Of a DNA stretch of 64,000 nt, positions 1 to 64,000 are shown piece by piece. The stretch's first letter is position 1. The number at the start of each line of letters is the position of its first letter. Below the pieces are notes generated by a model. That model did no database searches, was not told where the DNA came from, and saw only the letters and a program-made list of their open reading frames with translations. A program made the translations under genes and the position numbers. Origin of the DNA: Nonlabens xiamenensis (lineage in GTDB: Bacteria; Bacteroidota; Bacteroidia; Flavobacteriales; Flavobacteriaceae); the NCBI RefSeq assembly GCF_003865345.1, contig NZ_RMVE01000001.1, forward strand, positions 558,001 through 622,000, read 5' to 3'.

Positions 1-527
1 CCAAGGGCGTTAGAGATATGGTTGACCACCACAAAGGCAGTTTTATCGTTCAGTATCTTTTTATAAGCATCCATGTCCAAGGTTCCATTTTCCAAGACCG
101 GAATGACTTTTAGATGCGCTCCAACGCGCTCACAAAGCATTTGCCAAGGAACTATGTTAGAGTGATGCTCTACCGAGCTCACGATGAGTTCGTCTCCTTT
201 ATTTACAAACACATGCGCTCCATGGGCAACAGCGTTGATAGAATGTGTATTCCCAGACGTAAAAATTACTTGTTTGGCCTTAGGTATGTTAAAAAAGACC
301 CTGGCTTTTTCACGTGCTGCTTCAAAAAGATCCGTCGCTTCCTGGCTCAAAGCATGTACGCCACGGTGGATATTGGCATTGTATCGTGTATAATATTCGG
401 TAATGGCGTCTATGACCTGTTGAGGTTTTTGAGATGTCGCGGCATTGTCAAAATAGATCAGTGGTTGACCATTTACCTCTCTGGATAAAATGGGAAAATC
501 GGCCCTTATTTTCTGTATATCTAGCAT
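1..527 (-). CDS. sufS: Cysteine desulfurase SufS, 5' part only (cut by window edge)
   Basis: PLP enzyme that takes sulfur from cysteine and supplies it to the SUF Fe-S assembly system. The first 175 codons are visible, starting at ATG 525-527 with MLDIQKIRADFPIL. Family signatures are present: YFDNAATSQKP near residue 25, the NANIHRGVHALS segment, and SSVEHHSNIVPWQ with the His that contacts PLP. The PLP lysine and the catalytic cysteine lie beyond the window. It is last in the visible suf gene order but is separated from sufD by 131 bases that hold a hairpin terminator and a TAnnTTTG promoter, so it may be transcribed on its own. Family assignment is firm. The choice of SufS over IscS rests on context and the short SufS-type N-terminus. 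Confidence 0.95.
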   Translation of the reverse strand, partial: MLDIQKIRADFPILSREVNGQPLIYFDNAATSQKPQQVIDAITEYYTRYNANIHRGVHALSQEATDLFEAAREKARVFFNIPKAKQVIFTSGNTHSINAVAHGAHVFVNKGDELIVSSVEHHSNIVPWQMLCERVGAHLKVIPVLENGTLDMDAYKKILNDKTAFVVVNHISNAL

Positions 528-533
528 AGCACA

Positions 534-541
534 CAAAGGTA
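534..541 (-). promoter_or_regulatory. Predicted promoter -7 element of sufS
   Basis: On the minus strand this reads TACCTTTG, a perfect match to the Bacteroidota -7 consensus TAnnTTTG, and it ends only 6 bases before the sufS ATG. It lies downstream of the hairpin after sufD, which supports separate transcription of sufS. No convincing -33 TTG was seen at the usual spacing. Confidence 0.5.
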
Positions 542-600
542 CGATCCAGCGGATAAACAGCTGATCTTTTGGCCTTCATTTGGGAGTTGGGTGCCAGGCA

Positions 601-638
601 AAAAAAACTGCAGCCGATCAAGGACCAGCTGCAGTTGA
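601..638 (-). terminator. Rho-independent terminator between sufD and sufS
   Basis: On the minus strand a 9-bp perfect stem (AACTGCAGC / GCTGCAGTT, plus-strand arms 606-614 and 628-636, 13-base loop) runs directly into a tract of seven T. The orientation fits termination of the sufA-sufD transcript before sufS. Confidence 0.75.
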
Positions 639-658
639 TATCATCAATATTAGAAGGT

Positions 659-1972
659 TTAGAGGTCAAAGCCTATTTCCACATTGAGTTTTAAGGCGAT
701 AAGTTTAGTTATGCGCGCTTTAATCTCAGGGATTTTTACGCTTTCCAAAACGCTATTGGCAAAGGCATACATCAACAATGCTCGCGCTTCTTTTTTAGGA
801 ATCCCTCTGGATTGCATATAAAACAGTGCATCTTCATCCAGCTGACCAATCGTACATCCGTGTGAGCAACGGACATCATCAGCAAAGATTTCCAATTGCG
901 GCTTAGCATTGATGGTGGCCTTATCGCTGATCAGGATGTTGTTGTTTTGCTGGAAAGCATTTATTTTTTGTGCGACTTTATCTACCAATACTTTTCCGTT
1001 AAATACCCCTACTGCCTTATCGTCAAAAATTTGTTTGTATTCCTGATAACTCTCACAATTAGGGGAAGTATGGTGTACCAAGGTGGAATGATCCACGTGT
1101 TGTTTTCCTTCAATGATGGTCACTCCATTGAGTAAAGAGTTACAATGTTCTCCCCTTTGGTAGAAATACAGGTTATTTCGCGTAAGCGCACCGCCAAAAG
1201 AAAAAGTATGAAGACGCACTTCACTGTCTCCCTGTTGCTCCACGTTAGTGTGATCAATCAATGATGCGTTGAGTCGGTCGTTTTGGATCTTGTAGTAATC
1301 CACCATTGCTCTTTTATCCGCAAAAACTTCGGTCACTACGTTGGTCAACACGGCATTGTCTGTTAGACTTTGGTGTCTTTCTATAATTTGTACTTGAGCA
1401 TTTTCTTCAACGACTACAAGATTGCGTGGTTGAACCATTAAGTGATCTTCATTGCCTGTAGAGAAATAAACCACTTCTATTGGTTTTTCTACTGCTATGT
1501 TCTTTTTGATATGAATGTAAGCTCCTTCACGGGCAAAAGCGGTATTCAATGAACTCAGCCCGTCATTTCCAGCCAGTTTATTGTAATGTTTTTGAATAAC
1601 CGAACTGTATTTGGGATGGCTCAAAGCACTAGACATCAAGCAAACATCGAATTTATCGTGAGTGGTTTGCGACAGGTGCGAACTATAAATACCATCGATA
1701 AAAACTACCCTGTAGGCATCTATTTGATGTACCAAATATTTCTTGATGTCCTTATATTCTATGGCAGTTTCCTTTTTAGGAAATAACGTATAATCCTTGC
1801 CAAATAATGATTTTAGCGAGGTGTATTTATAAGCTTCTTCCTTGCGCATGGGAATGCCTTGACGCTCAAAATCGGCCAAGGCCTTGTTGCGTAATTGATG
1901 GACATAACTTTCTGTGTCGACCTCGTTTTCCAAGGCGATAAAGGAAGATACAATGTTATCCTTAAAACTCAT
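659..1972 (-). CDS. sufD: Fe-S cluster assembly scaffold protein SufD
   Basis: SufD, partner of SufB and SufC in the cytoplasmic SufBC2D scaffold on which Fe-S clusters are built. At 437 residues the length is usual. The C-terminal half carries the beta-helix SufBD core, and the conserved tail RCSHGCTIGQLDEDALFYM is followed by QSRGIPKKEARALLMYAF, a hallmark of the family. The N-terminal part has the PMRKEEAYKYTSL segment common to SufD. It lies 94 bases downstream of sufC on the same strand, the expected order. A terminator hairpin follows its stop codon. Confidence 0.96.
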   Translation of the reverse strand: MSFKDNIVSSFIALENEVDTESYVHQLRNKALADFERQGIPMRKEEAYKYTSLKSLFGKDYTLFPKKETAIEYKDIKKYLVHQIDAYRVVFIDGIYSSHLSQTTHDKFDVCLMSSALSHPKYSSVIQKHYNKLAGNDGLSSLNTAFAREGAYIHIKKNIAVEKPIEVVYFSTGNEDHLMVQPRNLVVVEENAQVQIIERHQSLTDNAVLTNVVTEVFADKRAMVDYYKIQNDRLNASLIDHTNVEQQGDSEVRLHTFSFGGALTRNNLYFYQRGEHCNSLLNGVTIIEGKQHVDHSTLVHHTSPNCESYQEYKQIFDDKAVGVFNGKVLVDKVAQKINAFQQNNNILISDKATINAKPQLEIFADDVRCSHGCTIGQLDEDALFYMQSRGIPKKEARALLMYAFANSVLESVKIPEIKARITKLIALKLNVEIGFDL

Positions 1973-2066
1973 TTGTTGTTTTTTTTCCTGCTTTTTCCCT
2001 TCAGTTGAGACCTGAAGTTTTCAAAGCATTATTATGGGTGAAATTGGCGTTTTCCGTAAAGGGGGC

Positions 2067-2819
2067 TTAAGCTTCTACTTCCTCCTTGATCCAATCATAA
2101 CCACGTTTTTCCAATTCATGGGCCAACTCTTTCCCCCCAGATTTAACTATACGACCTTGATAAAGTACATGGACGTAATCTGGAACAATGTAGTCCAACA
2201 ATCGCTGATAGTGCGTGATCACGATGGTTGCATTGTCTTTGCTACGCAATTTATTCACACCGTTGGCCACTATTTTGAGTGCGTCAATATCCAATCCTGA
2301 GTCGGTTTCATCCAAAATAGCCAATTGAGGTTCCAACATTGCCATTTGAAAAATTTCGTTTCGTTTCTTTTCCCCTCCTGAAAAACCTTCATTAAGAGAT
2401 CTGGAAAGGAACTTGCGGTCGATTTCCAACAATTCGGATTTTTCCCGGATCAGCTTCAGCATGTCTTTAGCTTTCATTTCTTCCTTACCTTGAGCCTTGC
2501 GGGTCTCATTGATCGCGGTTTTCATAAAGTTGGTTACCGAAACTCCAGGGATTTCTATGGGGTATTGAAACGAAAGGAAGATCCCTTTATGAGCGCGCTC
2601 ATCAGGATCCATTTCAGAAATATCTTGGTTGTTCATAGAGATTTCTCCACTGGTCATTTCATATTCCTCACGCCCGGCGATAACGTTGGCCAGGGTAGAT
2701 TTTCCGGATCCGTTGGGACCCATGATCGCGTGTACCTCACCGGCCTTTACCTCCAGGTTGATCCCTTTGAGAATTTCCTTATCCTCGATAGAGGCTTGTA
2801 AGTCTTTGATCTTTAACAT
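2067..2819 (-). CDS. sufC: Fe-S cluster assembly ATPase SufC
   Basis: ABC-type ATPase that drives conformational change of the SufBC2D complex. The 250 residues contain the Walker A motif GPNGSGKST (residues 34-42), the Q-loop region LSFQYPIEIPGVS, a signature helix FSGGEKKRNE and Walker B LAILDETDSGLDID. The acidic ETDSGLD variant is characteristic of SufC. The ATG at 2817-2819 comes 5 bases after the stop codon of the upstream lipoprotein gene, so the two are very probably translated from one mRNA. Confidence 0.97.
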   Translation of the reverse strand: MLKIKDLQASIEDKEILKGINLEVKAGEVHAIMGPNGSGKSTLANVIAGREEYEMTSGEISMNNQDISEMDPDERAHKGIFLSFQYPIEIPGVSVTNFMKTAINETRKAQGKEEMKAKDMLKLIREKSELLEIDRKFLSRSLNEGFSGGEKKRNEIFQMAMLEPQLAILDETDSGLDIDALKIVANGVNKLRSKDNATIVITHYQRLLDYIVPDYVHVLYQGRIVKSGGKELAHELEKRGYDWIKEEVEA

Positions 2820-2824
2820 AGCTG

Positions 2825-3268
2825 TTATTTAACGTCTTTAATGTCTATTGATGAGCCGGACTGTATGACATTATTATTTTTGGCCGGCGTTACTTCTATT
2901 ACTTTTTTTACCGTTAGCATTTGGTCCCATCCTTCACCAGACTCTTCCTTCATTGGGTTAGGCCCCAGGGTTCCAAAAACTACTACATTGACCATGTCGA
3001 ATTCAGTTTTTTTAAGCGCTTCAGCAACTTTATTGAGTTCATGCATCTTTTCGTCAATCTTGACGGCATAGATATCATTTCTCGTGGTCAATACCGCTGC
3101 ATCTGCGAGATAGATGAACTCTCCTCTGAACACTTCTTGACCTTCGGGAACCTGTTCTTCCAGGCTTGGGGTTTTTTCAGTATCGATCGCAGTGGTTTCC
3201 TCCTTTTCTTCTTGTTTGCAGGAGAGCAGGCTCAAGGCCATCATGGTTAAAACGATTATTCGTTTCAT
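2825..3268 (-). CDS. Putative lipoprotein encoded inside the suf operon
   Basis: Protein of 147 residues with a lipoprotein signal peptide: a short basic start, a hydrophobic stretch and the lipobox LSLLSC with Cys at about position 17, followed by an acidic linker. The mature part (about residues 40-135) has alternating hydrophobic strands, for example FRGEFIYLADAAVL and MLTVKKVIEVTP, compatible with a small OB-like or beta-barrel fold. I do not recognise a named family. It sits between sufB (35 bases) and sufC (5 bases) on the same strand. Export to the envelope makes a direct part in cytoplasmic Fe-S assembly unlikely. A stress-sensing or iron-related role is speculation. Confidence 0.85.
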   Translation of the reverse strand: MKRIIVLTMMALSLLSCKQEEKEETTAIDTEKTPSLEEQVPEGQEVFRGEFIYLADAAVLTTRNDIYAVKIDEKMHELNKVAEALKKTEFDMVNVVVFGTLGPNPMKEESGEGWDQMLTVKKVIEVTPAKNNNVIQSGSSIDIKDVK

Positions 3269-3303
3269 AGTTGGAAATTTATGGGTTGATATTAATTAAC
3301 GAC

Positions 3304-4752
3304 TTATCCTACAGAACCTTCAAGGCTGATTTCCAATAATTTTTGGGCCTCTACGGCAAATTCCATCGGTAGTTTGTTCAACACCTCTTTAGAGAATCCG
3401 TTGACGATTAAGGCGATGGCTTTTTCTGTATCGATCCCGCGTTGGTTACAGTAGAAAATTTGGTCTTCACCGATCTTACTGGTAGTCGCTTCATGTTCAA
3501 TTTTGGAAGAACTATTGCTATTTTCAATGTACGGGAACGTATGTGCGCCACATTCATTACCCATCAGCAAGCTGTCACATTGTGAAAAATTACGAGCATT
3601 GGTTGCTCTTGGGTTGATTTTTACCAGTCCGCGATAGGAGTTTTGGGATTTCCCAGCGCTGATTCCTTTAGAAATGATGGTCGACTTGGTGTTTTTACCC
3701 AGGTGAATCATCTTGGTACCAGTGTCCGCCTGTTGAAAGTTATTGGTAACAGCAATAGAGTAAAATTCGCCAACAGAATTATCTCCTTTTAACACGCAGC
3801 TGGGATATTTCCAGGTCACTGCGCTACCTGTCTCTACTTGAGTCCAAGAGATTTTGGCATTTTTCTCACATAAGCCTCTTTTGGTCACAAAATTGAACAC
3901 ACCACCCTTTCCTTCGGCATTTCCAGGGTACCAATTCTGTACAGTGGAATATTTAATTTCTGCATCGTCCAGAGCAATAAGCTCTACCACGGCAGCGTGA
4001 AGTTGGTTTTCATCCCTACTGGGAGCGGTACAACCTTCTAGGTAGGAAACATAACTACCTTTATCGGCTACCACAAGGGTACGCTCAAATTGTCCGGTGC
4101 CTGCCTGATTTATTCTAAAGTAGGTGGACAGTTCCATTGGGCATTTGACCCCTTTGGGAATGTAACAGAATGACCCATCAGAAAATACGGCGCTGTTCAA
4201 TGCCGCGTAATAATTGTCTTTTTGCGGCACGACAGTTCCGAGATATTTTTTGACCAACTCTGGATGATTTCGAATCGCCTCTGAGATCGGACAGAAAATA
4301 ATACCTTTTTCTGCCAGGGTCTCTTTAAATGTAGTAGCTACAGATACCGAGTCCATCACGATGTCTACAGCTACACCGGCCAGTTTCTTTTGTTCTTCAA
4401 GAGATATACCTAAACGTTCAAAAGTGTTCAGCAATTCTGGATCTACTTCATCCAGGCTGTTGTACTTGGGTTTTTTATTTGGAGCCGAATAGTAGGAAAT
4501 GGCTTGTAGATCAGGTTTTTCATAATGGACATTGGCCCATTCAGGTTCTTCCATCTCCATGAAATACCTGTAGGACTCCAGTCGCCATTCAGTCATCCAT
4601 TCCGGCTCATTTTTCTTAGCAGATATAATACGAATGACCTCTTCACTTAGACCTATGGGAATAGTGTCAGATTCTATGTCAGTATAGAAACCGTACTCGT
4701 ACTCCTTTTCCTTAAGTTCTTTTTCTAACTGTTCTTCTGTGTACTTTGACAT
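3304..4752 (-). CDS. sufB: Fe-S cluster assembly scaffold protein SufB
   Basis: Core subunit of the SufBC2D scaffold that receives sulfur from SufS/SufE and builds the nascent cluster. At 482 residues it is full length. Clear SufB motifs include [32 protein letters not shown], the segment around [10 protein letters not shown] and [12 protein letters not shown], in which Cys401 corresponds to the cluster and sulfur acceptor Cys405 of E. coli SufB. The end reads STSKIGEDQ-type sequence ([18 protein letters not shown]). It is second in the suf order, 54 bases after sufA. Confidence 0.97.
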
Positions 4753-4806
4753 GCAATTTGTTTTAAGTGACCAAAAAAGCCTGGGGTTTCCCTCAATAAA
4801 ATGATT

Positions 4807-5136
4807 TTAAAGAGAAAATGATTCACCACACCCGCAAGTGCGTTGCGCATTAGGGTTATTAAATACAAAACCCTTTCCGTTGAGACCGCCACTATATTCC
4901 AGAGTCGTTCCCACGAGATATAAAAAACTTTTTTTGTCCACCGCAATTTTTACTTGGTTGGCCTCAAAAACCTTATCAGTGTCGGCAGATTCCCTATCAA
5001 ATTTCAAGTCATAGGACAAACCGCTGCATCCACCGCTTTTGACGCCTACCCGCACAAAATCCGTGTCGATGGCAAAACCTTCCTCACTCATCAATTGGGC
5101 AAGTTTGGTTTTTGCTGTTTCAGAAACCTTTATCAT
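4807..5136 (-). CDS. sufA: A-type Fe-S carrier protein (SufA/IscA family)
   Basis: HesB/IscA-like protein of 109 residues that carries Fe-S clusters to target proteins. The three invariant cysteines are present: Cys37 in GGCSGLSY and Cys101 and Cys103 in the C-terminal RTCGCGESF. It is the first gene of the suf cluster, and a TAnnTTTG promoter lies 25 bases upstream of its ATG, so it probably starts the operon. Sequence alone cannot separate SufA from IscA or ErpA. The name is taken from the suf context. Confidence 0.93.
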   Translation of the reverse strand: MIKVSETAKTKLAQLMSEEGFAIDTDFVRVGVKSGGCSGLSYDLKFDRESADTDKVFEANQVKIAVDKKSFLYLVGTTLEYSGGLNGKGFVFNNPNAQRTCGCGESFSL

Positions 5137-5161
5137 AAAAATGGCTTATTTAAAATGGCTA

Positions 5162-5169
5162 CAAATATA
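5162..5169 (-). promoter_or_regulatory. Predicted promoter -7 element of the suf operon
   Basis: On the minus strand this reads TATATTTG, matching TAnnTTTG, 25 bases upstream of the sufA ATG. It is the best promoter candidate for sufA-sufB-lipoprotein-sufC-sufD. No clear -33 TTG is visible. Confidence 0.55.
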
Positions 5170-5400
5170 CGATATGGAACGCGGTAAACATTGGGTTTCC
5201 ATGATATTCTCGTATAGCGTTATATGAGTCGTTTATGACAGCCAGAACCTACAATAAGACCTTTGTTGTTTTCTTTTCTTCTGAGGAGGGATTAACCAAT
5301 CATTTGAGAATTAAAGCCAGTGCCACTTTCAATAAATTTTGTTTGAAATTTCAGTGGTTATAAAAGCTTTTGTTTTGATGGTGATCATACAGCTAAGTCG

Positions 5401-5408
5401 TAATTTTG
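5401..5408 (+). promoter_or_regulatory. Predicted promoter -7 element of thiL
   Basis: TAATTTTG matches TAnnTTTG and ends 4 bases before the thiL ATG at 5413. A TTTTG about 23 bases upstream could serve as the -33 element. The spacing implies a leaderless or almost leaderless transcript. Confidence 0.55.
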
Positions 5409-5412
5409 CAGC

Positions 5413-6456
5413 ATGATAGAAGATAAGAATCCGCAGCGCACACCAGTAGAACGATTGGGCGAATTTGGCCTGATTGATCATATCACCAAAACATTTCAAC
5501 CGGTACAACCATCTACCCTCAAAAGTATAGGTGATGATGCCGCCGTTATTCATCATGAATCACCAACTGTAGTGACCACTGATATGTTAGTGGAAGGAGT
5601 TCATTTTGACTTGAGCTATGTGCCTTTAAAACATTTAGGTTATAAAGCCATCATGGTCAATCTGTCTGATATATATGCCATGAATGCAAAGGCAAGACAG
5701 GTTACGGTTTCACTGGCGTTGTCTAATCGATTTCCTGTAGAGGCGGTAGAGGAATTATATGACGGCATACATTTGGCTTGTAAAAATTACGGTGTGGATT
5801 TGATAGGGGGTGATACCACGTCTTCATTAAGCGGCCTGGTGATATCTGTAACCGCTGTAGGAGAGCAGCAGGCAGAAAAAATCACTTACAGAAAGGGTGC
5901 TCAAGATGGAGATTTATTGTTGGTCAGCGGAGATTTAGGTGCTGCGTATATGGGATTGCAAATATTGGAAAGAGAAAAAGCCGTCTTTAAGGCCAATCCG
6001 CAAAATCAGCCAGATATAGAAGCCTACAGCTATTTATTGGAACGCCAACTGAAACCGGAAGCGAGAAAAGATATTCCGGAATTATTGGAAGGTCTGGGTG
6101 TTTTACCTACCAGTATGATCGATTTATCCGATGGATTGAGCTCAGAAATTATTCACTTAAGTAAGAACAGCGAAGTAGGTATCAGGTTGTACGAGGAGAA
6201 AATTCCGCTAGATCCTACGGTGATTAGTGCCTGTGAAGAGTTTGGCTTAGACAGTACCACTATCGCTTTAAGTGGTGGGGAAGATTACGAACTATTATTT
6301 ACGATTGGTCAAGAGGATTTTCCAAAGGTCAAAGCAAATCCCAATCTCACAGTAATCGGTCATGTAATGGATGCCTCATTTGGTAACCACCTTGTTACCA
6401 GAGGGGGAGAGCAAATACCGATCCAGGCGATGGGATGGAATAGTTTTCAAGAATAA
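5413..6456 (+). CDS. thiL: Thiamine-monophosphate kinase
   Basis: ATP-dependent kinase of the last thiamine diphosphate step (thiamine monophosphate to diphosphate). The 347 residues contain the AIR-synthase-type signature IGDDAAVI near residue 40, TTDMLVEGVHFDL (metal and substrate binding), the MVNLSDIYAMNA segment, GGDTTSS near residue 138, and the C-terminal DLSDGLSSEI and SGGEDYELLFT motifs. It is monocistronic, divergent from the suf operon, and its 3' end overlaps by 10 bases the end of the convergent small gene. I see no thi-box riboswitch upstream. Confidence 0.95.
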   Translation: MIEDKNPQRTPVERLGEFGLIDHITKTFQPVQPSTLKSIGDDAAVIHHESPTVVTTDMLVEGVHFDLSYVPLKHLGYKAIMVNLSDIYAMNAKARQVTVSLALSNRFPVEAVEELYDGIHLACKNYGVDLIGGDTTSSLSGLVISVTAVGEQQAEKITYRKGAQDGDLLLVSGDLGAAYMGLQILEREKAVFKANPQNQPDIEAYSYLLERQLKPEARKDIPELLEGLGVLPTSMIDLSDGLSSEIIHLSKNSEVGIRLYEEKIPLDPTVISACEEFGLDSTTIALSGGEDYELLFTIGQEDFPKVKANPNLTVIGHVMDASFGNHLVTRGGEQIPIQAMGWNSFQE

Positions 6457-6689
6457 AGCTGTACTCCAGCACGTCGACGTTTGCGTGCTACATCATTCAG
6501 GGCGCGGTTGATTTGGTGATAGCTATCGCTCAAAGGCACTGTCTGACCGAAAATGTTGGTGGTAACTTCTTTTCCGCAATTTGCGCAACACATTTCTTGT
6601 ATACGGTCATTAACTACATGGGAAGTTCTGAAACGATGACCGGTAAGCGAGCAGCCCACCGACTTAATTAAGGAGAATTTGTTGTTCAT
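6447..6689 (-). CDS. Small Cys/His-rich hypothetical protein
   Basis: Protein of 80 residues without a signal peptide. Candidate metal ligands are Cys13 and His18 in GCSLTGHRF, and Cys34, Cys35 and Cys38 in MCCANCGKEV, which resembles a zinc ribbon. The C-terminal half is basic (ARKRRRAG), so nucleic-acid or membrane-surface binding is possible. It is convergent with thiL and the coding ends overlap by 10 bases. I do not know the family. Coding status is supported by codon-like composition and the ordered CxxC pattern, not by a named homolog. Confidence 0.75.
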   Translation of the reverse strand: MNNKFSLIKSVGCSLTGHRFRTSHVVNDRIQEMCCANCGKEVTTNIFGQTVPLSDSYHQINRALNDVARKRRRAGVQLYS

Positions 6690-6783
6690 ACATTTCGTTT
6701 TAAGCTAAAGAAATAATCGGTTTGACCGACTAACGACAGCAATGTAATTAAAAGTTATTAACATAGCGGTCAAAAACACCAAA

Positions 6784-7539
6784 TTATTCGACGAAATGCA
6801 AGTTTTTAAAAATTGTGTCTGACGAAGTGAGAATCGACATGTGCCCAGAATTTATAGCTTTAAACCTGCCACCTAGATTAAAACACTCTTTTTCAATAAG
6901 TTGAGCGTTAATTACATTATCCCGACGCCCAGCGATGTAAATAACTGGAAAATCCACATCTCTTAATGAATTCACAAAACTTTCTCTATTGCGCATAGAT
7001 TTCAATGCCTGCAGAATGGTATTTGTTGATAAGTGCAAGGCATTTTCCTTCATGTTTCCTATGCGATCCTCGTACAGTTCCTGCTCCTGAGGTGTAAAAA
7101 GATTACTCACCGCCATACTGATATAAGCCTCCTGATATTTTTGGATCAATTCTATGGATCTGTCTCGCACGATTTTACGTTCGTTTGTGTCAGCGCCGGC
7201 CATGCTGTTGATCAAATGAAGTGATAAGACTTTAGTTGGGTTCGCTTTCGCGAAAGCGGAACATACATATCCACCCATACTGTGACCCATCAAATGACAG
7301 GTGTGGATGTTTTCTTTTTTTAATATGGCATCTAACTCTTCCGCCAGTTCCTCTAAACTATATTCATGAGTAAATTCACCAGATTGTCCGTGACCAGGTA
7401 AATCAATGCTCAGGATATCAAATGTTGATGCAAGCAAAGGACTTAAGAACCGCCACTGTTTCATACTGCCCAGAAACCCATGAATCAGGACCAAGGTTGG
7501 CTTGCCAGTATTTATATATTGATAATGAAGTCTGGTCAT
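6784..7539 (-). CDS. Alpha/beta hydrolase (MenH/BioH-like fold)
   Basis: Cytoplasmic serine hydrolase of 251 residues. The oxyanion region is LVLIHGFLGSMKQW, followed by SIDLPGHGQS, the nucleophile elbow GHSMGG with Ser87, Asp207 in AGRRDNVI and His233 in NSGHMS, a complete triad. Substrate is not predictable: MenH-like synthases and general esterases share this layout. Residues 95-99 (AFAKA) are encoded by the repeated palindrome CGCTTTCGCGAAAGCG. A TACCTTTG promoter ends 4 bases before the ATG. Confidence 0.9.
   Translation of the reverse strand: MTRLHYQYINTGKPTLVLIHGFLGSMKQWRFLSPLLASTFDILSIDLPGHGQSGEFTHEYSLEELAEELDAILKKENIHTCHLMGHSMGGYVCSAFAKANPTKVLSLHLINSMAGADTNERKIVRDRSIELIQKYQEAYISMAVSNLFTPQEQELYEDRIGNMKENALHLSTNTILQALKSMRNRESFVNSLRDVDFPVIYIAGRRDNVINAQLIEKECFNLGGRFKAINSGHMSILTSSDTIFKNLHFVE
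7243..7258. repeat. Palindromic repeat copy 1 (16 bp, perfect)
   Basis: CGCTTTCGCGAAAGCG inside the minus-strand hydrolase gene, read as AFAKA just after the nucleophile helix. Confidence 0.9.
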
Positions 7540-7543
7540 GCTG

Positions 7544-7551
7544 CAAAGGTA
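7544..7551 (-). promoter_or_regulatory. Predicted promoter -7 element of the hydrolase gene
   Basis: On the minus strand TACCTTTG lies 4 bases upstream of the ATG at 7537-7539, a perfect TAnnTTTG match. It implies a leaderless mRNA. Confidence 0.55.
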
Positions 7552-7644
7552 CTGTGGTCACGCCAAAACAGTTTATCACAAAAGTATCACAAGTCCCAAA
7601 ATTTGGTTAAATTGGGCGCATTCCTTTCAAGACTACAGTTACTG

Positions 7645-8994
7645 ATGAAGCATATTTATTTTTACCTGCTGACTGGCCTGATATTCATTTCCTGTGCAGA
7701 TGATCGGGATGATTATGATGTAGCTCAATCTGCACTAGATTTGCGTTTAGAAGAATTGCTCGAACAGGCGGCCGGCGGGCAGGGAAAGGAATTTTTTATA
7801 CTTCCAGAAAGTGATGACTACGCTTCCATACCACAAGATCCGCTGAATCCACTTACCGCTTCCAAAGTAGAATTAGGAATGTTTCTTTTACATGAAACAG
7901 CCATGGGCGGTTCTCCAAAAATGATACAAATGCAAGGTACCTATTCCTGTGCTTCCTGTCATCCAGTGGCCTCCAGTTTTTATTCGGGTAGACGTCAGGG
8001 AATCGGGGAATGTGGAACTGGTTTCGGATCGGTGGGTGAAAGCAGGCAGCTTAATCTCAATGTTCCTTTGGATTCCATAGACATTCAACCCATCAGGGTA
8101 CCTACTTTACTCAATGTGGCCTATCAGGATGTCGCCTTATGGAATGGAATGTTAGGTGGAACCGGCACCAACATTGGCACGGAATCTCAATGGACGGCAG
8201 CTGGTGTTCCAGAAAACAACCTAGGATTCCAAGGTTTGGAAATTCAAGGAATTGTAGGTCAGCAAACACACCGACTGAAGGTTGATGAAGATTTTGTAAA
8301 TAATAATGGTTACCGACAGCTATTTGACCAGGCTTTTCCAGCCTTGGCGCCATCAGATCGCTATACTACCCAGTCTGCAGCACTGGCTATTGCAGCTTTT
8401 AATCGGACGCTACTTTCTAATGATGCTCCATGGCAAGCATACCTTAAGGGAGATTACCGTGCCTTGACAGATCAGGAAAAAAGAGGAGCCATTGTTTTTG
8501 CTGGCAAAGGTGAGTGTATAAATTGTCATACCGGACCTGCCTTAAAAGATCAGGATTTTCATGCATTTGGTTTTGGACATTTCGACGATTCCCAGGATGC
8601 AGTGGTGTTGGATGATGGTGGATTTGATGCGGTGCGCAGAGGACGCGGAGGTTTTACCGGTAATTCTGCTGACGATTATAAATTCAAGACACCTACCTTA
8701 TATAATCTGAGGGATGCGGCATTTTATGGACACGGAGGTACTTTCAACAGTATCGCCGAGGTTGTTAGGTATAAGAACGCCAATGACCTACAAGATCCAG
8801 CGGCTCGGGCTAACCTGGCCTCTGAGATGGGTAACATCAACCTCACCTTCCAAGAAATGGAAGATTTGACCCAGTTTTTGGAATTTGCTCTGTACGACTC
8901 TACCTTAGATCGATATGTGCCTGAATCGGTAAAATCTGGTAATTGTTTTCCCAATGCAGACGTGCAAAGCCGATTGGATTTGGGTTGCAATTGA
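7645..8994 (+). CDS. Di-heme cytochrome c peroxidase-family lipoprotein
   Basis: Envelope c-type cytochrome of the CCP/MauG superfamily. There are two heme-binding motifs, CASCH (Cys102, Cys105, His106) and CINCH (Cys291, Cys294, His295), and a conserved second-domain segment FKTPTLYNLRDAAFYGHGG. The reading frame is open from 7480, but the ATG at 7645 gives a proper lipoprotein signal (hydrophobic stretch ending FISC, Cys17), so that start is chosen and yields 449 residues. Family members either reduce H2O2 or oxidise protein or small-molecule substrates. Which applies here cannot be told. Two stretches near residues 150-180 and 310-340 look like long loops. Confidence 0.9.
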   Translation: MKHIYFYLLTGLIFISCADDRDDYDVAQSALDLRLEELLEQAAGGQGKEFFILPESDDYASIPQDPLNPLTASKVELGMFLLHETAMGGSPKMIQMQGTYSCASCHPVASSFYSGRRQGIGECGTGFGSVGESRQLNLNVPLDSIDIQPIRVPTLLNVAYQDVALWNGMLGGTGTNIGTESQWTAAGVPENNLGFQGLEIQGIVGQQTHRLKVDEDFVNNNGYRQLFDQAFPALAPSDRYTTQSAALAIAAFNRTLLSNDAPWQAYLKGDYRALTDQEKRGAIVFAGKGECINCHTGPALKDQDFHAFGFGHFDDSQDAVVLDDGGFDAVRRGRGGFTGNSADDYKFKTPTLYNLRDAAFYGHGGTFNSIAEVVRYKNANDLQDPAARANLASEMGNINLTFQEMEDLTQFLEFALYDSTLDRYVPESVKSGNCFPNADVQSRLDLGCN

Positions 8995-9117
8995 TGCTGT
9001 CATTTATGAAAACTGTGATCAATTAAACTATAACAACAGGCTTTCAACACAAACTATCTCATAATTACCGCGATTAAGGATATTCATAGAAGTCTGCAAC
9101 AAATACCTGTAAAGGAT

Positions 9118-9125
9118 TACTTTTG
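9118..9125 (+). promoter_or_regulatory. Predicted promoter -7 element of the EEP-family gene
   Basis: TACTTTTG matches TAnnTTTG and lies 14 bases before the GTG at 9140. It helps to exclude a start farther upstream. Confidence 0.45.
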
Positions 9126-9139
9126 ATAAATTTTTTTTG

Positions 9140-10129
9140 GTGCCTATTCCTACACAAGCTTTTGAGCAATATACTGTCGCATTTTACAATCTAGAAAACT
9201 TTTTTGATCCTGATAAAGATCCCAATATTCTGGATGGAGCCTTTACCGAATTCGGTAGGCAGCAATGGAACCTCACGAGGTACAAGAAAAAACTTCAAAA
9301 GATCAGCCATGCCATCAGCAAGATAGGTTTTGAGTACACGGGAAAAATGCCGTCACTTATAGGTGTTGCCGAAGTAGAGAACAAAAGAGTTCTCAATGAT
9401 TTGCTGGCAGAGCCCAAGCTTCAATCCATACCTTATGATTACATTCATTACAACAGTCCGGATGAACGAGGTATAGATACAGCGTTGATTTATGATACTC
9501 GTGTATTTGAGGTGTTGGAATCTGAACCAGTTAACATTTATTTGGAGGACGAGAGTGGCGTGAGAGATACCACGAGAGATGTTTTGTATGTGAAGGGGCT
9601 ATTCTCTGGAACACCAATGCATATTTATGTGAATCACTGGCCATCAAGAAGGGATGGTATGGAAAGCACAAATGAAAAAAGGATAGAGGTGGCGCGACAA
9701 TTGGTGTCACATTTGGATAGGCAAGATCCAGAAAATCGTCGTATTTGTAATGATTTGGCGTTAAATGATTGCGAGCACGTGATTATTATGGGAGATTTCA
9801 ACGATGAGCCTGAGAATGACAGTCTCAAAAAAATTATCGTGCCTCAGGGCTTTGACAACATTACAGCTCCTTTAAAGAGTTATCACAGGGGATCGATCAA
9901 TCACCAATTCAAATGGGGGCTGTTTGACCAGATATTGATTAGTCAGGGATTGCACAATGACATACCGGAATCACTGTATTTCTGGAAGGCAGAGATATTT
10001 GACGATATTATGCTCAGGCAATGGAAAGGTAAATATAGAGGTCAACCAGCGCGTACATTTGTGGGACGCAACTACAAGGGGGGTTATAGTGATCATTTTC
10101 CTGTCTTTGCCATTTTTCGGAAAAATTAA
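9140..10129 (+). CDS. Endonuclease/exonuclease/phosphatase family protein
   Basis: Mg-dependent hydrolase of the EEP fold, about 329 residues. Family motifs are VAFYNLENFFD near the start, IGVAEVENK (metal-binding Glu), NHWPSRRDG, MGDFNDEP and the final YSDHFPVFA with the catalytic Asp-His pair. No ATG exists near the 5' end. The frame opens after a stop at 9110-9112, and TTG 9137 or GTG 9140 must be used. No signal peptide follows, so it is probably cytoplasmic unless the annotated start is wrong. The substrate (DNA, phosphodiester or lipid) cannot be inferred. Confidence 0.88.
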   Translation: MPIPTQAFEQYTVAFYNLENFFDPDKDPNILDGAFTEFGRQQWNLTRYKKKLQKISHAISKIGFEYTGKMPSLIGVAEVENKRVLNDLLAEPKLQSIPYDYIHYNSPDERGIDTALIYDTRVFEVLESEPVNIYLEDESGVRDTTRDVLYVKGLFSGTPMHIYVNHWPSRRDGMESTNEKRIEVARQLVSHLDRQDPENRRICNDLALNDCEHVIIMGDFNDEPENDSLKKIIVPQGFDNITAPLKSYHRGSINHQFKWGLFDQILISQGLHNDIPESLYFWKAEIFDDIMLRQWKGKYRGQPARTFVGRNYKGGYSDHFPVFAIFRKN

Positions 10130-10429
10130 AGGTTGCTTGACCATGAAATGCTTCGGTTGGTCTATTAAGGTATCTACAAGCCTTAAACACTTGGGTTTTT
10201 TTTTATATTCACGACCCTATGTATAAAGGTGCTTGATAGAGATTTTTCTAGAGAGCCAGTTATTTTTAAAAAACAAGTGGATTTGGTTCTTCAAGAGCCT
10301 CAGGGGTTTATATCCTTCATTCCAAGTCTTGTGATTTAAAATGTAAAGGCAATAACAGATTTAGATATCAATACCCTATATTTAGCTAGCTGAAACTAAA
10401 ATTACAACCTTAAAACTAACTTTGTGAGA
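10130..10429 (+). other. Intergenic region of about 300 bp upstream of the PorP/SprF gene
   Basis: AT-rich. It contains an imperfect terminator-like element for the preceding gene (TTAAGG at 10165-10170 with CCTTAA at 10181-10186, and a nine-T run at 10196-10204, nine bases beyond the stem) and the promoter of the next gene at its end. I see no open frame worth calling. Confidence 0.6.
10417..10424 (+). promoter_or_regulatory. Predicted promoter -7 element of the PorP/SprF gene
   Basis: TAACTTTG matches TAnnTTTG and ends 5 bases before the ATG at 10430. It also argues against the alternative GTG start at 10424, which overlaps it. Confidence 0.6.
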
Positions 10430-11344
10430 ATGAAAAAATTACTTGCATTGGGTCTTTTTCTCAGTATGTCCGCTGTAAGTGTGGTGCATGCGCAGCAGGA
10501 CCCACAGTACACGCAGTATATGTACAATCAGAATGTGATCAATCCAGCCTATGCTGGAACTCAGGAAAATTTGCGCGTCACAGCCCTTTACAGACAGCAA
10601 TGGTCAGGAATCACGGGTGCCCCAGAAACCATCACCTTGTCGGGAAGTACTCCTTTAGGAGATCGAGTAGGACTCGGGCTTTCTGTGATTGCGGATAATA
10701 TTGGTCCAGTTGGAGAAACCAATGTGTACGGAGATTTTTCGTATAAATTACAGGTAGGGGATGCTACTACTTTGGCATTAGGACTTAAAGCAGGAGCTAC
10801 CTTTTTTGATGTAGATTTAAATACAGTCCAGACTACCGTGCCTGGCGATCCTTTGTTTTCTGAACAACTGAATGAAACCTATCTTAATGTAGGTGCTGGT
10901 GCCTTTCTTTATGGATCCAATTGGTATGTTGGTTTTTCTGTTCCTAATATGCTTAACAGCACACATCTTGATGAGGATGGACTGGAATTCGGTAGCGAAA
11001 CTCAACATTATTTTCTGACAGGTGGATATGTATTTGACTTGTCTGAAAATGTAAAATTAAAGCCGCATGCGTTGATTAAGGGAGCATTTGATTCTCCGGT
11101 AAGTTTTGATGTAAACACCAACGTTTTGTTCAATGAGAAGTTTGAGTTAGGGGTTTCCTATAGATACGAAGATTCTTTTAGTGGACTTATTGGCATGTAT
11201 GTCACTGACAACATTCAGGTAGGTTATGCGTATGACCGAGTAATTTCTGATATCTCTGTGGTTTCTAACAGTTCGCACGAGGTGTTTGTTTCCTTCGGTT
11301 TAGCATTCCCACGTAAAGTGATGCAGTCGCCACGTTTCTTCTAA
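10430..11344 (+). CDS. PorP/SprF family type IX secretion membrane protein
   Basis: Outer-membrane protein of the PorP/SprF family, which anchors or assists export of specific T9SS cargo and gliding adhesins in Bacteroidota. The 304 residues begin with a signal peptide (MKKLLALGLFLSM... cleaved after VVHAQ), followed by the diagnostic QDPQYTQYMYNQNVINPAYAG and beta-strand-rich sequence ending VSFGLAFPRKVM. An OmpA/PD40 protein follows 24 bases downstream, the usual pairing. The large adhesin often found upstream of such pairs is absent here. Confidence 0.93.
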   Translation: MKKLLALGLFLSMSAVSVVHAQQDPQYTQYMYNQNVINPAYAGTQENLRVTALYRQQWSGITGAPETITLSGSTPLGDRVGLGLSVIADNIGPVGETNVYGDFSYKLQVGDATTLALGLKAGATFFDVDLNTVQTTVPGDPLFSEQLNETYLNVGAGAFLYGSNWYVGFSVPNMLNSTHLDEDGLEFGSETQHYFLTGGYVFDLSENVKLKPHALIKGAFDSPVSFDVNTNVLFNEKFELGVSYRYEDSFSGLIGMYVTDNIQVGYAYDRVISDISVVSNSSHEVFVSFGLAFPRKVMQSPRFF

Positions 11345-11368
11345 ATCTCAACAGCAAAGAATATCATC

Positions 11369-13237
11369 ATGAAAAAATTATATATACTCTTTATATTATT
11401 CATCGCTGTAACCCTGGGAGCTCAGGCGCAAAGCGATGCCACAAAAAAAGCCGACAAGCTCTACGATCAATTACGCTATGTAGAGGCAGCCAAAGCTTAT
11501 GAAAAAGTTTTGGAAAATGGAACAAGAACTCAATATGTATATACCCGATTGGGTAATGCCTATTTCTACAATAGTGAGTTCAAAAAGGCCGAGACCAATT
11601 ATGCCAGAGCCGTAAAAAGAAATCCAGAGGCAGAGACCTTATATCGTTATGCACAGTCCCTAAAGGCCAATGAAAAATATGACCAATCCAACCGGATCAT
11701 GGATCAATTTGCAGCCGCTGCGCCTAGTGATGATCGTGCCAGAGCCTATCGAGCTAACCCCAATTATATCGAGGATATTCAGGGAATGAAAGAAGGATTC
11801 ACTACCAAAGCTTTTAACGAGAATACAGAATCAAGTGACTTTTCTGCTTTCCAAATCGGAAATAAACTATACTTCTCAAGTTCACGTAATGAAGCTCGAA
11901 AAAAATACGGATGGAATAAAGAACCTTACCTTGATATATATGTCGCCGAGATAGACGAGGCTGGTGTACCAGGAAAAGCACAGCTTTTGCCTGGTGATGT
12001 AAACACAAAATACCATGAAGGTACTTTGGATATTACACCAGATGGAAAATATATGTTTTTCACCCGTGTCGACTATTACGAAGGTGATTTTGAAAAAGCA
12101 TCTGACGGTGAAAGTAAATTGAATATATATCGCGCACTGAATGCCGGTGGAGAATGGCGTGATATTCAAACTACTAGTTTGGAAGCCAAAGAATATGGTG
12201 TTGGACACCCTTCTGTTTCAAAGGATGGGTCAACTATATATTTTGCCAGTGAGGCTCCAGGAGGTCAGGGAGGATCGGATATTTATAAAGCAGATCTTAA
12301 AGATGGCGTTATTTCTAATCCTGTTAATTTAGGGCCAGTTGTCAACACACCTGGTGACGATTCTTTCCCTTATATTGCTGATAATGGAACTTTGTATTTT
12401 TCCAGTAACGGGCACTTAGGTCTGGGAGGTTTGGACGTCTTTAAATATGAAAATGGTGAGGTCTCCAACATGGGAGCACCAATCAATTCTTCTTTAGATG
12501 ATTTTGGCTATAGTTATTCAGATGTTACTGGAAAAGGTTATTTATCCTCCAACCGTAAAGGTGGTAAAGGAGGGGACGATATCTACAACATAGAACGCAT
12601 TGAAATCTGTGAGGTGGCTGTTACTGTGACTGCTATTGATGAAGAGACCAACGAGCCTATTCAAGGTGCCATTGTATCTTTACAGGACGAGAGCGGAAAC
12701 AGCATGCCTAGCCAGACCACCGATGCAATGGGTAAAGCAGTATTCACTACAGAATGTAATCTTGAACTCACTGCACGTGGTGTAATGGATAAATATGAAA
12801 GCGGTGAGGCTACATTAAGTGTTGCCGAGGAAGAAACAGCCGCTGTCGAAGTATTCATGATGCCAGAACCAGAAATTGTAGAGGATAAGATTATTCTCAA
12901 CAAAATTTATTTTGACCTGGATAAATCAAACATCCGACCGGATGCAGCGCTTGAGCTTGATCGCCTGGTGAATTTGATGAAGAAATATCCAGATTTAGAA
13001 ATTCTAGCAGAGACTTATGCAGATATAAGGGGATCAGATTCCTATAACCTAGCTCTGACCGAGAGACGTGCTAATAGTATCATTGAATACGTGGAATCCC
13101 AAGGAATTGATGGATCAAGACTAGCCGCTAAAGGTAGAGGGGAAGCTAATCCAGTCGTAGACTGTAAAGCTAAACAATGTACACCTGCAGAGTATGAGCT
13201 GTCTCGTAGATCTGAATTTACTATTACTAATAGGTAG
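11369..13237 (+). CDS. OmpA-family protein with TPR, PD40 and carboxypeptidase-regulatory-like domains
   Basis: Exported 622-residue protein of the PorE-like architecture. It has a signal peptide (to about residue 20, LGAQAQ), TPR-like repeats (about 25-110), a six-bladed PD40/WD40-like region (about 150-415, with SSSRNEARKKYGW, GKYMFFTR, DGSTIYFAS and YLSSNRKGGKGGDDIY), a regulatory-like beta-sandwich (about 425-500), and a C-terminal OmpA domain (about 510-622, FDLDKSNIRPDAALELDRL, TYADIRGSD and ERRANSIIEYV). OmpA domains bind peptidoglycan. The protein probably tethers the T9SS-associated PorP/SprF partner. A strong terminator follows. Confidence 0.92.
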   Translation: MKKLYILFILFIAVTLGAQAQSDATKKADKLYDQLRYVEAAKAYEKVLENGTRTQYVYTRLGNAYFYNSEFKKAETNYARAVKRNPEAETLYRYAQSLKANEKYDQSNRIMDQFAAAAPSDDRARAYRANPNYIEDIQGMKEGFTTKAFNENTESSDFSAFQIGNKLYFSSSRNEARKKYGWNKEPYLDIYVAEIDEAGVPGKAQLLPGDVNTKYHEGTLDITPDGKYMFFTRVDYYEGDFEKASDGESKLNIYRALNAGGEWRDIQTTSLEAKEYGVGHPSVSKDGSTIYFASEAPGGQGGSDIYKADLKDGVISNPVNLGPVVNTPGDDSFPYIADNGTLYFSSNGHLGLGGLDVFKYENGEVSNMGAPINSSLDDFGYSYSDVTGKGYLSSNRKGGKGGDDIYNIERIEICEVAVTVTAIDEETNEPIQGAIVSLQDESGNSMPSQTTDAMGKAVFTTECNLELTARGVMDKYESGEATLSVAEEETAAVEVFMMPEPEIVEDKIILNKIYFDLDKSNIRPDAALELDRLVNLMKKYPDLEILAETYADIRGSDSYNLALTERRANSIIEYVESQGIDGSRLAAKGRGEANPVVDCKAKQCTPAEYELSRRSEFTITNR

Positions 13238-13257
13238 ATTGACTGCCTTTTAACAAC

Positions 13258-13293
13258 AAGTCCAGTTGCCGAGGTAGGTAACTGGACTTTTTT
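13258..13293 (+). terminator. Rho-independent terminator after the OmpA gene
   Basis: Perfect 10-bp stem AAGTCCAGTT / AACTGGACTT (arms 13258-13267 and 13280-13289) that runs into six T. It closes the PorP/SprF-OmpA unit. Confidence 0.85.
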
Positions 13294-13338
13294 ATTGGTA
13301 TCCTTGCGCATTTCAATAAAGCATTCCAATACTTATCA

Positions 13339-16122
13339 ATGAAATTAAAAAGCTTTCTTGAGTCCGTTTTGGACGATCTGAATAACAAAGGAGTAGACCC
13401 AATTCAATGCCGGTACGTTGTACCTTCCAGAAGAGTAGGGGTATTTCTATCTAGATATCTTGCCGTCGGCATCGACTGTCCAGTTTTCATGCCTGAGATT
13501 TTAAGTGTAGAAGAATATATTGAGCAATGTGCAGGAGCTGAGATTTGGACAGACCTGGATCTTATGCCTGTGTTTTATGAGGCGTATTGCGAAGTCGAAC
13601 ATGACAATGAAAACAGGGACAAATTTGATGCGTTTTTAACATGGGCGCCCACTATCCTCAAGGACTTTAATGAAATCGATCGATATCTGGTGGATCCAGA
13701 TGTGTTTTTCAATTTTTTGGGTAATGTGAAGGAACTTGAGCAGTGGCATTGGTCTCTTGATAACAATCCTACCCAAATGGTCAGCCAGTACCTTGATTTC
13801 TGGAAAAGATTGCGCTTTTATTACGATAAGTTGGCCATTAAGTGTGCGGAAAGCAAAATAGCCTATCAGGGACTAGCTTATCGCTGGGCTGCCCACGCTA
13901 TCTTGAATTCACAAGCTCAACTGGCCCATAAAAATCCTTCAAGTCCCAAAGCCGATAAAGTTAAAGCTCATCAAGGAAAACTTGTGTTTCTAGGGCTCAA
14001 TGCATTAAATGCAGCCGAATCCCAAATCATCCAGCATTTATTAGAACAAGAAAAAGCTGTCATTTACTGGGATGTTGATGAGTACCTATTGGAACGCCCG
14101 TATCATGAAGCCAGTCACTTTATCAGAGGCTTTCAAAAAGAATGGAAATATTATGAATCTCATCCCTTGGAGATTATTGGAAATGGTTTTAAGCAGGAAA
14201 AAAATATAGAGATCCATGGAGCTACAGGTCATTTAGGGATGGTTCAGGTAGCTGCACAGCTCTTGTCATCTATAAGTGAGGAACAACTGAAAAGCACGGC
14301 TGTTATACTGGCCGATGAAACACTGCTGTTACCACTACTAAATGCCATTCCACCTAATATCATCCATTTTAATGTGACCATGGGATTGGCGGCAGATCAG
14401 TTGCCTATTGCTTCCTTTGTCAACGACTTGATTCAGTTGCACGTCGCGCGAACTGAAAAAGGCTTTTACTATAGGGATTTAGTTAGAGTTCTTGAATCTA
14501 CCAGCGCTCAACACCTTATGGGCAATCAGGCAGCTCAGTGTATCAAAACCATCAAGACACAAAACCTCATCTATATCAATCATCAGCAGCCAACCCTGTC
14601 AGACGCTGCTATGTTAGGCCATATTTTACAACCCATAGATCAAGTACTCGAGTTGATCTTTTTACTTGAAAATCTGCTGGGCAACTTAAAATCAACATTA
14701 TCAGTCGCACCTGGTAAGGCACTTGAAATTGAACAGTTGCTTGCCGTTACTGAGGTGGTCCAGCAAATGAAAGAACTCATTATTCAACAGACCGAAATTA
14801 AAGACCTTCGCACACTTGGATTCTTATTTCGCCAATTGTTATCCATGAAAAGTCTGGACTTTATTGGAGAACCAGTGCAGGGACTGCAAATCATGGGTCT
14901 GCTAGAAACCAGGGCGCTGGATTATGAGCATATCATTATGTTATCAGTGAATGAGGGCGTTTTACCCACAGGAAAAACTACCTCTTCCTACATACCGCAT
15001 GATATGAAATACAAATTTGGTCTACCCACCTATTCTGAAAAGGATAGTGTTTATGCCTATCACTTTTATAGACTGCTGCACCGTACAACAAAGGCTAGCT
15101 TTATCTATAATGCAGAACCAGGAAGATTGGGCGGTGGTGAAAAAAGCCGCTTTCTCACCCAGCTGCAAACAGATGATCATACCCTGCACCAGATCAGCAG
15201 TAGCATCTATAGCTACAAAAACCAAATGCTACATGAGACGTGGATTGAGATTCAAAAGGACGAAGCATATTTTAATAGATTGAATACGATTGCAGAAAAT
15301 GGCTTTAGTCCATCTGCAATTTCGTCTTACGTGCGGAACCCAATTGACTTTTATGCCAGCAAGATTCTTAAGATTCCTGAGCTTGAAGAAGTGGAAGAAA
15401 ATATCGCTGCCAACACCATGGGCTCGATAATTCATGAGGCATTAGAACGGTTATACCGCCCCATCAAAGGACAAGTACTGACTGAGGAGCATTTTGTGCT
15501 AATGAAAAAGGAGATGCCAGTAATTCTCAGGCAATCCTATGATAAATGCTATGCGTCGCTGGAGCATGCAGTGGGAAAAAACAAAATTATTTTTGAAGTC
15601 TCGCTACATTATGTACGCAAAATGCTGGATATGGATCTTGAGCTTGTCAAAAAAGGCCATGAACTCATCATAAAAGATGTTGAGCTTCATTTGGAAAGTA
15701 GTTTGGAGGTACCCGAGCACGGTAAAGTTAAGCTACATGGTCATGTCGATCGCATAGATTTGTTGGATGGACAATTGCGCATCATCGATTATAAATCTGG
15801 TGCAGTGGAAAAGGCACAGGTCGGTCTAGAAAACGAAGAACTTGATATATTGATGGAGGATTACGCAAAGTCCAAAGCCTTCCAGGTACTCATGTACACA
15901 TACCTTTATAGCAAAAATGAAGATTTTGACAACGCGAGCTCGGGCATCATTAGCTTTAAAAGGTTTGCCCAAGGATACCTTCCATTTGCCATTAAATCTG
16001 GTCGCGGTTATAAAGAACGACTGATCGATCAGGGGATATTAGAATCCTTTGAAGCTTTACTGATCAAGATTATCCAAGAATTATTTGATCCCAGTATATC
16101 ACTAAAAGAAAAGGAAGTATGA
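13339..16122 (+). CDS. PD-(D/E)XK nuclease-family protein, AddB-like
   Basis: A 927-residue protein with an inactivated helicase-like N-terminal part (YVVPSRRVGVFLSRYLA near residue 28) and a C-terminal RecB-type nuclease. Nuclease residues are His699 in GSIIHEALERLY, Asp804 in HGHVDRID, and Asp817 and Lys819 in IIDYKSG. This matches AddB, the partner of AddA in double-strand-break end processing. The position equivalent to the first Fe-S cysteine (YxxCPF) reads YVRNPIDFY, so the iron-sulfur staple appears absent. No addA neighbour lies in the window. The gene overlaps the next one by 4 bases (ATGA). Confidence 0.87.
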   Translation: MKLKSFLESVLDDLNNKGVDPIQCRYVVPSRRVGVFLSRYLAVGIDCPVFMPEILSVEEYIEQCAGAEIWTDLDLMPVFYEAYCEVEHDNENRDKFDAFLTWAPTILKDFNEIDRYLVDPDVFFNFLGNVKELEQWHWSLDNNPTQMVSQYLDFWKRLRFYYDKLAIKCAESKIAYQGLAYRWAAHAILNSQAQLAHKNPSSPKADKVKAHQGKLVFLGLNALNAAESQIIQHLLEQEKAVIYWDVDEYLLERPYHEASHFIRGFQKEWKYYESHPLEIIGNGFKQEKNIEIHGATGHLGMVQVAAQLLSSISEEQLKSTAVILADETLLLPLLNAIPPNIIHFNVTMGLAADQLPIASFVNDLIQLHVARTEKGFYYRDLVRVLESTSAQHLMGNQAAQCIKTIKTQNLIYINHQQPTLSDAAMLGHILQPIDQVLELIFLLENLLGNLKSTLSVAPGKALEIEQLLAVTEVVQQMKELIIQQTEIKDLRTLGFLFRQLLSMKSLDFIGEPVQGLQIMGLLETRALDYEHIIMLSVNEGVLPTGKTTSSYIPHDMKYKFGLPTYSEKDSVYAYHFYRLLHRTTKASFIYNAEPGRLGGGEKSRFLTQLQTDDHTLHQISSSIYSYKNQMLHETWIEIQKDEAYFNRLNTIAENGFSPSAISSYVRNPIDFYASKILKIPELEEVEENIAANTMGSIIHEALERLYRPIKGQVLTEEHFVLMKKEMPVILRQSYDKCYASLEHAVGKNKIIFEVSLHYVRKMLDMDLELVKKGHELIIKDVELHLESSLEVPEHGKVKLHGHVDRIDLLDGQLRIIDYKSGAVEKAQVGLENEELDILMEDYAKSKAFQVLMYTYLYSKNEDFDNASSGIISFKRFAQGYLPFAIKSGRGYKERLIDQGILESFEALLIKIIQELFDPSISLKEKEV

Positions 16123-16952
16123 TCACGACAGAACAAGCTATAGTAAAAGGAGAATCCGGAAGAGAAATGCCTGTAGATGTCATGTACGGCCAACTCAGCG
16201 ATGCAATGCCTACCATTTTATTTTGTCACGGGTACAAAGGTTTTAAGGACTGGGGTGCCTGGAATTTGATGGGTCACGCTTTCGCGAAAGCGGGATATCT
16301 CTTCATTAAGTTCAACTATTCCCATAACGGAGGAACTGTGGATGAGCCTATAGATTTTCCTGATCTGCGAGCTTTTGGCCAAAACAACTACAGCATGGAG
16401 GTAAAGGACACTGAACGTATGTTGGAATGGATCAGTTCATCCGATCATCAATTTGATCCTGGAAAAATATGTTTAGTCGGACATTCAAGGGCTGGAGGTA
16501 TCACGACCATTGTAGCGGCCAAAGATAGTCGGGTGGATCAGCTGATCACCCTGGCTGGAGTGGCAGATTATGCGCCCAGATTCCCTCAAGGACAAGACTT
16601 AGAGCAATGGAAAAGTCAAGGGGTGTATTATGTTAAGAATGGTCGTACCGGACAAGAGATGCCCCATGAATACCAATTTTTTGAGGACTTTCAGGAAAAC
16701 AGACAGGAATTGAACATACTGAGGCAAGCAGCTCACTTAAAAATACCGCATTTGATCTTTCATGGTATGGATGATGAAACGGTAGATGTATCAGAGGCTT
16801 ATTTGCTGCATTCCAACAGTCCTCAATCACAGTTATCATTGATGAGACGTGCCGGACATACCTTTGGTGCTTCCCATCCTTGGGACCAATCATTGATGCC
16901 CGAGGCCTTAAGACAGGTAGTTCAATGCAGTATTAATTTTATGAAATCCTAG
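16119..16952 (+). CDS. Alpha/beta hydrolase (dienelactone-hydrolase-like)
   Basis: Cytoplasmic 277-residue hydrolase with ILFCHGYKGFKDWG (oxyanion loop), the nucleophile elbow GHSRAGG (Ser123), GMDDETVDV (acid) and RAGHTFGASHPW (His). Residues 54-58 (AFAKA) come from the repeated palindrome. The start ATG overlaps the TGA of the AddB-like gene, which points to translational coupling, although the two functions look unrelated. Substrate unknown. Peptidase, esterase and acyl-transfer roles are all possible. Confidence 0.88.
   Translation: MITTEQAIVKGESGREMPVDVMYGQLSDAMPTILFCHGYKGFKDWGAWNLMGHAFAKAGYLFIKFNYSHNGGTVDEPIDFPDLRAFGQNNYSMEVKDTERMLEWISSSDHQFDPGKICLVGHSRAGGITTIVAAKDSRVDQLITLAGVADYAPRFPQGQDLEQWKSQGVYYVKNGRTGQEMPHEYQFFEDFQENRQELNILRQAAHLKIPHLIFHGMDDETVDVSEAYLLHSNSPQSQLSLMRRAGHTFGASHPWDQSLMPEALRQVVQCSINFMKS
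16277..16292. repeat. Palindromic repeat copy 2 (16 bp, perfect)
   Basis: CGCTTTCGCGAAAGCG within the hydrolase gene, read as AFAKA after MGH. Confidence 0.9.
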
Positions 16953-17050
16953 TATGCATGTAGCATAAGGATTAATTATCCTATATTTATTTTCCCTACA
17001 TTAATGATTTAGCAGGTAGTTCAATCGACTGCTTCCAATCATTTGATCCT

Positions 17051-18823
17051 TTGAACACGAAATTTTTACATATAAGGATTCCAGATGGGAGTGTATTAAT
17101 TTGCCCTCTCCTTATCATCTATTTGCTCTGCGCCTGGTATCAACCTGCTCACGGCCAAACACCTTTTCAAACTGAGCACTTATCGCTGATTGAGGACTAT
17201 GTGCTGACCAAGAAACTAGCCTTGGCTCAGCTTGAAATTGACCAAATACTAGCAGATTCTCTTCAAGATCCCATGACCAAAAACGCGGCGACTGCGTTTC
17301 AGGTGGAAATCATGGTCGAGAAAGAACAATACGACAAAGCCATAAAAAACGCGCTGGAGTGCCTTGAAGATAAATCATTTCCTCCTGCCTTAAAAGTACG
17401 TCTATGGATACAGCTGGGTTTAATTTATGAAGTCCTTCAACAGCCGCAAAAAAGCCTGGACTACCTACATCAAGCCCAACGTTATTATATCTCTAACCCC
17501 AAGGATAGATATTACGGTGTTTTCCTCTATCGTAAATCTTCATTGCACCGGGTCAATGACCAGCCAGAACTAGCACTTCCTTTGGCCAGAAAAGCACGGG
17601 AATTTGGTGAGAAAAATGGTTTTTTTGACGTGAGTGGTTCAGCCTATTTTCTGTTGTCTAGCTTACATCGAGAAACAGACAGCATTATTGCCAATAAATA
17701 TCTCAAAAAATCCATGGAGCATTTTTCTCAAATGGAAGACCCCAATGGCGTTGCGGCGATGTTGGTAAATCTAGCCATGGTAGAAAACAACAAATACAAC
17801 TTTCAAGAGGCCCTCAGACTGACCGATTCAGCTTTACAAATTGCCAAAAGCAATAAGGATCAGATGACTATTGAATCTTCTTACTTGGCCAAAAGCACCA
17901 TTTTTGAAAAAAGAGGTGATCTTGATTCGGCTTTGCACTATTATAAAATCTATGACGATGTTGGACTTCAGCGAGTGATTCAAGAGCAGCGTTCCAATAT
18001 TGAGAAAATAAACACGGATTATTCCCTCAGGCAGGAAATACTAGAACGTGAGCAAGCAGAAAAACGACTAGAGAGCGCCAAGGCATTCAATTTGTACCTT
18101 TGGATTTTCACCGGGATATTGGTGTTGGTGTTGTCATTTCTAACTTGGATTGGGTTTCGCTTAAAGCGAAAAAACAATCAGATTTCCCGACAGCAAAATG
18201 AAATCCAAACTTCACACCAGGAGTTGGAAGCAGCTTTGGTGAAAAAACAATCCCTACTGCGCGAATTGAACCATACTGTCAAAAACAATTTAACCCTCAT
18301 TCTGAGTCTGGTCCAATTCCACGTGGAGGAACTAGAAGATCCCATGTACAGAAATAAAATTGAGGTGTTGGAAAAACGCATCAGGGCAATAGCATTGGCT
18401 CATAGTCAGCTGACGTATACTGAATTGGTGGCTGATGGGCATTTTAGTGACCTGTCGGATTATTTTCATCAAATCAGACTGGCACTGGGCTCCCTCGAAC
18501 AAGGACGAGTACATTACCACTTTAATATTCAGCCATTAGAAGTAAAAATACGTACGGCATTACCATTGGGGATATTAATTAATGAATTGATTTCCAATAG
18601 CCTAAAACATGCAAAAACCAAGAACGGTGAATTAGAAATACACTTGAACTTGGAAAAACAAAATGATCACATTGAAATCACCTATTCAGATTCCGGAAGC
18701 ACATTTACCGATGAAGTGGATCCTGGGCTCGGACTTTTTATCATCAATAGCATGGTAGAACAGCTGGACGGTACATTAGAGCAAGTGGACCAAACTTATT
18801 TAATTTCCTTTAGTATTTTATGA
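17051..18823 (+). CDS. Membrane histidine kinase with N-terminal TPR sensor
   Basis: Sensor kinase of 590 residues. N-terminal signal or membrane segment (about 12-30, ending PAHGQ), TPR repeats (about 60-300) on the periplasmic side, a transmembrane helix (about 346-371), a short coiled coil, a HisKA_2-type dimerisation helix LLRELNHTVKNNLTLIL with phospho-acceptor His408, and a HATPase_c domain with NELISNSLKHA and a late GLGLFII segment. No ATG exists near the 5' end, so the TTG at 17051 is used. It overlaps its response regulator by 4 bases, so the two form a pair. The signal sensed is unknown. Confidence 0.9.
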   Translation: MNTKFLHIRIPDGSVLICPLLIIYLLCAWYQPAHGQTPFQTEHLSLIEDYVLTKKLALAQLEIDQILADSLQDPMTKNAATAFQVEIMVEKEQYDKAIKNALECLEDKSFPPALKVRLWIQLGLIYEVLQQPQKSLDYLHQAQRYYISNPKDRYYGVFLYRKSSLHRVNDQPELALPLARKAREFGEKNGFFDVSGSAYFLLSSLHRETDSIIANKYLKKSMEHFSQMEDPNGVAAMLVNLAMVENNKYNFQEALRLTDSALQIAKSNKDQMTIESSYLAKSTIFEKRGDLDSALHYYKIYDDVGLQRVIQEQRSNIEKINTDYSLRQEILEREQAEKRLESAKAFNLYLWIFTGILVLVLSFLTWIGFRLKRKNNQISRQQNEIQTSHQELEAALVKKQSLLRELNHTVKNNLTLILSLVQFHVEELEDPMYRNKIEVLEKRIRAIALAHSQLTYTELVADGHFSDLSDYFHQIRLALGSLEQGRVHYHFNIQPLEVKIRTALPLGILINELISNSLKHAKTKNGELEIHLNLEKQNDHIEITYSDSGSTFTDEVDPGLGLFIINSMVEQLDGTLEQVDQTYLISFSIL

Positions 18824-19533
18824 AAGGCAAAAACATATTAATCGTAGAGGACGAAGTCTTAATTGCGGCACAGATTAAACTGTATATCACCAGAAAAGGT
18901 TACCACTGTGTGGGTATGGCGACCAATTATAAAAAAAGCATGGAGATACTGGAACGTCAAGCAGTTGATCTCGTTCTGCTTGATATCAATATTCTGGGGG
19001 ATAAGTCAGGCATTGATATCGCCAGACAACTCAATGAGAATTACCAAATCCCCTTCATCTATCTCACCAGTTATACAGATGATGAAACCATCAAAGAGTT
19101 GGTAGAGACCAGCCCAATGGCCTACCTAAACAAACCTGTGAGTGAAGTTGGTCTCAACACTACATTGGATATCGCATTCAAACAGATAAAACAACAAAAC
19201 GGGCAACCCCATCGAATTATGATTGGTAAGACCCAGCATCAATTGGTGCCAGATGAAATTGATTATATCTTGGCAGACCATGTCTATGTAGAACTTCACA
19301 TGGGAGGTAATAAAAAGACATTGCGCAGTTCTTTGACCAAATTCCTCGAAAAATTCCCAGCGAATAAATTCATACGGATCAACCGCAGTACGGCGATCAA
19401 TCCTATGAAAATTAAAGAGCTAAACGGTAGAAAAGTCAAGATTGGTGACCAGGTATTTGCTATTTCTTCCAGCTATATGGAGCAGTTGGTCGATGTTTTG
19501 AATATTTCAGAACAAAAAGACGGTGATTCGTAA
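18820..19533 (+). CDS. LytTR-family response regulator
   Basis: Response regulator of 237 residues. The receiver domain (about 1-120) has the acidic pair Glu10-Asp11, phospho-acceptor Asp55 in LVLLDINILG, the TSYTDD switch region and Lys105 in YLNKP. The C-terminal LytTR DNA-binding domain (about 130-230) includes ILADHVYVELHMGG and FIRINRSTAINPMKI. It is the partner of the overlapping TPR kinase. Targets are unknown. A terminator follows about 105 bases downstream. Confidence 0.93.
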   Translation: MKGKNILIVEDEVLIAAQIKLYITRKGYHCVGMATNYKKSMEILERQAVDLVLLDINILGDKSGIDIARQLNENYQIPFIYLTSYTDDETIKELVETSPMAYLNKPVSEVGLNTTLDIAFKQIKQQNGQPHRIMIGKTQHQLVPDEIDYILADHVYVELHMGGNKKTLRSSLTKFLEKFPANKFIRINRSTAINPMKIKELNGRKVKIGDQVFAISSSYMEQLVDVLNISEQKDGDS

Positions 19534-19638
19534 CAATTTTTTGTGACCACTTCAAAATCTACATAGCTTCGTTACTGAGATGAGATAAAAATCATTTTAC
19601 AAGGGAAACGGTTTATTTGTTTAAACCAACTAATTAAG

Positions 19639-19672
19639 CCACTGTTTTGTAGGGGAAACAGTGGTTTTTTTT
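19639..19672 (+). terminator. Rho-independent terminator after the two-component system
   Basis: Perfect 9-bp stem CCACTGTTT / AAACAGTGG (19639-19647 and 19656-19664) with an 8-base loop, followed by eight T. Confidence 0.85.
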
Positions 19673-19768
19673 ATAAATTCTGCCACCATCATCTACTGGA
19701 GATAATAATCTACATCTCTTCTACCAACTTGTACTATCTTGCATCATGAGCCTATAATTCCATAGCTT

Positions 19769-20242
19769 ATGATCGAAATTGAGCGTAAATTTTTACTAAA
19801 GGATCCAGGGATTCTTCGTGATTTAGAAGGCAGTCGTGTGATCCAAGGATATCTTTCTTCAGATCCTGATCGAGCGGTGCGCATTAGGATAATTGGAGAT
19901 CAAGGTCTGCTCACTATAAAGGGAGCCAGCAGTGAAGACGGGCTCAGCCGCTATGAATGGGAAAGGAATATTGGTGTCAAAGATGCACAAGAACTTCTGA
20001 AGTTAAGTTTGCCCGGCGGCATCGATAAAACCAGATATAAAATCAAAGTGGATGCCCATACTTGGGAAGTTGACGCTTTTCACGGCCCCAATGAAGGACT
20101 GTTTCTGGCCGAAATTGAGCTCAATAGCACAACAGAAAAATTTGTCCGTCCCGATTGGTTAGGTGAAGAAGTTACCGGCCAGCGCCGCTTTTACAATGCC
20201 TATATCAATTCAAAGCCTTATTGCACCTGGGAAAATCTTTGA
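19769..20242 (+). CDS. CYTH-domain protein (triphosphate tunnel metalloenzyme)
   Basis: Protein of 157 residues with the CYTH signature EIERKFLL at the start (ExExK motif), RIRIIGDQGLLTIKG, and LAEIELNS later, all forming a beta-tunnel that binds triphosphate substrates and divalent metal. The bacterial members most often hydrolyse inorganic tripolyphosphate or make cAMP. The short length fits the simple NE0042-like phosphatase subgroup. It appears monocistronic. The family is certain, the substrate is not. Confidence 0.92.
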   Translation: MIEIERKFLLKDPGILRDLEGSRVIQGYLSSDPDRAVRIRIIGDQGLLTIKGASSEDGLSRYEWERNIGVKDAQELLKLSLPGGIDKTRYKIKVDAHTWEVDAFHGPNEGLFLAEIELNSTTEKFVRPDWLGEEVTGQRRFYNAYINSKPYCTWENL

Positions 20243-20705
20243 TGCTGCTCCTTTTTCAATAATTCTGGACGGCAAATCTGCTTCAAAGGAATCTGATTCC
20301 ATTCCACTTTTATAAAATGGTCAACATGTTCTACCAGTTGTTCAACATGCTTTAAACCAGATCGGATATCAATTACTGACAATAAATAATTTCAAACAGT
20401 ACATTTGAAGCAACCCTATGAAATATTCAATGGCTCAATAGACCCAATGACTCTATTCTGAAAGAAAATTAAGCCCACCTACGCAAAAAGCATATCGCTT
20501 ATTTCAACTGAATTTGTAAAAGAGAATATCCCAGGTGGATAAAACCGATGAATAAATGTGGCGATAAATAAACATTGTATTATCGGATCCGCTTGAAATT
20601 ATTCAGGTAGATAGGCTTGGCTTGTTGGGATTCCTTGGTAAAAAGCGTAGTGCTCGAGGTCAAGACGATAGGTGGACTGCCAAAGGAGAATATTCAAAAA
20701 AACTT
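20243..20705. other. 463-bp stretch with no convincing gene
   Basis: Lies between the 3' ends of the CYTH gene (+) and pbpC (-). A minus-strand frame 20218-20382 (54 codons from a TTG, no ATG, overlapping the CYTH 3' end) encodes a plausible helical peptide containing LKHVEQLVEHVDHF, and another open stretch runs from about 20693 to 20580 without a start codon. They are in different frames and are separated by stops. This could be a decayed minus-strand gene or chance. No terminator hairpin was found. Confidence 0.4.
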
Positions 20706-23045
20706 TTATTCAAAATTCACATATATACGAGTGTCGTGGCCGTCTTCATCCATGGCCGTGATCAACCTTCGACCTTTTTTACCCTTAATGGCTAATTCAT
20801 GAAAGTTTTTGGTGGTTCCCAGATATTCATCATCCATATACCAATATACCGAATGTTCTGGCGAAATATGGGCCAGCTTAAAAACCACCTTGTTATCCTT
20901 TCCTTCTACGTTTTTCGTCAGCGGAATACTCGTATTATGCATGGGTTGAATGAATTTCATTACCACCTGCTCCCCTGGAGTGCAATCTGCCCGATATTCA
21001 GGTAGTTTTTTATAATCCGGATGTGTTCTGGAATAATAATAGGACATTACAGCGGGTAGGACAAACCAGGGTTCATTTTGAATCTTCCCCAATGGCTCGC
21101 AATCAGCATTTACCTGAAATTCTCCTGAGGCATCCAAATGTATTTTTTTATGATACGGGCAAGGAGTAAACTTGGAGCCTACTGAGGGAATCCATTGCTT
21201 TTCTATCGGACAGATCGGACTGGCCAGATGACCCGATTGCTGACAGATATCGGCTTGTATCATATCATCGTATGGTGGATCAAACCATTTTGTGGTAGGC
21301 AGCCTGTTGAATAAGTCAAATAAGATGGGTGCTGCGCTGCCGATCCCAGTCATTTCTGCCCTACCTTCTCCATCTGCATTTCCGGTCCAAACTCCGATCA
21401 CATAGTCTGGAGTCACACCGATTGCCCAGGCATCTCGATTCCCAAAACTTGTTCCAGTTTTCCAAGCAATGTCCCGATCTGGATGAAAGAAGTGCCAAAC
21501 CTCCTCTCCAGCGGGTCGATTCACCTTTTTCATCGCTTCAAAACTGTGATAAATACTACCAGCTCCATAGATAGTAGGTTCCGCAGACCATGTTACTTCC
21601 GGTTTTTTATTGTTTAATCTATAGGATAGGTGGTCCATGATCTCAGGGTCATATTGGCTGCTATAAGTAGTGTAGTCCTGTAGCGTATTGGCCATAGCCA
21701 TATAAGCACGACTCATATCCCACAGGCTGCTTTCTCCACCACCTATGATAAGGCTTAGCCCATAAACTCCTGGGCCTCGATCAATATCACGCAATTGAAG
21801 CGTTTGTAATTTGTTATAAAATCTGGGAACACTGTGCTGCCTTAACATACGCACGGCCGGAACATTAAGCGATCGAGCCAAGGCTTGCGATGCGGGTACT
21901 GCTCCCTGATAGGTACGGTCATAATTTTCTGTGCTGAAACCGTCAATGACCGTGGGGATGTCTCTCACTAAGGTATGCGGGAGTAATTCGCCATGATCAA
22001 GCATGTTGGCATAAAGTAATGGCTTGAGTACACTACCTGTACTGCGAGGGGCTGTAATGATATCTACATCCTTTTGGTGATCGCTGGTGGTTGGTGCATT
22101 TCCGACATAGGCGGCTACAGACCTTTCTTTAACATTCAGGACCAGCATGGCGACATTGTTCACACCGTTTTGTTGCAAGATGGCATGATGATTAGCTACA
22201 ATGCTATTGACTTGCTCTTGCATCTGGTGGTCGATACTGGTACGCATCTTGGTTGAGCCATGTTCCTTTAAAACACGTTGAAGCAAATGTGGAGCAAGTT
22301 GAGGAACCTTAAAATCTTTGGTGGGCATCTCTTCAGAAATGGCCAGTTCATAATCCATAGCGGTTAAAATACCCTCTTGATGCATTTTTAAAAGCAGTTG
22401 ATCACGTTTGTCTTTCAAATCACTTTCTCTTCTTCCTGGATAGATCAGTCCAGGAGCATTGGGTAAAACAGCCAGGACAGCACTTTCAGCCCAACTCAGT
22501 TCGTGAGGTTTTCTTCCAAAATACCTCCAGGCCGCCATCTCCAGCCCTACCACATTCCCTCCATAAGGTGCGTGTGAAGCATAAAGTTCAAGGATTTCTT
22601 TTTTGGATAGTTTCCATTCCAAACGGGTAGCCCAGATCAATTCGATAAATTTTTCGGTATAAGTTCGATCACGCTTTCGCGAAAGACGAATAACCTGTTG
22701 GGTAATGGTACTCCCACCACGCACCACTTCTCCCGCCGAAATATTATCTGACATTGCCTTAACAATCGCCACTGGATTAAAGCCTGGGTGCTCGTAGAAA
22801 TGCGCGTCTTCGTATTGCAGCAAGGCCTGCTCGTATCTGTAGGGAACGCTGTCCACGGCTGGAAAGCGCCACTGGTCATCCTGGGCGATATGGGCATCTA
22901 GAAGTCGGCCATTGCGGCTTTCAATCACCGTGGAATAAGGAGCGTTAAATAATTGCTCCGGTAAGCAGAAGATATACCATACCAATAAAATGGCAGCCAC
23001 CGCCAATTTGATTTTGTGCCGGAACAACAACCGCTTTATACGCAT
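20706..23045 (-). CDS. pbpC: Penicillin-binding protein 1C
   Basis: Bifunctional class A PBP of 779 residues, acting at the cytoplasmic-membrane outer face in peptidoglycan synthesis. One transmembrane helix (about 12-28); a GT51 transglycosylase domain with EDAHFYEHPGFN (catalytic Glu79) and RGGSTITQQVIRL; a transpeptidase domain with RSTGSVLKPLLY (SxxK), ARSLNVPAVR (SxN) and WKTGTSFGNRDAW (KTG); and a C-terminal BiPBP_C-like beta domain. Residues 121-125 (LSRKR), right after the QQV motif, come from a palindromic repeat copy. The alpha-2-macroglobulin gene that often accompanies pbpC is not adjacent. Confidence 0.95.
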   Translation of the reverse strand: MRIKRLLFRHKIKLAVAAILLVWYIFCLPEQLFNAPYSTVIESRNGRLLDAHIAQDDQWRFPAVDSVPYRYEQALLQYEDAHFYEHPGFNPVAIVKAMSDNISAGEVVRGGSTITQQVIRLSRKRDRTYTEKFIELIWATRLEWKLSKKEILELYASHAPYGGNVVGLEMAAWRYFGRKPHELSWAESAVLAVLPNAPGLIYPGRRESDLKDKRDQLLLKMHQEGILTAMDYELAISEEMPTKDFKVPQLAPHLLQRVLKEHGSTKMRTSIDHQMQEQVNSIVANHHAILQQNGVNNVAMLVLNVKERSVAAYVGNAPTTSDHQKDVDIITAPRSTGSVLKPLLYANMLDHGELLPHTLVRDIPTVIDGFSTENYDRTYQGAVPASQALARSLNVPAVRMLRQHSVPRFYNKLQTLQLRDIDRGPGVYGLSLIIGGGESSLWDMSRAYMAMANTLQDYTTYSSQYDPEIMDHLSYRLNNKKPEVTWSAEPTIYGAGSIYHSFEAMKKVNRPAGEEVWHFFHPDRDIAWKTGTSFGNRDAWAIGVTPDYVIGVWTGNADGEGRAEMTGIGSAAPILFDLFNRLPTTKWFDPPYDDMIQADICQQSGHLASPICPIEKQWIPSVGSKFTPCPYHKKIHLDASGEFQVNADCEPLGKIQNEPWFVLPAVMSYYYSRTHPDYKKLPEYRADCTPGEQVVMKFIQPMHNTSIPLTKNVEGKDNKVVFKLAHISPEHSVYWYMDDEYLGTTKNFHELAIKGKKGRRLITAMDEDGHDTRIYVNFE
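22674..22685. repeat. Palindromic repeat copy 3 (12-bp core, one arm degraded)
   Basis: CGCTTTCGCGAAAG followed by A: the 12-bp core is perfect and one outer arm is changed. Within pbpC it is read as LSRKR. Confidence 0.85.
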
Positions 23046-23112
23046 GGTTAGTTGATTATTTGTGGTGATGATTGATGTCCAAGATACCCGATTTCCAACT
23101 CCTGTACAATAT

Positions 23113-23901
23113 TTATGTAACGGTGAATGGGAAAACGATGGACTGGATACGCTTACCTACTGATGCTGATTGGTGATCAAATTTAGGCAGGGATATGCCC
23201 ATTTGTCGGGCCGCCTCCTGATAATAGGATTCCTTTGGCTCGTGTGGAATACTAATTCCGTGAACCAATTTGGGTAATTCCTCTTGATCAATAATTTGTT
23301 TGATCATCTTTATAAGCGCTGATCTTTCTACCAGATTGACAGGAGCATCAGGATTGGAAAGATCCTGACGTCCGGATAAATAAGTGACAGGATGCCTGTT
23401 CCCTCCAATTAAACCGCCTGGCCTGATGATACAATATTGCGCAGTCATCTCTTGGATTACTTCTTCGGCGGCGATCAGTTGTTGAGCATTAGACGAACTA
23501 GCATTGGGCAAGTCTTCTTCAGTGTAAATAGGAAATGCTGCGGTATCCTTAAAAACACTAGTGCTCGAGATAAAGATGGTTTGCGGTATATCATACGCGC
23601 GAGCAAAGCTCATTAACATCTTCATGCGATAGGCAAAGTCACTTGCTGGATTTTGACGTAAACCCGGCGGAATGTCAATCAATAGGATATCCAAGCCTTG
23701 GAGAAAAACCTGAAGATCCCCCAGGATTTTTTTCTCTTGAACATCGATCATGACCGACTGAATTCCCTGTCGCTCCAATGCATCGAGCGTCTGCCTATCT
23801 CTGGACGTGCCTCTTACATCAAATCCTGCTATGGACAATTCAACAGCTAGGGGTTTACCCAACCAACCACAGCCCAGTATGCCAATGGTTTTTTTACTCA
23901 T
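23113..23901 (-). CDS. Rossmann-fold NAD(P)-dependent epimerase-like protein (YeeZ-like)
   Basis: Protein of 262 residues beginning with a nucleotide-binding glycine motif IGILGCGWLGKPLA, then TSRDRQTL (pyrophosphate or ribose contacts), FISSTSVF in the middle and YCIIRPGGLIGGNRHP, typical of atypical short-chain dehydrogenases of the YeeZ group. A usual YxxxK catalytic pair is not evident. It overlaps the upstream M28 peptidase gene by 8 bases and precedes pbpC by 67, so the three form a probable operon. Substrate unknown. Confidence 0.85.
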   Translation of the reverse strand: MSKKTIGILGCGWLGKPLAVELSIAGFDVRGTSRDRQTLDALERQGIQSVMIDVQEKKILGDLQVFLQGLDILLIDIPPGLRQNPASDFAYRMKMLMSFARAYDIPQTIFISSTSVFKDTAAFPIYTEEDLPNASSSNAQQLIAAEEVIQEMTAQYCIIRPGGLIGGNRHPVTYLSGRQDLSNPDAPVNLVERSALIKMIKQIIDQEELPKLVHGISIPHEPKESYYQEAARQMGISLPKFDHQSASVGKRIQSIVFPFTVT

Positions 23902-26290
23902 TTTGTAGAACAGAGTCAGCTGCCATTTCTGGGCGTGAAAGCCTAAGGTAGCGCTTTCTCAACACGGCATCATTCAATACAAACGGCATACTCATTTCGT
24001 CACGGTCTCTTCGGCGCACGTCCAGTTCGCTATGGTTGAACAAGTCAAACGAAGCGGCATAAAATTGAAGTTCTGGTGCTGTTTGGGCATCAAAAACCAA
24101 TTCAAGCTCAAGGGGCTCATTATCTTTGATATAATAACTCAGCATTCTATTGCCATACCTATTGGGGAATGCCTTTCCAGAGTTTTTGTCTTTATAAGCT
24201 GGTTTTCCGTTGACGCTGGCATCCTCAAATTGAAATTCTTCATCAGCAAAAATCTCCAAACGTTGGACGGGACTCTTGCTATGCACCTTCAACACTACCC
24301 GTCGTAGATCCTGATATACCGTATCTATAAGTTTTTGGAGCTCTAATTTTGGCAAGCTGATATATTCAGCGGGAACCGCATAGCTGAATCCGGTTCCGTA
24401 TTTGGAGTCGATGGTGTTTTTATTCAATTGTTCAGCCGTGGTCGGATCTTCACCCAATTTTGATTTGGTCCAATCTCCCAAAGCTCGATCATAGGTGGCC
24501 CATTGGGCCTGTTCCTGGTCCTGATCAACTACATAAACCAGACTGGTAGGTTTGGGTTGTTGTGGGGAGAATTCCGCTTTCGCGAAAGCGAGACCTACAC
24601 AAACAATGGTAATTAACAATGAAATTCCTGCCAGCAGCCCTTTTTTGCGATAATGCCCAAAAATCGGAACGAGCAAACCAAAAAGTAGGGCAGTCAAAAT
24701 AGCTGCAACAAATAATATTTTCATACCCAAAGCCACTGGGAAAGCTTTGATAAACGGGCTGAAAATAAAAATGGCTGGTACTGCCAGCAACACCAATATT
24801 ACATAGCTGGGGCGTTTTTTGTAAATATTAAGCCAGAGCATGAGCAAGCCCGCAAATAATGGAATGACAAAAAAACCTGCTCCTGGAAGGAATACATTGG
24901 GGATCAGGCCACCTTCACCAACGGGAAAAGCGATCAGTAAGCAAATGAGCCACAGTACAATTAATGGAGCTACACTTAGGCTGGCTATGCGATCGCGATG
25001 ATAAAACTTGTGATATAAATAAAAGGAAACACTCAGGGACATAAATACCGCACAAGCGATTAACCAATATCCATTGTACGGAAAACCATGCACCTGATCT
25101 ATATAAAAGTCGGTTTGTGCGATCATTTTCCAGGCATAATAGGGAAGTACAAACCCCAGCACCAGACTGCCCAAAAATGGAATGAATCCGCCAAAAAGGT
25201 GTTTGAGTTGGATGCGATTTTTCTTTACCCCTAAAACGATGAGGAACAACAAGGTTAAACCTGCAACAATGATGAGCGCAGCCAGCCATGAAAAAGGAAA
25301 GGTCATCATTTTCACCAAGGGCATGGGGAAATAAACCAGATCATCTCCCTTGTCCACTTTGAGATCCGATTGCATGTCAATGGATGAAAAATGCGACAAT
25401 AGGGGCATCAGATAAGCGCCTTGATGTGCCAAGGTGTTGCGGTCCAAACGTTCATAGTTATCCAGCTCTGTATGGTAATCATAATGATCTCCTATAAATG
25501 CAAAATTAAGTCCGTTGATATCGCCGTCTTCTCTAAACACGGTAAGATCAGTATCGTTGGGAATCATTTGATAAATACTGTAGGCCAGCGAATTGGCGAC
25601 GGGGTAATCCACTCCTGCAACACTAAATTCCTCTATGATTTTGCGGTTCCCACCATTAGTTTCTACCAACATATAACTGGGGCCACCACTCCCACGGGCT
25701 TCAAAATTGAGTACGAGAGAAACATCCTTGGCCCAGGGATGTTGATTAACAAAGAGTTCAGCACCGTTTAAACCCAGTTCTTCGGCATCGGTAATACAAA
25801 TGATAATGTCGTTTTCTGGGGTTTGATTTTGTGCTAGATAAGCCCTCACACCCTCTAGAATGGTGGCTACGCCGCTGCCTGCATCACTAGCGCCATAGCT
25901 AGAATGCGGATCGCTGTCATAATGGCTTAGCAACAATAAAGCATTCTCGTTGGACCTGGACCCTTTGATCCGCGCCAAAATATTCGTGGGTCGGGCCATG
26001 TTTCCCCAGCGATCCAGGGTAGTGCCTTCTTGCAATTCAGTCTTCAGCCCCATTTCTTCCAGGGTTTGCACAATATAGTCCCTGACCTTGTCATGGGCTG
26101 TACTGCCTACGAAATGAGGTTCCTGGGAGATGGCTTGCACGTGCTCTAGGGCACGTGCCGTGGACCATTGGGTTTTGGGTACGTCCTGCTTGACCTTTGA
26201 AGATGGTGTCTGACTATAAAAGGCATACCAAACCATTATAATTATAGCAAGAAATGAAATGGCCGAGGTAAAATGGGATTTGGGCCTCAT
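23894..26290 (-). CDS. M28-family membrane metallopeptidase
   Basis: Zinc aminopeptidase-like protein of 798 residues with an N-terminal membrane anchor (about 10-25), an M28 domain (about 60-310), and roughly eight or nine hydrophobic helices (about 330-580) before a C-terminal soluble domain. Metal-site motifs are LLLSHYDSDPHSSYGASDAGSG (His, Asp), ITDAEELGLNGAE (Glu pair), NFEARGSGG and a final DHYDYHTELDN. The ATG at 26288-26290 is chosen because it directly precedes the anchor; the frame is open further to 26395. Architecture resembles the vacuolar membrane protease type. An AFAKA segment in the membrane part is palindrome-encoded. Confidence 0.9.
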   Translation of the reverse strand: MRPKSHFTSAISFLAIIIMVWYAFYSQTPSSKVKQDVPKTQWSTARALEHVQAISQEPHFVGSTAHDKVRDYIVQTLEEMGLKTELQEGTTLDRWGNMARPTNILARIKGSRSNENALLLLSHYDSDPHSSYGASDAGSGVATILEGVRAYLAQNQTPENDIIICITDAEELGLNGAELFVNQHPWAKDVSLVLNFEARGSGGPSYMLVETNGGNRKIIEEFSVAGVDYPVANSLAYSIYQMIPNDTDLTVFREDGDINGLNFAFIGDHYDYHTELDNYERLDRNTLAHQGAYLMPLLSHFSSIDMQSDLKVDKGDDLVYFPMPLVKMMTFPFSWLAALIIVAGLTLLFLIVLGVKKNRIQLKHLFGGFIPFLGSLVLGFVLPYYAWKMIAQTDFYIDQVHGFPYNGYWLIACAVFMSLSVSFYLYHKFYHRDRIASLSVAPLIVLWLICLLIAFPVGEGGLIPNVFLPGAGFFVIPLFAGLLMLWLNIYKKRPSYVILVLLAVPAIFIFSPFIKAFPVALGMKILFVAAILTALLFGLLVPIFGHYRKKGLLAGISLLITIVCVGLAFAKAEFSPQQPKPTSLVYVVDQDQEQAQWATYDRALGDWTKSKLGEDPTTAEQLNKNTIDSKYGTGFSYAVPAEYISLPKLELQKLIDTVYQDLRRVVLKVHSKSPVQRLEIFADEEFQFEDASVNGKPAYKDKNSGKAFPNRYGNRMLSYYIKDNEPLELELVFDAQTAPELQFYAASFDLFNHSELDVRRRDRDEMSMPFVLNDAVLRKRYLRLSRPEMAADSVLQNE
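24575..24590. repeat. Palindromic repeat copy 4 (16 bp, perfect)
   Basis: CGCTTTCGCGAAAGCG in the minus-strand M28 peptidase gene, read as AFAKA at the end of the last hydrophobic helix. Confidence 0.9.
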
Positions 26291-26466
26291 GGTTGTTATT
26301 TTAGATAGGCGAAAGTTACTAAATTTATAGGTTGGCTGCTTCTTTGTTCGATCCTGATCTTGGCGAGAAAAATGATTATACATCCGTATTGACATGTTCA
26401 GAGAGCGCTAGTGGATGTCTTCCAATATTTTGCCTGCTCTGGTATAGGTTTCTCTAGGGGAAATAC

Positions 26467-26474
26467 TACCTTTG
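26467..26474 (+). promoter_or_regulatory. Predicted promoter -7 element of the flavin reductase-like gene
   Basis: TACCTTTG matches TAnnTTTG, 20 bases before the GTG at 26495. It lies inside the longer open frame that begins at 26411, so the true start must be downstream of it. Confidence 0.5.
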
Positions 26475-26494
26475 AAATCTTATTTGTGAGACCT

Positions 26495-27346
26495 GTGAAA
26501 ATTGATCCTAAAGACATAAAAACTGCTCAGCTGCACGGCATTATGTTGGGGGCAGTACAGCCCAGACCTATCGCTTTTGCCAGTACGGTAGATGCTGAGG
26601 GAAGGGTCAACCTTTCTCCCTATTCATTTTTCAATGTTTTTAGTGCTAATCCACCAGTGATGATTTTTTCCCCAGCCAGACGTGTGAGGGATAACACGAT
26701 CAAACATACGTTGGTCAATGCACAAAACACTAAGGAAGTGGTGATCAATATTGTCAATTATGAGATCGTCCAGCAAATGTCTTTGAGTAGCACAGAATAT
26801 GCCGAGGGGGTCAATGAATTTGAGAAGTCAGGACTTACCGAGGTTCCCAGTGAGGTGGTAAAGCCGCCCAGGGTCGCAGAAAGCCCGGTCCAGTTTGAAT
26901 GTAAAGTAAAGGAAGTGGTGGAGTTGGGCCAGGAAGGCGGTGCAGGTAATCTGATTATTTGCGAAGTGGTGATGGTTCATGTCAACGATGCAGTATTGGA
27001 CGATCAGGGTAAGATTGACCCTTTTAAAATCGATACGGTAGCTAGAATGGGTGGCAATTGGTATTGTCGTTCAAAGGATGCCATGTTTGAAGTTCCCAAA
27101 CCTTTGTCCAGCTTGGGTGTGGGTGTGGACGCCATTCCCTCACATGCCAGAAACAGTGACGTGTTGACTGGTAATGACCTTGGGAAATTAGGAAACGTCG
27201 AGCAGGTGCCAGATCAGGAGGAGGTGATCGCTTTCGCGAAAGCGGAACAAGCCTATGACCTGAAATTAGAAGAAAAACACATGAGAGCCAAGGAGCGGAT
27301 CGCTAAAGGTGAATTGCTAGAGGCTTGGAAATATTTATTATTATAG
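26495..27346 (+). CDS. Flavin reductase-like (split-barrel FMN-binding) protein
   Basis: FMN-binding split-barrel protein, 283 residues from the GTG at 26495 (MKIDPKDIKTAQLHG by homology of the start; GTG 26486 is an alternative). Family motifs are GAVQPRPIAFAST, NLSPYSFFNVFSANPP, FSPARRVRDNT and later ARMGGNWYCR. Such proteins reduce flavins with NAD(P)H or act as flavoprotein oxidoreductases. The cofactor and partner are not determined. Near the C-terminus AFAKA is palindrome-encoded. The next gene begins 3 bases after the stop. Confidence 0.88.
   Translation: MKIDPKDIKTAQLHGIMLGAVQPRPIAFASTVDAEGRVNLSPYSFFNVFSANPPVMIFSPARRVRDNTIKHTLVNAQNTKEVVINIVNYEIVQQMSLSSTEYAEGVNEFEKSGLTEVPSEVVKPPRVAESPVQFECKVKEVVELGQEGGAGNLIICEVVMVHVNDAVLDDQGKIDPFKIDTVARMGGNWYCRSKDAMFEVPKPLSSLGVGVDAIPSHARNSDVLTGNDLGKLGNVEQVPDQEEVIAFAKAEQAYDLKLEEKHMRAKERIAKGELLEAWKYLLL
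27229..27244. repeat. Palindromic repeat copy 5 (16 bp, perfect)
   Basis: CGCTTTCGCGAAAGCG near the 3' end of the flavin reductase-like gene, read as AFAKA. Confidence 0.9.
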
Positions 27347-27349
27347 ACT

Positions 27350-27724
27350 ATGGAAGTACAAGGAAAGATTAAATTGATAGGAGAAACCAAGACGTATGGT
27401 TCCAATGGTTTCCAAAAAAGAGAGTTAGTCGTTACTACTGAAGAGCAATATCCACAGCACCTGATGATTGAGTTTGTTCAGGACAAAACCAGCTTGTTGG
27501 ACGCATATAATGTAGGAGATGCCGTAAAAGTTGGTATTAACCTAAGAGGTCGCGAGTGGCAGAGTCCGCAGGGAGAGATCAAATATTTTAATTCCATTGC
27601 TGGATGGCGCATAGAAAAGGTAGGCGCAGGCGCACCGCAAGGAGCGCCAGAGGTGCCACCTTTTGACGAGTACGAGCCGGTATCTAATTCCAAGGATGAA
27701 GATCACGATGATCTTCCGTTCTAA
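27350..27724 (+). CDS. DUF3127-domain protein
   Basis: Protein of 124 residues. An OB-fold-like core (about 1-85, including VQGKIKLIGETKTYGSNGF and KVGINLRGREW) is followed by a flexible Gly/Ala/Pro linker and a very acidic end, EDHDDLPF. That tail closely resembles the DDDIPF tip by which single-stranded DNA-binding protein recruits partners, so a DNA-metabolism role is a reasonable inference. Function of DUF3127 itself is not established. It is 3 bases downstream of the flavin reductase-like gene, and a terminator follows immediately. Confidence 0.88.
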   Translation: MEVQGKIKLIGETKTYGSNGFQKRELVVTTEEQYPQHLMIEFVQDKTSLLDAYNVGDAVKVGINLRGREWQSPQGEIKYFNSIAGWRIEKVGAGAPQGAPEVPPFDEYEPVSNSKDEDHDDLPF

Positions 27725-27731
27725 AACTGAC

Positions 27732-27759
27732 AAACCAGGTGATTTCACCTGGTTTTTTT
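27732..27759 (+). terminator. Rho-independent terminator after the DUF3127 gene
   Basis: Perfect 10-bp stem AAACCAGGTG / CACCTGGTTT (27732-27741 and 27746-27755), 4-base loop, seven T. Confidence 0.88.
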
Positions 27760-27771
27760 ATATCCTATAAC

Positions 27772-28227
27772 ATGTTGAGCCTGAAACGTACCACGGCCAA
27801 GAATCCGCCTTTTGTTCAATTGGTAGCACAACTAGATGCCTATCTTTCCCTGACTGATGGAGAAGAACATGTCTTCTTTCATCAATTCAATTCCATCTAC
27901 GCACAGCAGGAAGTTGTGGTAGCTTATTGGGGAGATCAGGCGGTAGGTTGTGGAGCAATGAGGAAGCTGGATGAGACTACGATAGAGGTCAAGCGAATGT
28001 TTACATTACCTGAATGTAGAGGCAAAGGTATAGCCAGAGCTGTACTTGCCCATCTCGAAGAATGGGCCGTTGAATTGGGGTTTGATAGAATTATCTTGGA
28101 AACTGGTGCGCGCCAACCTGAAGCAATCGCGTTATACCAGAACTGTGGATACAAAGAAATCGACTGCTATGTACCCTACGAAGCGGTGGACAATAGCCAT
28201 TGTTTTGAAAAACAGCTTCAGATGTGA
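27772..28227 (+). CDS. GNAT-family N-acetyltransferase
   Basis: Protein of 151 residues from the ATG at 27772, which lies just past the terminator (an upstream frame start at 27739 would be inside it). Acetyl-CoA signature: IEVKRMFTLPECRGKGIARAV (Q/RxxGxG/A) followed by the motif B region GFDRIILETGARQPEAIALYQNCGY. The substrate (small molecule, tRNA or protein) cannot be inferred. It is flanked by terminators, so it forms its own unit. Confidence 0.9.
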   Translation: MLSLKRTTAKNPPFVQLVAQLDAYLSLTDGEEHVFFHQFNSIYAQQEVVVAYWGDQAVGCGAMRKLDETTIEVKRMFTLPECRGKGIARAVLAHLEEWAVELGFDRIILETGARQPEAIALYQNCGYKEIDCYVPYEAVDNSHCFEKQLQM

Positions 28228-28254
28228 AAATAAGGCTTCCAATAGACCCAATAA

Positions 28255-28283
28255 AAAATCCCAAGTGTATGACTTGGGATTTT
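28255..28283. terminator. Terminator-type hairpin after the GNAT gene
   Basis: Perfect 12-bp stem AAAATCCCAAGT / ACTTGGGATTTT (28255-28266 and 28272-28283) with A and T tracts at the edges. It can act in either direction but here serves the plus-strand gene. Confidence 0.75.
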
Positions 28284-28406
28284 CATTTTTAATAGGTTAG
28301 TCTTCAAACAAACTCAAAAAAAGCAATGATGAAAATAAATTAGATTTGAAGACTATTCAAAGATTGTTATTTTTCAGGGTAAAACCAAACTAAATCTTCA
28401 TTTTAA

Positions 28407-29063
28407 TTGTACTTACTTGATGATCTTCTTTATTTTCCTGATCCATTAGAGGCACCGGCCCATGGGCTGGCAGCCATTGGAGGAGATTTGGAAGTAGAGA
28501 GATTGTTGTTGGCCTATCGTTCAGGTTTCTTCCCATGGTACAATGATGGAGAGCCTATTTGCTGGTGGAGTCCAGACCCTAGAATGGTTTTTAACCTGAA
28601 CCTTGATGCTCCCATGCGAATTACAAAATCCTTGGCGCAAAGCCGACGAAACAAGGGCTATGTCATCAAGGAAAACACTTGTTTTGAAAGAGTCATGCGA
28701 GCTTGTATGAGTGTTCCTAGATCAGATCAGGACGGCACTTGGATCAACGAAGATATGGTCAAAGCCTATGTAAACTTGCACGAAATGGGACATGCCAAAA
28801 GCCTAGAGGTATTTTCTAATGATGAGTTGGTTGGCGGACTTTACGGAGTTGATCTTCCAGATCACGGAATTTTTTGTGGGGAAAGCATGTTTTCCCAAGC
28901 CACCGATGCTAGCAAGATTGCGCTCTGGTGTCTGGTGGAGCAATTACAAGAAAAGAATTATCAACTCATCGATGCCCAGGTCTACAATGACCATTTGGCC
29001 AGTTTGGGAGCAGTAGAGATGGACAGGAATAAATTTATTGAGTGTCTTCACCGCAGGTATTAA
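28407..29063 (+). CDS. aat: Leucyl/phenylalanyl-tRNA-protein transferase
   Basis: Transfers Leu or Phe from charged tRNA to the N-terminus of proteins, marking them for ClpS/ClpAP degradation (N-end rule). The 218 residues hold the family blocks: GLAAIGGDLEVERLLLAYRS, GFFPWYNDGEPICWWSPDPRMV, DGTWINEDMVKAYVNLHEMGH and GGLYGVDLPDHGIFCGESM, and YNDHLASLGA. The start must be the TTG at 28407, because a TAA lies directly before it at 28404-28406 and the next ATG is deep in the coding frame. The flanking genes are unrelated. Confidence 0.93.
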   Translation: MYLLDDLLYFPDPLEAPAHGLAAIGGDLEVERLLLAYRSGFFPWYNDGEPICWWSPDPRMVFNLNLDAPMRITKSLAQSRRNKGYVIKENTCFERVMRACMSVPRSDQDGTWINEDMVKAYVNLHEMGHAKSLEVFSNDELVGGLYGVDLPDHGIFCGESMFSQATDASKIALWCLVEQLQEKNYQLIDAQVYNDHLASLGAVEMDRNKFIECLHRRY

Positions 29064-29065
29064 GT

Positions 29066-29725
29066 TTACATGCTGTAATAGAGACCTAGGTTCAAAAAAA
29101 GCAATTTTTCATTGTCCCTGCTGAAATCTTCAAATCTATATTCACCTACGAATTGGATTTTTATATCCTTGCTTATTTTTCTACCCAACCCCAGACTTGT
29201 TCGCTGATCATAACTTGGGTTTTTATTGTTTTCGGCAATAAATAAAGCTTCAAGACTTCCGGTCAGGTACCATTCTGACGCATCTGTCACTGACCCATTC
29301 AAAGGCAATGAAGCTGATAATCTGTATCGCCATCGGTGAGTAATACGTTGATCCCTCCATCGCTGATCCCAACGCAGCCTATGGGCTAATTTAAAGGCAT
29401 TATATTTTCTGGCATGTACAAATTGTTCCGTAAAACGAATTTCTTCCGGACTATCTTCGTCCAAGAGTTCGCGGTACATCACCCCAGCCCCCAATTGAGT
29501 ATAGAAGCCTATTTCATAACTGGCAAATTGCGCCACTTGAACATGGAGGGCGTCCCAACCATCATTGGTAGAATTGCGTTGTGCTGCAGCGGTATTGAAA
29601 CTCCACCGGGCATTGTTGTGCCAAGAGAGATTCACGGCTGGCTGTACAAGCAGATCGTCAATCACCTGGCTGGACAGAGCCATTGGCAACAGCAGGAAAA
29701 ACCACCTAAAATAGAAGGAAGTCAT
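29066..29725 (-). CDS. DUF2490-type outer-membrane beta-barrel protein
   Basis: Exported protein of 219 residues with a signal peptide (about 1-19, ending ALSSQ), then alternating aromatic strands and Arg-rich turns, for example RLRWDQRWRDQRITHRWRY, and a C-terminal strand pattern ending in FLNLGLYYSM. This is typical of DUF2490 proteins, predicted small barrels of unknown function. It overlaps the preceding gene's end by 20 bases and stops 2 bases from the end of aat, which is convergent. Confidence 0.82.
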   Translation of the reverse strand: MTSFYFRWFFLLLPMALSSQVIDDLLVQPAVNLSWHNNARWSFNTAAAQRNSTNDGWDALHVQVAQFASYEIGFYTQLGAGVMYRELLDEDSPEEIRFTEQFVHARKYNAFKLAHRLRWDQRWRDQRITHRWRYRLSASLPLNGSVTDASEWYLTGSLEALFIAENNKNPSYDQRTSLGLGRKISKDIKIQFVGEYRFEDFSRDNEKLLFLNLGLYYSM

Positions 29726-30317
29726 ATTCCAATCTTTTTATATCGCGTTGTTGGATTAGTCTGCCTTTAGGATCAAATAGCATTTCCTTCCTGTAGATTT
29801 TGCGCTGGTCTTTAAAGGCAACGATGAGCTCATAGGCATCTGGTTTGTTGTCATCCATGAGCTTGATTAAATCGGTCAAACTTCTTTCATTTGACCGGTA
29901 TTGCTGTTGAACCTTTTCAATACGAAATCGCCTTGCTATCGTGTCCAACCGATTACTGATCTGTTGGCGCAATACTCGTGGAACCTCTGAGTTTTTGATT
30001 TCAATCTCAACATCTTCAAGCACACCTTTCTGGTCAAATTCGATACTATATCGCTTGCGTCGATATTTAAGTTTTGCTTCATAACTCAGGTTTACACCAT
30101 CAGTTTCTTTGTAGTAATCTACCTTTTTCCTGGCCCGACCAATTTGTTGTACCACGGGCAAAGCGATGAGAGGAAAGTCAGTGGCATCAATCTTTTCCTC
30201 CCGCTCTGTTTTTTCTTGAGCATTATTTTGATCGGACTGTGCACTGGCTTTCCATCCTGAAAGGAATTGCAGCAGTATAACCACTCCTATTATTTTAATA
30301 AAATTAGACCTGATCAT
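29706..30317 (-). CDS. Secreted hypothetical protein
   Basis: Protein of 203 residues with a signal peptide (cleaved after WKASAQ, about residue 27) and a charged soluble mature part without cysteines. Charged strands such as YRRKRYSIEFDQKGVLEDVEI and YELIVAFKDQRKIYRKEMLF suggest a beta-rich fold with two related halves, as in PepSY-like proteins, though I cannot assign a family. It overlaps tag upstream by 14 bases and the DUF2490 gene downstream by 20, so the three are one transcription unit. Confidence 0.82.
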   Translation of the reverse strand: MIRSNFIKIIGVVILLQFLSGWKASAQSDQNNAQEKTEREEKIDATDFPLIALPVVQQIGRARKKVDYYKETDGVNLSYEAKLKYRRKRYSIEFDQKGVLEDVEIEIKNSEVPRVLRQQISNRLDTIARRFRIEKVQQQYRSNERSLTDLIKLMDDNKPDAYELIVAFKDQRKIYRKEMLFDPKGRLIQQRDIKRLEYDFLLF

Positions 30318-30876
30318 ATCTAAAACAATTTACCTCGTGATCGTTTACCATACCTACCGCCTGCATAAAAGCGTAGACGATCGTAGGGCCTACAAACTTA
30401 AAGCCAAGCTTTTTAAGGTCTTTGGAAATTTTTTGAGAAAGGGCTGTCTGTGCAGGTGCATCTTTGTAGCTCGCCAGCTTGTTTTTAATTGGCTTACTAT
30501 CCACGTAGGCCCATATAAAATTTGAAAAACTTCCATATGACTCTTGTATCTTAAGATAGGCCTGAGCATTAGAAACGATTGAATCAATTTTTAAACGATT
30601 GCGGATGATACCAGGGTTTTCCAGCAATTCCTTTTTTTTGCTTTCGCCATACCCAGCTATTTTATGCACATCAAATTCATCAAGTGCTTCCCTGTAGTTA
30701 TTTCGCTTCCGTAAAATAGTGATCCAACTGAGTCCCGCCTGCATCCCTTCAAGTATCAAAAATTCAAACAAGCTGTGGTCATCAAATACAGGAACGCCCC
30801 ACTCTTGGTCATGATAGGCTTTATATAATGCATCTCCCTGACACCAGCCACATCTGTGTTTTTCTTGTTGATTCAT
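30304..30876 (-). CDS. tag: DNA-3-methyladenine glycosylase I
   Basis: Base-excision repair enzyme that removes 3-methyladenine. At 190 residues it is family length. The four zinc ligands of Tag are visible: Cys9 in RCGWCQGD, His22 in YHDQEWG, and His180 and Cys184 in NDHEVNCF. The core has DHSLFEFLILEGMQAGLSW and TIVYAFMQAVGMVNDHE. The upstream gene order shows no repair partner. Its 3' end overlaps two envelope-protein genes instead. Confidence 0.95.
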   Translation of the reverse strand: MNQQEKHRCGWCQGDALYKAYHDQEWGVPVFDDHSLFEFLILEGMQAGLSWITILRKRNNYREALDEFDVHKIAGYGESKKKELLENPGIIRNRLKIDSIVSNAQAYLKIQESYGSFSNFIWAYVDSKPIKNKLASYKDAPAQTALSQKISKDLKKLGFKFVGPTIVYAFMQAVGMVNDHEVNCFRYDQV

Positions 30877-31036
30877 CAGAATCTGATTATGTTATCATTA
30901 ATTTGGAAGTTGTCTGAAAGGTACAAAGGCCTACAGACTTAGCCGTCATTCATAAAGGATAATTCAGTTCACTTACATCCATTTCTATGCGTTTTTTCTC
31001 ATAAGCTTAGTTGCTGAAATGCCCTATATTTACGGT

Positions 31037-31531
31037 ATGAGACCAATTTTTCTTTTTTTAATTCCGCTTATTTTTTCAATATCCTGCTCGAGTTATTCCC
31101 ATGTAGATACACAGATGGCAGGTCATCAAATAGATGCTTGGCATCAAGCCGCTGCCAATGCTGAATTCGATACTTATTTTGATTTGATGACCAGTGACGC
31201 AATTTTTATAGGGACCGACGCCACTGAAAATTGGTCCCTTAAGGAGTTCAAGACCTTTTCAAAACCCTATTTTGATAGAGGTAAAGCTTGGTCTTTTGAA
31301 TCCCTGGAACGCAACATGTACCAAAAAAATGCTTTGGTATATTTTGACGAACTCCTCGATACGCAAATGGGCATTTGCCGTGGTAGCGGCGTAATGGCTC
31401 AGGAAGATGGTCGGTGGAAGATTGCACATTACGTGCTGTCCATTGCTGTACCCAATGAAAATGTCGCATCGCTTACCGAACTCAAAAAGGAATGGGACAC
31501 GGATTATATCAACCAACTGCGCAACCAATAG
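31037..31531 (+). CDS. SnoaL/NTF2-like lipoprotein
   Basis: Protein of 164 residues with a lipobox SISC (Cys17, after MRPIFLFLIPLIF), so it is probably an envelope lipoprotein. The mature part has the NTF2-fold pattern: a helical start AWHQAAANAEFDTYFDLM, TSDAIFIGTDATENW, and the closing ENGRWKIAHYVLSI-type strand (here QEDGRWKIAHYVLSI). A TATATTTA element lies just before this ATG, which is why it is preferred over 31019. Ligand or enzyme activity unknown. The next gene starts 18 bases on. Confidence 0.88.
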   Translation: MRPIFLFLIPLIFSISCSSYSHVDTQMAGHQIDAWHQAAANAEFDTYFDLMTSDAIFIGTDATENWSLKEFKTFSKPYFDRGKAWSFESLERNMYQKNALVYFDELLDTQMGICRGSGVMAQEDGRWKIAHYVLSIAVPNENVASLTELKKEWDTDYINQLRNQ

Positions 31532-31549
31532 CGAATTTATTTAGAACAA

Positions 31550-34429
31550 ATGAGAGGACTGACTATACTTTTAATTTTTGGAGCTTTTCTTTTTTCCTCA
31601 GCTCAACAGAAGCCAATCACGCATCAAGATTATGATTTGTGGAAACGCAGGGGCGCTGTAGATATCTCCCCTAGCGGTAATTTGGTAGCCATCAGTGTGG
31701 TTACTGGTACAGGTGATGGGGATGGTTATTTACAGATTTACGATAAACAACAATCAACATCTGTATTTCTTTTTAATGGAATTCAACCTCACATCAGCTC
31801 CGATGAAAAATATATCTATTTCCTACAACGACCAATTTATGACTCGCTGCGCCAACAGAAAAAAAAGGAGGTAAAGAAAAACGAACAGTCCAAGAATAGT
31901 TTTATGGTCTATGATGTGGCGCTCGGCAAGGTTACCGATTCTATCGCAAGGGTAAAAAAGTTTGTGGCCAGCGATAAAGCGAATCATTTTGTTATTCTAG
32001 AAAAGTATAAAGACCTGAAGAAAAAAGAAAAGGATTCTGTTACGCCAGCCCAGGAAGTGCAGGAAACTAAAAAAGAAAAGCGGCGCAGGCTCAAGCAAAA
32101 GAAAAAAGAGGTGGAAAAAGAACTTGAGACCCTAGAAAAAAGGGAAAACCCAAGAGATTTCACCAAAGAGGACTACCTTATCGTTTATCAACCAGTTACT
32201 AAAACTCGGGATAGTATTGATAACTATGAACACTTTGCCATGCCAGAAGAAGGCAGCGGATTTATCTATACACGCAAACAAGGTAAGGATCTAAAGGACC
32301 ATGGAATTTATTATTACAATTCAGAAGATCGCAGACACGACACTTTACTCAATACGGCCTGGCGGTATAAGGACCTGGCCATCGATAAGTACGGTCAGCA
32401 GTTGGCCTATAAAGTAGCGATGGACAGTACTGAAAAAGACTCCCTTCAATTTGAACTGTATTATCAGAAAACACCTCAAAGCTTTACCAGGCAGTTAGGT
32501 TACGGCGATCAGAATATCAAAGAAGGGTGGGAACTAACGGCTAGCAGACCCCCAAGATTTTCTGATGATGCAAAACGCCTTTTCTTTTATACCCAACCAA
32601 AATTGCGCTACACTATAGATACCACCCGACTGGAAGAAGAAATACCAGATGTGGATGTGTGGAACTATAAGGATCGGATGGTGCAACCCGAGCAAAAATC
32701 AAGAGCTTCTCGTCTAGCAGGCCAATCGGCAACGATCATCTTTGATACAGAAACAGAATCCGTGTCCTTTCTGAATGATTATGAAATGGAAAACACGGAT
32801 GTTGGGGAAGAGTTGGAATCCAGATTTGTGATTTATCGTAATTCTGATGATTTTGATATAGCGAGATCCTGGGATTATCCCTGGCGCGCTGATTATCTTG
32901 TGGAGGACCTGAATAACCGCAGCCGTAAATTAATGATCAACAATTCTGGAAGTTCGCCTATCAGGGTTCCTGGGGATCGATATGCTGTCTATTTCAATTA
33001 CGATACCCAGGACTGGCATAGTATGGACCTGCAAACACAAATAGGCAAGAACTTGACAAAGTTTATAGAAGTTAGTTTTGCCGATGAAGATGATGACCAT
33101 CCAGCACTGGCAGCAAGCCATGGATTTGGCGGTTTTGATGCTGATAGCCATGCTTTGGCCTATGATAAATATGACATTTGGAGGCTCGATCCTTCAGGAG
33201 TGAATCCGCCTGAAAACATCACAAAAACAGGAAGACGAAGTCAAATCACTTACCGTACTTATCGACTGGATAATGATCAACCCTATTTGGCCACTTATTA
33301 TCAGGATGGACTTTTACTATCTGCGTTTAATCATCAAGACAAAACCACTTCTTTGGTACAATTAACGCCAGAAGGAATTAAAACGATCTATGCTTCCAAT
33401 AACAATGAAGTTTCCGCTTTCGCGAAAGCGGAAAAATCAGACGTTTTATTGGTACGGACCAGCAGTTTTACCAAATATCCTGATTTGGAAATTTTAACTC
33501 CTACTCAGAAAAGCCGTCTTACAAATATGAATCCGCAGCAAGATGAATTTGCCTGGGGTAGTGTGGAGTTGGTAAAATGGAAGGCTTACGACGGTACAGC
33601 GCTAGAAGGATTGCTTTACAAACCAGCAGGTTTTGATCCGGAGAAAAAATATCCTATGATCGTATATTTTTATGAAAAATATTCCGACCGCTTGCATCAG
33701 TACTGGTCTCCTCAGCCTAGTGCGAGTACCGTTAACTTTAGTTATTTGGCCAGCAACGGGTATTTGGTATTTGTTCCAGATATCGTTTATCAAGATGGTC
33801 ATCCAGGAGAGAGTGCTTATAATTGTATTGTTTCTGGTACAGAAGCCATGGAGCGCAAAGGGTTTGTGGACAGTAATCACATGGGGCTGCAAGGCCAGAG
33901 CTGGGGAGGTTATCAAACCGCGTATTTGGTAACCAGGACCAACAAATACGCTGCTGCAATGGCAGGAGCTCCAGTAAGTAATATGACCAATGCTTATGGA
34001 GGTATACGTTGGGGCTCTGGTTTGAGTCGTGCTTTCCAATATGAAAGGTCGCAATCCAGGCTTGGGAAAGATCTGTGGAGCGGATTGGATTTGTATATTG
34101 AAAATTCGCCTTTATTCCACATTCCCAAAATCCAGACCCCATTACTGATGATGCATAATGATGAGGATGGAGCAGTACCTTACTATCAAGGCATCGAAAT
34201 GTTTATGGGAATGAGAAGATTGGGGAAACCCAGTTGGTTATTGGTTTACAATGACGAAGCTCACAATCTTCGCAAAATGAAGAATCGCAGGGATCTTTCC
34301 CTGCGTATGATGCAATTCTTTGATCACTACCTGAAAGGCCAACCTGCTCCTGTGTGGATGACGGAAGGTCTCCCGAGACAGAAAAAGGGTAAACAACTGG
34401 GTTATGACCTAGAAGAAAGTGAAAATTAG
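31550..34429 (+). CDS. S9-family serine peptidase (prolyl oligopeptidase/DPP type)
   Basis: Exported 959-residue peptidase with a short signal peptide (about 1-19). A beta-propeller occupies about residues 30-650, interrupted by a highly charged Lys/Glu-rich segment near 165-205. The C-terminal alpha/beta hydrolase domain has GLQGQSWGGYQT with Ser784, HNDEDGAVP with Asp873 and DEAHNL with His905, a complete triad. An AFAKA segment in the propeller is encoded by a 24-bp version of the palindrome. It follows a lipoprotein gene by 18 bases. Confidence 0.92.
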   Translation: MRGLTILLIFGAFLFSSAQQKPITHQDYDLWKRRGAVDISPSGNLVAISVVTGTGDGDGYLQIYDKQQSTSVFLFNGIQPHISSDEKYIYFLQRPIYDSLRQQKKKEVKKNEQSKNSFMVYDVALGKVTDSIARVKKFVASDKANHFVILEKYKDLKKKEKDSVTPAQEVQETKKEKRRRLKQKKKEVEKELETLEKRENPRDFTKEDYLIVYQPVTKTRDSIDNYEHFAMPEEGSGFIYTRKQGKDLKDHGIYYYNSEDRRHDTLLNTAWRYKDLAIDKYGQQLAYKVAMDSTEKDSLQFELYYQKTPQSFTRQLGYGDQNIKEGWELTASRPPRFSDDAKRLFFYTQPKLRYTIDTTRLEEEIPDVDVWNYKDRMVQPEQKSRASRLAGQSATIIFDTETESVSFLNDYEMENTDVGEELESRFVIYRNSDDFDIARSWDYPWRADYLVEDLNNRSRKLMINNSGSSPIRVPGDRYAVYFNYDTQDWHSMDLQTQIGKNLTKFIEVSFADEDDDHPALAASHGFGGFDADSHALAYDKYDIWRLDPSGVNPPENITKTGRRSQITYRTYRLDNDQPYLATYYQDGLLLSAFNHQDKTTSLVQLTPEGIKTIYASNNNEVSAFAKAEKSDVLLVRTSSFTKYPDLEILTPTQKSRLTNMNPQQDEFAWGSVELVKWKAYDGTALEGLLYKPAGFDPEKKYPMIVYFYEKYSDRLHQYWSPQPSASTVNFSYLASNGYLVFVPDIVYQDGHPGESAYNCIVSGTEAMERKGFVDSNHMGLQGQSWGGYQTAYLVTRTNKYAAAMAGAPVSNMTNAYGGIRWGSGLSRAFQYERSQSRLGKDLWSGLDLYIENSPLFHIPKIQTPLLMMHNDEDGAVPYYQGIEMFMGMRRLGKPSWLLVYNDEAHNLRKMKNRRDLSLRMMQFFDHYLKGQPAPVWMTEGLPRQKKGKQLGYDLEESEN
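33411..33434. repeat. Palindromic repeat copy 6 (24-bp perfect palindrome)
   Basis: The 16-mer CGCTTTCGCGAAAGCG (33415-33430) is extended to 24 bp by TTTC and GAAA flanks. It is read as AFAKA in the S9 peptidase propeller. Confidence 0.92.
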
Positions 34430-34545
34430 AAAATAACGATTATTCGTTTAAAAGGTGAATTTAATGGATTAAATGACTTTTTTAAGATGTTGTTTACAAT
34501 TCGTGATATTTAGGACTTATATTGCTAGTCCTAAAAATATTACAA

Positions 34546-37500
34546 ATGAGAAAGACCCTTTCTTTCCTTCTACTTTTCATGACTTCCCTTGCTTTTTCTC
34601 AACTAGGCACCGAGGCGCCATGGATGCAAAATCTTGAAGTGGCTAAGAATTCTGACGGCCCAACTTATGAGCAGATAAAAGCGGCAGGTGAGGCTTATTG
34701 GCAAACACATGATAAGGAGGCTAAAGGAAGTGGTTATAAGCCTTTCATGAGATGGGTGGATCAAGCAGAGGCCTATGTAAAAGCCGACGGTACTATTCAA
34801 ACTACCGCAGACATCGAATTAGCAATAAATAGCAGATTGGCCAAAAATGTTCAAATGGACAATTCAAACTGGTTGCCCGTAGGTCCATTTACTTATAATA
34901 ATTCTGGTTCTTGGTCTCCTGGTCAAGGAAGAGTCAATGCCCTTGTCGTTGACCCCAATAATTCTAACATATATTATATGGGAACTCCTGGTGGCGGAGC
35001 TTGGAAATCAACAGATGCCGGAGTTACTTGGATGCCACTGACCGACTTTTTTACTAGGATTGGGACCAGTGCCATTGCTGTTGACCCAACTGATTCTAAT
35101 GTCATTTATATAGGGACAGGAGATGATGACGGTGGACATACTTCCAGTATAGGCTTGTACAAATCAACGGATGGAGGAGCTAATTTCTCACCAACTGGAT
35201 TAACTTTTACAGGTAATTCTGCAAACATCAGTGAGGTATATCTTGACCCTACAAATTCTAATACTGTATTTGTTTCTTCCAATACTGGCTTCTATAGGTC
35301 AACAGATGCAGGTGCGTCTTTTACCAGGACTCTTACAGCGAATGTTAAGGATATCAAATTAAAACCAGGGGATTCAAGTACGATCTATTTATCTACCACT
35401 AACTCTTTTTATATCTCCAACAATGCTGGGTTATCCTGGACTCAAATAACTAGTGGTTTACCTGCTAATCAAGGCAGGTCGGTGATAGGAGTTTCTCCGG
35501 CAAATCCCGCTTATGTTTATTTACTGATCATTGATAGCCAGGCTAACCTAGTAGGGGTGTACCGTTCTATTGATAGCGGGATCAATTTTGTAGATACAGG
35601 AAATACGAGCGATATTTTGGAGCACCGACAAGGTTGGTATAACCTAGCTCTTGAAGTTTCCCCTACTAATGCAGATATCATTTATACGGGTTGTTTAAAT
35701 GTATGGAAATCTTTTAATGGGGGTACAACTTTTTCTAAGGTCAACAATTGGAATAGCCCCTCACAGCCTGTGTATACCCATGCGGATATTCATCAGATCA
35801 GACAGTTCGGAAACGAGTTGTTTGTTCTGTCAGATGGAGGTGTGTACCGCAGTACAAATGATGGAACAAGTTTTACTGATCTTACAGCTACTGCCCAAAT
35901 TGGTCAATTCTATAGAGTAGCAGTAAGCGACCAATCCAGTAATGATATTGTAGGTGGACTACAAGATAACGGGGGCTTTGCTAGAAATACGACAGGGTGG
36001 CACGTCTACTATGGCGCCGACGGTATGGATGGAGGTATTGATCCAATTAATCCAGATATTAGGTACGGATTTATTCAAAGTGGCCGAAGCTTGTATTTTA
36101 CAACTACAGGAGGTAATACAAGAGCAGGCAGAATACCAGGGCCAGCATCTGGGAACTGGATTACTCCGCTCAAAGCGGATAGTCGAGGAAATATTTATGC
36201 TGGCTATACCAGTCTTTATACTGTAAGTGGAGCTTCATTTTCACAGGTCTCCCAAAACTTTGGCAGCAATATCGATGTCATTGAGATCGATCCTTTAAGT
36301 GATGACACCATTTATATAGCAATTGATAAAAACCTTTATCGCAGTACGAACGCAGGAGTCAACTTCTTACTGGTTTCAACATTTCCTGAAAACATAACCG
36401 CAATTGAAGTGAACAACAACGATAGTTCTATTCTATATATAGCCACGAGATTTTCTACAGGCCGCGTGTATAGAAGTATCGATGGTGGTAGTAGCTTTCA
36501 AGATATCACTTTAAACTTGCCGAATCTTGGAAAAAATACACTGGTACACCAAGGCTTGAGTTCCGATGAACCTCTTTTTGTTGGAACCACAGTCGGAGTT
36601 TACAGATATGACGATGTTAGCAGTACTTGGAATGTTTTTGGAAACAACCTTCCGAATGTCAATATACGGGACTTAGAGATAAATACCAACGACATGATAC
36701 TTACTGCTGCCACTTATGGAAGAGGGGTTTGGCAGACAGGGGTGCAACGTGTTTCAGCACCTGATGATATTTCTCTTAGTGCGTTGGAATCAGATTTACA
36801 AGGTATCAATTGTAATAGCAGTGATATAACCGTCACGGTACAAAATACTGGGTTAAACACCATTAATAATTATACGTTGAGTTATAGCCTTGATAATGGT
36901 TCCGTAGTAACCCGTCAGGAGACGGTTACCATTGCACCGCAGGCTTTTTCCAGTACGATCATCTCAGGGTTGAATTTAGGGATTGGAGATCATGAATTGA
37001 ATATTGAAGTTCAAATTCCCAATGATACATTTGTAGCTAATAATAGCTCTTTCATACTATTGTCAAAAAACAGAGATGCTGTCATCAATGATGTACATCA
37101 ATTTGATACCCGAGCATTTTTAGAGAGTGGCTCGTTATGGGAGAGAGGAGTGCCCAATGGAATCGTCCTAAATACTTCTGGAGCAGGTGGTAATTCCAAT
37201 GTTTATGCTACTAATTTAGATGGTCAATATACCAATAGCACTATCTCTTACCTATATTCAGGATGCTATGATTTATCCAATGTTCAAAACCCAATTGTGC
37301 AATTTGATATGGCCTTTGAAATTGAAACTAATTGGGATCTTCTTTATTTAGAGTATAGTGTTGATTCTGGTGATACCTGGAACATACTCGGGACAGCTAA
37401 CGATCCCAATTGGTATAATTCGAGCAACCAGCAAAATAATTCTAACTGTGTCAATTGCGTGGGTGCACAGTGGACTGGAACTCAACCAGCACTTACACAA

Positions 37501-37887
37501 TATTCCCATGACCTTACGCAATTTATGGGTGAGCCTGCGGTGATGTTTAGGTTCAAATTTCAAACTGACCGATCGATAACCAGGGAAGGTGCAGTCATTG
37601 ATAATTTTGTGGTCACGGGAACCTTGAGCAATGATGAGGTGTCTGGATTGGAAAATATGTTTACCATATACCCTAACCCATCCAGCGGTCTATTCCAGTT
37701 GTCATGGAATGGTGATTCTTCCTTTGATTATGAGGTGTATGATGTAAGTGGTAAACGCATCCTTGTCCAGCAAAACAATAGTGGCAATCAGCATCTCATT
37801 GATTTAAACACTGTGGCCAGTGGGATGTATTTCCTTAAAATAACTTCTGACAATGCTTCGGTAACTGAAAAATTACTCGTCAGATAA
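34546..37887 (+). CDS. Secreted BNR/sortilin-like beta-propeller protein with T9SS sorting domain
   Basis: Protein of 1113 residues. Signal peptide MRKTLSFLLLFMTSLAFSQ; two propeller regions of BNR/VPS10-like repeats (about 95-740) with recurring WKSTDAGVTW, YKSTDGGANF, YRSTDAGASF and YRSTNDGTSF; a linker with Ig-like strands (about 745-840); a jelly-roll-like segment (about 860-1030); and a C-terminal type A sorting domain (about 1040-1113, FTIYPNPSSGLFQLSW ... YFLKITSDN ... EKLLVR). The T9SS would carry it to the cell surface or medium. Binding target unknown. The frame is open from 34522 but the ATG at 34546 precedes the signal peptide. Confidence 0.93.
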   Translation: MRKTLSFLLLFMTSLAFSQLGTEAPWMQNLEVAKNSDGPTYEQIKAAGEAYWQTHDKEAKGSGYKPFMRWVDQAEAYVKADGTIQTTADIELAINSRLAKNVQMDNSNWLPVGPFTYNNSGSWSPGQGRVNALVVDPNNSNIYYMGTPGGGAWKSTDAGVTWMPLTDFFTRIGTSAIAVDPTDSNVIYIGTGDDDGGHTSSIGLYKSTDGGANFSPTGLTFTGNSANISEVYLDPTNSNTVFVSSNTGFYRSTDAGASFTRTLTANVKDIKLKPGDSSTIYLSTTNSFYISNNAGLSWTQITSGLPANQGRSVIGVSPANPAYVYLLIIDSQANLVGVYRSIDSGINFVDTGNTSDILEHRQGWYNLALEVSPTNADIIYTGCLNVWKSFNGGTTFSKVNNWNSPSQPVYTHADIHQIRQFGNELFVLSDGGVYRSTNDGTSFTDLTATAQIGQFYRVAVSDQSSNDIVGGLQDNGGFARNTTGWHVYYGADGMDGGIDPINPDIRYGFIQSGRSLYFTTTGGNTRAGRIPGPASGNWITPLKADSRGNIYAGYTSLYTVSGASFSQVSQNFGSNIDVIEIDPLSDDTIYIAIDKNLYRSTNAGVNFLLVSTFPENITAIEVNNNDSSILYIATRFSTGRVYRSIDGGSSFQDITLNLPNLGKNTLVHQGLSSDEPLFVGTTVGVYRYDDVSSTWNVFGNNLPNVNIRDLEINTNDMILTAATYGRGVWQTGVQRVSAPDDISLSALESDLQGINCNSSDITVTVQNTGLNTINNYTLSYSLDNGSVVTRQETVTIAPQAFSSTIISGLNLGIGDHELNIEVQIPNDTFVANNSSFILLSKNRDAVINDVHQFDTRAFLESGSLWERGVPNGIVLNTSGAGGNSNVYATNLDGQYTNSTISYLYSGCYDLSNVQNPIVQFDMAFEIETNWDLLYLEYSVDSGDTWNILGTANDPNWYNSSNQQNNSNCVNCVGAQWTGTQPALTQYSHDLTQFMGEPAVMFRFKFQTDRSITREGAVIDNFVVTGTLSNDEVSGLENMFTIYPNPSSGLFQLSWNGDSSFDYEVYDVSGKRILVQQNNSGNQHLIDLNTVASGMYFLKITSDNASVTEKLLVR

Positions 37888-37908
37888 TAGGCCAATGAAG
37901 CATTGAAT

Positions 37909-37954
37909 AAAGTCTTGACATTTCACTTGGACCAAAGTGAAATGTCAAGACTTT
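37909..37954. repeat. Perfect 20-bp inverted repeat, 6-base loop, after the T9SS cargo gene
   Basis: The left arm 37909-37928 and right arm 37935-37954 are exact reverse complements (arm starts AAAGTCTTGACATTTC). The long uninterrupted stem with A-rich and T-rich ends is probably a strong terminator or mRNA-end stabiliser for the preceding gene, although the T tract is only three bases. Confidence 0.8.
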
Positions 37955-38061
37955 GTCATTCATGATTAGGGATTAGTTAACAGATTCTGAAGGAGAATTA
38001 GTTAATTTTCGGACAGTAAATTTTTCCTAATATTTTGGAAATCAATATCACTAGAATGACA

Positions 38062-40113
38062 ATGAAACAAATAAGCCTATGCCTGTTTGCGATGGCGACT
38101 ATACTTACTTCCTGTAAAAATGACGTAGAGGTTAAGGAAGAGAAAAAACCGGGTTTGGAGCTGGGTTATATGGATACCAGCGTCCAGCCACAGGATGATT
38201 TTTATCGCTACGTGAATGGGAAATGGATAGATTCTACAGAGATACCTGCCGATCAAAGCGTTTGGGGAGGGTTCAATAAACTACGTAAGGATACCGATGC
38301 TGATGTGTTGGCCATCTTGGATCGTGCTATGAATGATAAGGATTTAGATCCTAATTCTGATCAGGCCAAAGCTGTTTACGTTTACAAAAGTATTTTGGAT
38401 ACCGTGGCAAGGAACGAGGCGGGTTATAAACCTATCCAACCTTATCTGGATCAAATTGACAAAATTCAAAATCTTGATGAACTCTTAGAGGTCAACGCAG
38501 CACTTTCCAAAAAGGGGACATCTGCACTTTTTAGAATTGGCGTAGGTCCGGATGCCATGGATACCAATATGAACGTTGCCCAATTGGGTCCTGGATCCTT
38601 GGGGATGCAACGTGAATATTACGTAGAAGCAGACGCAGATAGTAAGGAAAAATTGGCTGAATACGAATTGTATGTAGCCAAAATGTTCCAACTTACGGGC
38701 ACTTCAAAAGAGGAGGCTCAGCAAAAGGCTCAAGAAATCATCGCTTTTGAAAAAGCCATGGCAGAACCTAGATTGGATAAAGTTACCCGCAGGGACCCAT
38801 CAAAAACATATAATCCTATGAGTGTGGAAAACCTCAAAAAAATGGCGCCAGCGATTGATTGGGAACAATATTTTGAGGAGGCAGGAATGAAAGAATTTTC
38901 AGATTTAATCGTGAGCCAGCCGGATTATATCAAAGCCCTGAATCAATTATGGAAGCCGTCCAACCTTGAAGTAATGAAGGACTACATGAAATGGGATGTG
39001 ATCAATAGCAGTGCGGCAGCCCTGTCCACCGACATTGAAGATGCCAGCTGGGAATTTTACAGCAAGACCATGCGTGGCGACAAAGAGCAACGTCCTATGG
39101 ATGAGCGTGCTTTATCCATCGTCAACAGGAGTTTAGGTGAAGCCCTAGGCCAACTTTATGTGGACGAAAAGTTTCCGCCTGAAGCCAAAGCCAAGGCCAA
39201 GGAAATGATCGAATACGTCAAAATGGCCTACGAGAAACGTATCAACGCGTTGGATTGGATGAGTGAGGCCACCAAAGAACAGGCCATTGAGAAACTGAAT
39301 GGTATGAACATTAAAATTGGCTATCCAGATGAATGGAAAGACTATTCAGAAGTAGAGATAAAGAGCCCAGAGGATGGCGGTAATTTGTTTGACAACATGA
39401 TGGCGGTTAACGAGTACAATCGTCAGGAAAACTTGGAGAAATTAGGTGAACCAGTGGACAAGACCGAATGGTTCATGTCCCCCCAAACCGTCAATGCTTA
39501 TTATAATCCATATTACAACGAGATCGTGTTTCCTGCAGCTATCCTTCAACCACCTTTCTACAATTATAAGGCAGATCCTGCCATCAATTTTGGAGGTATG
39601 GGTGCGGTAATTGGCCATGAGATTTCTCACGGATTTGATGATCAGGGAGCCAAGTTTGCCGCCAACGGTAATATGATTAATTGGTGGACTGAAGAGGATG
39701 AAGAACAATTCAAGTCTTTAGGTAAGGATTTATCCGACCAATACAGTGCGATTGAAGTCATGCCGGGGGTTTTTATCAATGGTGATTACACCCTGGGAGA
39801 AAACATCGGCGACCTTGGTGGTGTGAACGCTGCCTATGACGCCCTCAATATGTGGCTGGAAGACAAAGGCCAGGTGGAGGAAATCGATGGATATACCCAA
39901 TCACAACGCTTTTTCTTGAGTTGGGCCACGGTATGGCGAACCAAAATGCGCAAAGAGGCGCTACAACAACGGATCAAGGGTGATACCCATTCGCCTGGAA
40001 TGTATCGCGGTTACGTCCCGCTTCAAAACATTGATGCCTTTTACGATGCTTTTGACATCAAAAAAGGGGATGGTATGTATTTGGAGCCGGAAGACCGAGT
40101 ACAAATCTGGTAA
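38062..40113 (+). CDS. M13-family zinc metallopeptidase (neprilysin-like)
   Basis: Exported 683-residue zinc peptidase. It starts with a lipoprotein signal, MKQISLCLFAMATILTSC (Cys18), so it is probably membrane-anchored in the envelope. N-terminal M13 domain (about 45-420, DFYRYVNGKWIDSTEIP) and C-terminal catalytic domain with VIGHEISHGFDDQG (zinc ligands His519 and His523, catalytic Glu520) and GENIGDLGG (Glu580, third ligand). ATG 38062 is chosen over the TTG at 38035 and ATG 38056 for the clean signal. Such enzymes cleave short peptides. Confidence 0.93.
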   Translation: MKQISLCLFAMATILTSCKNDVEVKEEKKPGLELGYMDTSVQPQDDFYRYVNGKWIDSTEIPADQSVWGGFNKLRKDTDADVLAILDRAMNDKDLDPNSDQAKAVYVYKSILDTVARNEAGYKPIQPYLDQIDKIQNLDELLEVNAALSKKGTSALFRIGVGPDAMDTNMNVAQLGPGSLGMQREYYVEADADSKEKLAEYELYVAKMFQLTGTSKEEAQQKAQEIIAFEKAMAEPRLDKVTRRDPSKTYNPMSVENLKKMAPAIDWEQYFEEAGMKEFSDLIVSQPDYIKALNQLWKPSNLEVMKDYMKWDVINSSAAALSTDIEDASWEFYSKTMRGDKEQRPMDERALSIVNRSLGEALGQLYVDEKFPPEAKAKAKEMIEYVKMAYEKRINALDWMSEATKEQAIEKLNGMNIKIGYPDEWKDYSEVEIKSPEDGGNLFDNMMAVNEYNRQENLEKLGEPVDKTEWFMSPQTVNAYYNPYYNEIVFPAAILQPPFYNYKADPAINFGGMGAVIGHEISHGFDDQGAKFAANGNMINWWTEEDEEQFKSLGKDLSDQYSAIEVMPGVFINGDYTLGENIGDLGGVNAAYDALNMWLEDKGQVEEIDGYTQSQRFFLSWATVWRTKMRKEALQQRIKGDTHSPGMYRGYVPLQNIDAFYDAFDIKKGDGMYLEPEDRVQIW

Positions 40114-40140
40114 TTTTATCATATATGTTTCCCAAAACTT

Positions 40141-40169
40141 AAGGCTTTTGATTCTCGAAAGCCTTTTTT
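40141..40169 (+). terminator. Rho-independent terminator after the M13 gene
   Basis: 8-bp stem AAGGCTTT / AAAGCCTT (40141-40148 and 40158-40165), 9-base loop, followed by six T. Confidence 0.75.
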
Positions 40170-40209
40170 GTGACCTATCTCCTATATTTAATGTTTTGAA
40201 GTTCCAATT

Positions 40210-42117
40210 ATGAAAAATCTCTTTTTATATATCTTATTGTTGGCTGTTATCGCTTTCGCGAAAGCGCAATCCAACAACAATTATGTCAAGGAAAACTACA
40301 CCAAAACCATCTATAAAATTGAAATGAGGGATGGGGTTAAATTGCACACAGTGGTGTATGCTCCTAAAGACCAATCACAAACCTACCCGATTATGATGCA
40401 GCGCACTTGTTATAGTGTTGCTCCATATGGGCCAGATGCCTACAAATCTAGCCTTGGGCCCAATAAATTTATGATGGACGAAGGTTATATTTTTGTTTAT
40501 CAAGATGTCAGGGGTAGATGGATGAGTGAAGGAGACTTTGACAATATGCGTCCACATGTGCCTGGAAATAACCCTAAGAATCCGAGCGATATTGATGAGA
40601 GCAGTGATACCTACGATACGGTTGAATGGTTGGTCAAGAATGTGCCCAATAATAATGGCAAGGTAGGCCAGTGGGGTATTTCCTATCCTGGATTTTACAC
40701 TGCTGCTGCTTTACCAGAGGCCCATCCGGCATTAGTGGCTTCATCACCCCAAGCGCCAATTGGCGATTTTTTCTTTGACGACTTTCATCACATGGGTGCC
40801 ACCTTGGAAAGCTATTTGATGGCTTATCCAGTTTTCGGTCACCAAACCGAACCTACCACAGAAAGCTGGTATGCCGACAAATGGGATGCCATGCGCCAAG
40901 TGGGAAATATTAAGGACACCTATGCTTTCCACATGGCTATTGGACCACTAAAAAACGTAACAGAAAATATTTATCCGGATAACTTCTTTTGGCAGGATGT
41001 GGTCAATCATCCCAACTATGATCAATTCTGGCAGCAACGCGCCATCATCAATCATTTGGATAAGGTAGACCACGCTGTAATGACCGTAGGTGGTTGGTTT
41101 GATGCAGAAGATTTATACGGACCGCTTAACATTTATAAAAACGTAGAGCGACGAAATCCGAAAAACAAGCACAATACGATTGTGATGGGTCCTTGGAGCC
41201 ATGGAGACTGGTCCCGTGAACGAGGACGCCAGATGGTAAACCATATACATTTTGGGGACAGCATCTCTACCTTCTACCAGAAAAATATAGAGACGCGATT
41301 TTTTGCCCGACACCTTAAAAACAAAAAAACCAAACCTCTTCCAGAAGCATACATGTTTGACACGGGATTAAAAAAATGGGAAGAAATGACCCAATGGCCG
41401 CCCAATGAACCTCGAATTAGTTTTGGCTTTGCTGCTAACGGACGACTATTGATCAATAAAACCGGACAAGCCCAAGAACAATTTGACTACGTCAGCGATC
41501 CCAACCATCCAGTTCCTTTTAGAAGCGAAGTTACTCCTGTAACCTTTACACCGAGGGCCTATATGACCGATGACCAGCGACATGCTTCAAGAAGACCAGA
41601 TGTATTGACTTTTCAAACAGAAATTCTAGAAGAGGATGTAAGACTGGCCGGAGAGATTCAGGCGCAATTGGACGTGATCTTGCAAGATATCACCGATGCA
41701 GACTTTGTAGTCAAGCTGATCGATGTATATCCTGACGACCAAGCCAACGATGAGGCTACACCGGAGCACGTGACTTTGGCCGGTTATCAACAATTGGTGC
41801 GCGCAGAAACTTTTAGGGGAAGGTTTAGAAACGATTTTTCAAAGCCTGAGGCCTTTGTACCCGGTCAGCAGACCAGTGTAGAATTCCCGCTTCAGGACGT
41901 GTTACATACCTTTAAAAAAGGCCACCGCATCATGATCCAAATTCACAGCACTTGGTTCCCATATATCGATAGGAACCCGCAAAAGTATGTGGACAACATC
42001 TTTGAAGCCGATCAAGAAGATTTCACAGCGGGACGGATCAGTATTTTAGGCAGTAGTCAAGTAGTGGTGGGCGAAAACAATGGTATAGAGGACCAACTTC
42101 CCGCACTCAAGCAATAA
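40210..42117 (+). CDS. CocE/NonD-family hydrolase (X-Pro dipeptidyl-peptidase-like)
   Basis: Exported serine hydrolase of 635 residues. Signal peptide about 1-19, with the cut predicted at AKA-Q. The hydrolase core has Ser158 in GQWGISYPGFYT as nucleophile; Asp and His of the triad would lie in the VGGWFDAEDLYGP and GPWSHGDWS segments. A C-terminal jelly-roll domain (about 400-625) carries LAGEIQAQLDVILQD. Relatives cleave cocaine-like esters, beta-lactam precursors or X-Pro peptides. The AFAKA motif at the signal-peptide end is encoded by the palindrome. Confidence 0.92.
   Translation: MKNLFLYILLLAVIAFAKAQSNNNYVKENYTKTIYKIEMRDGVKLHTVVYAPKDQSQTYPIMMQRTCYSVAPYGPDAYKSSLGPNKFMMDEGYIFVYQDVRGRWMSEGDFDNMRPHVPGNNPKNPSDIDESSDTYDTVEWLVKNVPNNNGKVGQWGISYPGFYTAAALPEAHPALVASSPQAPIGDFFFDDFHHMGATLESYLMAYPVFGHQTEPTTESWYADKWDAMRQVGNIKDTYAFHMAIGPLKNVTENIYPDNFFWQDVVNHPNYDQFWQQRAIINHLDKVDHAVMTVGGWFDAEDLYGPLNIYKNVERRNPKNKHNTIVMGPWSHGDWSRERGRQMVNHIHFGDSISTFYQKNIETRFFARHLKNKKTKPLPEAYMFDTGLKKWEEMTQWPPNEPRISFGFAANGRLLINKTGQAQEQFDYVSDPNHPVPFRSEVTPVTFTPRAYMTDDQRHASRRPDVLTFQTEILEEDVRLAGEIQAQLDVILQDITDADFVVKLIDVYPDDQANDEATPEHVTLAGYQQLVRAETFRGRFRNDFSKPEAFVPGQQTSVEFPLQDVLHTFKKGHRIMIQIHSTWFPYIDRNPQKYVDNIFEADQEDFTAGRISILGSSQVVVGENNGIEDQLPALKQ
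40251..40266. repeat. Palindromic repeat copy 7 (16 bp, perfect)
   Basis: CGCTTTCGCGAAAGCG in the signal-peptide region of the CocE-like gene. It encodes AFAKA and so creates the AxA cleavage site. Confidence 0.92.
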
Positions 42118-42423
42118 AACCCTATCCGAAATTTAGCTATTGAGGCTGTTTTCTGATGGGTTCCAGACGAATGTGCGGCCAGTATATTCCATGAAAGAAA
42201 TTGAATTTGTGCATTTCATCGAATAATTATGTGATTTAAACGCTATTTTGTGAAAAAATTCACATATTAGGGCTCTCAAATCACAGCATTATGGAATCCA
42301 ATTATATAGAAGAAAAGCAGCCCAACGCATTAGTTTCCACTTACCGTCTGATTGTTGGTATATGTAGGTTGGTCGCCAAGACCTTTTTTGTATTCTAAAC
42401 GGCTACATCGCCAAACTCAACTA
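42118..42423. other. 306-bp region between CocE-like gene and queD, with a 35-codon ORF
   Basis: Plus-strand ORF 42291-42398 starts with ATG and encodes 35 residues, including a hydrophobic C-terminal half (RLIVGICRLVAKTFFVF). A TATTTTG-like box lies about 40 bases upstream. There is no homolog recognition, and it points into queD, which is transcribed the other way. Otherwise I see no feature. Confidence 0.35.
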
Positions 42424-42876
42424 TTAAGATTGATCGCTAGCGTGCCATTCGGCATAACTGGTTTCTGTTTCCCGCAATCTCAAACTGTGCAGTACAATCG
42501 ATGCAGGAAGCCTGTTCTTGATTTTTTCGGCAAAATCGATGATCATCATCTCACTAGTTGGCTGATAGTCTACCAAAATTACATCATGGCCGCGATCTTG
42601 TAGTTCTTTGGCCAATTCCACATGGGGTGTATTTTTGTTAAAAACAGTGGCATGGTCAAAAGGATCCACAATTTCTTCTTTGATGATCTTTTTCAAGTCC
42701 CCAAAATCAATCACCATTCCATGTTTAACATGCCCTAGCTCGTCAATAGGCATGCCGATCACGGTGACAGCAAGTTTATAACTATGTCCGTGAACATTGC
42801 GACACTTCCCATCATAGCCGTAGAGCGCATGTCCGGTCTCAAAAGTAAATTCCTTGGTGATGCGTACCTTTTTCAT
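42424..42876 (-). CDS. queD: 6-pyruvoyl tetrahydropterin synthase / QueD family protein
   Basis: Protein of 150 residues of the 6-carboxytetrahydropterin synthase family in the queuosine (7-deazaguanine) pathway. Zinc-binding histidines are in ETGHALYGYDGKCRNVHGHSYKL (HxH with the catalytic Cys between), and DPFDHATVFN and LRETETSYAEW complete the active site. Other queuosine genes are not in the window. The ATG overlaps the stop of a 44-residue membrane protein gene upstream by 4 bases. The 6-pyruvoyl-tetrahydropterin function is the alternative. Confidence 0.92.
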   Translation of the reverse strand: MKKVRITKEFTFETGHALYGYDGKCRNVHGHSYKLAVTVIGMPIDELGHVKHGMVIDFGDLKKIIKEEIVDPFDHATVFNKNTPHVELAKELQDRGHDVILVDYQPTSEMMIIDFAEKIKNRLPASIVLHSLRLRETETSYAEWHASDQS

Positions 42877-43007
42877 CGCTTATTTCTGAATCTGCTGTAC
42901 ACTACGACAATAATCAATAGTAGGCCTATTATCAGGAATAAACCTGGTCCGCCTATAAAGCCTATTAATTCAAAAAACCAGTTGTCCTCAACAAGTAATG
43001 TCTTCAT
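42873..43007 (-). CDS. 44-residue single-pass membrane protein upstream of queD
   Basis: Small ORF from ATG 43005-43007 to TGA 42873-42875. It encodes an acidic start (VEDNWFFELIGF), a 19-residue hydrophobic helix rich in Leu, Ile and Val (LFLIIGLLLIIVVV), and a basic tail YSRFRNKR, as expected for an N-out or re-entrant small membrane protein. Its stop overlaps the queD start (ATGA), and a TATCTTTG promoter lies 21 bases upstream of its ATG. Function unknown. The overlap and promoter support it as a real gene rather than chance. Confidence 0.65.
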   Translation of the reverse strand: MKTLLVEDNWFFELIGFIGGPGLFLIIGLLLIIVVVYSRFRNKR

Positions 43008-43028
43008 GAATACAATTGTTTAAGCCTA

Positions 43029-43036
43029 CAAAGATA
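43029..43036 (-). promoter_or_regulatory. Predicted promoter -7 element of the small membrane protein-queD unit
   Basis: On the minus strand TATCTTTG matches TAnnTTTG, 21 bases upstream of the ATG at 43007. Confidence 0.5.
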
Positions 43037-43093
43037 ATGCTTTGGTATTGCTGTCCAATACGGCAAAACTTCAGAGCGTGAGAAGTTAAATAA

Positions 43094-44428
43094 CTATTCC
43101 ATTGCCCGCAGCCTGGATTTAAACTTAAAAAAGAGGACCACAGATCTAAGGATCATCCAAACAAAAAAAGCGCTCCAGATAGCGTACAGTTGACCTCCCC
43201 AATAATCTCCTAAAAAAATAGTAGGTACAAAGCCCAACAAGGTCACCCCAAATAATAGGTTTCGCAGGTAACTGGCTTCTCCCCAGCCTTTGAAAATTCC
43301 GTCATACACAAAAGCAATTGCATTTACAGGCTGCATCAACAAGACAATCCAAAAGCTGTCACGGAAGAGCCCCAACACGACCTCATCATCCGTAAATCGT
43401 TTACCAATAAAATCGTAAAGGCCAAAACATACAAGGCTAAGAATTCCAGCAACGGCTACGCCATACCAGGTGGTTGTTCGCGCCAGGTACCGGAGGGAAG
43501 CTACGTCTTTTGACCCCAATAGTTTGCCGCCGATGGCATTTCCGGCATTGGCAAAACCATCGACCAGAAATGAGAAAAACAACCAAACATTCATCAGGAT
43601 GGCATGAGTAGCCGCCTCTTCCACCCCATAAGAATTGGCAAATCTGTAGGATAAATAAATCGCAATATTGATGGCGGCTGTTCTCAGGAAGAAGTTTGCC
43701 GTGAGGTACAGATGTTTTCTAAGTCTTGGGTGAGGTTTCCACCAACTTATCTTCAGTGAAAATCTCGTATGCCTGTAGAGGAAGTATATGGCGATTACCA
43801 GCATGGTGGCTTGTGCTGCCAAGCTCGCGTAAGCCGCTCCCAACACACCCATGGGCTCCCACCATCCTTCAATTCCATAAACCAATAAAAGATCCAAAAG
43901 GATGTTGACCGTTGCTCCAGATAAGCTGGCGATCATGGCCCAGGAAGTGTTCTGCAAGCCTCTGAATATCCCAAATATGGCAAAAGCGCTCAAGGTCATG
44001 GGGAATCCCAATGCCCGCACTTGATAGTATTCCACACAAATATCCAGTACGCTGCCCTCAGCTTCATAAAGTTGGAATATCCAGCCCGCAAAAGGCGCAG
44101 TGACGAGATAGATCAAAATTCCCAGTCCGATATTGATCCAGGCTACCTGAGGGATAAGTTCGTGAATACGTTTTAAGCTGGCTGCACCTAGGTGGTTGGA
44201 AACTATAGAGGAGATGGAGGTTTTGGTCTGCGCCAAAGTCCAAATAATGGCGCTTAAAAATGTACCTACCAATCCTACGGCCGCGAGGGCATCCGTTGTC
44301 TCTCCTTCCATATTGCCGATGATGGCCAAATCTGTAATACTGATCAACGGCTCAGCAATGCCAGCAACAATGGCTGGAATGGCCAAAGCTAGGATTTGGC
44401 GGGTGGAGATATTCACAGGATTATTCAC
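43094..44428 (-). CDS. MATE-family efflux transporter (DinF-like)
   Basis: Cytoplasmic-membrane exporter of 444 residues with about 12 hydrophobic helices, two repeated six-helix halves, and the MATE-typical segments AEPLISITDLAIIG near the start and GLQNTSWAMIASLSGATVNI. MATE proteins exchange Na+ or H+ for cationic drugs or metabolites. The substrate is not known. The gene starts with GTG (44426-44428), and TAAGTTTG lies 4 bases upstream. It is divergent from the tRNA-Ala gene. Confidence 0.92.
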   Translation of the reverse strand: MNNPVNISTRQILALAIPAIVAGIAEPLISITDLAIIGNMEGETTDALAAVGLVGTFLSAIIWTLAQTKTSISSIVSNHLGAASLKRIHELIPQVAWINIGLGILIYLVTAPFAGWIFQLYEAEGSVLDICVEYYQVRALGFPMTLSAFAIFGIFRGLQNTSWAMIASLSGATVNILLDLLLVYGIEGWWEPMGVLGAAYASLAAQATMLVIAIYFLYRHTRFSLKISWWKPHPRLRKHLYLTANFFLRTAAINIAIYLSYRFANSYGVEEAATHAILMNVWLFFSFLVDGFANAGNAIGGKLLGSKDVASLRYLARTTTWYGVAVAGILSLVCFGLYDFIGKRFTDDEVVLGLFRDSFWIVLLMQPVNAIAFVYDGIFKGWGEASYLRNLLFGVTLLGFVPTIFLGDYWGGQLYAIWSAFFVWMILRSVVLFFKFKSRLRAME

Positions 44429-44432
44429 CCGA

Positions 44433-44440
44433 CAAACTTA
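44433..44440 (-). promoter_or_regulatory. Predicted promoter -7 element of the MATE gene
   Basis: On the minus strand TAAGTTTG ends 4 bases before the GTG start. A TTTTTG about 21 bases further upstream could be the -33 element. It supports use of GTG. Confidence 0.55.
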
Positions 44441-44480
44441 AATTATACATTTTTATTTATGCAAAAATCAGGAAACCTAT

Positions 44481-44488
44481 TATCTTTG
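44481..44488 (+). promoter_or_regulatory. Predicted promoter -7 element of tRNA-Ala
   Basis: TATCTTTG matches TAnnTTTG and ends 19 bases before the mature 5' end of the tRNA. Confidence 0.5.
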
Positions 44489-44507
44489 CTTTCTCTATCA
44501 ATAGAAT

Positions 44508-44584
44508 GGGGAATTAGCTCATTTGGCTAGAGCGCTACGCTGGCAGCGTAGAGGCGACCGGTTCGAATCCGGTATTCTCCACCA
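44508..44584 (+). tRNA. tRNA-Ala (anticodon GGC)
   Basis: Cloverleaf of 77 bases including an encoded CCA. The acceptor stem GGGGAAT pairs with ATTCTCC and contains the G3-U70 wobble that identifies alanine tRNAs. The anticodon arm CTACG / CGTAG has the loop CTGGCAG, so the anticodon is GGC, reading GCC and GCU. The T loop is GGTTCGAATCC. Confidence 0.97.
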
Positions 44585-44590
44585 TTGTTT

Positions 44591-44628
44591 AAAAAGCTTC
44601 ATTGGAACTTCACCATTGAAGCTTTTTT
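44591..44628 (+). terminator. Terminator after tRNA-Ala
   Basis: 11-bp perfect stem AAAAAGCTTCA / TGAAGCTTTTT (44591-44601 and 44617-44627) with a T tract at the 3' side. It ends the tRNA transcript. Confidence 0.8.
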
Positions 44629-44814
44629 ATTTGCCCGTAACAGTCTCCAAGAGTTAAACCATCGACAGCCATAGGTAGTTGATTGGCTTTACACCTTATT
44701 CTGGAAAGTAAGTTGTACTGTTCCTGTGCCCTCAACTATTCCTTTGAAAATAAACACTGTGTTTATCAATTATCCTAAGGTTATTCTACGTCTGAACATC
44801 AACGTTGGAAATGA

Positions 44815-46860
44815 TTAAATGAGCTCATTTTTCTTCAAGTCCTTTTTGAGTCGTTCGTGATTTTGCCAAAACCTAGCTTTGATTTGTTGTATAGTGTCTT
44901 CATAATCTGGATGAAGGCTCATTTTTTTGAAAACAGGATCTTTTTCTATAAATAAAATCAACCAATATTGATAATGATCCTGTTGTGCAAAATTTTTAAG
45001 CTCCTGGATACCTAACTCAATTTTGCCTTCATAAGCATGTTTGGCGGCCTTGCCCACGCTACTATACACGGATTGGTTTTTTTTGCAAAACTCCACATAT
45101 TGCTGGAAGAACACTGAAGCCTTTTCTTTATTCCCTAAGGTTTTATGAAGTTGGGCTATGTTGATGTCTTCTTCTGGATAAATATTGAGATTATATTGCT
45201 TTTTAGCCTTGACAAACCCTTGGTAATAGCCCAAAGCCTGCTCGTAATCTTCGTTGTAATAGTGCAGCTTAGCAATGTCTTTAAGAATATCCAATCGGGT
45301 ACTGTCTTTTTCATATTCTGTTTCCAGATTGGCTATGAGTTGTGCAAAATTTTTGTTTTGGGCGTATTCTACAAAGGCTTTTAAATGAGGTGCGTAGTAG
45401 TTGTTAGGATCGTATTCCAGGGTCTTGTCGATATAAGTCATCGCCAGATCCGTAAACCCACATTGTGAGAAAGCATTGCTCAAGTCCAAGTAGATATAGG
45501 CTTGTGCTATGGAGTCGCTCACAGTAACCTCAAGTTGCATACCTCTGAGAGCGTTTTTCAGATATTTGGCGGTATCCGGAAGATAAGTGGAGTAAAGTCG
45601 GGAAAGCACTTGAACTACGGCTGCAGAATTTGGATTGTATTCTAAGGCTTTTTCCAAATGTGGCACAGCTAGTTGATATTCTTCCACATACATATAATAC
45701 AAAGCTTTTGCGATAAGACTGATGTCATTTTTGGAATCATACAGCAGGGCTTTGTCTGCATAATTGTTGATCAGCTCCGTATATTGTTTATCATTCTTAA
45801 AACGATCCAGGTGATAATATGATATAGCGAGATGCGCATATGCCAACGCAAATTCTGGATCCAGTAGCACAGCTTTTTCAAACAAAGGAATAGCTTTATT
45901 CAAGCCCTCTTCAGTCCTGGAAAGATAAGGATCCATGGCCTGCAGATAATGGTCATATGCTTCAAGGTTGTCCGTTGGTTTCTTTTCAATTTGTGCCAAT
46001 TCTTTTGGGGTGACAATGGCCTTGATCGCTGAAGAAATTTGATTGGCGATATCGTTTTGCAAACTAAAAATGTCTACAGTTTCCCGATTGTATTGCCCCA
46101 CCCAAATCGGTTGATCTGATTGAACATCAATCAACTGTATATTCAGTAAAACTTTATTTCCTAAGCGTTGACCACTACCTTCTACTATATAATTCACATC
46201 TAGTTCTTCGGCAATCTCGGGAATCGATTTATTACTATGTCTATATTTCTCCACCGATGTCCTGCTGATCACCCTTAAATCTTCAATTTTCTGCAGGTTA
46301 TACAGGGACGATTCCATCAACCCGTTGACAAAATAGATATTGGTAGAATCTGCGCTCTGGTTTTTAAAGGGTAAAACAGCAATGGATTTTTCAACTCCAG
46401 GGCTATTGACTGCGTCAGTTCGGCTAAGTAATAGGACAGCAGCAAATGCGATGAGCACAGCCGTTGCTCCCCCTATGTACCAGCGGTATTTACTCAGAAA
46501 CCCTGTCGACTCTATTGTGTTCTCCACGGGTCCTTCTCCTTTGCTGATCTCACCAGGGGAAAATCCGTATTGTTCTCTAAAACATTTAATAAAATAGGAC
46601 GTACTACCGAATCCTACCAGGTCTGAAACTTCGGAAACCGTATGAGAATTTTGCTGGAGTAAACTCATCGCTTCCCTCAGTCGCACTTGTCGTATAAATT
46701 GGCTAGCCGATAGCTGGGTTTGCTTCTTGATCCTTCTGAGTAAATTAGACCTACTCATATGCATTGCCTCGGCAAGCTCTGAAACCCCAAACTGATCTTT
46801 GTTCAGGTTTTTTAGAACTATCACTTCTACTTGTTCAATAAAAGATAATTGATCTGACAT
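44815..46860 (-). CDS. AraC-type membrane regulator with TolB-like and TPR domains
   Basis: Protein of 681 residues with an AraC-type DNA-binding domain at the N-terminus (about 20-105, SELAEAMHMSRSNLLRRIKK and VSDLVGFGSTSYFIKCFRE), one transmembrane helix (about 127-146, YIGGATAVLIAFAAVLLLS), and, across the membrane, a TolB/FlgO-like domain (IAVLPFKNQSADSTN ... YIVEGSGQRLGNKVLLNIQL) and about eight TPR-like repeats to the end. This places DNA binding and an envelope sensor in one chain, so no separate kinase is needed. The ATG at 46858-46860 is used; one at 46902 falls within the promoter. It is divergent from the ankyrin lipoprotein gene, its likely target. Confidence 0.88.
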   Translation of the reverse strand: MSDQLSFIEQVEVIVLKNLNKDQFGVSELAEAMHMSRSNLLRRIKKQTQLSASQFIRQVRLREAMSLLQQNSHTVSEVSDLVGFGSTSYFIKCFREQYGFSPGEISKGEGPVENTIESTGFLSKYRWYIGGATAVLIAFAAVLLLSRTDAVNSPGVEKSIAVLPFKNQSADSTNIYFVNGLMESSLYNLQKIEDLRVISRTSVEKYRHSNKSIPEIAEELDVNYIVEGSGQRLGNKVLLNIQLIDVQSDQPIWVGQYNRETVDIFSLQNDIANQISSAIKAIVTPKELAQIEKKPTDNLEAYDHYLQAMDPYLSRTEEGLNKAIPLFEKAVLLDPEFALAYAHLAISYYHLDRFKNDKQYTELINNYADKALLYDSKNDISLIAKALYYMYVEEYQLAVPHLEKALEYNPNSAAVVQVLSRLYSTYLPDTAKYLKNALRGMQLEVTVSDSIAQAYIYLDLSNAFSQCGFTDLAMTYIDKTLEYDPNNYYAPHLKAFVEYAQNKNFAQLIANLETEYEKDSTRLDILKDIAKLHYYNEDYEQALGYYQGFVKAKKQYNLNIYPEEDINIAQLHKTLGNKEKASVFFQQYVEFCKKNQSVYSSVGKAAKHAYEGKIELGIQELKNFAQQDHYQYWLILFIEKDPVFKKMSLHPDYEDTIQQIKARFWQNHERLKKDLKKNELI

Positions 46861-46899
46861 TTTGCTAAAGATGCTGATTGAGTTGCTGAAAGCAACGGT

Positions 46900-46907
46900 C
46901 AAATGTA
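46900..46907 (-). promoter_or_regulatory. Predicted promoter -7 element of the AraC-TPR regulator
   Basis: On the minus strand TACATTTG matches TAnnTTTG, 39 bases upstream of the ATG at 46860. The leader contains a small hairpin (GTTGCT 46882-46887 with AGCAAC 46891-46896). Confidence 0.5.
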
Positions 46908-47106
46908 CTGAATTAGGCTTTAAACTTCCGACTTCACTGGTGTTGCAAAATCCAGGCTTTAAGTCATAATTGCTATGCCTGCGTCATAGTTTTTATGGTT
47001 TCCCGAAACTTTATAGTATTCGATACAAGGCTTTTATGCCTTTTCCTAGCTGCCTTGCGAGATTTGTAAGCATCAAATCAATGTTCAATTTTTAATTATT
47101 AAAATC

Positions 47107-47760
47107 ATGAAATCACACTTGCAAAACCATCTATTCTCCATCGATCAAAGTATCATTAAAAGCTTACATAGTATAAATCTCTCGAGAGGCCTAATCGGTA
47201 TCTCCTTTGTGTTTGTATTGATGATCTCTGCCTGTAGTCAAACTGTAGATAAAAATCATCCAATAAACGCTACTGAAAACAAAGCGCGCCCCACTATTCA
47301 AGCGCCTAAGATCGAACTTCAAGCCGCTGTTTTGTCCGATAGCCTTGAGGCGGTAAAGCAGCATATACAAGCGGGTACCAATCTCAATCAAATGGATCCC
47401 ATGAGCGGTTCTACACCACTGATAACTGCTGTTTCTTTTGGGAAGGCCAAGATTGCTCAAGAACTGATTAATGCAGGAGCAAATTTAAGTCTTAAAAACA
47501 ACGATGGCGCTACTGCCTTACATACCGCCGCGTTCTTCGGCAGAATTGAAATGGTACAAATGCTTCTGGAGGCGGGTGCAGATAAATCCTTAAAAAACAA
47601 GTACGGAATGACACCCAGAGCGTCCATTATGATGCCTTTTGGCGAAGTCAAACCTATCTATGAATTGCTTGAGCAGCAACTGGCACCACTAGGATTGCAG
47701 TTAGACCTTAATGAAATTGAGAAGAACCGTCCGGTCATTGCAATCATCCTACAAGATTAA
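47107..47760 (+). CDS. Ankyrin-repeat lipoprotein
   Basis: Protein of 217 residues. A long N-terminal region precedes a hydrophobic stretch and a lipobox-like ISAC (about residue 43), so lipid anchoring is likely though the leader is longer than usual. Then three or four ankyrin repeats (about 72-190): GSTPLITAVSFGKAKIAQELINAG, the next carrying DGATALHTAAFFGRIEMVQ, and KYGMTPRA. Ankyrin repeats mediate protein contacts; the partner is unknown. An acyltransferase gene follows 17 bases later. Confidence 0.86.
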   Translation: MKSHLQNHLFSIDQSIIKSLHSINLSRGLIGISFVFVLMISACSQTVDKNHPINATENKARPTIQAPKIELQAAVLSDSLEAVKQHIQAGTNLNQMDPMSGSTPLITAVSFGKAKIAQELINAGANLSLKNNDGATALHTAAFFGRIEMVQMLLEAGADKSLKNKYGMTPRASIMMPFGEVKPIYELLEQQLAPLGLQLDLNEIEKNRPVIAIILQD

Positions 47761-47777
47761 CATTAAAATTTGTTATC

Positions 47778-48908
47778 ATGACTAACCAAAGAAGATACGA
47801 TATCGATGCCATAAGGGTGATTGCCATCGGCTTGCTCATCGTTTACCACATCGCCATTATTTTTCAACCATGGGCCATGTTTTTCGGATTTATTCGTAGC
47901 GATGAATGGTTTGAATCCTTATGGAAACCTATGGCTCTTTTAAATGTTTGGCGCATTCCCTTATTGTTCTACGTTTCAGGAATGGCAATCTATTTTGCCA
48001 TGCGCAAGAGAAACTGGCAGGAAATTATAAAAGAACGGTCTATCCGCATACTTTTACCCTTTACTTTTGGCTACTTCGTCATTACAACAATCCATACTTT
48101 CATCTTTCAATATTATTATGATTTACCATTGAGCTATACTGCACATACAGGTCATTTGTGGTTTTTGGGCAATATATTTCTATACGTTTTGCTATTGTTG
48201 CCTCTGTTTCATTATTTGAAAAATAATGAGAACGGACGCATTCATCGATGGTTGTCCGCTTGGATGGGCCAGCCGTGGGGTCCTCTCTCAATTACAATAT
48301 TTTTTGTGGCAGAATCTTGGGGGTTAAATCCCCAAATATTTGCTGTATATGCTCTGACCTGGCATGGTTTCTTTTTGGGCTTGTTGGCTTTCTTTTTTGG
48401 TTTTCTATTCGTGTATTCGGGTAAAAGCTTCTGGCTGACGGTTTTAAAATGGCGCTATGTCTATTTGGGAGTCGCTTGTACTTTGTTTGCCGTTAGGTGG
48501 AGCATTTTTGCTTTAGAAGCACCAAATTACCTTATGGCCATTGAATCTAATATTTGGATCTTTACGATTTTTGGTTGGGGATACAAATACCTCAATCGAC
48601 CCAGTAAAATACTGTCGTATTTGAGCCCAGCCGTATATCCAGTGTATATGATCCATATGTTTGTTTTATACGGCGCTGCCTATTTTATTTTGCCCCTTGA
48701 TATTCCTGTAGCCTTACAATTTGCTGCGGTTACCTTATTAACCTTCATCGTCTGTTTTCTGTTATACGAATTCGTTTTAAAACGAATAGGCTTTCTTAGA
48801 CCACTTTTTGGGTTGAAATGGACAACCAAAGCTAAACCTAAAGATTCGCCAAAAGTCAACCTGGTAAGGCCAGAGCTGATGAGTAGCCGAAGTAACAAGC
48901 AAAATTGA
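47778..48908 (+). CDS. Acyltransferase family 3 membrane protein
   Basis: Integral membrane acyltransferase of 376 residues with ten or so hydrophobic helices. The family start RRYDIDAIRVIAIGLLIVYH carries the conserved Arg-His pair, followed by FYVSGMAIYFAMRKRNW and ERSIRILLPFTFGY. Such enzymes add acetyl or other acyl groups to envelope glycans, glucans or lipids. The target is unknown. It forms an operon with the ankyrin lipoprotein under the divergent AraC-TPR regulator. OpgC-type glucan succinylation is one possibility. Confidence 0.88.
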   Translation: MTNQRRYDIDAIRVIAIGLLIVYHIAIIFQPWAMFFGFIRSDEWFESLWKPMALLNVWRIPLLFYVSGMAIYFAMRKRNWQEIIKERSIRILLPFTFGYFVITTIHTFIFQYYYDLPLSYTAHTGHLWFLGNIFLYVLLLLPLFHYLKNNENGRIHRWLSAWMGQPWGPLSITIFFVAESWGLNPQIFAVYALTWHGFFLGLLAFFFGFLFVYSGKSFWLTVLKWRYVYLGVACTLFAVRWSIFALEAPNYLMAIESNIWIFTIFGWGYKYLNRPSKILSYLSPAVYPVYMIHMFVLYGAAYFILPLDIPVALQFAAVTLLTFIVCFLLYEFVLKRIGFLRPLFGLKWTTKAKPKDSPKVNLVRPELMSSRSNKQN

Positions 48909-49027
48909 TCTGCTGATGTTTCTTTTATAAAGGTTAACTAACAGCTGCCTTTCGCAGGTTGAAGGACAATTTTGGGCAGGACTTATCCTCCTAGGAAGGT
49001 AAAAGAAATCTATAGCAAAAGGTGTTT

Positions 49028-49753
49028 TTATTTAAATGAGCTTTCTTTGCCGGCTAATCTTTTGAGTTCGTCGCTAGGTATACGGGATTTATTATAGCCT
49101 TTCATTGCTACTATTCTCATGGCCCGCGCAATGGTGGTAGGAGAAATACTGCGGTACTTGCGTAAGGGACCGATCAATAATGGGTCGATGATCACTTGAA
49201 CTTTTTTCCATAAAGATTCAAATATCCGTGTTTCCTCTCGATTACCGCTGATCAATGCAGGCTGGACAAAATAGCAATGGTTGAACCCCAAGGACTCCAA
49301 GTCGCGCTCCATTTCTCCTTTTCCGCGGTTGTAACTGAATCTACTCTGTGGATCGGCACCCAATGCGCTGATGGCCACGAGCCTTGATACGCCATTGGAT
49401 CTCGCAGTCTGAGCTACAGTAAGTGGAAGGTCATGTTCTATGCGATAATATTCCTCTGGATCTGGCGTTTTGGCCTGGGTTGTTCCTGTACAAATAAATA
49501 AATGATCCCCTTTGAGATATTCCTGATAGGTCTCGGCATCAAAAAGGTCTACTTCATAATTGTCATGTGGTGTAGTAAGCGAGGGTTGGTTGCTCTGCAG
49601 GTCCCCATTGCCTGGCCTTATGTCTTGAGTCTTTTTTATACGCTTTCGCGAAAGCGATATTACTCGCTCATAATCGCCGCTGGACAATAATTGTTGCAGC
49701 AAATGGCTTCCACAAAGTCCTGTGGCTCCAATAATAATTCCAATTGGTTTCAA
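49028..49753 (-). CDS. NAD(P)-binding oxidoreductase (HTATIP2-like)
   Basis: Atypical short-chain dehydrogenase of 241 residues. The Rossmann glycine motif is IGIIIGATGLCGSHLL, followed by LISLSRK-type ribose/phosphate contacts (here VISLSRKRIKKT), HLFICTGTTQAKT and VSRLVAISALGADPQSRFSYNRGKGEME, in which the catalytic-like Tyr and Lys of YxxxK are seen. The segment SLSRKR is encoded by a palindromic repeat. Substrate unknown. Confidence 0.87.
   Translation of the reverse strand: MKPIGIIIGATGLCGSHLLQQLLSSGDYERVISLSRKRIKKTQDIRPGNGDLQSNQPSLTTPHDNYEVDLFDAETYQEYLKGDHLFICTGTTQAKTPDPEEYYRIEHDLPLTVAQTARSNGVSRLVAISALGADPQSRFSYNRGKGEMERDLESLGFNHCYFVQPALISGNREETRIFESLWKKVQVIIDPLLIGPLRKYRSISPTTIARAMRIVAMKGYNKSRIPSDELKRLAGKESSFK
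49641..49656. repeat. Palindromic repeat copy 8 (16 bp, perfect)
   Basis: CGCTTTCGCGAAAGCG near the 5' end of the NAD(P)-binding gene, read as LSRKR. Confidence 0.9.
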
Positions 49754-49792
49754 ATCTGAATATTTCTAAGTGAAAGGTAGTAATTTTACTTC

Positions 49793-50884
49793 ATGGAAAT
49801 GCTGGACGAACGTAAGATCATTCATGTGGACATGGATGCTTTTTATGCATCGGTGGAGCAACGGGATGCACCAGAATTAAAGGGTCTGCCCATTGCGGTA
49901 GGAGGGAGCAGTGACCGAGGAGTAGTAGCGGCCGCCAGTTATGAAGCCCGCAAGTATGGTGTGCGCAGTGCAATGCCTAGTGTTACAGCAAAACGACTTT
50001 GCCCTGAATTGATCTTTGTGAAGTCGAGGTTTGACAGGTACCGCGAGGTCTCCCAACACATCAGGGAAATTTTTTACGACTATACCGATCTGGTGGAACC
50101 GCTTTCCCTGGATGAAGCCTATCTGGATGTGACCAACAACAAATACAATTTCCCCAGTGCTACCATAATTGCCTATGACATACGCCGGCGCATTTATGAA
50201 GCTACTGGTCTCACCGCCAGTGCCGGAATATCCATCAATAAATTTGTTGCCAAAATTGCCAGCGATTACAACAAACCCAATGGTCAGAAAACCATCGTGC
50301 CAGAAGAAGTGACTGAATTTTTGGAACAACTGGAAATCCGTAAATTCTACGGTATAGGGAAAGTGACCGCAGAAAAAATGTTCCAACATGGCATCTTTAC
50401 TGGTCAGGATCTCAAAAGAAAATCCTTAGAGTACCTGATCCAACATTTTGGGAAAAGCGGTGCTCATTATTACAAGATCGTGCGCGGGATCCATAAAAGT
50501 CCAGTTCGGCCGGATCGCATCAGAAAATCCTTAGGCGCCGAACGCACCTTTTCAGAAAATATCTCTAGCGAACTCTTTATGAAGGAACGTTTGGTGCAAA
50601 TTGCCGAAGAGATTGAAAAACGCATTGCCAAAACTGATGTGGCGGGTAAAACCGTAACCCTAAAAATCAAATACCGGGACTTTAAAACCCAAACCCGCAG
50701 CAAAACACTGGATCATTATATCCGGGACAAAGACTTGATTCTATCCACGGCCATCGAGCTTATGGAACAGGAGGGATTTCGCGAAAGCGTGCGCTTGCTC
50801 GGGATCACTTTGAGCAATCTCAATACCCAAAAAGATGAAAGTTCCCAAGATTCTGTTGAAGTTCAACTGGGTTTTTCCTTTTAA
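49793..50884 (+). CDS. dinB: DNA polymerase IV (Y family)
   Basis: Error-prone translesion polymerase of 363 residues. Catalytic acids are in IIHVDMDAFYASVEQ (Asp13) and PLSLDEAYLDVT (Asp-Glu pair). The finger-palm and little-finger order is conserved, and the C-terminal end VEVQLGFSF resembles a beta-clamp-binding peptide (QLGF). Translation could start at ATG 49793 or 49799. The codons for FRESV near residue 330 fall on a degenerate copy of the palindrome. Confidence 0.94.
   Translation: MEMLDERKIIHVDMDAFYASVEQRDAPELKGLPIAVGGSSDRGVVAAASYEARKYGVRSAMPSVTAKRLCPELIFVKSRFDRYREVSQHIREIFYDYTDLVEPLSLDEAYLDVTNNKYNFPSATIIAYDIRRRIYEATGLTASAGISINKFVAKIASDYNKPNGQKTIVPEEVTEFLEQLEIRKFYGIGKVTAEKMFQHGIFTGQDLKRKSLEYLIQHFGKSGAHYYKIVRGIHKSPVRPDRIRKSLGAERTFSENISSELFMKERLVQIAEEIEKRIAKTDVAGKTVTLKIKYRDFKTQTRSKTLDHYIRDKDLILSTAIELMEQEGFRESVRLLGITLSNLNTQKDESSQDSVEVQLGFSF
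50777..50789. repeat. Palindromic repeat copy 9 (10-bp core plus one arm)
   Basis: TTTCGCGAAAGCG with the left arm changed (A for C), in dinB and read as FRES. Confidence 0.75.
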
Positions 50885-50925
50885 AACATTAACCTTATCG
50901 CAACATTGTTGTTTTTTCTGGATCT

Positions 50926-50933
50926 TAACTTTG
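50926..50933 (+). promoter_or_regulatory. Predicted promoter of the PAS-domain gene
   Basis: TAACTTTG matches TAnnTTTG and ends 4 bases before the ATG. A TTG at 50906-50908 lies 17 bases upstream, the expected -33 spacing. Confidence 0.6.
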
Positions 50934-50937
50934 GCCG

Positions 50938-51441
50938 ATGCTATTACAAGATTCTCAATTCACTGTCATCCACAACCAGTTAAAGACTACACCACTCTTG
51001 CCTTGGAGTATTGTGGGAAAACTTCTTTGGGATCTGGATACCGAAATTTTCAACGATATTGAAAAAGTCGCAAAACGTAAAGGCTGGCATTTTAAATATT
51101 TTATTGATGGCTTTTCTCACTTTAAAGGTTATTCCATCGTACTGGTCGATCATCAACTAAAGATCTGTGCCGCTTCTTCTAATATCAAGAAGATGACGGG
51201 CTATGAAGCCAAAGAAATGATTGGGATGACGCCTAGAATACTGCAGGGAGACCACACCGATCAGCATGTGCGGGACCTGATGCGCCATGCGATTGAGGCT
51301 GAGGTACCTTTTCATTCTAGGGTGCTGAATTACCGCAAGGATGGTACGCCTTATGGTTGTGAGATTCACGCTTTTCCCATTTACGATGACCAGGATCAAC
51401 TGGCACATTACATTGGTTTTGAAAAGGAGTACATGGTCTAA
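50938..51441 (+). CDS. Single PAS-domain protein, LOV-like but without the photoactive Cys
   Basis: Cytoplasmic protein of 167 residues with one PAS domain (about 62-165). Its motifs follow LOV domains closely: GYEAKEMIGMTPRILQGDHTD, then LNYRKDGTPYGCEIH. In LOV photoreceptors the first motif reads NCRFLQG; here Pro99 stands in place of the cysteine that bonds flavin. It may still bind flavin without the adduct chemistry, or may bind another ligand. The N-terminal 60 residues are helical and unassigned. No effector domain is attached, so it would act through a partner. Confidence 0.87.
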   Translation: MLLQDSQFTVIHNQLKTTPLLPWSIVGKLLWDLDTEIFNDIEKVAKRKGWHFKYFIDGFSHFKGYSIVLVDHQLKICAASSNIKKMTGYEAKEMIGMTPRILQGDHTDQHVRDLMRHAIEAEVPFHSRVLNYRKDGTPYGCEIHAFPIYDDQDQLAHYIGFEKEYMV

Positions 51442-51442
51442 A

Positions 51443-51479
51443 TAAAAAACCCACATTTCGCATTGAAATGTAGGCTTTT
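51443..51479. terminator. Shared terminator between the PAS gene and pyk
   Basis: Imperfect 10-bp stem CCCACATTTC / GAAATGTAGG (51450-51459 and 51465-51474, one mismatch) flanked by A and T tracts. It can serve both convergent genes. Confidence 0.65.
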
Positions 51480-51507
51480 AGATAAGTTAGATACGGTGGT
51501 GTAAGCT

Positions 51508-52938
51508 CTATTCTACCTCACTTACTCTTAAAGTATTCACCATTCCTTTGTCCATGATAGGCATGGCGGCAAGGTTGACCAAAAAGTCTCCCTTCTTTAC
51601 AAACCCACGGTCCTTAGCAAATTTGTTTACATCTTCGATGGTCTCATCTGTGCTGACAAATTTGTCATAATGAAAGGCTTTCACTCCCCAAAGTAAGCTC
51701 AACTGAGTCAATATGCGCTGGTTACTGGTAAAGGTCAAAATATGGGCATCTGGTCTCCAGGCGCTGATTTGGAAAGCCGTATAACCAGAATTGGTCAAAG
51801 TGGTGATGGCCTTGGCATCGATCTCGTCAGCCATTTTGGCGGCGTGATAACAAACCGATTTGGTGATATAGCGTTTGGTCTTAATATGTGGTGCAGAGTA
51901 AGGAACTTTTATTAGTTCGCTGTCCTCGACTGCCCTACAAATACTAGCCATCTTTTCAATCACCTGTACAGGGTATTGACCTACCGAAGTTTCTCCAGAA
52001 AGCATGACCGCATCGGCACCATCCATGACCGAGTTAGCCACATCATTCACTTCGGCACGTGTAGGCGTCAGGCTCGTGATCATGGTTTCCATCATTTGGG
52101 TCGCGATAATGACAGGTATTCTCGCTTTTTTGGCTTTTAAAACCAATTGTTTTTGGATCAGTGGTACTTCATGAGCCGGAATTTCTACTCCCAAGTCTCC
52201 ACGTGCCACCATCAATCCATCACAATAGGCCACAATCTTATCGATATTTTCTACGGCTTCAGGCTTTTCAATTTTGGCCACGATCGGAATTTTGTATTCT
52301 GAATGTTCATTGATCAGATCTTGTAATTCCATCAAATCCCTGCTGTGTCTTACAAAGGAAAGTGCCATCCAATCTACTTGGAGTTCGCAGGCAAATTTTG
52401 CGTCTACAACATCCTTTTCAGTGAGTGCAGGTAGTGAGATGTTAGTTTGTGGAAGATTGACTCCTTTTTTGGAACGTAAGGGACCACCTTGAATTACTTT
52501 GGCGACCACATCTTTTTCCCCATCAGTTTTGACCACTTCAAAAATGAGTTTTCCATCATCCAGCAGAATGCGTTCACCGGCTTTGACATCTTTTGGGAAC
52601 TGGTCGTAATTCATATAAACACGCTCGGCAGTTCCTTTAAAGGGCTGGCCGGTTGAGATGGTAATCTGGTCACCTGGTTGTACAACCACTTCTTCTTTCA
52701 TGACCCCCACACGTAGTTTAGGGCCCTGAAGATCTCCTAAAATACCGGTGGAAAACCCATGTTCTTCATTGAGGTCGCGTATCATTTGTACTCTTTCCCT
52801 CACATCTTCATGATCGGCATGGGAAAAGTTGATTCTAAAAACATTGACCCCAGCCTTCATCATTTCCAGCAGTACCTCCTTTTTAGAAGTTGCTGGTCCC
52901 AATGTAGCGACGATTTTGGTCTTTTTTGTTGTAGGCAT
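51508..52938 (-). CDS. pyk: Pyruvate kinase
   Basis: Last glycolytic enzyme, making pyruvate and ATP from phosphoenolpyruvate. At 476 residues it is family length. The N-terminal start KTKIVATLGPATSKKEVLLEM; the KFACELQVDWMALSFVRH, IVAKIEKPEAVENIDKI and MVARGDLGVEIP segments (Mg and K binding); IPVIIATQMMETMI and the C-terminal effector domain are all present. It overlaps the upstream IPExxxVDY gene by one base, so the two are co-transcribed. Confidence 0.96.
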   Translation of the reverse strand: MPTTKKTKIVATLGPATSKKEVLLEMMKAGVNVFRINFSHADHEDVRERVQMIRDLNEEHGFSTGILGDLQGPKLRVGVMKEEVVVQPGDQITISTGQPFKGTAERVYMNYDQFPKDVKAGERILLDDGKLIFEVVKTDGEKDVVAKVIQGGPLRSKKGVNLPQTNISLPALTEKDVVDAKFACELQVDWMALSFVRHSRDLMELQDLINEHSEYKIPIVAKIEKPEAVENIDKIVAYCDGLMVARGDLGVEIPAHEVPLIQKQLVLKAKKARIPVIIATQMMETMITSLTPTRAEVNDVANSVMDGADAVMLSGETSVGQYPVQVIEKMASICRAVEDSELIKVPYSAPHIKTKRYITKSVCYHAAKMADEIDAKAITTLTNSGYTAFQISAWRPDAHILTFTSNQRILTQLSLLWGVKAFHYDKFVSTDETIEDVNKFAKDRGFVKKGDFLVNLAAMPIMDKGMVNTLRVSEVE

Positions 52939-53423
52939 TATTCAAATATTAAATAATCTTGTTGTTTAATTGTATAGCTATCAATGGCATAAGCACTGAT
53001 GACCTGTGGAATCCCACTTATGGAATTCAAGGTTTTTTTTAAAGGGAAGAAGGCTTCTTCTCTTTCAATCTTTAATAAATAGTCCACGGTTTGATATTCT
53101 TTGATCAAAACGGTTTTGATCTGATGATCCCCATCATGGAATAGGCCGATTGCTGGACCTTGTTGCTTTAAATTGCCCCAATATTTATTGGGTACCAAAT
53201 AATATGGTGCATTCAGTTCCTTGTCAAAATAGGCATACACAGGATAATGTGCCTCGTAGGTAGGCGAAATGATGTCCTGATCACGATCCATACGTGAGAA
53301 TCCCAAACCCAAGTGTTTGTTGATCATATAAGCCATGCGATATGGTTCTATGGAAGAATGAATGGCAATAAGTAAGAAGCCTTCATCCTCCATTTCCCAA
53401 TTCATCAGCTTGTGGACTGCCAT
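52938..53423 (-). CDS. IPExxxVDY-family protein
   Basis: Protein of 161 residues of a family found almost only in Bacteroidota. The namesake motif appears as TVLIKEYQTVDYLLKI near residue 110, and the C-terminus ends SYTIKQQDYLIFE. There is no signal peptide. The gene lies between rnc and pyk and overlaps pyk, the invariant place of this family, which suggests a role tied to glycolysis or RNA metabolism. The function is unknown. Confidence 0.88.
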   Translation of the reverse strand: MAVHKLMNWEMEDEGFLLIAIHSSIEPYRMAYMINKHLGLGFSRMDRDQDIISPTYEAHYPVYAYFDKELNAPYYLVPNKYWGNLKQQGPAIGLFHDGDHQIKTVLIKEYQTVDYLLKIEREEAFFPLKKTLNSISGIPQVISAYAIDSYTIKQQDYLIFE

Positions 53424-53444
53424 AGACTTATATTATCAATCTCC

Positions 53445-53452
53445 CAAATTTA
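53445..53452 (-). promoter_or_regulatory. Predicted promoter -7 element of the IPExxxVDY-pyk unit
   Basis: On the minus strand TAAATTTG matches TAnnTTTG, 21 bases upstream of the ATG at 53423. Confidence 0.5.
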
Positions 53453-53622
53453 AGAAGACGTGAACCAATTTTAATGCGAATACCATGGAATTCAAGGTAA
53501 AATATTACGAAAACGATAGTAGAAAATCCAATCTTTTGGCAAGTCGGGCAGAACGACAGGGAATATCAGTGTTTGCCTGCTCCATTTATTACAACACAGC
53601 ATCGCTTTAATTGACAAAAAGC

Positions 53623-54354
53623 TTAAAACTTGTCCTGAAGGGCAAAGTAAGCCCGCTTACTGGCTTTTTCCTCTGCTTTTTTCTTTGAGGTGGCTCTTGC
53701 CTTGGAAACAATGCGTTTATCTATGGACAACTTCACTGAAAAATGTTTGACTTCACTTGCTCCTGTATCTTCATAGGTATTGAAGTCAAAGCGTTTCTTG
53801 TGCTTTTGACACCATTCAATCAGCAGGCTTTTATAAGAGATGATCTTGCCTTCCAATTTTTCAATATCTACATAAGGTTCGACCACTTTGTTGCAGATAA
53901 ACTTTCTACAGGTAATGTAGCCTCTATCCAAATAAACGGCTCCTACCAGTGCCTCAAACAAGTTGCCATGGATGTTAGCGCCAAAATTACGCGTGGGCAC
54001 TTGAGTACGCGCATATTTGATTAATCCAAAATCTTGTCCGAGTTCATTGAGGTGCTCGCGGCTTACGATTTTACTGCGCATCTTTGTCAGATAGCCTTCA
54101 TCAGCACTAGGGACCTCGTTGTAGATATATTCTGCTATGACTGCACCTAAGATAGCATCACCAAGAAACTCTAAACGCTCATAGCTTACCGGTGTATTGT
54201 CCTTGAACTTTAATCCCATGGATTTATGGGTAAAAGCGGTTTCATAGTGAACTAAATCCCTAGGTTTATAACCCGTGATTTTTTTAATCGCACGAAATAA
54301 TTCCTCGTTGGTTTGGTTCCCACGAGATTGAAATATTTTGCGAAATTTATTCAT
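53623..54354 (-). CDS. rnc: Ribonuclease III
   Basis: Double-strand-specific RNase that processes rRNA and mRNA, 243 residues. The catalytic domain has the signature YERLEFLGDAILGAVIAEYI (acidic metal ligands), MRSKIVSREHLNELG and NLFEALVGAVYLDRG. A C-terminal dsRNA-binding domain (about 165-240) ends in SKARATSKKKAEEKASKRAY. It is 14 bases downstream of fabF in the acpP-fabF-rnc operon. Confidence 0.95.
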   Translation of the reverse strand: MNKFRKIFQSRGNQTNEELFRAIKKITGYKPRDLVHYETAFTHKSMGLKFKDNTPVSYERLEFLGDAILGAVIAEYIYNEVPSADEGYLTKMRSKIVSREHLNELGQDFGLIKYARTQVPTRNFGANIHGNLFEALVGAVYLDRGYITCRKFICNKVVEPYVDIEKLEGKIISYKSLLIEWCQKHKKRFDFNTYEDTGASEVKHFSVKLSIDKRIVSKARATSKKKAEEKASKRAYFALQDKF

Positions 54355-54368
54355 GTGAAGACCCGGGC

Positions 54369-55616
54369 TTAGATCTTTTTGAAGGCTATGCAGCAGTTGT
54401 GCCCGCCAAATCCAAAAGTATTACTCAAGGCAACATTAACTTCTCTTTTCTCCGGCTCATTAAGTATCAACCTTAGTGAAGGATCAATGTTCTCGTCTAC
54501 GGTAGTGTGATTAATGGTAGGCGGTACTATACCGTGGTTGATGGCCAAAACACTGGCAATGGACTCTATGGCTCCAGCAGCACCTAACAAATGACCCGTC
54601 ATGGATTTTGTAGAGTTGATACTGATGTTGGGGGCGTGATCACCAAATACGGCCTTAATGGCTTTAAGTTCTGCAACATCTCCTAAAGGAGTAGAAGTTC
54701 CATGCGTATTGATGTGGTCCACATCCTCAGGATTGATTCCAGCGTTCTCCAACGTATTTTTCATCACTGCAATAACTCCTTTACCCTCGGGATCTGGAGC
54801 TGTAATATGATAAGCGTCACTAGAAAATCCTCCGCCGATGACCTCCGCATAGATTTTGGCACCACGTGCCTTGGCGTATTCATAACTTTCCAGAACCAGA
54901 GCGCCTGCACCTTCTCCCAATACAAATCCATCGCGGGTGGCATCAAACGGTCGGCTGGCAGTACTGGGACTCTCATTCCGCGTACTTAAGGCATGCATGG
55001 CATTAAATCCACCCATTCCTGCCTGGGTGACAGCAGCTTCAGAACCACCAGTAACGATCACATCACATTGTCCTAGTCTGATGTAGTTCAAGGCATCGAG
55101 CATCGCATTGGCACTCGAGGCACAGGCCGATACTGTCGTATAGTTGGGTCCCATGAATCCGTACTTGATGGAAATATGGGCTGGGGCAATATCAGCAATC
55201 ATTTTTGGGATAAAGAAGGGGTTGAATCTAGGCGTACCATTTCCGGCAGCAAAAGACTTCACCTCTTCTTGAAATGTTTCTAGACCGCCTATCCCAGCAC
55301 CCCAGATGACGCCGACCCTATTTTTATCAATAGAGTCGGTGTCCAATCCAGAGTCGGCAATCGCCTGATCACCTGCTACCAGTGCATACTGGGCAAAGCG
55401 ATCCATGCGTCTGGCCTCTTTACGGTCTATGAAGTCGTTGACGTTAAAGTCCTTGACCTCACAAGCGAATTTTGTCTTGAAATGTTCTGTATCAAAATAA
55501 GTGATGGGTGCACAACCACTCTTCCCAGATTTCAATCCGTCCCAATATTCCTCCAGGTTATTCCCTATCGGAGTAAGGGCACCCATTCCAGTAATGACAA
55601 CTCGCTTTAATTCCAT
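54369..55616 (-). CDS. fabF: 3-oxoacyl-ACP synthase II
   Basis: Condensing enzyme that elongates fatty acids and controls cis-vaccenate formation. At 415 residues, the active site has Cys165 in TTVSACASSANA, and His in DHINTHGTSTPLGD and KSMTGHLLGAAGA. The C-terminal SNTFGFGGHNCCI is typical. It is 10 bases downstream of acpP, its carrier protein. Confidence 0.97.
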   Translation of the reverse strand: MELKRVVITGMGALTPIGNNLEEYWDGLKSGKSGCAPITYFDTEHFKTKFACEVKDFNVNDFIDRKEARRMDRFAQYALVAGDQAIADSGLDTDSIDKNRVGVIWGAGIGGLETFQEEVKSFAAGNGTPRFNPFFIPKMIADIAPAHISIKYGFMGPNYTTVSACASSANAMLDALNYIRLGQCDVIVTGGSEAAVTQAGMGGFNAMHALSTRNESPSTASRPFDATRDGFVLGEGAGALVLESYEYAKARGAKIYAEVIGGGFSSDAYHITAPDPEGKGVIAVMKNTLENAGINPEDVDHINTHGTSTPLGDVAELKAIKAVFGDHAPNISINSTKSMTGHLLGAAGAIESIASVLAINHGIVPPTINHTTVDENIDPSLRLILNEPEKREVNVALSNTFGFGGHNCCIAFKKI

Positions 55617-55626
55617 GTAATATCAA

Positions 55627-55863
55627 TTAGGCTTTTGCTTCCTCTATGTATGAAACAGCTTGACCTACAGTAGCGATGTTCTCAGCTTGATCATCTGGGA
55701 TCTGGATATCAAATTCCTTCTCAAATTCCATGATCAACTCTACTGTATCTAGTGAGTCTGCGCCCAAGTCGTTAGTGAAGCTTGCTTCAGTTACCACTTC
55801 GTTCTCGTCAACACCCAGCTTGTCTACGATAATCGCCTTTACTCTTGATGCAATGTCTGACAT
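55627..55863 (-). CDS. acpP: Acyl carrier protein
   Basis: 78-residue carrier of growing fatty acyl chains, attached by a phosphopantetheine arm on Ser37 in [13 protein letters not shown]. The strongly acidic sequence and four-helix pattern are standard. It is first in the acpP-fabF-rnc operon, with a well-spaced promoter upstream. Confidence 0.97.
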
Positions 55864-55893
55864 AATAATCTTGTTTTAATTTTAAATGAATGG

Positions 55894-55922
55894 CAAAAAT
55901 AACAAACTTTGGCTTAAAACAA
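55894..55922 (-). promoter_or_regulatory. Predicted promoter of acpP-fabF-rnc
   Basis: On the minus strand a TTG (plus-strand 55920-55922) is followed after 18 bases by TATTTTTG (55894-55901), matching the Bacteroidota TTG / TAnnTTTG pair. The -7 box is 30 bases from the acpP ATG. Confidence 0.65.
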
Positions 55923-56015
55923 TGTTTTCGCCATTTGAGTTAACTTGCCATTTCATTAATTTGTACTAATTTACTAACTCGACCCACGCCTCACAAGAAG
56001 CCTTCCATTTTATTT

Positions 56016-56579
56016 ATGAAGAAAATTACCATCATGGCCAGCGGTTCAGGGACGAATGCCCAGGCCATCATTGATCATTTTGCCACCTCTGGTCTTGCCC
56101 GTGTAAATCTGGTATTGTCCAATAAGTCCACAGCACAGGTTTTGGAAAGGGCAACCCGCGCAGGTATTCCTGCACTCTCTTTTAATAGGTCCGCTTTCGC
56201 GAAAGCGGGACCCGTTTCAAATTTGCTCAAACAGGAACAACCCGATCTGATCGTTTTGGCCGGTTTCCTCTGGAAAATCCCAGATTACCTGATCCAACAA
56301 TTTCCCCAAAAAATCATTAATATTCATCCATCCTTGTTACCTAAATATGGCGGTAAGGGTATGTACGGTCATCATGTACATGAAGCGGTGATCGCTCAAG
56401 GCGAAAAGGAAAGCGGTATCAGTATACATTACGTCAATGAAGCTTATGATGAGGGGGCGATCATTCAACAAGTAAGTTGTCCAGTACAAACTGAGGATAC
56501 CGCAGCAGACCTGGCCCAACGCATCCAACAACTAGAGCACGAGCATTTTCCCAACATTATTGAAGGATTACTCCATTAA
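56016..56579 (+). CDS. purN: Phosphoribosylglycinamide formyltransferase
   Basis: Third purine-synthesis step, transferring formyl from 10-formyl-THF to GAR. The 187 residues hold ITIMASGSGTNAQAIIDHF (substrate phosphate), LIVLAGFLWKIP, INIHPSLLPKYGG with the catalytic Asn-x-His pair, and later VNEAYDEGAIIQQ with the catalytic Asp. Near residue 63 AFAKA is palindrome-encoded. It is divergent from acpP, and the RNase H gene begins 1 base after its stop. Confidence 0.96.
   Translation: MKKITIMASGSGTNAQAIIDHFATSGLARVNLVLSNKSTAQVLERATRAGIPALSFNRSAFAKAGPVSNLLKQEQPDLIVLAGFLWKIPDYLIQQFPQKIINIHPSLLPKYGGKGMYGHHVHEAVIAQGEKESGISIHYVNEAYDEGAIIQQVSCPVQTEDTAADLAQRIQQLEHEHFPNIIEGLLH
56191..56208. repeat. 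Palindromic repeat copy 10 (18 bp, perfect)
   Basis: CCGCTTTCGCGAAAGCGG in purN, read as AFAKA in a loop between NRS and GPVSN. Confidence 0.92.
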
Positions 56580-56580
56580 T

Positions 56581-57216
56581 ATGGCCAAAACCAAAAAATA
56601 TTATGTGGTCTGGGAAGGCCACCGACCTGGAATCTACGACTCCTGGAAGGAATGCCAGCTGCAGATCAAAGGCTATCCGCAAGCCAAATACAAATCTTTT
56701 TCCACTAAAAAAGAAGCTGAAACAGCCATCAACAGTAATTACTGGTCCTATGCTGGAAAGAAAAAACAAGCGACTCAACCAGATCCAGCCCTGGTAGGAA
56801 AGGTAGGAATGCCTATCATGGATTCCCTAAGCGTGGATGCCGCCTGCAGTGGTAATCCTGGAACCATGGAATACAGAGGTGTGCTCACTCACAACGGTCA
56901 GGAGATTTTTAGAAAAGGACCTTTTAAAAAGAGCACCAATAATATAGGCGAATTTCTGGCGCTGGTACACGTACTCGCCCTGGCCAAAAAAAAAGGCGAC
57001 TCCCGTCCTATATATAGCGATAGCCGAACGGCCATGAGCTGGGTGCGTAAAAAGGCAGTCAAAACCACATTAGAGCGAAACAGCAGTAATGCGGATTCTT
57101 TTGAATTGATAGATCGCGCCCTGACCTGGCTGAAAAATAATTCCTATTCCAATCCCATCTTGAAGTGGGAGACCAAAGCTTGGGGAGAAATTCCAGCTGA
57201 TTTTGGGAGGAAATAA
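56581..57216 (+). CDS. rnhA: Ribonuclease H1 with hybrid-binding domain
   Basis: Degrades the RNA strand of RNA-DNA hybrids. The 211 residues have an N-terminal hybrid-binding (viroplasmin-like) domain (about 4-55, KKYYVVWEGHRPGIYDSWKE ... FSTKKEAE) and an RNase H catalytic domain with DAACSGNPG (Asp), NIGEFLALVH (Glu), IYSDSRTAMSWV (Asp) and the late WGEIPADFGR (Asp). The frame is open from 56560, but the ATG at 56581 begins the hybrid-binding domain and lies 1 base past the purN stop. Confidence 0.93.
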   Translation: MAKTKKYYVVWEGHRPGIYDSWKECQLQIKGYPQAKYKSFSTKKEAETAINSNYWSYAGKKKQATQPDPALVGKVGMPIMDSLSVDAACSGNPGTMEYRGVLTHNGQEIFRKGPFKKSTNNIGEFLALVHVLALAKKKGDSRPIYSDSRTAMSWVRKKAVKTTLERNSSNADSFELIDRALTWLKNNSYSNPILKWETKAWGEIPADFGRK

Positions 57217-57352
57217 ATCAGCGGTCTATTGAATTCCTTACCTCAAAGAGCCAGCTTTGCTGTCCAAAAGTATGATTCGATACCATCTCTTACCTTTATT
57301 TTTATATCCATGAGTAGCCGTTCGATCGGTCCAATTGTCAAATGCTTTTCAA

Positions 57353-59230
57353 ATGAAATGTAATCCAACCTTCCTGCTTCTATTCTTCAGCTTTTTCGGT
57401 TTTTATCAAATGCAAGCCCAGGATTTTGGGATCCAAATGGGCAGTGATCTACCACCACAGGCTTGTGACGAATACAATGTGAGGTTTTACAACCGACCAA
57501 AGGAGGATGGGTTTGGGATCAAAAGAGAGGCTGATCTTCTTTACCTAGAGGTAACTTCAAAGGATTGGTTGTTGCAATTACTTAAAACTCCTTTGGACGG
57601 TGTTGCCATAGATGTAGTAAGTAAAGACCAGTACGCTTGTGGCGCTGACTTACCCAATCAACAGATAAGAGGTAAATTATTAAAACCGGTATACAAACCC
57701 CAACTGTTACAGAGACTGAAATCTAAAGGAAGTCAGCGGTGGCGAACTTTAGTAGGGAAAGTTCCTGTCGAGTTGAAGGATAAATCACTTGAATTTAATA
57801 TTCTGTTTTTAAGCCGTAAGAATCTTTGTCAATACTACAATGTTTATAATTTGAAATCATATCCCTGGGAGCTCCTGGACATGGGAGTTTTCTTGGACGA
57901 AATTGTTTCTAGAAATACTGCAAATGCCCCTAAAAAAGGATCTAAGCGCTTGTCTAAGACCATCAATTTTGTTGTCCCTTTTGAAAAAAATAAGTCTGAA
58001 TATCTTCCTGCAGACGTTAAACCTATTTACGACTCTCTACAACTTACAGACTACGATATCGCCAAGATCAAAATCAATGCTTACGCGTCTGTAGAAGGAA
58101 GCAAGGCGATCAATGAAAAGCTTCAACGAGATCGCGGGAATAGCATGATCAAAGCACTACAGTCGTTCGCTGGAGAAAAACCAGCTACAGAATTGCAGAC
58201 CTCTGAAAATTGGGCGGAGTTTTACGAATCCATCAGAGGAACCAAGTTTGAAGATTTGGCGCAGCTCACCAAGCAGCAAATCAAAGAAAAACTGGCGGGT
58301 CAGACTGGCCAATTGCTCGAACCCACCTTGGCCCAACAACGCAAGGCGGTTATTTCTATCACATTAAACAAAATTGAACGCTTTAAAGACCAAACCAATA
58401 TGGAGTTGGTACAGTCTTTTAATACTCAACTCAAAAAAGGAGATTTAGAAAATGCCATGATCATCCAGCGCGCCATTCTTGATCGGGCCTTAACCTCATC
58501 CAATACTGACTTAATCGATAAAATGGAGGTGCCCAGGCAGGCCAAATACGCCGACCTTAAGAACAATAAAGCGGTTTTTGGTTATTATAAGGACCAGAGG
58601 CAAGCCTTGATTGCTCGTGGAGAATTAAAAGAAATACTCGGGGTTGCTCCCACCAATAAAAAGGTCAATTATAACATTGCTGCTATTAATATTTACCTAC
58701 TGAGATATGGATATGGCGATGTAGAAGAAATAGAAACCAAACAAGAAGTACGCGCTTTGAAGAAACTAGGTGTTTCAAATGATCTGATCAATAGGATGTT
58801 ATTGAACATCGAGATCATCAAGGCAGAAAAGGCCATGGCCGCCAGAGATTATGATGAAAAAGACAAAGCCGTCAAGAATATTAAGACTTTCTACAAAGGT
58901 TTTCCATTGACCAGTCAGGATTATCTCAGTCTGGCACAATTCCTTAATTACTACGACAATCTTTCGAGTTCGCAAGCCCTATTATACCCTTTGGTCAGTC
59001 AAGTACAGGCCGATGAAGATCTGGTGTTTTATTACATAAATCAAACAATTGCCTACAACACAAACGTGGCCAAGAACGATTACCGGGTCATACTGAATAA
59101 TGCCAATGGTCAAAACCCTAAAAGATTTTGCCAGTTATTTGATGCCAGCACAGAGGGAGGAGTTACCTTTCAACTGGCGGATAACCTTTATTTGAGGACC
59201 ATCTATTGCGAGAATTGCTCTCAAGAGTAA
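57353..59230 (+). CDS. Exported OmpA-like domain protein
   Basis: Protein of 625 residues with a signal peptide (to about residue 23, FYQMQAQ). The middle part (about 195-335) has an OmpA-like peptidoglycan-binding pattern: INFVVPFEKNKSEYLPADV, INAYASVEGSKAINEKLQRDRG and AQQRKAVISITLNK. The C-terminal 280 residues are helical with TPR-like stretches and end in a Cys pair, YCENCSQE. Start ATG 57353 is chosen over a TTG at 57335 because it precedes the signal peptide. Probably envelope structure; no specific role is seen. Confidence 0.82.
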   Translation: MKCNPTFLLLFFSFFGFYQMQAQDFGIQMGSDLPPQACDEYNVRFYNRPKEDGFGIKREADLLYLEVTSKDWLLQLLKTPLDGVAIDVVSKDQYACGADLPNQQIRGKLLKPVYKPQLLQRLKSKGSQRWRTLVGKVPVELKDKSLEFNILFLSRKNLCQYYNVYNLKSYPWELLDMGVFLDEIVSRNTANAPKKGSKRLSKTINFVVPFEKNKSEYLPADVKPIYDSLQLTDYDIAKIKINAYASVEGSKAINEKLQRDRGNSMIKALQSFAGEKPATELQTSENWAEFYESIRGTKFEDLAQLTKQQIKEKLAGQTGQLLEPTLAQQRKAVISITLNKIERFKDQTNMELVQSFNTQLKKGDLENAMIIQRAILDRALTSSNTDLIDKMEVPRQAKYADLKNNKAVFGYYKDQRQALIARGELKEILGVAPTNKKVNYNIAAINIYLLRYGYGDVEEIETKQEVRALKKLGVSNDLINRMLLNIEIIKAEKAMAARDYDEKDKAVKNIKTFYKGFPLTSQDYLSLAQFLNYYDNLSSSQALLYPLVSQVQADEDLVFYYINQTIAYNTNVAKNDYRVILNNANGQNPKRFCQLFDASTEGGVTFQLADNLYLRTIYCENCSQE

Positions 59231-59364
59231 CTTCAATAATTCTTGTAGTAAGGCAACACTGAGCTGGTTAGATAAGCAAATTTTACTGAAGCGACCTCTT
59301 AGCTGTATTTTGTCTCTATCCACTCTTTATTGATGAATAATTATATTCGTTGGACGTAAATGCA

Positions 59365-59553
59365 ATGAGATATATCGCCGTTGCAATCAATGGGAAATTG
59401 ATCATATTAAAAACAAAGGAAGATCATCTGAAAGCGGGTCAGGTCATAAAAAAGGTAGATGGTCAAGTAATTTCTAGTTCTAACTTATGTGATTTTGAAA
59501 AACTATTATTAGAAAATAATTCCGAATGGAAAAAATTTACATTTGAATTTTAA
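59365..59553 (+). CDS. Small protein resembling part of a PDZ domain
   Basis: ORF of 62 residues from ATG 59365 (a TTG at 59350 is possible). Its sequence AGQVIKKVDGQVISSSNLCDFEKLL resembles the carboxyl half of a PDZ domain as found at the end of aspartic-protease-like proteins. No protease domain is seen, so this may be a fragment of a larger lost gene or a small stand-alone protein. The region is more AT-rich by eye than its neighbours. The following barrel gene starts 9 bases later. Confidence 0.55.
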   Translation: MRYIAVAINGKLIILKTKEDHLKAGQVIKKVDGQVISSSNLCDFEKLLLENNSEWKKFTFEF

Positions 59554-59562
59554 AAACACCCA

Positions 59563-60084
59563 ATGAAAGCAGTGCTTACTTTTTACTTGATATGCATCTC
59601 AGGAATATCCATAGCCCAAAGTATCACAAAAATCCATTTTGGAACAGGAGTAAATAACGACCTATCCTCTTATATAGCTTTAGACTATGGGAATTATTTA
59701 TTGAATAAAGATTCAAATTTTAATATTGGGGCACAACTAGGTCTTCATTATTTGAATTTTAATACCGAGCGTTTAACTAAAGATGACCAGTTTTATGTTG
59801 CCTTAGGCGTCAGTCTTAAATACCAACTAACAGATAAATTTAGACTACAAGTGGACTCTGGAACTAGATGGGAGCTCGGTAAATCAGAGGTAAGTTTTAA
59901 AGATGAATCAGGGAATCTAATTCCCGGTTCAGCTATTGGAAAACATGCGTTCTCGATGCCCACGATCAACTACATCATTCATGATACAATTGAAGTGCTT
60001 TTAGGTTATCAATTTGTGTTTGAAAATGATTTGGATTTGAATTCTTTGACCGTCGGCTTAATCATTGATTTATCTTCGGACTAA
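59563..60084 (+). CDS. Small outer-membrane beta-barrel protein
   Basis: Protein of 173 residues with a signal peptide (about 1-19, SGISIAQ), then repeated amphipathic strands such as FNIGAQLGLHYLNFNTERL, FYVALGVSLKYQLTDKFRL and LLGYQFVFENDLDLNSL. This matches a short outer-membrane barrel of unknown role. Codon use and base composition look AT-rich relative to neighbours by eye. It follows the PDZ-like ORF closely. Confidence 0.75.
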   Translation: MKAVLTFYLICISGISIAQSITKIHFGTGVNNDLSSYIALDYGNYLLNKDSNFNIGAQLGLHYLNFNTERLTKDDQFYVALGVSLKYQLTDKFRLQVDSGTRWELGKSEVSFKDESGNLIPGSAIGKHAFSMPTINYIIHDTIEVLLGYQFVFENDLDLNSLTVGLIIDLSSD

Positions 60085-60142
60085 ACAACTTTTCAATATC
60101 CAGGTTTAACAACATATATTTTACCAAACCACTATCCTACCT

Positions 60143-60150
60143 TACTTTTG
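60143..60150 (+). promoter_or_regulatory. Predicted promoter -7 element of feoAB
   Basis: TACTTTTG matches TAnnTTTG, 27 bases before the TTG start of feoA. Confidence 0.5.
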
Positions 60151-60162
60151 CTTATTCAAAAT

Positions 60163-60179
60163 AATTCTAAATAAGAATT
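60163..60179 (+). promoter_or_regulatory. Possible iron-regulator operator in the feoA leader
   Basis: AATTCTAAATAAGAATT is a 17-base near-perfect inverted repeat (7 of 8 pairs around the centre) between the promoter and the feoA start. The position fits repression by a Fur or DtxR-family iron regulator, but the sequence is not a textbook box for either. Confidence 0.4.
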
Positions 60180-60408
60180 GAGCTATACCATTGCACATTT
60201 ACGTAGGGGAGAAACAGCGATCATCAAGCAGTTTAACGAGATTGATGTACCGCTTAAATTGCTGGAAATGGGTTGTTTACCGGGTAACCAGGTGACCATG
60301 ATGCAATCCGCGCCTTTCAGGGATCCGATTTATCTGGACATCAACGGTACACACCTGGCCATACGCAGGGAAACAGCACAAAAAATTATCGTGGAGCCTT
60401 ATGGGTAA
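60178..60408 (+). CDS. feoA: Ferrous iron transport protein A
   Basis: SH3-like accessory protein of 76 residues for FeoB-mediated Fe(II) uptake. Motifs: LRRGETAIIKQFN, LLEMGCLPGNQVTMM and IYLDINGTHLAIRRETAQKI, the usual FeoA pattern. The start is the TTG at 60178, since a TAA lies two codons upstream and the next ATG is too far in. It overlaps feoB by 8 bases. Confidence 0.92.
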   Translation: MSYTIAHLRRGETAIIKQFNEIDVPLKLLEMGCLPGNQVTMMQSAPFRDPIYLDINGTHLAIRRETAQKIIVEPYG

Positions 60409-62521
60409 ATCCATTAACGTATCGCTGATCGGTAATCCCAACACCGGTAAAACTTCTTTGTTCAACCGTTTGACCGGTTTGAATCAGAAAGTAGGGAACT
60501 ATCCAGGAATCACCGTTGAAAAAAAGGAAGGAATTTGCAAACTGGACCGTGGTCTCAAAGCCCATATCCTGGACTTGCCAGGGACTTATAGTTTAAATAC
60601 TACTTCGCTGGACGAAAGCATCGTTGTGGAAACTTTGCTCAATAAAAATTCAAAGGACTTTCCCGATGTAGCTGTGGTGGTTTCTGATATTGAAAATCTG
60701 AAGCGCAACCTGCTGGTTTTCACCCAGATCAAAGACCTGGAAATCCCAACTATTCTGGTAATTAATATGGCCGATCGCATGGAACGCAAGGCCATTTCCC
60801 TGGATATTGACCAGATGGAACAGGAACTTAATACCAGGATCGTCTTGGTCAGCGCTAGACGTAATCAAGGGATCCAAGAGCTCAAAGAAGCGATCACTGA
60901 CTATAAAAAACTGACTTCTACACCATGCGTGAATGCCTCGGTGATCGATACGGAATATTTTGAATCCCTGCGCAACACCTACCCCAACCAGCTGGTCTAC
61001 AAACTTTGGTTGGTGATCACCCAAGATGTGAATTTTGGGAAGTTGGAGCGTAACCGCGAACTCGAGGATTTAAAAAAACACAAGTTTGAAGTTAAGTCTG
61101 AGTCTGACCTTAAACGCATGCAGCACAAGGAAACGGTGGTGCGTTATCAATTCATCAACGGTTTGCTTAAAAAAGTGCTCAAGGTAGATGTGGCCAATGC
61201 CAAAGACCTGCGTACCCGACTGGATCGCGTGCTACTGCATAAAGTTTGGGGCTATCTGATCTTTTTTGTCATCCTATTTGTGATTTTCCAGGCGATTTAT
61301 GATTGGAGTACTTATCCCATGGACTGGATTGACGAGGCTTTTGCTCACCTGAGTAGTTATGTAAGTGATGTCTTGCCCGCTGGTCCGTTGACGAGTCTAT
61401 TGTCTGAAGGTATTATTTCAGGCTTGGGTGGTATAGTGATTTTTATCCCGCAAATTGCCTTTCTGTTTTTGTTTATTGCCATTCTTGAAGAAAGCGGTTA
61501 TATGAGCAGGGTGGTATTTTTAATGGACCACATCATGAAAAGATTTGGCCTGAGTGGGAAGAGCGTGGTTCCCTTAGTTTCTGGAACTGCTTGTGCCATT
61601 CCCGCTGTCATGGCCACACGTAACATAGAGGACTGGAAGGAGCGCCTGATCACTATATTAGTAATTCCGTTTACCACCTGTTCGGCGCGTTTACCGGTCT
61701 ATCTGATCATTATATCATTAGTGATACCAGACCAGCGTATTTTGGGTGGAGCGGTCAATCTTCAAGGACTCACCTTGATGTTGTTGTACTTGTTGGGATT
61801 TGGAACCGCTATTTTTTCAGCTTGGGTATTGAATAAGGTATTACCGCTTCAGCGAAAGGCGTTTTTTGTCATGGAAATGCCAGCTTACAAACTTCCCATG
61901 TTCAAAAATGTTGTGATTACCGTAGTTGAAAAGACCAAAAGTTTTGTACTGGGTGCGGGAAAAATCATCATGGCCATTTCTATCGTATTGTGGGTATTGG
62001 CGAGCTATGGGTTGGGCGATCAATTTACCCAGGCCGAAGAGATTGTCACTGAACAATATGCTGGTCAAGGACTGACAGAACAAGAGTTGGATCAAAAAAT
62101 CGCTTCTCACCAGCTAGAATATAGTTTTATAGGATATATCGGTAAAGGAATCGAGCCTGCGGTGCGCCCCTTGGGTTATGATTGGAAAATAGGTATCGCC
62201 ATTTTGAGTTCGTTTGCAGCCCGTGAGGTGTTTGTGGGAACACTGGCGACCATTTACAGTGTGGAAAGTGATGGCGGTGACGAGCAGACCATTAAAAAGC
62301 GCATGGCCGCTGAACAAAATCCGATTTTGGGCGGACCATTGTTTAATTTTGCCAGTGGTATTTCCTTGCTGTTGTTCTATGCTTTTGCCATGCAGTGCAT
62401 GAGTACGCTGGCCATTGTTAAAAGAGAAACTAACGGCTGGAAGTGGCCAGCACTTCAATTTTTCTTTATGACTGCCATCGCTTATTTTGCTGCCTTGGGA
62501 GCCTTTCAATTATTGAAATAA
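60401..62521 (+). CDS. feoB: Ferrous iron transporter B
   Basis: Fe(II) transporter of 706 residues in the cytoplasmic membrane. The N-terminal GTPase domain has GNPNTGKTSLFN (G1, 11-22), DLPGTYSLN (G3), and INMADRME (G4). The membrane part has about ten helices with the two Gate-like halves: FLFLFIAILEESGYMSRVVF and VVPLVSGTACAIPAVMATR, later AAREVFVGTL. It shares its last base with the start of the small Cys-rich gene. Confidence 0.96.
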   Translation: MGKSINVSLIGNPNTGKTSLFNRLTGLNQKVGNYPGITVEKKEGICKLDRGLKAHILDLPGTYSLNTTSLDESIVVETLLNKNSKDFPDVAVVVSDIENLKRNLLVFTQIKDLEIPTILVINMADRMERKAISLDIDQMEQELNTRIVLVSARRNQGIQELKEAITDYKKLTSTPCVNASVIDTEYFESLRNTYPNQLVYKLWLVITQDVNFGKLERNRELEDLKKHKFEVKSESDLKRMQHKETVVRYQFINGLLKKVLKVDVANAKDLRTRLDRVLLHKVWGYLIFFVILFVIFQAIYDWSTYPMDWIDEAFAHLSSYVSDVLPAGPLTSLLSEGIISGLGGIVIFIPQIAFLFLFIAILEESGYMSRVVFLMDHIMKRFGLSGKSVVPLVSGTACAIPAVMATRNIEDWKERLITILVIPFTTCSARLPVYLIIISLVIPDQRILGGAVNLQGLTLMLLYLLGFGTAIFSAWVLNKVLPLQRKAFFVMEMPAYKLPMFKNVVITVVEKTKSFVLGAGKIIMAISIVLWVLASYGLGDQFTQAEEIVTEQYAGQGLTEQELDQKIASHQLEYSFIGYIGKGIEPAVRPLGYDWKIGIAILSSFAAREVFVGTLATIYSVESDGGDEQTIKKRMAAEQNPILGGPLFNFASGISLLLFYAFAMQCMSTLAIVKRETNGWKWPALQFFFMTAIAYFAALGAFQLLK

Positions 62522-62649
62522 TGTATCTACTTCAATACATCATCGTCGGAATCTTGGTATTGGCAGCCTTGGGCTGGCTGCTCCGCAAATGGCTTTTCCC
62601 TACAAAATTCAATTCGTCTTGTGGCGATGGAGATTGTGGCTGTCACTAA
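62521..62649 (+). CDS. FeoB-associated Cys-rich membrane protein
   Basis: Tiny protein of 42 residues: a transmembrane helix (about 5-21, QYIIVGILVLAALGWLL), a basic stretch (RKWLFPTKF), and a Cys-rich tail SSCGDGDCGCH that could bind iron. Such proteins follow feoB in many Bacteroidota and are grouped as FeoB-associated Cys-rich membrane proteins, FeoC-like in position only. The ATG starts on the last base of the feoB stop codon, so translation is probably coupled. Confidence 0.87.
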   Translation: MYLLQYIIVGILVLAALGWLLRKWLFPTKFNSSCGDGDCGCH

Positions 62650-62662
62650 TTGGGTGTGGTAC

Positions 62663-62676
62663 GCTTTCGCGAAAGC
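62663..62676. repeat. Palindromic repeat copy 11 (14 bp, intergenic)
   Basis: GCTTTCGCGAAAGC, the only copy outside a gene, 14 bases after the stop of the Cys-rich gene and 44 bases before the murI ATG. Confidence 0.9.
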
Positions 62677-62720
62677 ATTGAGACAATGGGTTCTAAAACG
62701 AAAGCTTTACTTTTACTTAT

Positions 62721-63506
62721 ATGAATGAAAATCCCATAGGTTTTTTTGATTCGGGTGTGGGCGGCACCAGCGTTTGGAAGGAAGTGGTGCAGCTATTACC
62801 CCATGAGCATACCATCTACTTGGCTGATTCCAAACATGCTCCTTACGGTAGAAAACCCAAGGAAGAGATCATTCAACTTTGTGTGAAAAACACCGAATTT
62901 TTGTTGGAAAGGGGTTGTAAATTGATTGCCATTCCTTGCAATACTGCTACGACTAATGCAATTGCCTATTTACGCTCCCACTATGATGTACCATTTATCG
63001 GTATTGAGCCAGCTATAAAACCGGCTGCCTTGCAAAGTGATTCCAAGAAGATAGGTATTCTGGCGACGCAGGGGACATTATCCAGCGAACTTTTTAATCA
63101 AACACAACAAGAATTTGCTCGGGATGTAGAGTCTATTGAGGTGGTAGGTACAGGGATCGTGGAATTGATCGAATCTGGACAACGCAACAGCCCAGAAATG
63201 GTTGAACTCCTTCAATCGATCTGCCAACCCTTTATGACTTCAGGCATTGATTTTTTAGTGTTGGGCTGTAGCCACTACCCCTATATCAAAGAGCACTTGC
63301 AGGTCATTCTGCCAGAGAATGTCCGCATCATTGATTCTGGCGCAGCCGTCGCCCGGCAAACATTGAGCATACTTAAACAGCACCAATTGCTCAATCCCAA
63401 TCAGCAACCAGGCTCTCACCAACTTTATTCCAATTTACAGATTCAGGTTTTGGAAGAATTGACCTCTACCGTCCAGCACAGGGAAGTGGCTTTGGCTGAT
63501 TTTTGA
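62721..63506 (+). CDS. murI: Glutamate racemase
   Basis: Cofactor-independent racemase of 261 residues that supplies D-glutamate for peptidoglycan. Active-site motifs: IGFFDSGVGGTSVW near the start, LIAIPCNTATTNA with the first catalytic Cys, and FLVLGCSHYPYIK with the second Cys. A TACTTTTA element lies 5 bases before the ATG. It is convergent with the LytTR regulator gene (3-base gap). Confidence 0.96.
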   Translation: MNENPIGFFDSGVGGTSVWKEVVQLLPHEHTIYLADSKHAPYGRKPKEEIIQLCVKNTEFLLERGCKLIAIPCNTATTNAIAYLRSHYDVPFIGIEPAIKPAALQSDSKKIGILATQGTLSSELFNQTQQEFARDVESIEVVGTGIVELIESGQRNSPEMVELLQSICQPFMTSGIDFLVLGCSHYPYIKEHLQVILPENVRIIDSGAAVARQTLSILKQHQLLNPNQQPGSHQLYSNLQIQVLEELTSTVQHREVALADF

Positions 63507-63509
63507 TGT

Positions 63510-64000
63510 TCAGGTAAAATACCCAAACAATTCCAATTTGCGACTGGGGCTCACAGGCAATTCCGTTTGTCCGAGCATTACACTGCCTCCTTTTCCTTTT
63601 TTATAAGCGGTCACATGGCTGGCATTGATCAAATAGGATTTGTGGATTCTGGCAAAACCCTTGTCAGTAAGCATATCCTCAAAATGTTTTAAGGTTTTGC
63701 TGACCAACTTTGTGTCCTGTGCCAAATAAATATGCGTGTAATTGTCATCAGCTTTACAGTAGATGATGTCTTTGATGGGCAGTACCTCAAAACCTTCCTG
63801 GGTAGGAATAGTGATCTTTTCCGTGAGCTGAGAATGATCTTGTTTTTTGATACCTAACTCGACCGGAATTTGCTGTTCCTTTTGTTTGATCGCTTTGACG
63901 ATATCCACCGCTTTAATCAACTCGTCAATATCAATGGGTTTGGTCAGGTAATAGGCGGCTTGTTGATTGAGAGCATCTTTGGCATATTGATCATAGGCGG
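63510..64000 (-). CDS. LytTR response regulator, 3' part only (cut by window edge)
   Basis: At least 163 codons are visible and continue past the window end. The upstream part encodes the receiver end, with YYLTKPIDIDELI containing the conserved Lys of REC domains. After a linker, the LytTR DNA-binding domain (about the last 110 residues) has FEVLPIKDIIYCKADDNYTHIY, FEDMLTDKGFARIHKSYLINA and PVSPSRKLELFGYF. The phospho-acceptor Asp lies outside the window. The kinase partner is not in this window. Confidence 0.92.
   Translation of the reverse strand, partial: AYDQYAKDALNQQAAYYLTKPIDIDELIKAVDIVKAIKQKEQQIPVELGIKKQDHSQLTEKITIPTQEGFEVLPIKDIIYCKADDNYTHIYLAQDTKLVSKTLKHFEDMLTDKGFARIHKSYLINASHVTAYKKGKGGSVMLGQTELPVSPSRKLELFGYFT

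Follow-up and report, generated by a model that had tools for sequence, protein, structure and literature searches.

The window, that is the whole 64-kb stretch of DNA analysed, contains the core TTTCGCGAAA of a palindromic word 11 times, compared with a mean of 0.09 and a maximum of 1 in 100 dinucleotide shuffles, and 11 places in it lie within three mismatches of the 16-mer CGCTTTCGCGAAAGCG, against 0.10 expected. The copies are given without strand. Eight of them carry the exact 16-mer: two lie in ORFs for alpha/beta-hydrolases (7243-7258 in 6784-7539, minus strand; 16277-16292 in 16119-16952, plus strand), and the others in ORFs for an M28 peptidase (24575-24590 in 23894-26395, minus), a flavin reductase (27229-27244, close to the end of 26411-27346, plus), an S9 peptidase (33415-33430 in 31550-34429, plus), an X-Pro dipeptidyl-peptidase of family S15 (40251-40266, close to the start of 40210-42117, plus), an NAD-dependent epimerase-like protein (49641-49656 in 49028-49753, minus) and a formyltransferase (56192-56207 in 56016-56579, plus). 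The ninth copy (62662-62677) has the exact 14-mer, the last base of the 16-mer being different, and is the only one located between ORFs (60401-62521 and 62721-63506, both plus). At the remaining two places the palindrome is incomplete on one side: on the right at 22672-22687, with two mismatches to the 16-mer, in the ORF of a penicillin-binding protein 1C-like protein (20706-23045, minus), and on the left at 50774-50789, where 13 bp are left, in that of a Y-family polymerase of the DinB type (49793-50884, plus).

These counts bear out the elevenfold repetition proposed in the sequence-only reading, which was also correct in assigning the 14-16 bp form to nine copies and in finding the three readings of the palindrome (AFAKA, LSRKR and RFRES) free of stops. 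Most of its start coordinates hold; some were off by up to 4 bases and, in the frame of the 16-mer, change from 33411 to 33415, 22674 to 22672, 50777 to 50774, 56191 to 56192 and 62663 to 62662. Its placement of ten copies within genes and one between them is retained, and the genes are mostly unrelated, as it had held: the ten ORFs encode different proteins, two of them both alpha/beta-hydrolases.

The palindrome is confirmed as real and as wider in extent than is visible from the window. The exact 14-mer GCTTTCGCGAAAGC occurs 553 times in the own genome (3.68 Mb) and 288-857 times in each of the 22 congener genomes of Nonlabens (Flavobacteriaceae) searched, whereas the other Bacteroidota genomes searched contain 0-17 copies. 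The word is abundant in 23/23 Nonlabens genomes, with a density of ~1 site per 4-9 kb, or about 115-250 per Mb. An effect of composition is rejected as the cause, because the reversed control word has zero occurrences in all 23, the own genome included; in the wider genome set it shows a single occurrence in about a dozen genomes. Base statistics were obtained from 860 kb of the own genome (contig C5) and from 1.2 Mb of the 3.19 Mb of a second genome, G004, with ORFs called mechanically. The 860 kb contain 142 copies, compared with a Markov expectation of 0.001-0.004 for word sizes 2-5 and of 0.27 for word size 6; the abundance, which the earlier reading had proposed to compare with such a background, is therefore far above it (142 versus ~0.003). 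Intergenic copies are twofold enriched in this stretch, as 30 of the 142 (21%) fall outside ORFs of at least 100 aa, compared with ~10% of random 14-mers, and the sites use all three reading frames as well as intergenic places. Among 57 loci of other genera (L033-L089), the 11-mers repeated at least four times are mostly A+T-rich and none resembles the motif. Some 11-mers recur in L049 and L082, and 11 of the 57 loci each have one copy of the 10-mer core that is not part of the 14-mer. No description of the palindrome was found in the openly licensed literature searched, and within it the earlier statement that no function is described stands.

The sites are mutually exclusive up to about 2 kb (range 1.5-2 kb). 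For the 860 kb of C5, the coefficient of variation of the gaps is 0.548 versus 0.986 for random placement, no gap is shorter than 1 kb (21 expected), and the pair correlation of the sites is 0 below 1 kb and ~1 above 2 kb. The G004 stretch shows 0 gaps below 0.5 kb, against 30 expected, and 7 below 1 kb, against 57. A rule of one site per ORF fails to account for this mutual exclusion. Placement is uniform along the one chromosome sampled for it, G004, with no origin-terminus trend (Spearman rho -0.01, P 0.93; 60 windows, distance taken from the G-C skew minimum). Sites thin out in the foreign-looking parts of that genome: the 7 of the 60 windows with at most two sites taken together deviate in G+C (P=1e-4), though one does so barely, and ORF scans of four revealed integrase and relaxase, IS110 or polysaccharide genes alongside ordinary genes. 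An Rfam search of all seven gave no match.

The 14-16 bp word behaves as a single all-or-none unit, because single-mismatch forms are few (22 places versus 142 exact ones in the 860 kb of C5; 29 versus 292 in the 1.2 Mb of G004) and none of the inner palindromic cores is enriched after masking of the motif (found versus expected: TCGCGA 60 versus 72.5, TTCGCGAA 3 versus 3.5, CGCG 936 versus 1256). Longer one-sided words remain slightly over-represented when the motif is masked (CTTTCGC 35 versus 20.7; CTTTCGCG 14 versus 7.4), suggestive of what unmasked near-miss copies would leave. These values bear on a HIP1-like origin, in which a DNA methyltransferase and biased mismatch repair would make and keep the sequence. 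Its palindromic form, high copy number and gain by substitution are consistent with such an origin, and the ~1 kb reach given in the excerpted text of Elhai's HIP1 model (PMC4390886) could yield the exclusion. However, the C5 methylase family PF00145, present in 14/23 Nonlabens genomes, is absent from the own genome and from 8 others of at least 93% completeness, and a methylated inner core is rejected, since none is enriched once the motif is masked. Furthermore, a 14-bp recognition word would be unusual for a methyltransferase. The methylation site considered in the sequence-only reading is consequently unsupported in its HIP-type C5 form, a result that concerns the C5 methylase family alone, and this origin appears improbable.

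Differences between orthologs arise mostly by base substitution. At the M28 peptidase site (24575) the motif is present in 17/20 congeners, and the 12 records shown from outside the genus align ungapped with other residues and without the motif, on which ground protein conservation is rejected as the cause. The DinB-type polymerase site (50774) retains the FRES residues across the genus, with the motif core provided through codon choice in 7/17 congeners, and these residues are missing from the 5 records shown from outside the genus; the same residues in orthologs of distant genera, which the earlier reading had regarded as a sign of protein conservation, were not seen in either set. The TTTCGCGAAA core is found in 2/13 congeners at the penicillin-binding protein 1C-like site (22672), the rest being substituted and ungapped, in 11/13 at the epimerase-like site (49641), where, of the remaining pair, one carries a single mismatch and the other is truncated within the site, while the core at the formyltransferase site (56192) is found in 6/7. 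Over 13 site columns, with groups of fewer than four records left out, the 83 non-carrier cells comprise 45 that are ungapped, 10 gapped within the site and 28 in which the stretch is missing, 25 of the latter in three columns with the site near the ORF start. Where orthologs align, the sites are retained although their flanks diverge.

The same comparison bears on a mobile or REP-like mini-repeat, which would spread by insertion and be tolerated through its open frames, as the sequence-only reading had considered. It would fit the hundreds of copies, the perfect inverted-repeat structure, the REP-like elements that some species have at these positions and the 10 gapped cells, and insertion is possible at the second penicillin-binding-protein site, which is a linker whose length varies greatly. 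Apart from these gapped cells and this linker, the comparison showed no empty sites that are shorter by one repeat length. Since most non-carrier orthologous sites that are present align ungapped, the cells without the stretch are concentrated near ORF starts and the copies avoid one another, the mini-repeat is unsupported and very unlikely.

REP-like palindromes are inserted inside the site in several Nonlabens species. Y1 transposases (PF01797) were detected in G015 and G005 and not in G004 and G008, the genomes richest in inserts, so that no simple link identifies them as the source. The cultured Nonlabens phages P12024S and P12024L contain 0 copies in 71 kb, compared with ~11 expected at host density. 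The motif is present in some other phage contigs, one of them with an integrase; as these were recovered through the motif itself, they are a biased sample of density. A nucleotide search of phages using a query built from the motif returned 26 records, with weak E-values of at least 0.9 where listed and none flavobacterial by organism tally.

The flanks of the sites are G+T-rich over ~20 nt 5' of the site on each strand, a strand-asymmetric pattern also observed in G004; on the 3' side the flank is rich in A+C and not in U. An RNA-level hairpin acting as a terminator, processing or decay element could form, as a transcript could fold CGCTTT-CGCG-AAAGCG. The composition of the 3' flank and the use of all frames and of intergenic places count against it. 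Hairpin selection is rejected in the absence of consistent mirror covariation at the flanking positions, where deviations are confined to a few individual positions or bins and go in both directions, and of the explanations weighed it is the least credible.

The symmetric flank bias around a palindromic core is consistent with a dimeric protein that would bind the palindrome and act 1-2 kb to either side in DNA repair, recombination or compaction. A second site within its reach would add nothing, hence the exclusion. The variants of this explanation are a two-sided Chi-like site, a mismatch-repair strand-discrimination signal and a nucleoid protein; taken jointly they form the chief rival, although a rather doubtful one. 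Exclusion over 1.5-2 kb combined with uniform placement agrees with it, and the motif in some phage contigs, including the one with an integrase, suggests a chromosome-maintenance role more directly than uptake. E. coli Chi is surrounded by G+T-rich islands preferred by the recombinase, of which the flanks are reminiscent, and its density is comparable. On the other hand, with more than 500 redundant sites the loss of one would be expected to have little effect, whereas the sites remain near-perfect, and Chi, unlike the Nonlabens word, has a large single-mismatch class, with 8855 such forms versus 1008 exact sites in the 4.64 Mb E. coli genome, the latter count being from a published table. 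The lack of an origin-terminus trend counts against segregation or division sites, and sites of the parS, Noc, SlmA, MatP or KOPS type are rejected on this ground and because the palindrome has no direction. ParB family matches (PF02195) number one in 20/23 Nonlabens genomes, 2-3 in the other three and one in 24/26 other genomes. The genus therefore resembles others in this respect, with no genus-wide Noc-like paralog, and a ParB/Noc paralog is rejected.

Mobile repeats, HIP1-type C5-methylation sites, ParB/Noc sites and RNA hairpins are disfavoured. Among the functions suggested in the sequence-only reading, an uptake signal and a chromosome-wide binding site are retained as candidates. The palindrome is tentatively read, at somewhat less than even confidence, as a genus-specific DNA address for a Nonlabens protein and as a signal of self DNA, most likely for uptake in transformation. 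A homodimer would recognise the 14-16 bp core in its entirety and contact the flanks. This reading draws on the genus-bound abundance of the word, its all-or-none form, gain by substitution with retention, mutual exclusion, uniform placement, thinning in foreign-looking windows, absence from the two cultured phages and the asymmetric flanks. As the first choice of purpose, the palindrome may mark self DNA for natural transformation: fragments with one site would be preferentially taken up and then recombined into the chromosome, and this preference would drive new sites to build up until each ~2-kb stretch has one, a second nearby site bringing no gain. Haemophilus uptake sequences are likewise evenly distributed, with a core and weaker flanking tracts, and scarce in newly acquired segments, according to the excerpted text of PMC7811141. 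Also in its favour, Riemerella columbina, a member of the same order, is transformed preferentially by its own DNA (extracts of PMC7965970), and the transformation machinery of R. anatipestifer includes unknown proteins with relatives across Flavobacteriaceae (PMC8459023, in extract). Several points count against the uptake reading. The word count made for Riemerella by the authors of PMC7965970 lists A+T-rich words only, none shown to be active in uptake, and Flavobacterium johnsoniae is described in a source excerpt as not competent under the conditions that work for R. columbina. No report on transformation of any Nonlabens was found in the openly licensed literature searched, and described uptake sequences are not palindromes. 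The type II/IV secretion ATPase PF00437 exceeds the cut-off in 3/23 Nonlabens, the own genome included, and the classical type IV pilus route is therefore not genus-wide, although Riemerella relies on a different machinery.

A fuller version of the uptake reading is offered with greater reserve. The word may be a palindrome that signals self DNA, with no precedent of this kind in Bacteroidota, and its dimeric reader may belong to a transformation machinery not described so far; a molecular drive whose horizon is 2 kb could have written it into proteins genus-wide, some phages could have adopted it, and REP-like elements would land at its centre.

Throughout the genus the word determines residues of proteins at hundreds of places, and its few imperfect copies together with a clear range of repulsion are a strong sign of drive or of a strict reader. 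Since it is abundant in every Nonlabens genome and reaches at most 17 copies in the others searched, comparing gene content should make it possible to find this reader. If the word is an uptake signal, sequence-biased transformation would be widened to include Bacteroidota and palindromic words, and a repair or chromosome signal would represent a new genome-wide landmark; either would be relevant to the reason for the existence of HIP1, itself an open question.

Among known systems, REP elements and their RAYT transposases are related to the word through the REP-like inserts within it; the palindrome itself varies mostly by substitution and does not have the size or foot typical of REP. Sites of parS and Noc are palindromes with TTTC..GAAA half-sites, as is the Nonlabens word, which is two bases shorter between them; chromosome sites of this group, SlmA, MatP and KOPS included, differ from it in that it shows no origin-terminus trend and no extra genus-wide ParB family member. 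Chi shares the density and the G+T-rich surroundings, but it is an 8-bp directional site with many near-misses in the excerpted source, whereas the Nonlabens word is palindromic and strict. The likeness to HIP1 and other highly iterated palindromes of cyanobacteria, already pointed out in the sequence-only reading, holds: both are short perfect palindromes, vastly over-represented (far above Markov genome-wide here), intragenic, gained by substitution and lineage-bound, and HIP1 is reportedly propagated by nucleotide substitution. HIP1 differs in its 8 bp and, in the source extract, 300-2700 copies per Mb, and the Nonlabens word in its lack of an enriched inner core and in an own genome without C5 methylase. 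With the USS of Pasteurellaceae and the DUS of Neisseriaceae, the word shares hundreds of copies, lineage specificity, even spacing, a core with weaker flanks and scarcity in foreign or acquired segments. The described uptake sequences are not palindromes (extracts of PMC1939737) and those of Haemophilus occur at ~1 per kb in the excerpted text, whereas the Nonlabens word is a perfect palindrome at 1 per 4-9 kb, with much rarer near-misses than USS or DUS.

The 10-mer core TTTCGCGAAA occurs 11 times in the window, compared with 0.09 copies expected from shuffles, and 11 places (0.10 expected) lie within three mismatches of the 16-mer CGCTTTCGCGAAAGCG, comprising eight exact 16-mers, one further exact 14-mer (GCTTTCGCGAAAGC) and two incomplete copies. 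The sequence-only reading, which had described eleven copies mostly inside genes, is borne out by this count, with ten copies within ORFs and one between ORFs, at coordinates correct to within four bases. Two copies, at 49641-49656 and 50774-50789, are separated by only 1.13 kb. Since the latter is incomplete on its left side and lies within conserved polymerase residues, it may not be a full site and may have arisen through codon choice by coincidence.

In the whole 3.68-Mb genome of Nonlabens xiamenensis, 553 exact copies of GCTTTCGCGAAAGC are present and none of the reversed word used as control; in all 22 congeners searched, the number ranges from 288 to 857. The comparison with a Markov background, proposed on the basis of the sequence, gives 142 exact 14-mers in 860 kb of contig C5, which carries the window, versus 0.001-0.004 expected for word sizes 2 to 5; word size 6 gives 0.27, words of that size already including the motif's own. 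The motif is an all-or-none word. With 0, 1, 2 and 3 mismatches, 142, 22, 8 and 43 places are found in the 860 kb of contig C5 (0, 0, 8 and 36 for the reversed control), and 292, 29, 17 and 59 in 1.2 Mb of the congener G004 (control: 0, 1, 1 and 68). The commonest single-mismatch form is the same in both genomes, a T to C change at base 5 (9 of 22 in contig C5, 10 of 29 in G004). The sharing of this form, GCTTCCGCGAAAGC, by two distant species may mean that it is tolerated as a second form and is not a product of decay. After masking of the motif copies, one-sided words retain a mild excess (e.g., CTTTCGC, 35 vs 20.7), and no inner palindromic core is enriched. The latter result weakens the interpretation of the motif as a HIP1-type C5-methylation site, as does the lack of PF00145 in nine of 23 Nonlabens genomes, that of N. 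xiamenensis included.

The flanks of the motif are rich in G and T. At 3-5, 6-9, 10-14 and 15-19 nt on the 5' side, with both strands counted, the G+T share is 0.69, 0.67, 0.66 and 0.56 in contig C5 (142 sites) and 0.72, 0.69, 0.72 and 0.60 in G004 (290 sites), compared with 0.50-0.55 and 0.52, respectively, more than 30 nt out. The words TTGT, GTTG and TGTT reach a 2.7- to 3-fold enrichment near the contig C5 sites. Coding bias is not expected to produce such flanks, as it should cancel over a core without orientation. A longer hairpin is not supported, since mirror flank positions display no consistent covariation.

Outside the genus, any copy of GCTTTCGCGAAAGC is found in only 11 of 125 genomes (17, 6, 6, 3, 3 and 2 copies, and five genomes with one). 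Among six of the 11 whose copies were located, those of three genomes fall in a single stretch each (G033, contig C18; G042, C1:729029-757694; G075, C4:221218-275387); together with those clustered in G275 (C1:311231-326922), they may mark DNA acquired from Nonlabens, so that the motif could act as a tracer of transfer out of the genus. In the draft genome G072, 16 of 17 copies are confined to contigs C6 and C98, which are probably contaminating Nonlabens contigs. Six copies are scattered in G063, and two lie on two contigs in G057. In a drawn set of 295 other Bacteroidota, partly the same genomes as the 125, 15 matched with at most four copies; the reversed word appeared once in each of about a dozen. 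Eleven loci, mostly from Flavobacterium, hold a single TTTCGCGAAA core without the 14-mer (L049, L055, L057, L058, L063, L065, L067, L073, L075, L085 and L087), and these cores perhaps share one gene position. In the openly licensed literature, no paper was found for GCTTTCGCGAAAGC, none on the subject, judged by title, for TTTCGCGAAA, and only unrelated papers, as listed, for Nonlabens with palindrome or overrepresented motif.

Ortholog comparison indicates how the sites are gained and retained. At the M28 peptidase site (24575), codon alignments show the motif in 17 of 20 congeners. Distant orthologs carrying the motif, the outcome named beforehand as contradicting a DNA repeat, were not seen among the 12 outside-genus records shown of 57 fetched, which all align ungapped and lack it. 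The TTTCGCGAAA core is present in two of 13 congeners at the first penicillin-binding-protein site, where the differences are substitutions, in seven of 17 at the DinB site, through codon choice in genus-conserved FRES residues, in 11 of 13 at the epimerase site and in six of seven at the formyltransferase site. A linker whose length varies strongly holds the second penicillin-binding-protein site, which possibly arose by insertion. The tally of 13 orthologous coding site columns, over 20 congener regions and the window and with groups of fewer than four records left out, contains 147 cells. The motif is exact in 64 of them; a further 45 are non-carriers that align ungapped (1-2 mismatches in 17, 3-6 in 19 and more in nine), 10 are gapped and 28 absent, 25 of the last in three columns. 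The exact motif reaches at least half of the records in five of the 13 columns, and 14-base blocks starting 30 bases before or after the site start show 62% identity between carriers (484 comparisons). All three reading frames are in use in contig C5 (59, 30 and 23 copies), and 30 of 142 copies fall outside ORFs, twice the expectation.

The sites are also spaced more evenly than chance allows. The 141 gaps in contig C5 (mean 5950) have a CV of 0.548 versus 0.986 for random placement, a value as low being reached in none of 2000 simulations, and no gap is shorter than 1 kb, versus 21.4 expected. Below 1 kb the pair correlation is 0; it rises to 0.30 at 1-2 kb and lies at 0.77-1.16 further out. 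In G004, the successive 500-base bins up to 2 kb give 0, 0.20, 0.36 and 0.74, and values beyond range over 0.71-1.37 with no pattern. Limiting each ORF to one site does not explain the spacing, as such a rule predicts 11.6 gaps below 1 kb (minimum 3 in 300 simulations) versus none seen; two ORFs hold at least two sites. When G004 was sampled in 60 windows of 20 kb spread evenly, the counts had a mean of 4.87, and their variance of 2.76 was smaller than the Poisson 2.5% bound (3.20). These counts do not change systematically with distance from the skew minimum (rho -0.01, 60 windows), origin and terminus being assumed from the skew extremes alone. The data fit a word read whole by a putative dimer and kept by a force with a reach of 1-2 kb. 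A ParB/Noc site, another candidate protein-binding word, is weakened by the profile search for ParB-domain proteins (PF02195) across the genus, which gave a single match in 20 of 23 Nonlabens. In three congeners (G015, G018 and G019), the usual ParB-domain protein of ~300 aa is joined by additional ones, encoded in open frames of about 600-616 aa.

In some congeners the motif is split by REP-like inserts. The pattern CGCTTTC-N(12-42)-GAAAGCG has 39 matches in G004, 37 in G008, 26 in G015, 15 in G005 and 0-7 in the other 19 genomes (reversed control: none in 22 genomes, one in one). The 39 matches of G004 comprise 36 split motifs and three intact motifs with a nearby half-site, and the counts in other genomes likewise include intact motifs of this kind. 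Examples of inserts lie at L176:8210, L177:8201 and L171:13976. The insert is a short palindrome, e.g., CCTGCCTGCCGGTCAGGCAGG, usually placed between CGCTTTCGCG and AAAGCG; G015 and G005 contain other insert families, mostly at the same point, which is asymmetric within the motif. At one intergenic site, a 21-bp insert in G004 and G008 aligns with an intact motif in G019 and G020, with no target duplication. The CCTGCCTGCCGGTCAGGCAGG-type family has 37 distinct cores in G004, one pair of which possibly represents a single sequence present on both of two contigs; of the 27 with flanks seen, 21 are in the motif or a damaged copy and six elsewhere, one of these adjoining a left half. For the 12 split sites in sampled windows, intact sites number 0 within 1 kb (5.8 expected) and five within 2 kb (11.7 expected). 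Y1 transposases were rejected as the source, their distribution not tracking the inserts.

As a group, the seven G004 windows holding at most two sites differ in G+C from the remaining ones (P=1e-4), one of the seven only slightly. Ten ORFs scanned in four of these windows include, respectively, an integrase and a relaxase; an IS110 transposase, accompanied by four other ORFs of equal length; a glycosyltransferase; and glycoside hydrolases, along with ordinary genes, BipA and a histidine kinase among them. The 20-kb window L305 contains five 321-aa ORFs (6266-19688); the single one scanned encodes an IS110-type transposase, and between these ORFs lie two REP-like cores that are not in the motif. 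The Nonlabens phages P12024S and P12024L, related records with no annotated integrase, contain no copy within two mismatches in 71 kb. In IMG/VR, the exact 16-mer matches 41 stretches on 30 contigs, several high-G+C matches looking like chance. A 37-kb phage contig (L200, L217, L220) carries six 16-mers, two within portal and terminase genes, and no integrase among the scanned ORFs; a 30.6-kb contig (L188, L212, L219) carries three and an integrase. These phage contigs, with three to six exact 16-mers each, have low to middle G+C; they were picked out by the motif itself and are not assigned to hosts.

We tentatively favor a self-DNA signal for transformation. Competence in the same order argues for it: Riemerella is naturally competent and R. 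columbina prefers its own DNA, according to PMC7965970, and R. anatipestifer transformation needs proteins unrelated to known machineries, with relatives in Flavobacteriaceae, according to PMC8459023. Against it count the palindromic form of the motif, the motif-carrying phage contigs and the lack of PF00437 above cut-off in 20 of 23 Nonlabens, as well as the report that F. johnsoniae was not transformed under the conditions used for R. columbina, and the lack of a proven uptake word for Riemerella in PMC7965970. No paper on natural transformation of Nonlabens was found in the openly licensed literature. The main rival, a repair or chromosome signal, appears somewhat less likely. Relative to known words, for which a table of PMC1939737 gives exact and single-mismatch counts, the comparison is only rough because word lengths differ: the Pasteurellacean uptake word has 438 and 947, HIP1 as a 10-mer 5648 and 1830, and Chi 1008 and 8855.
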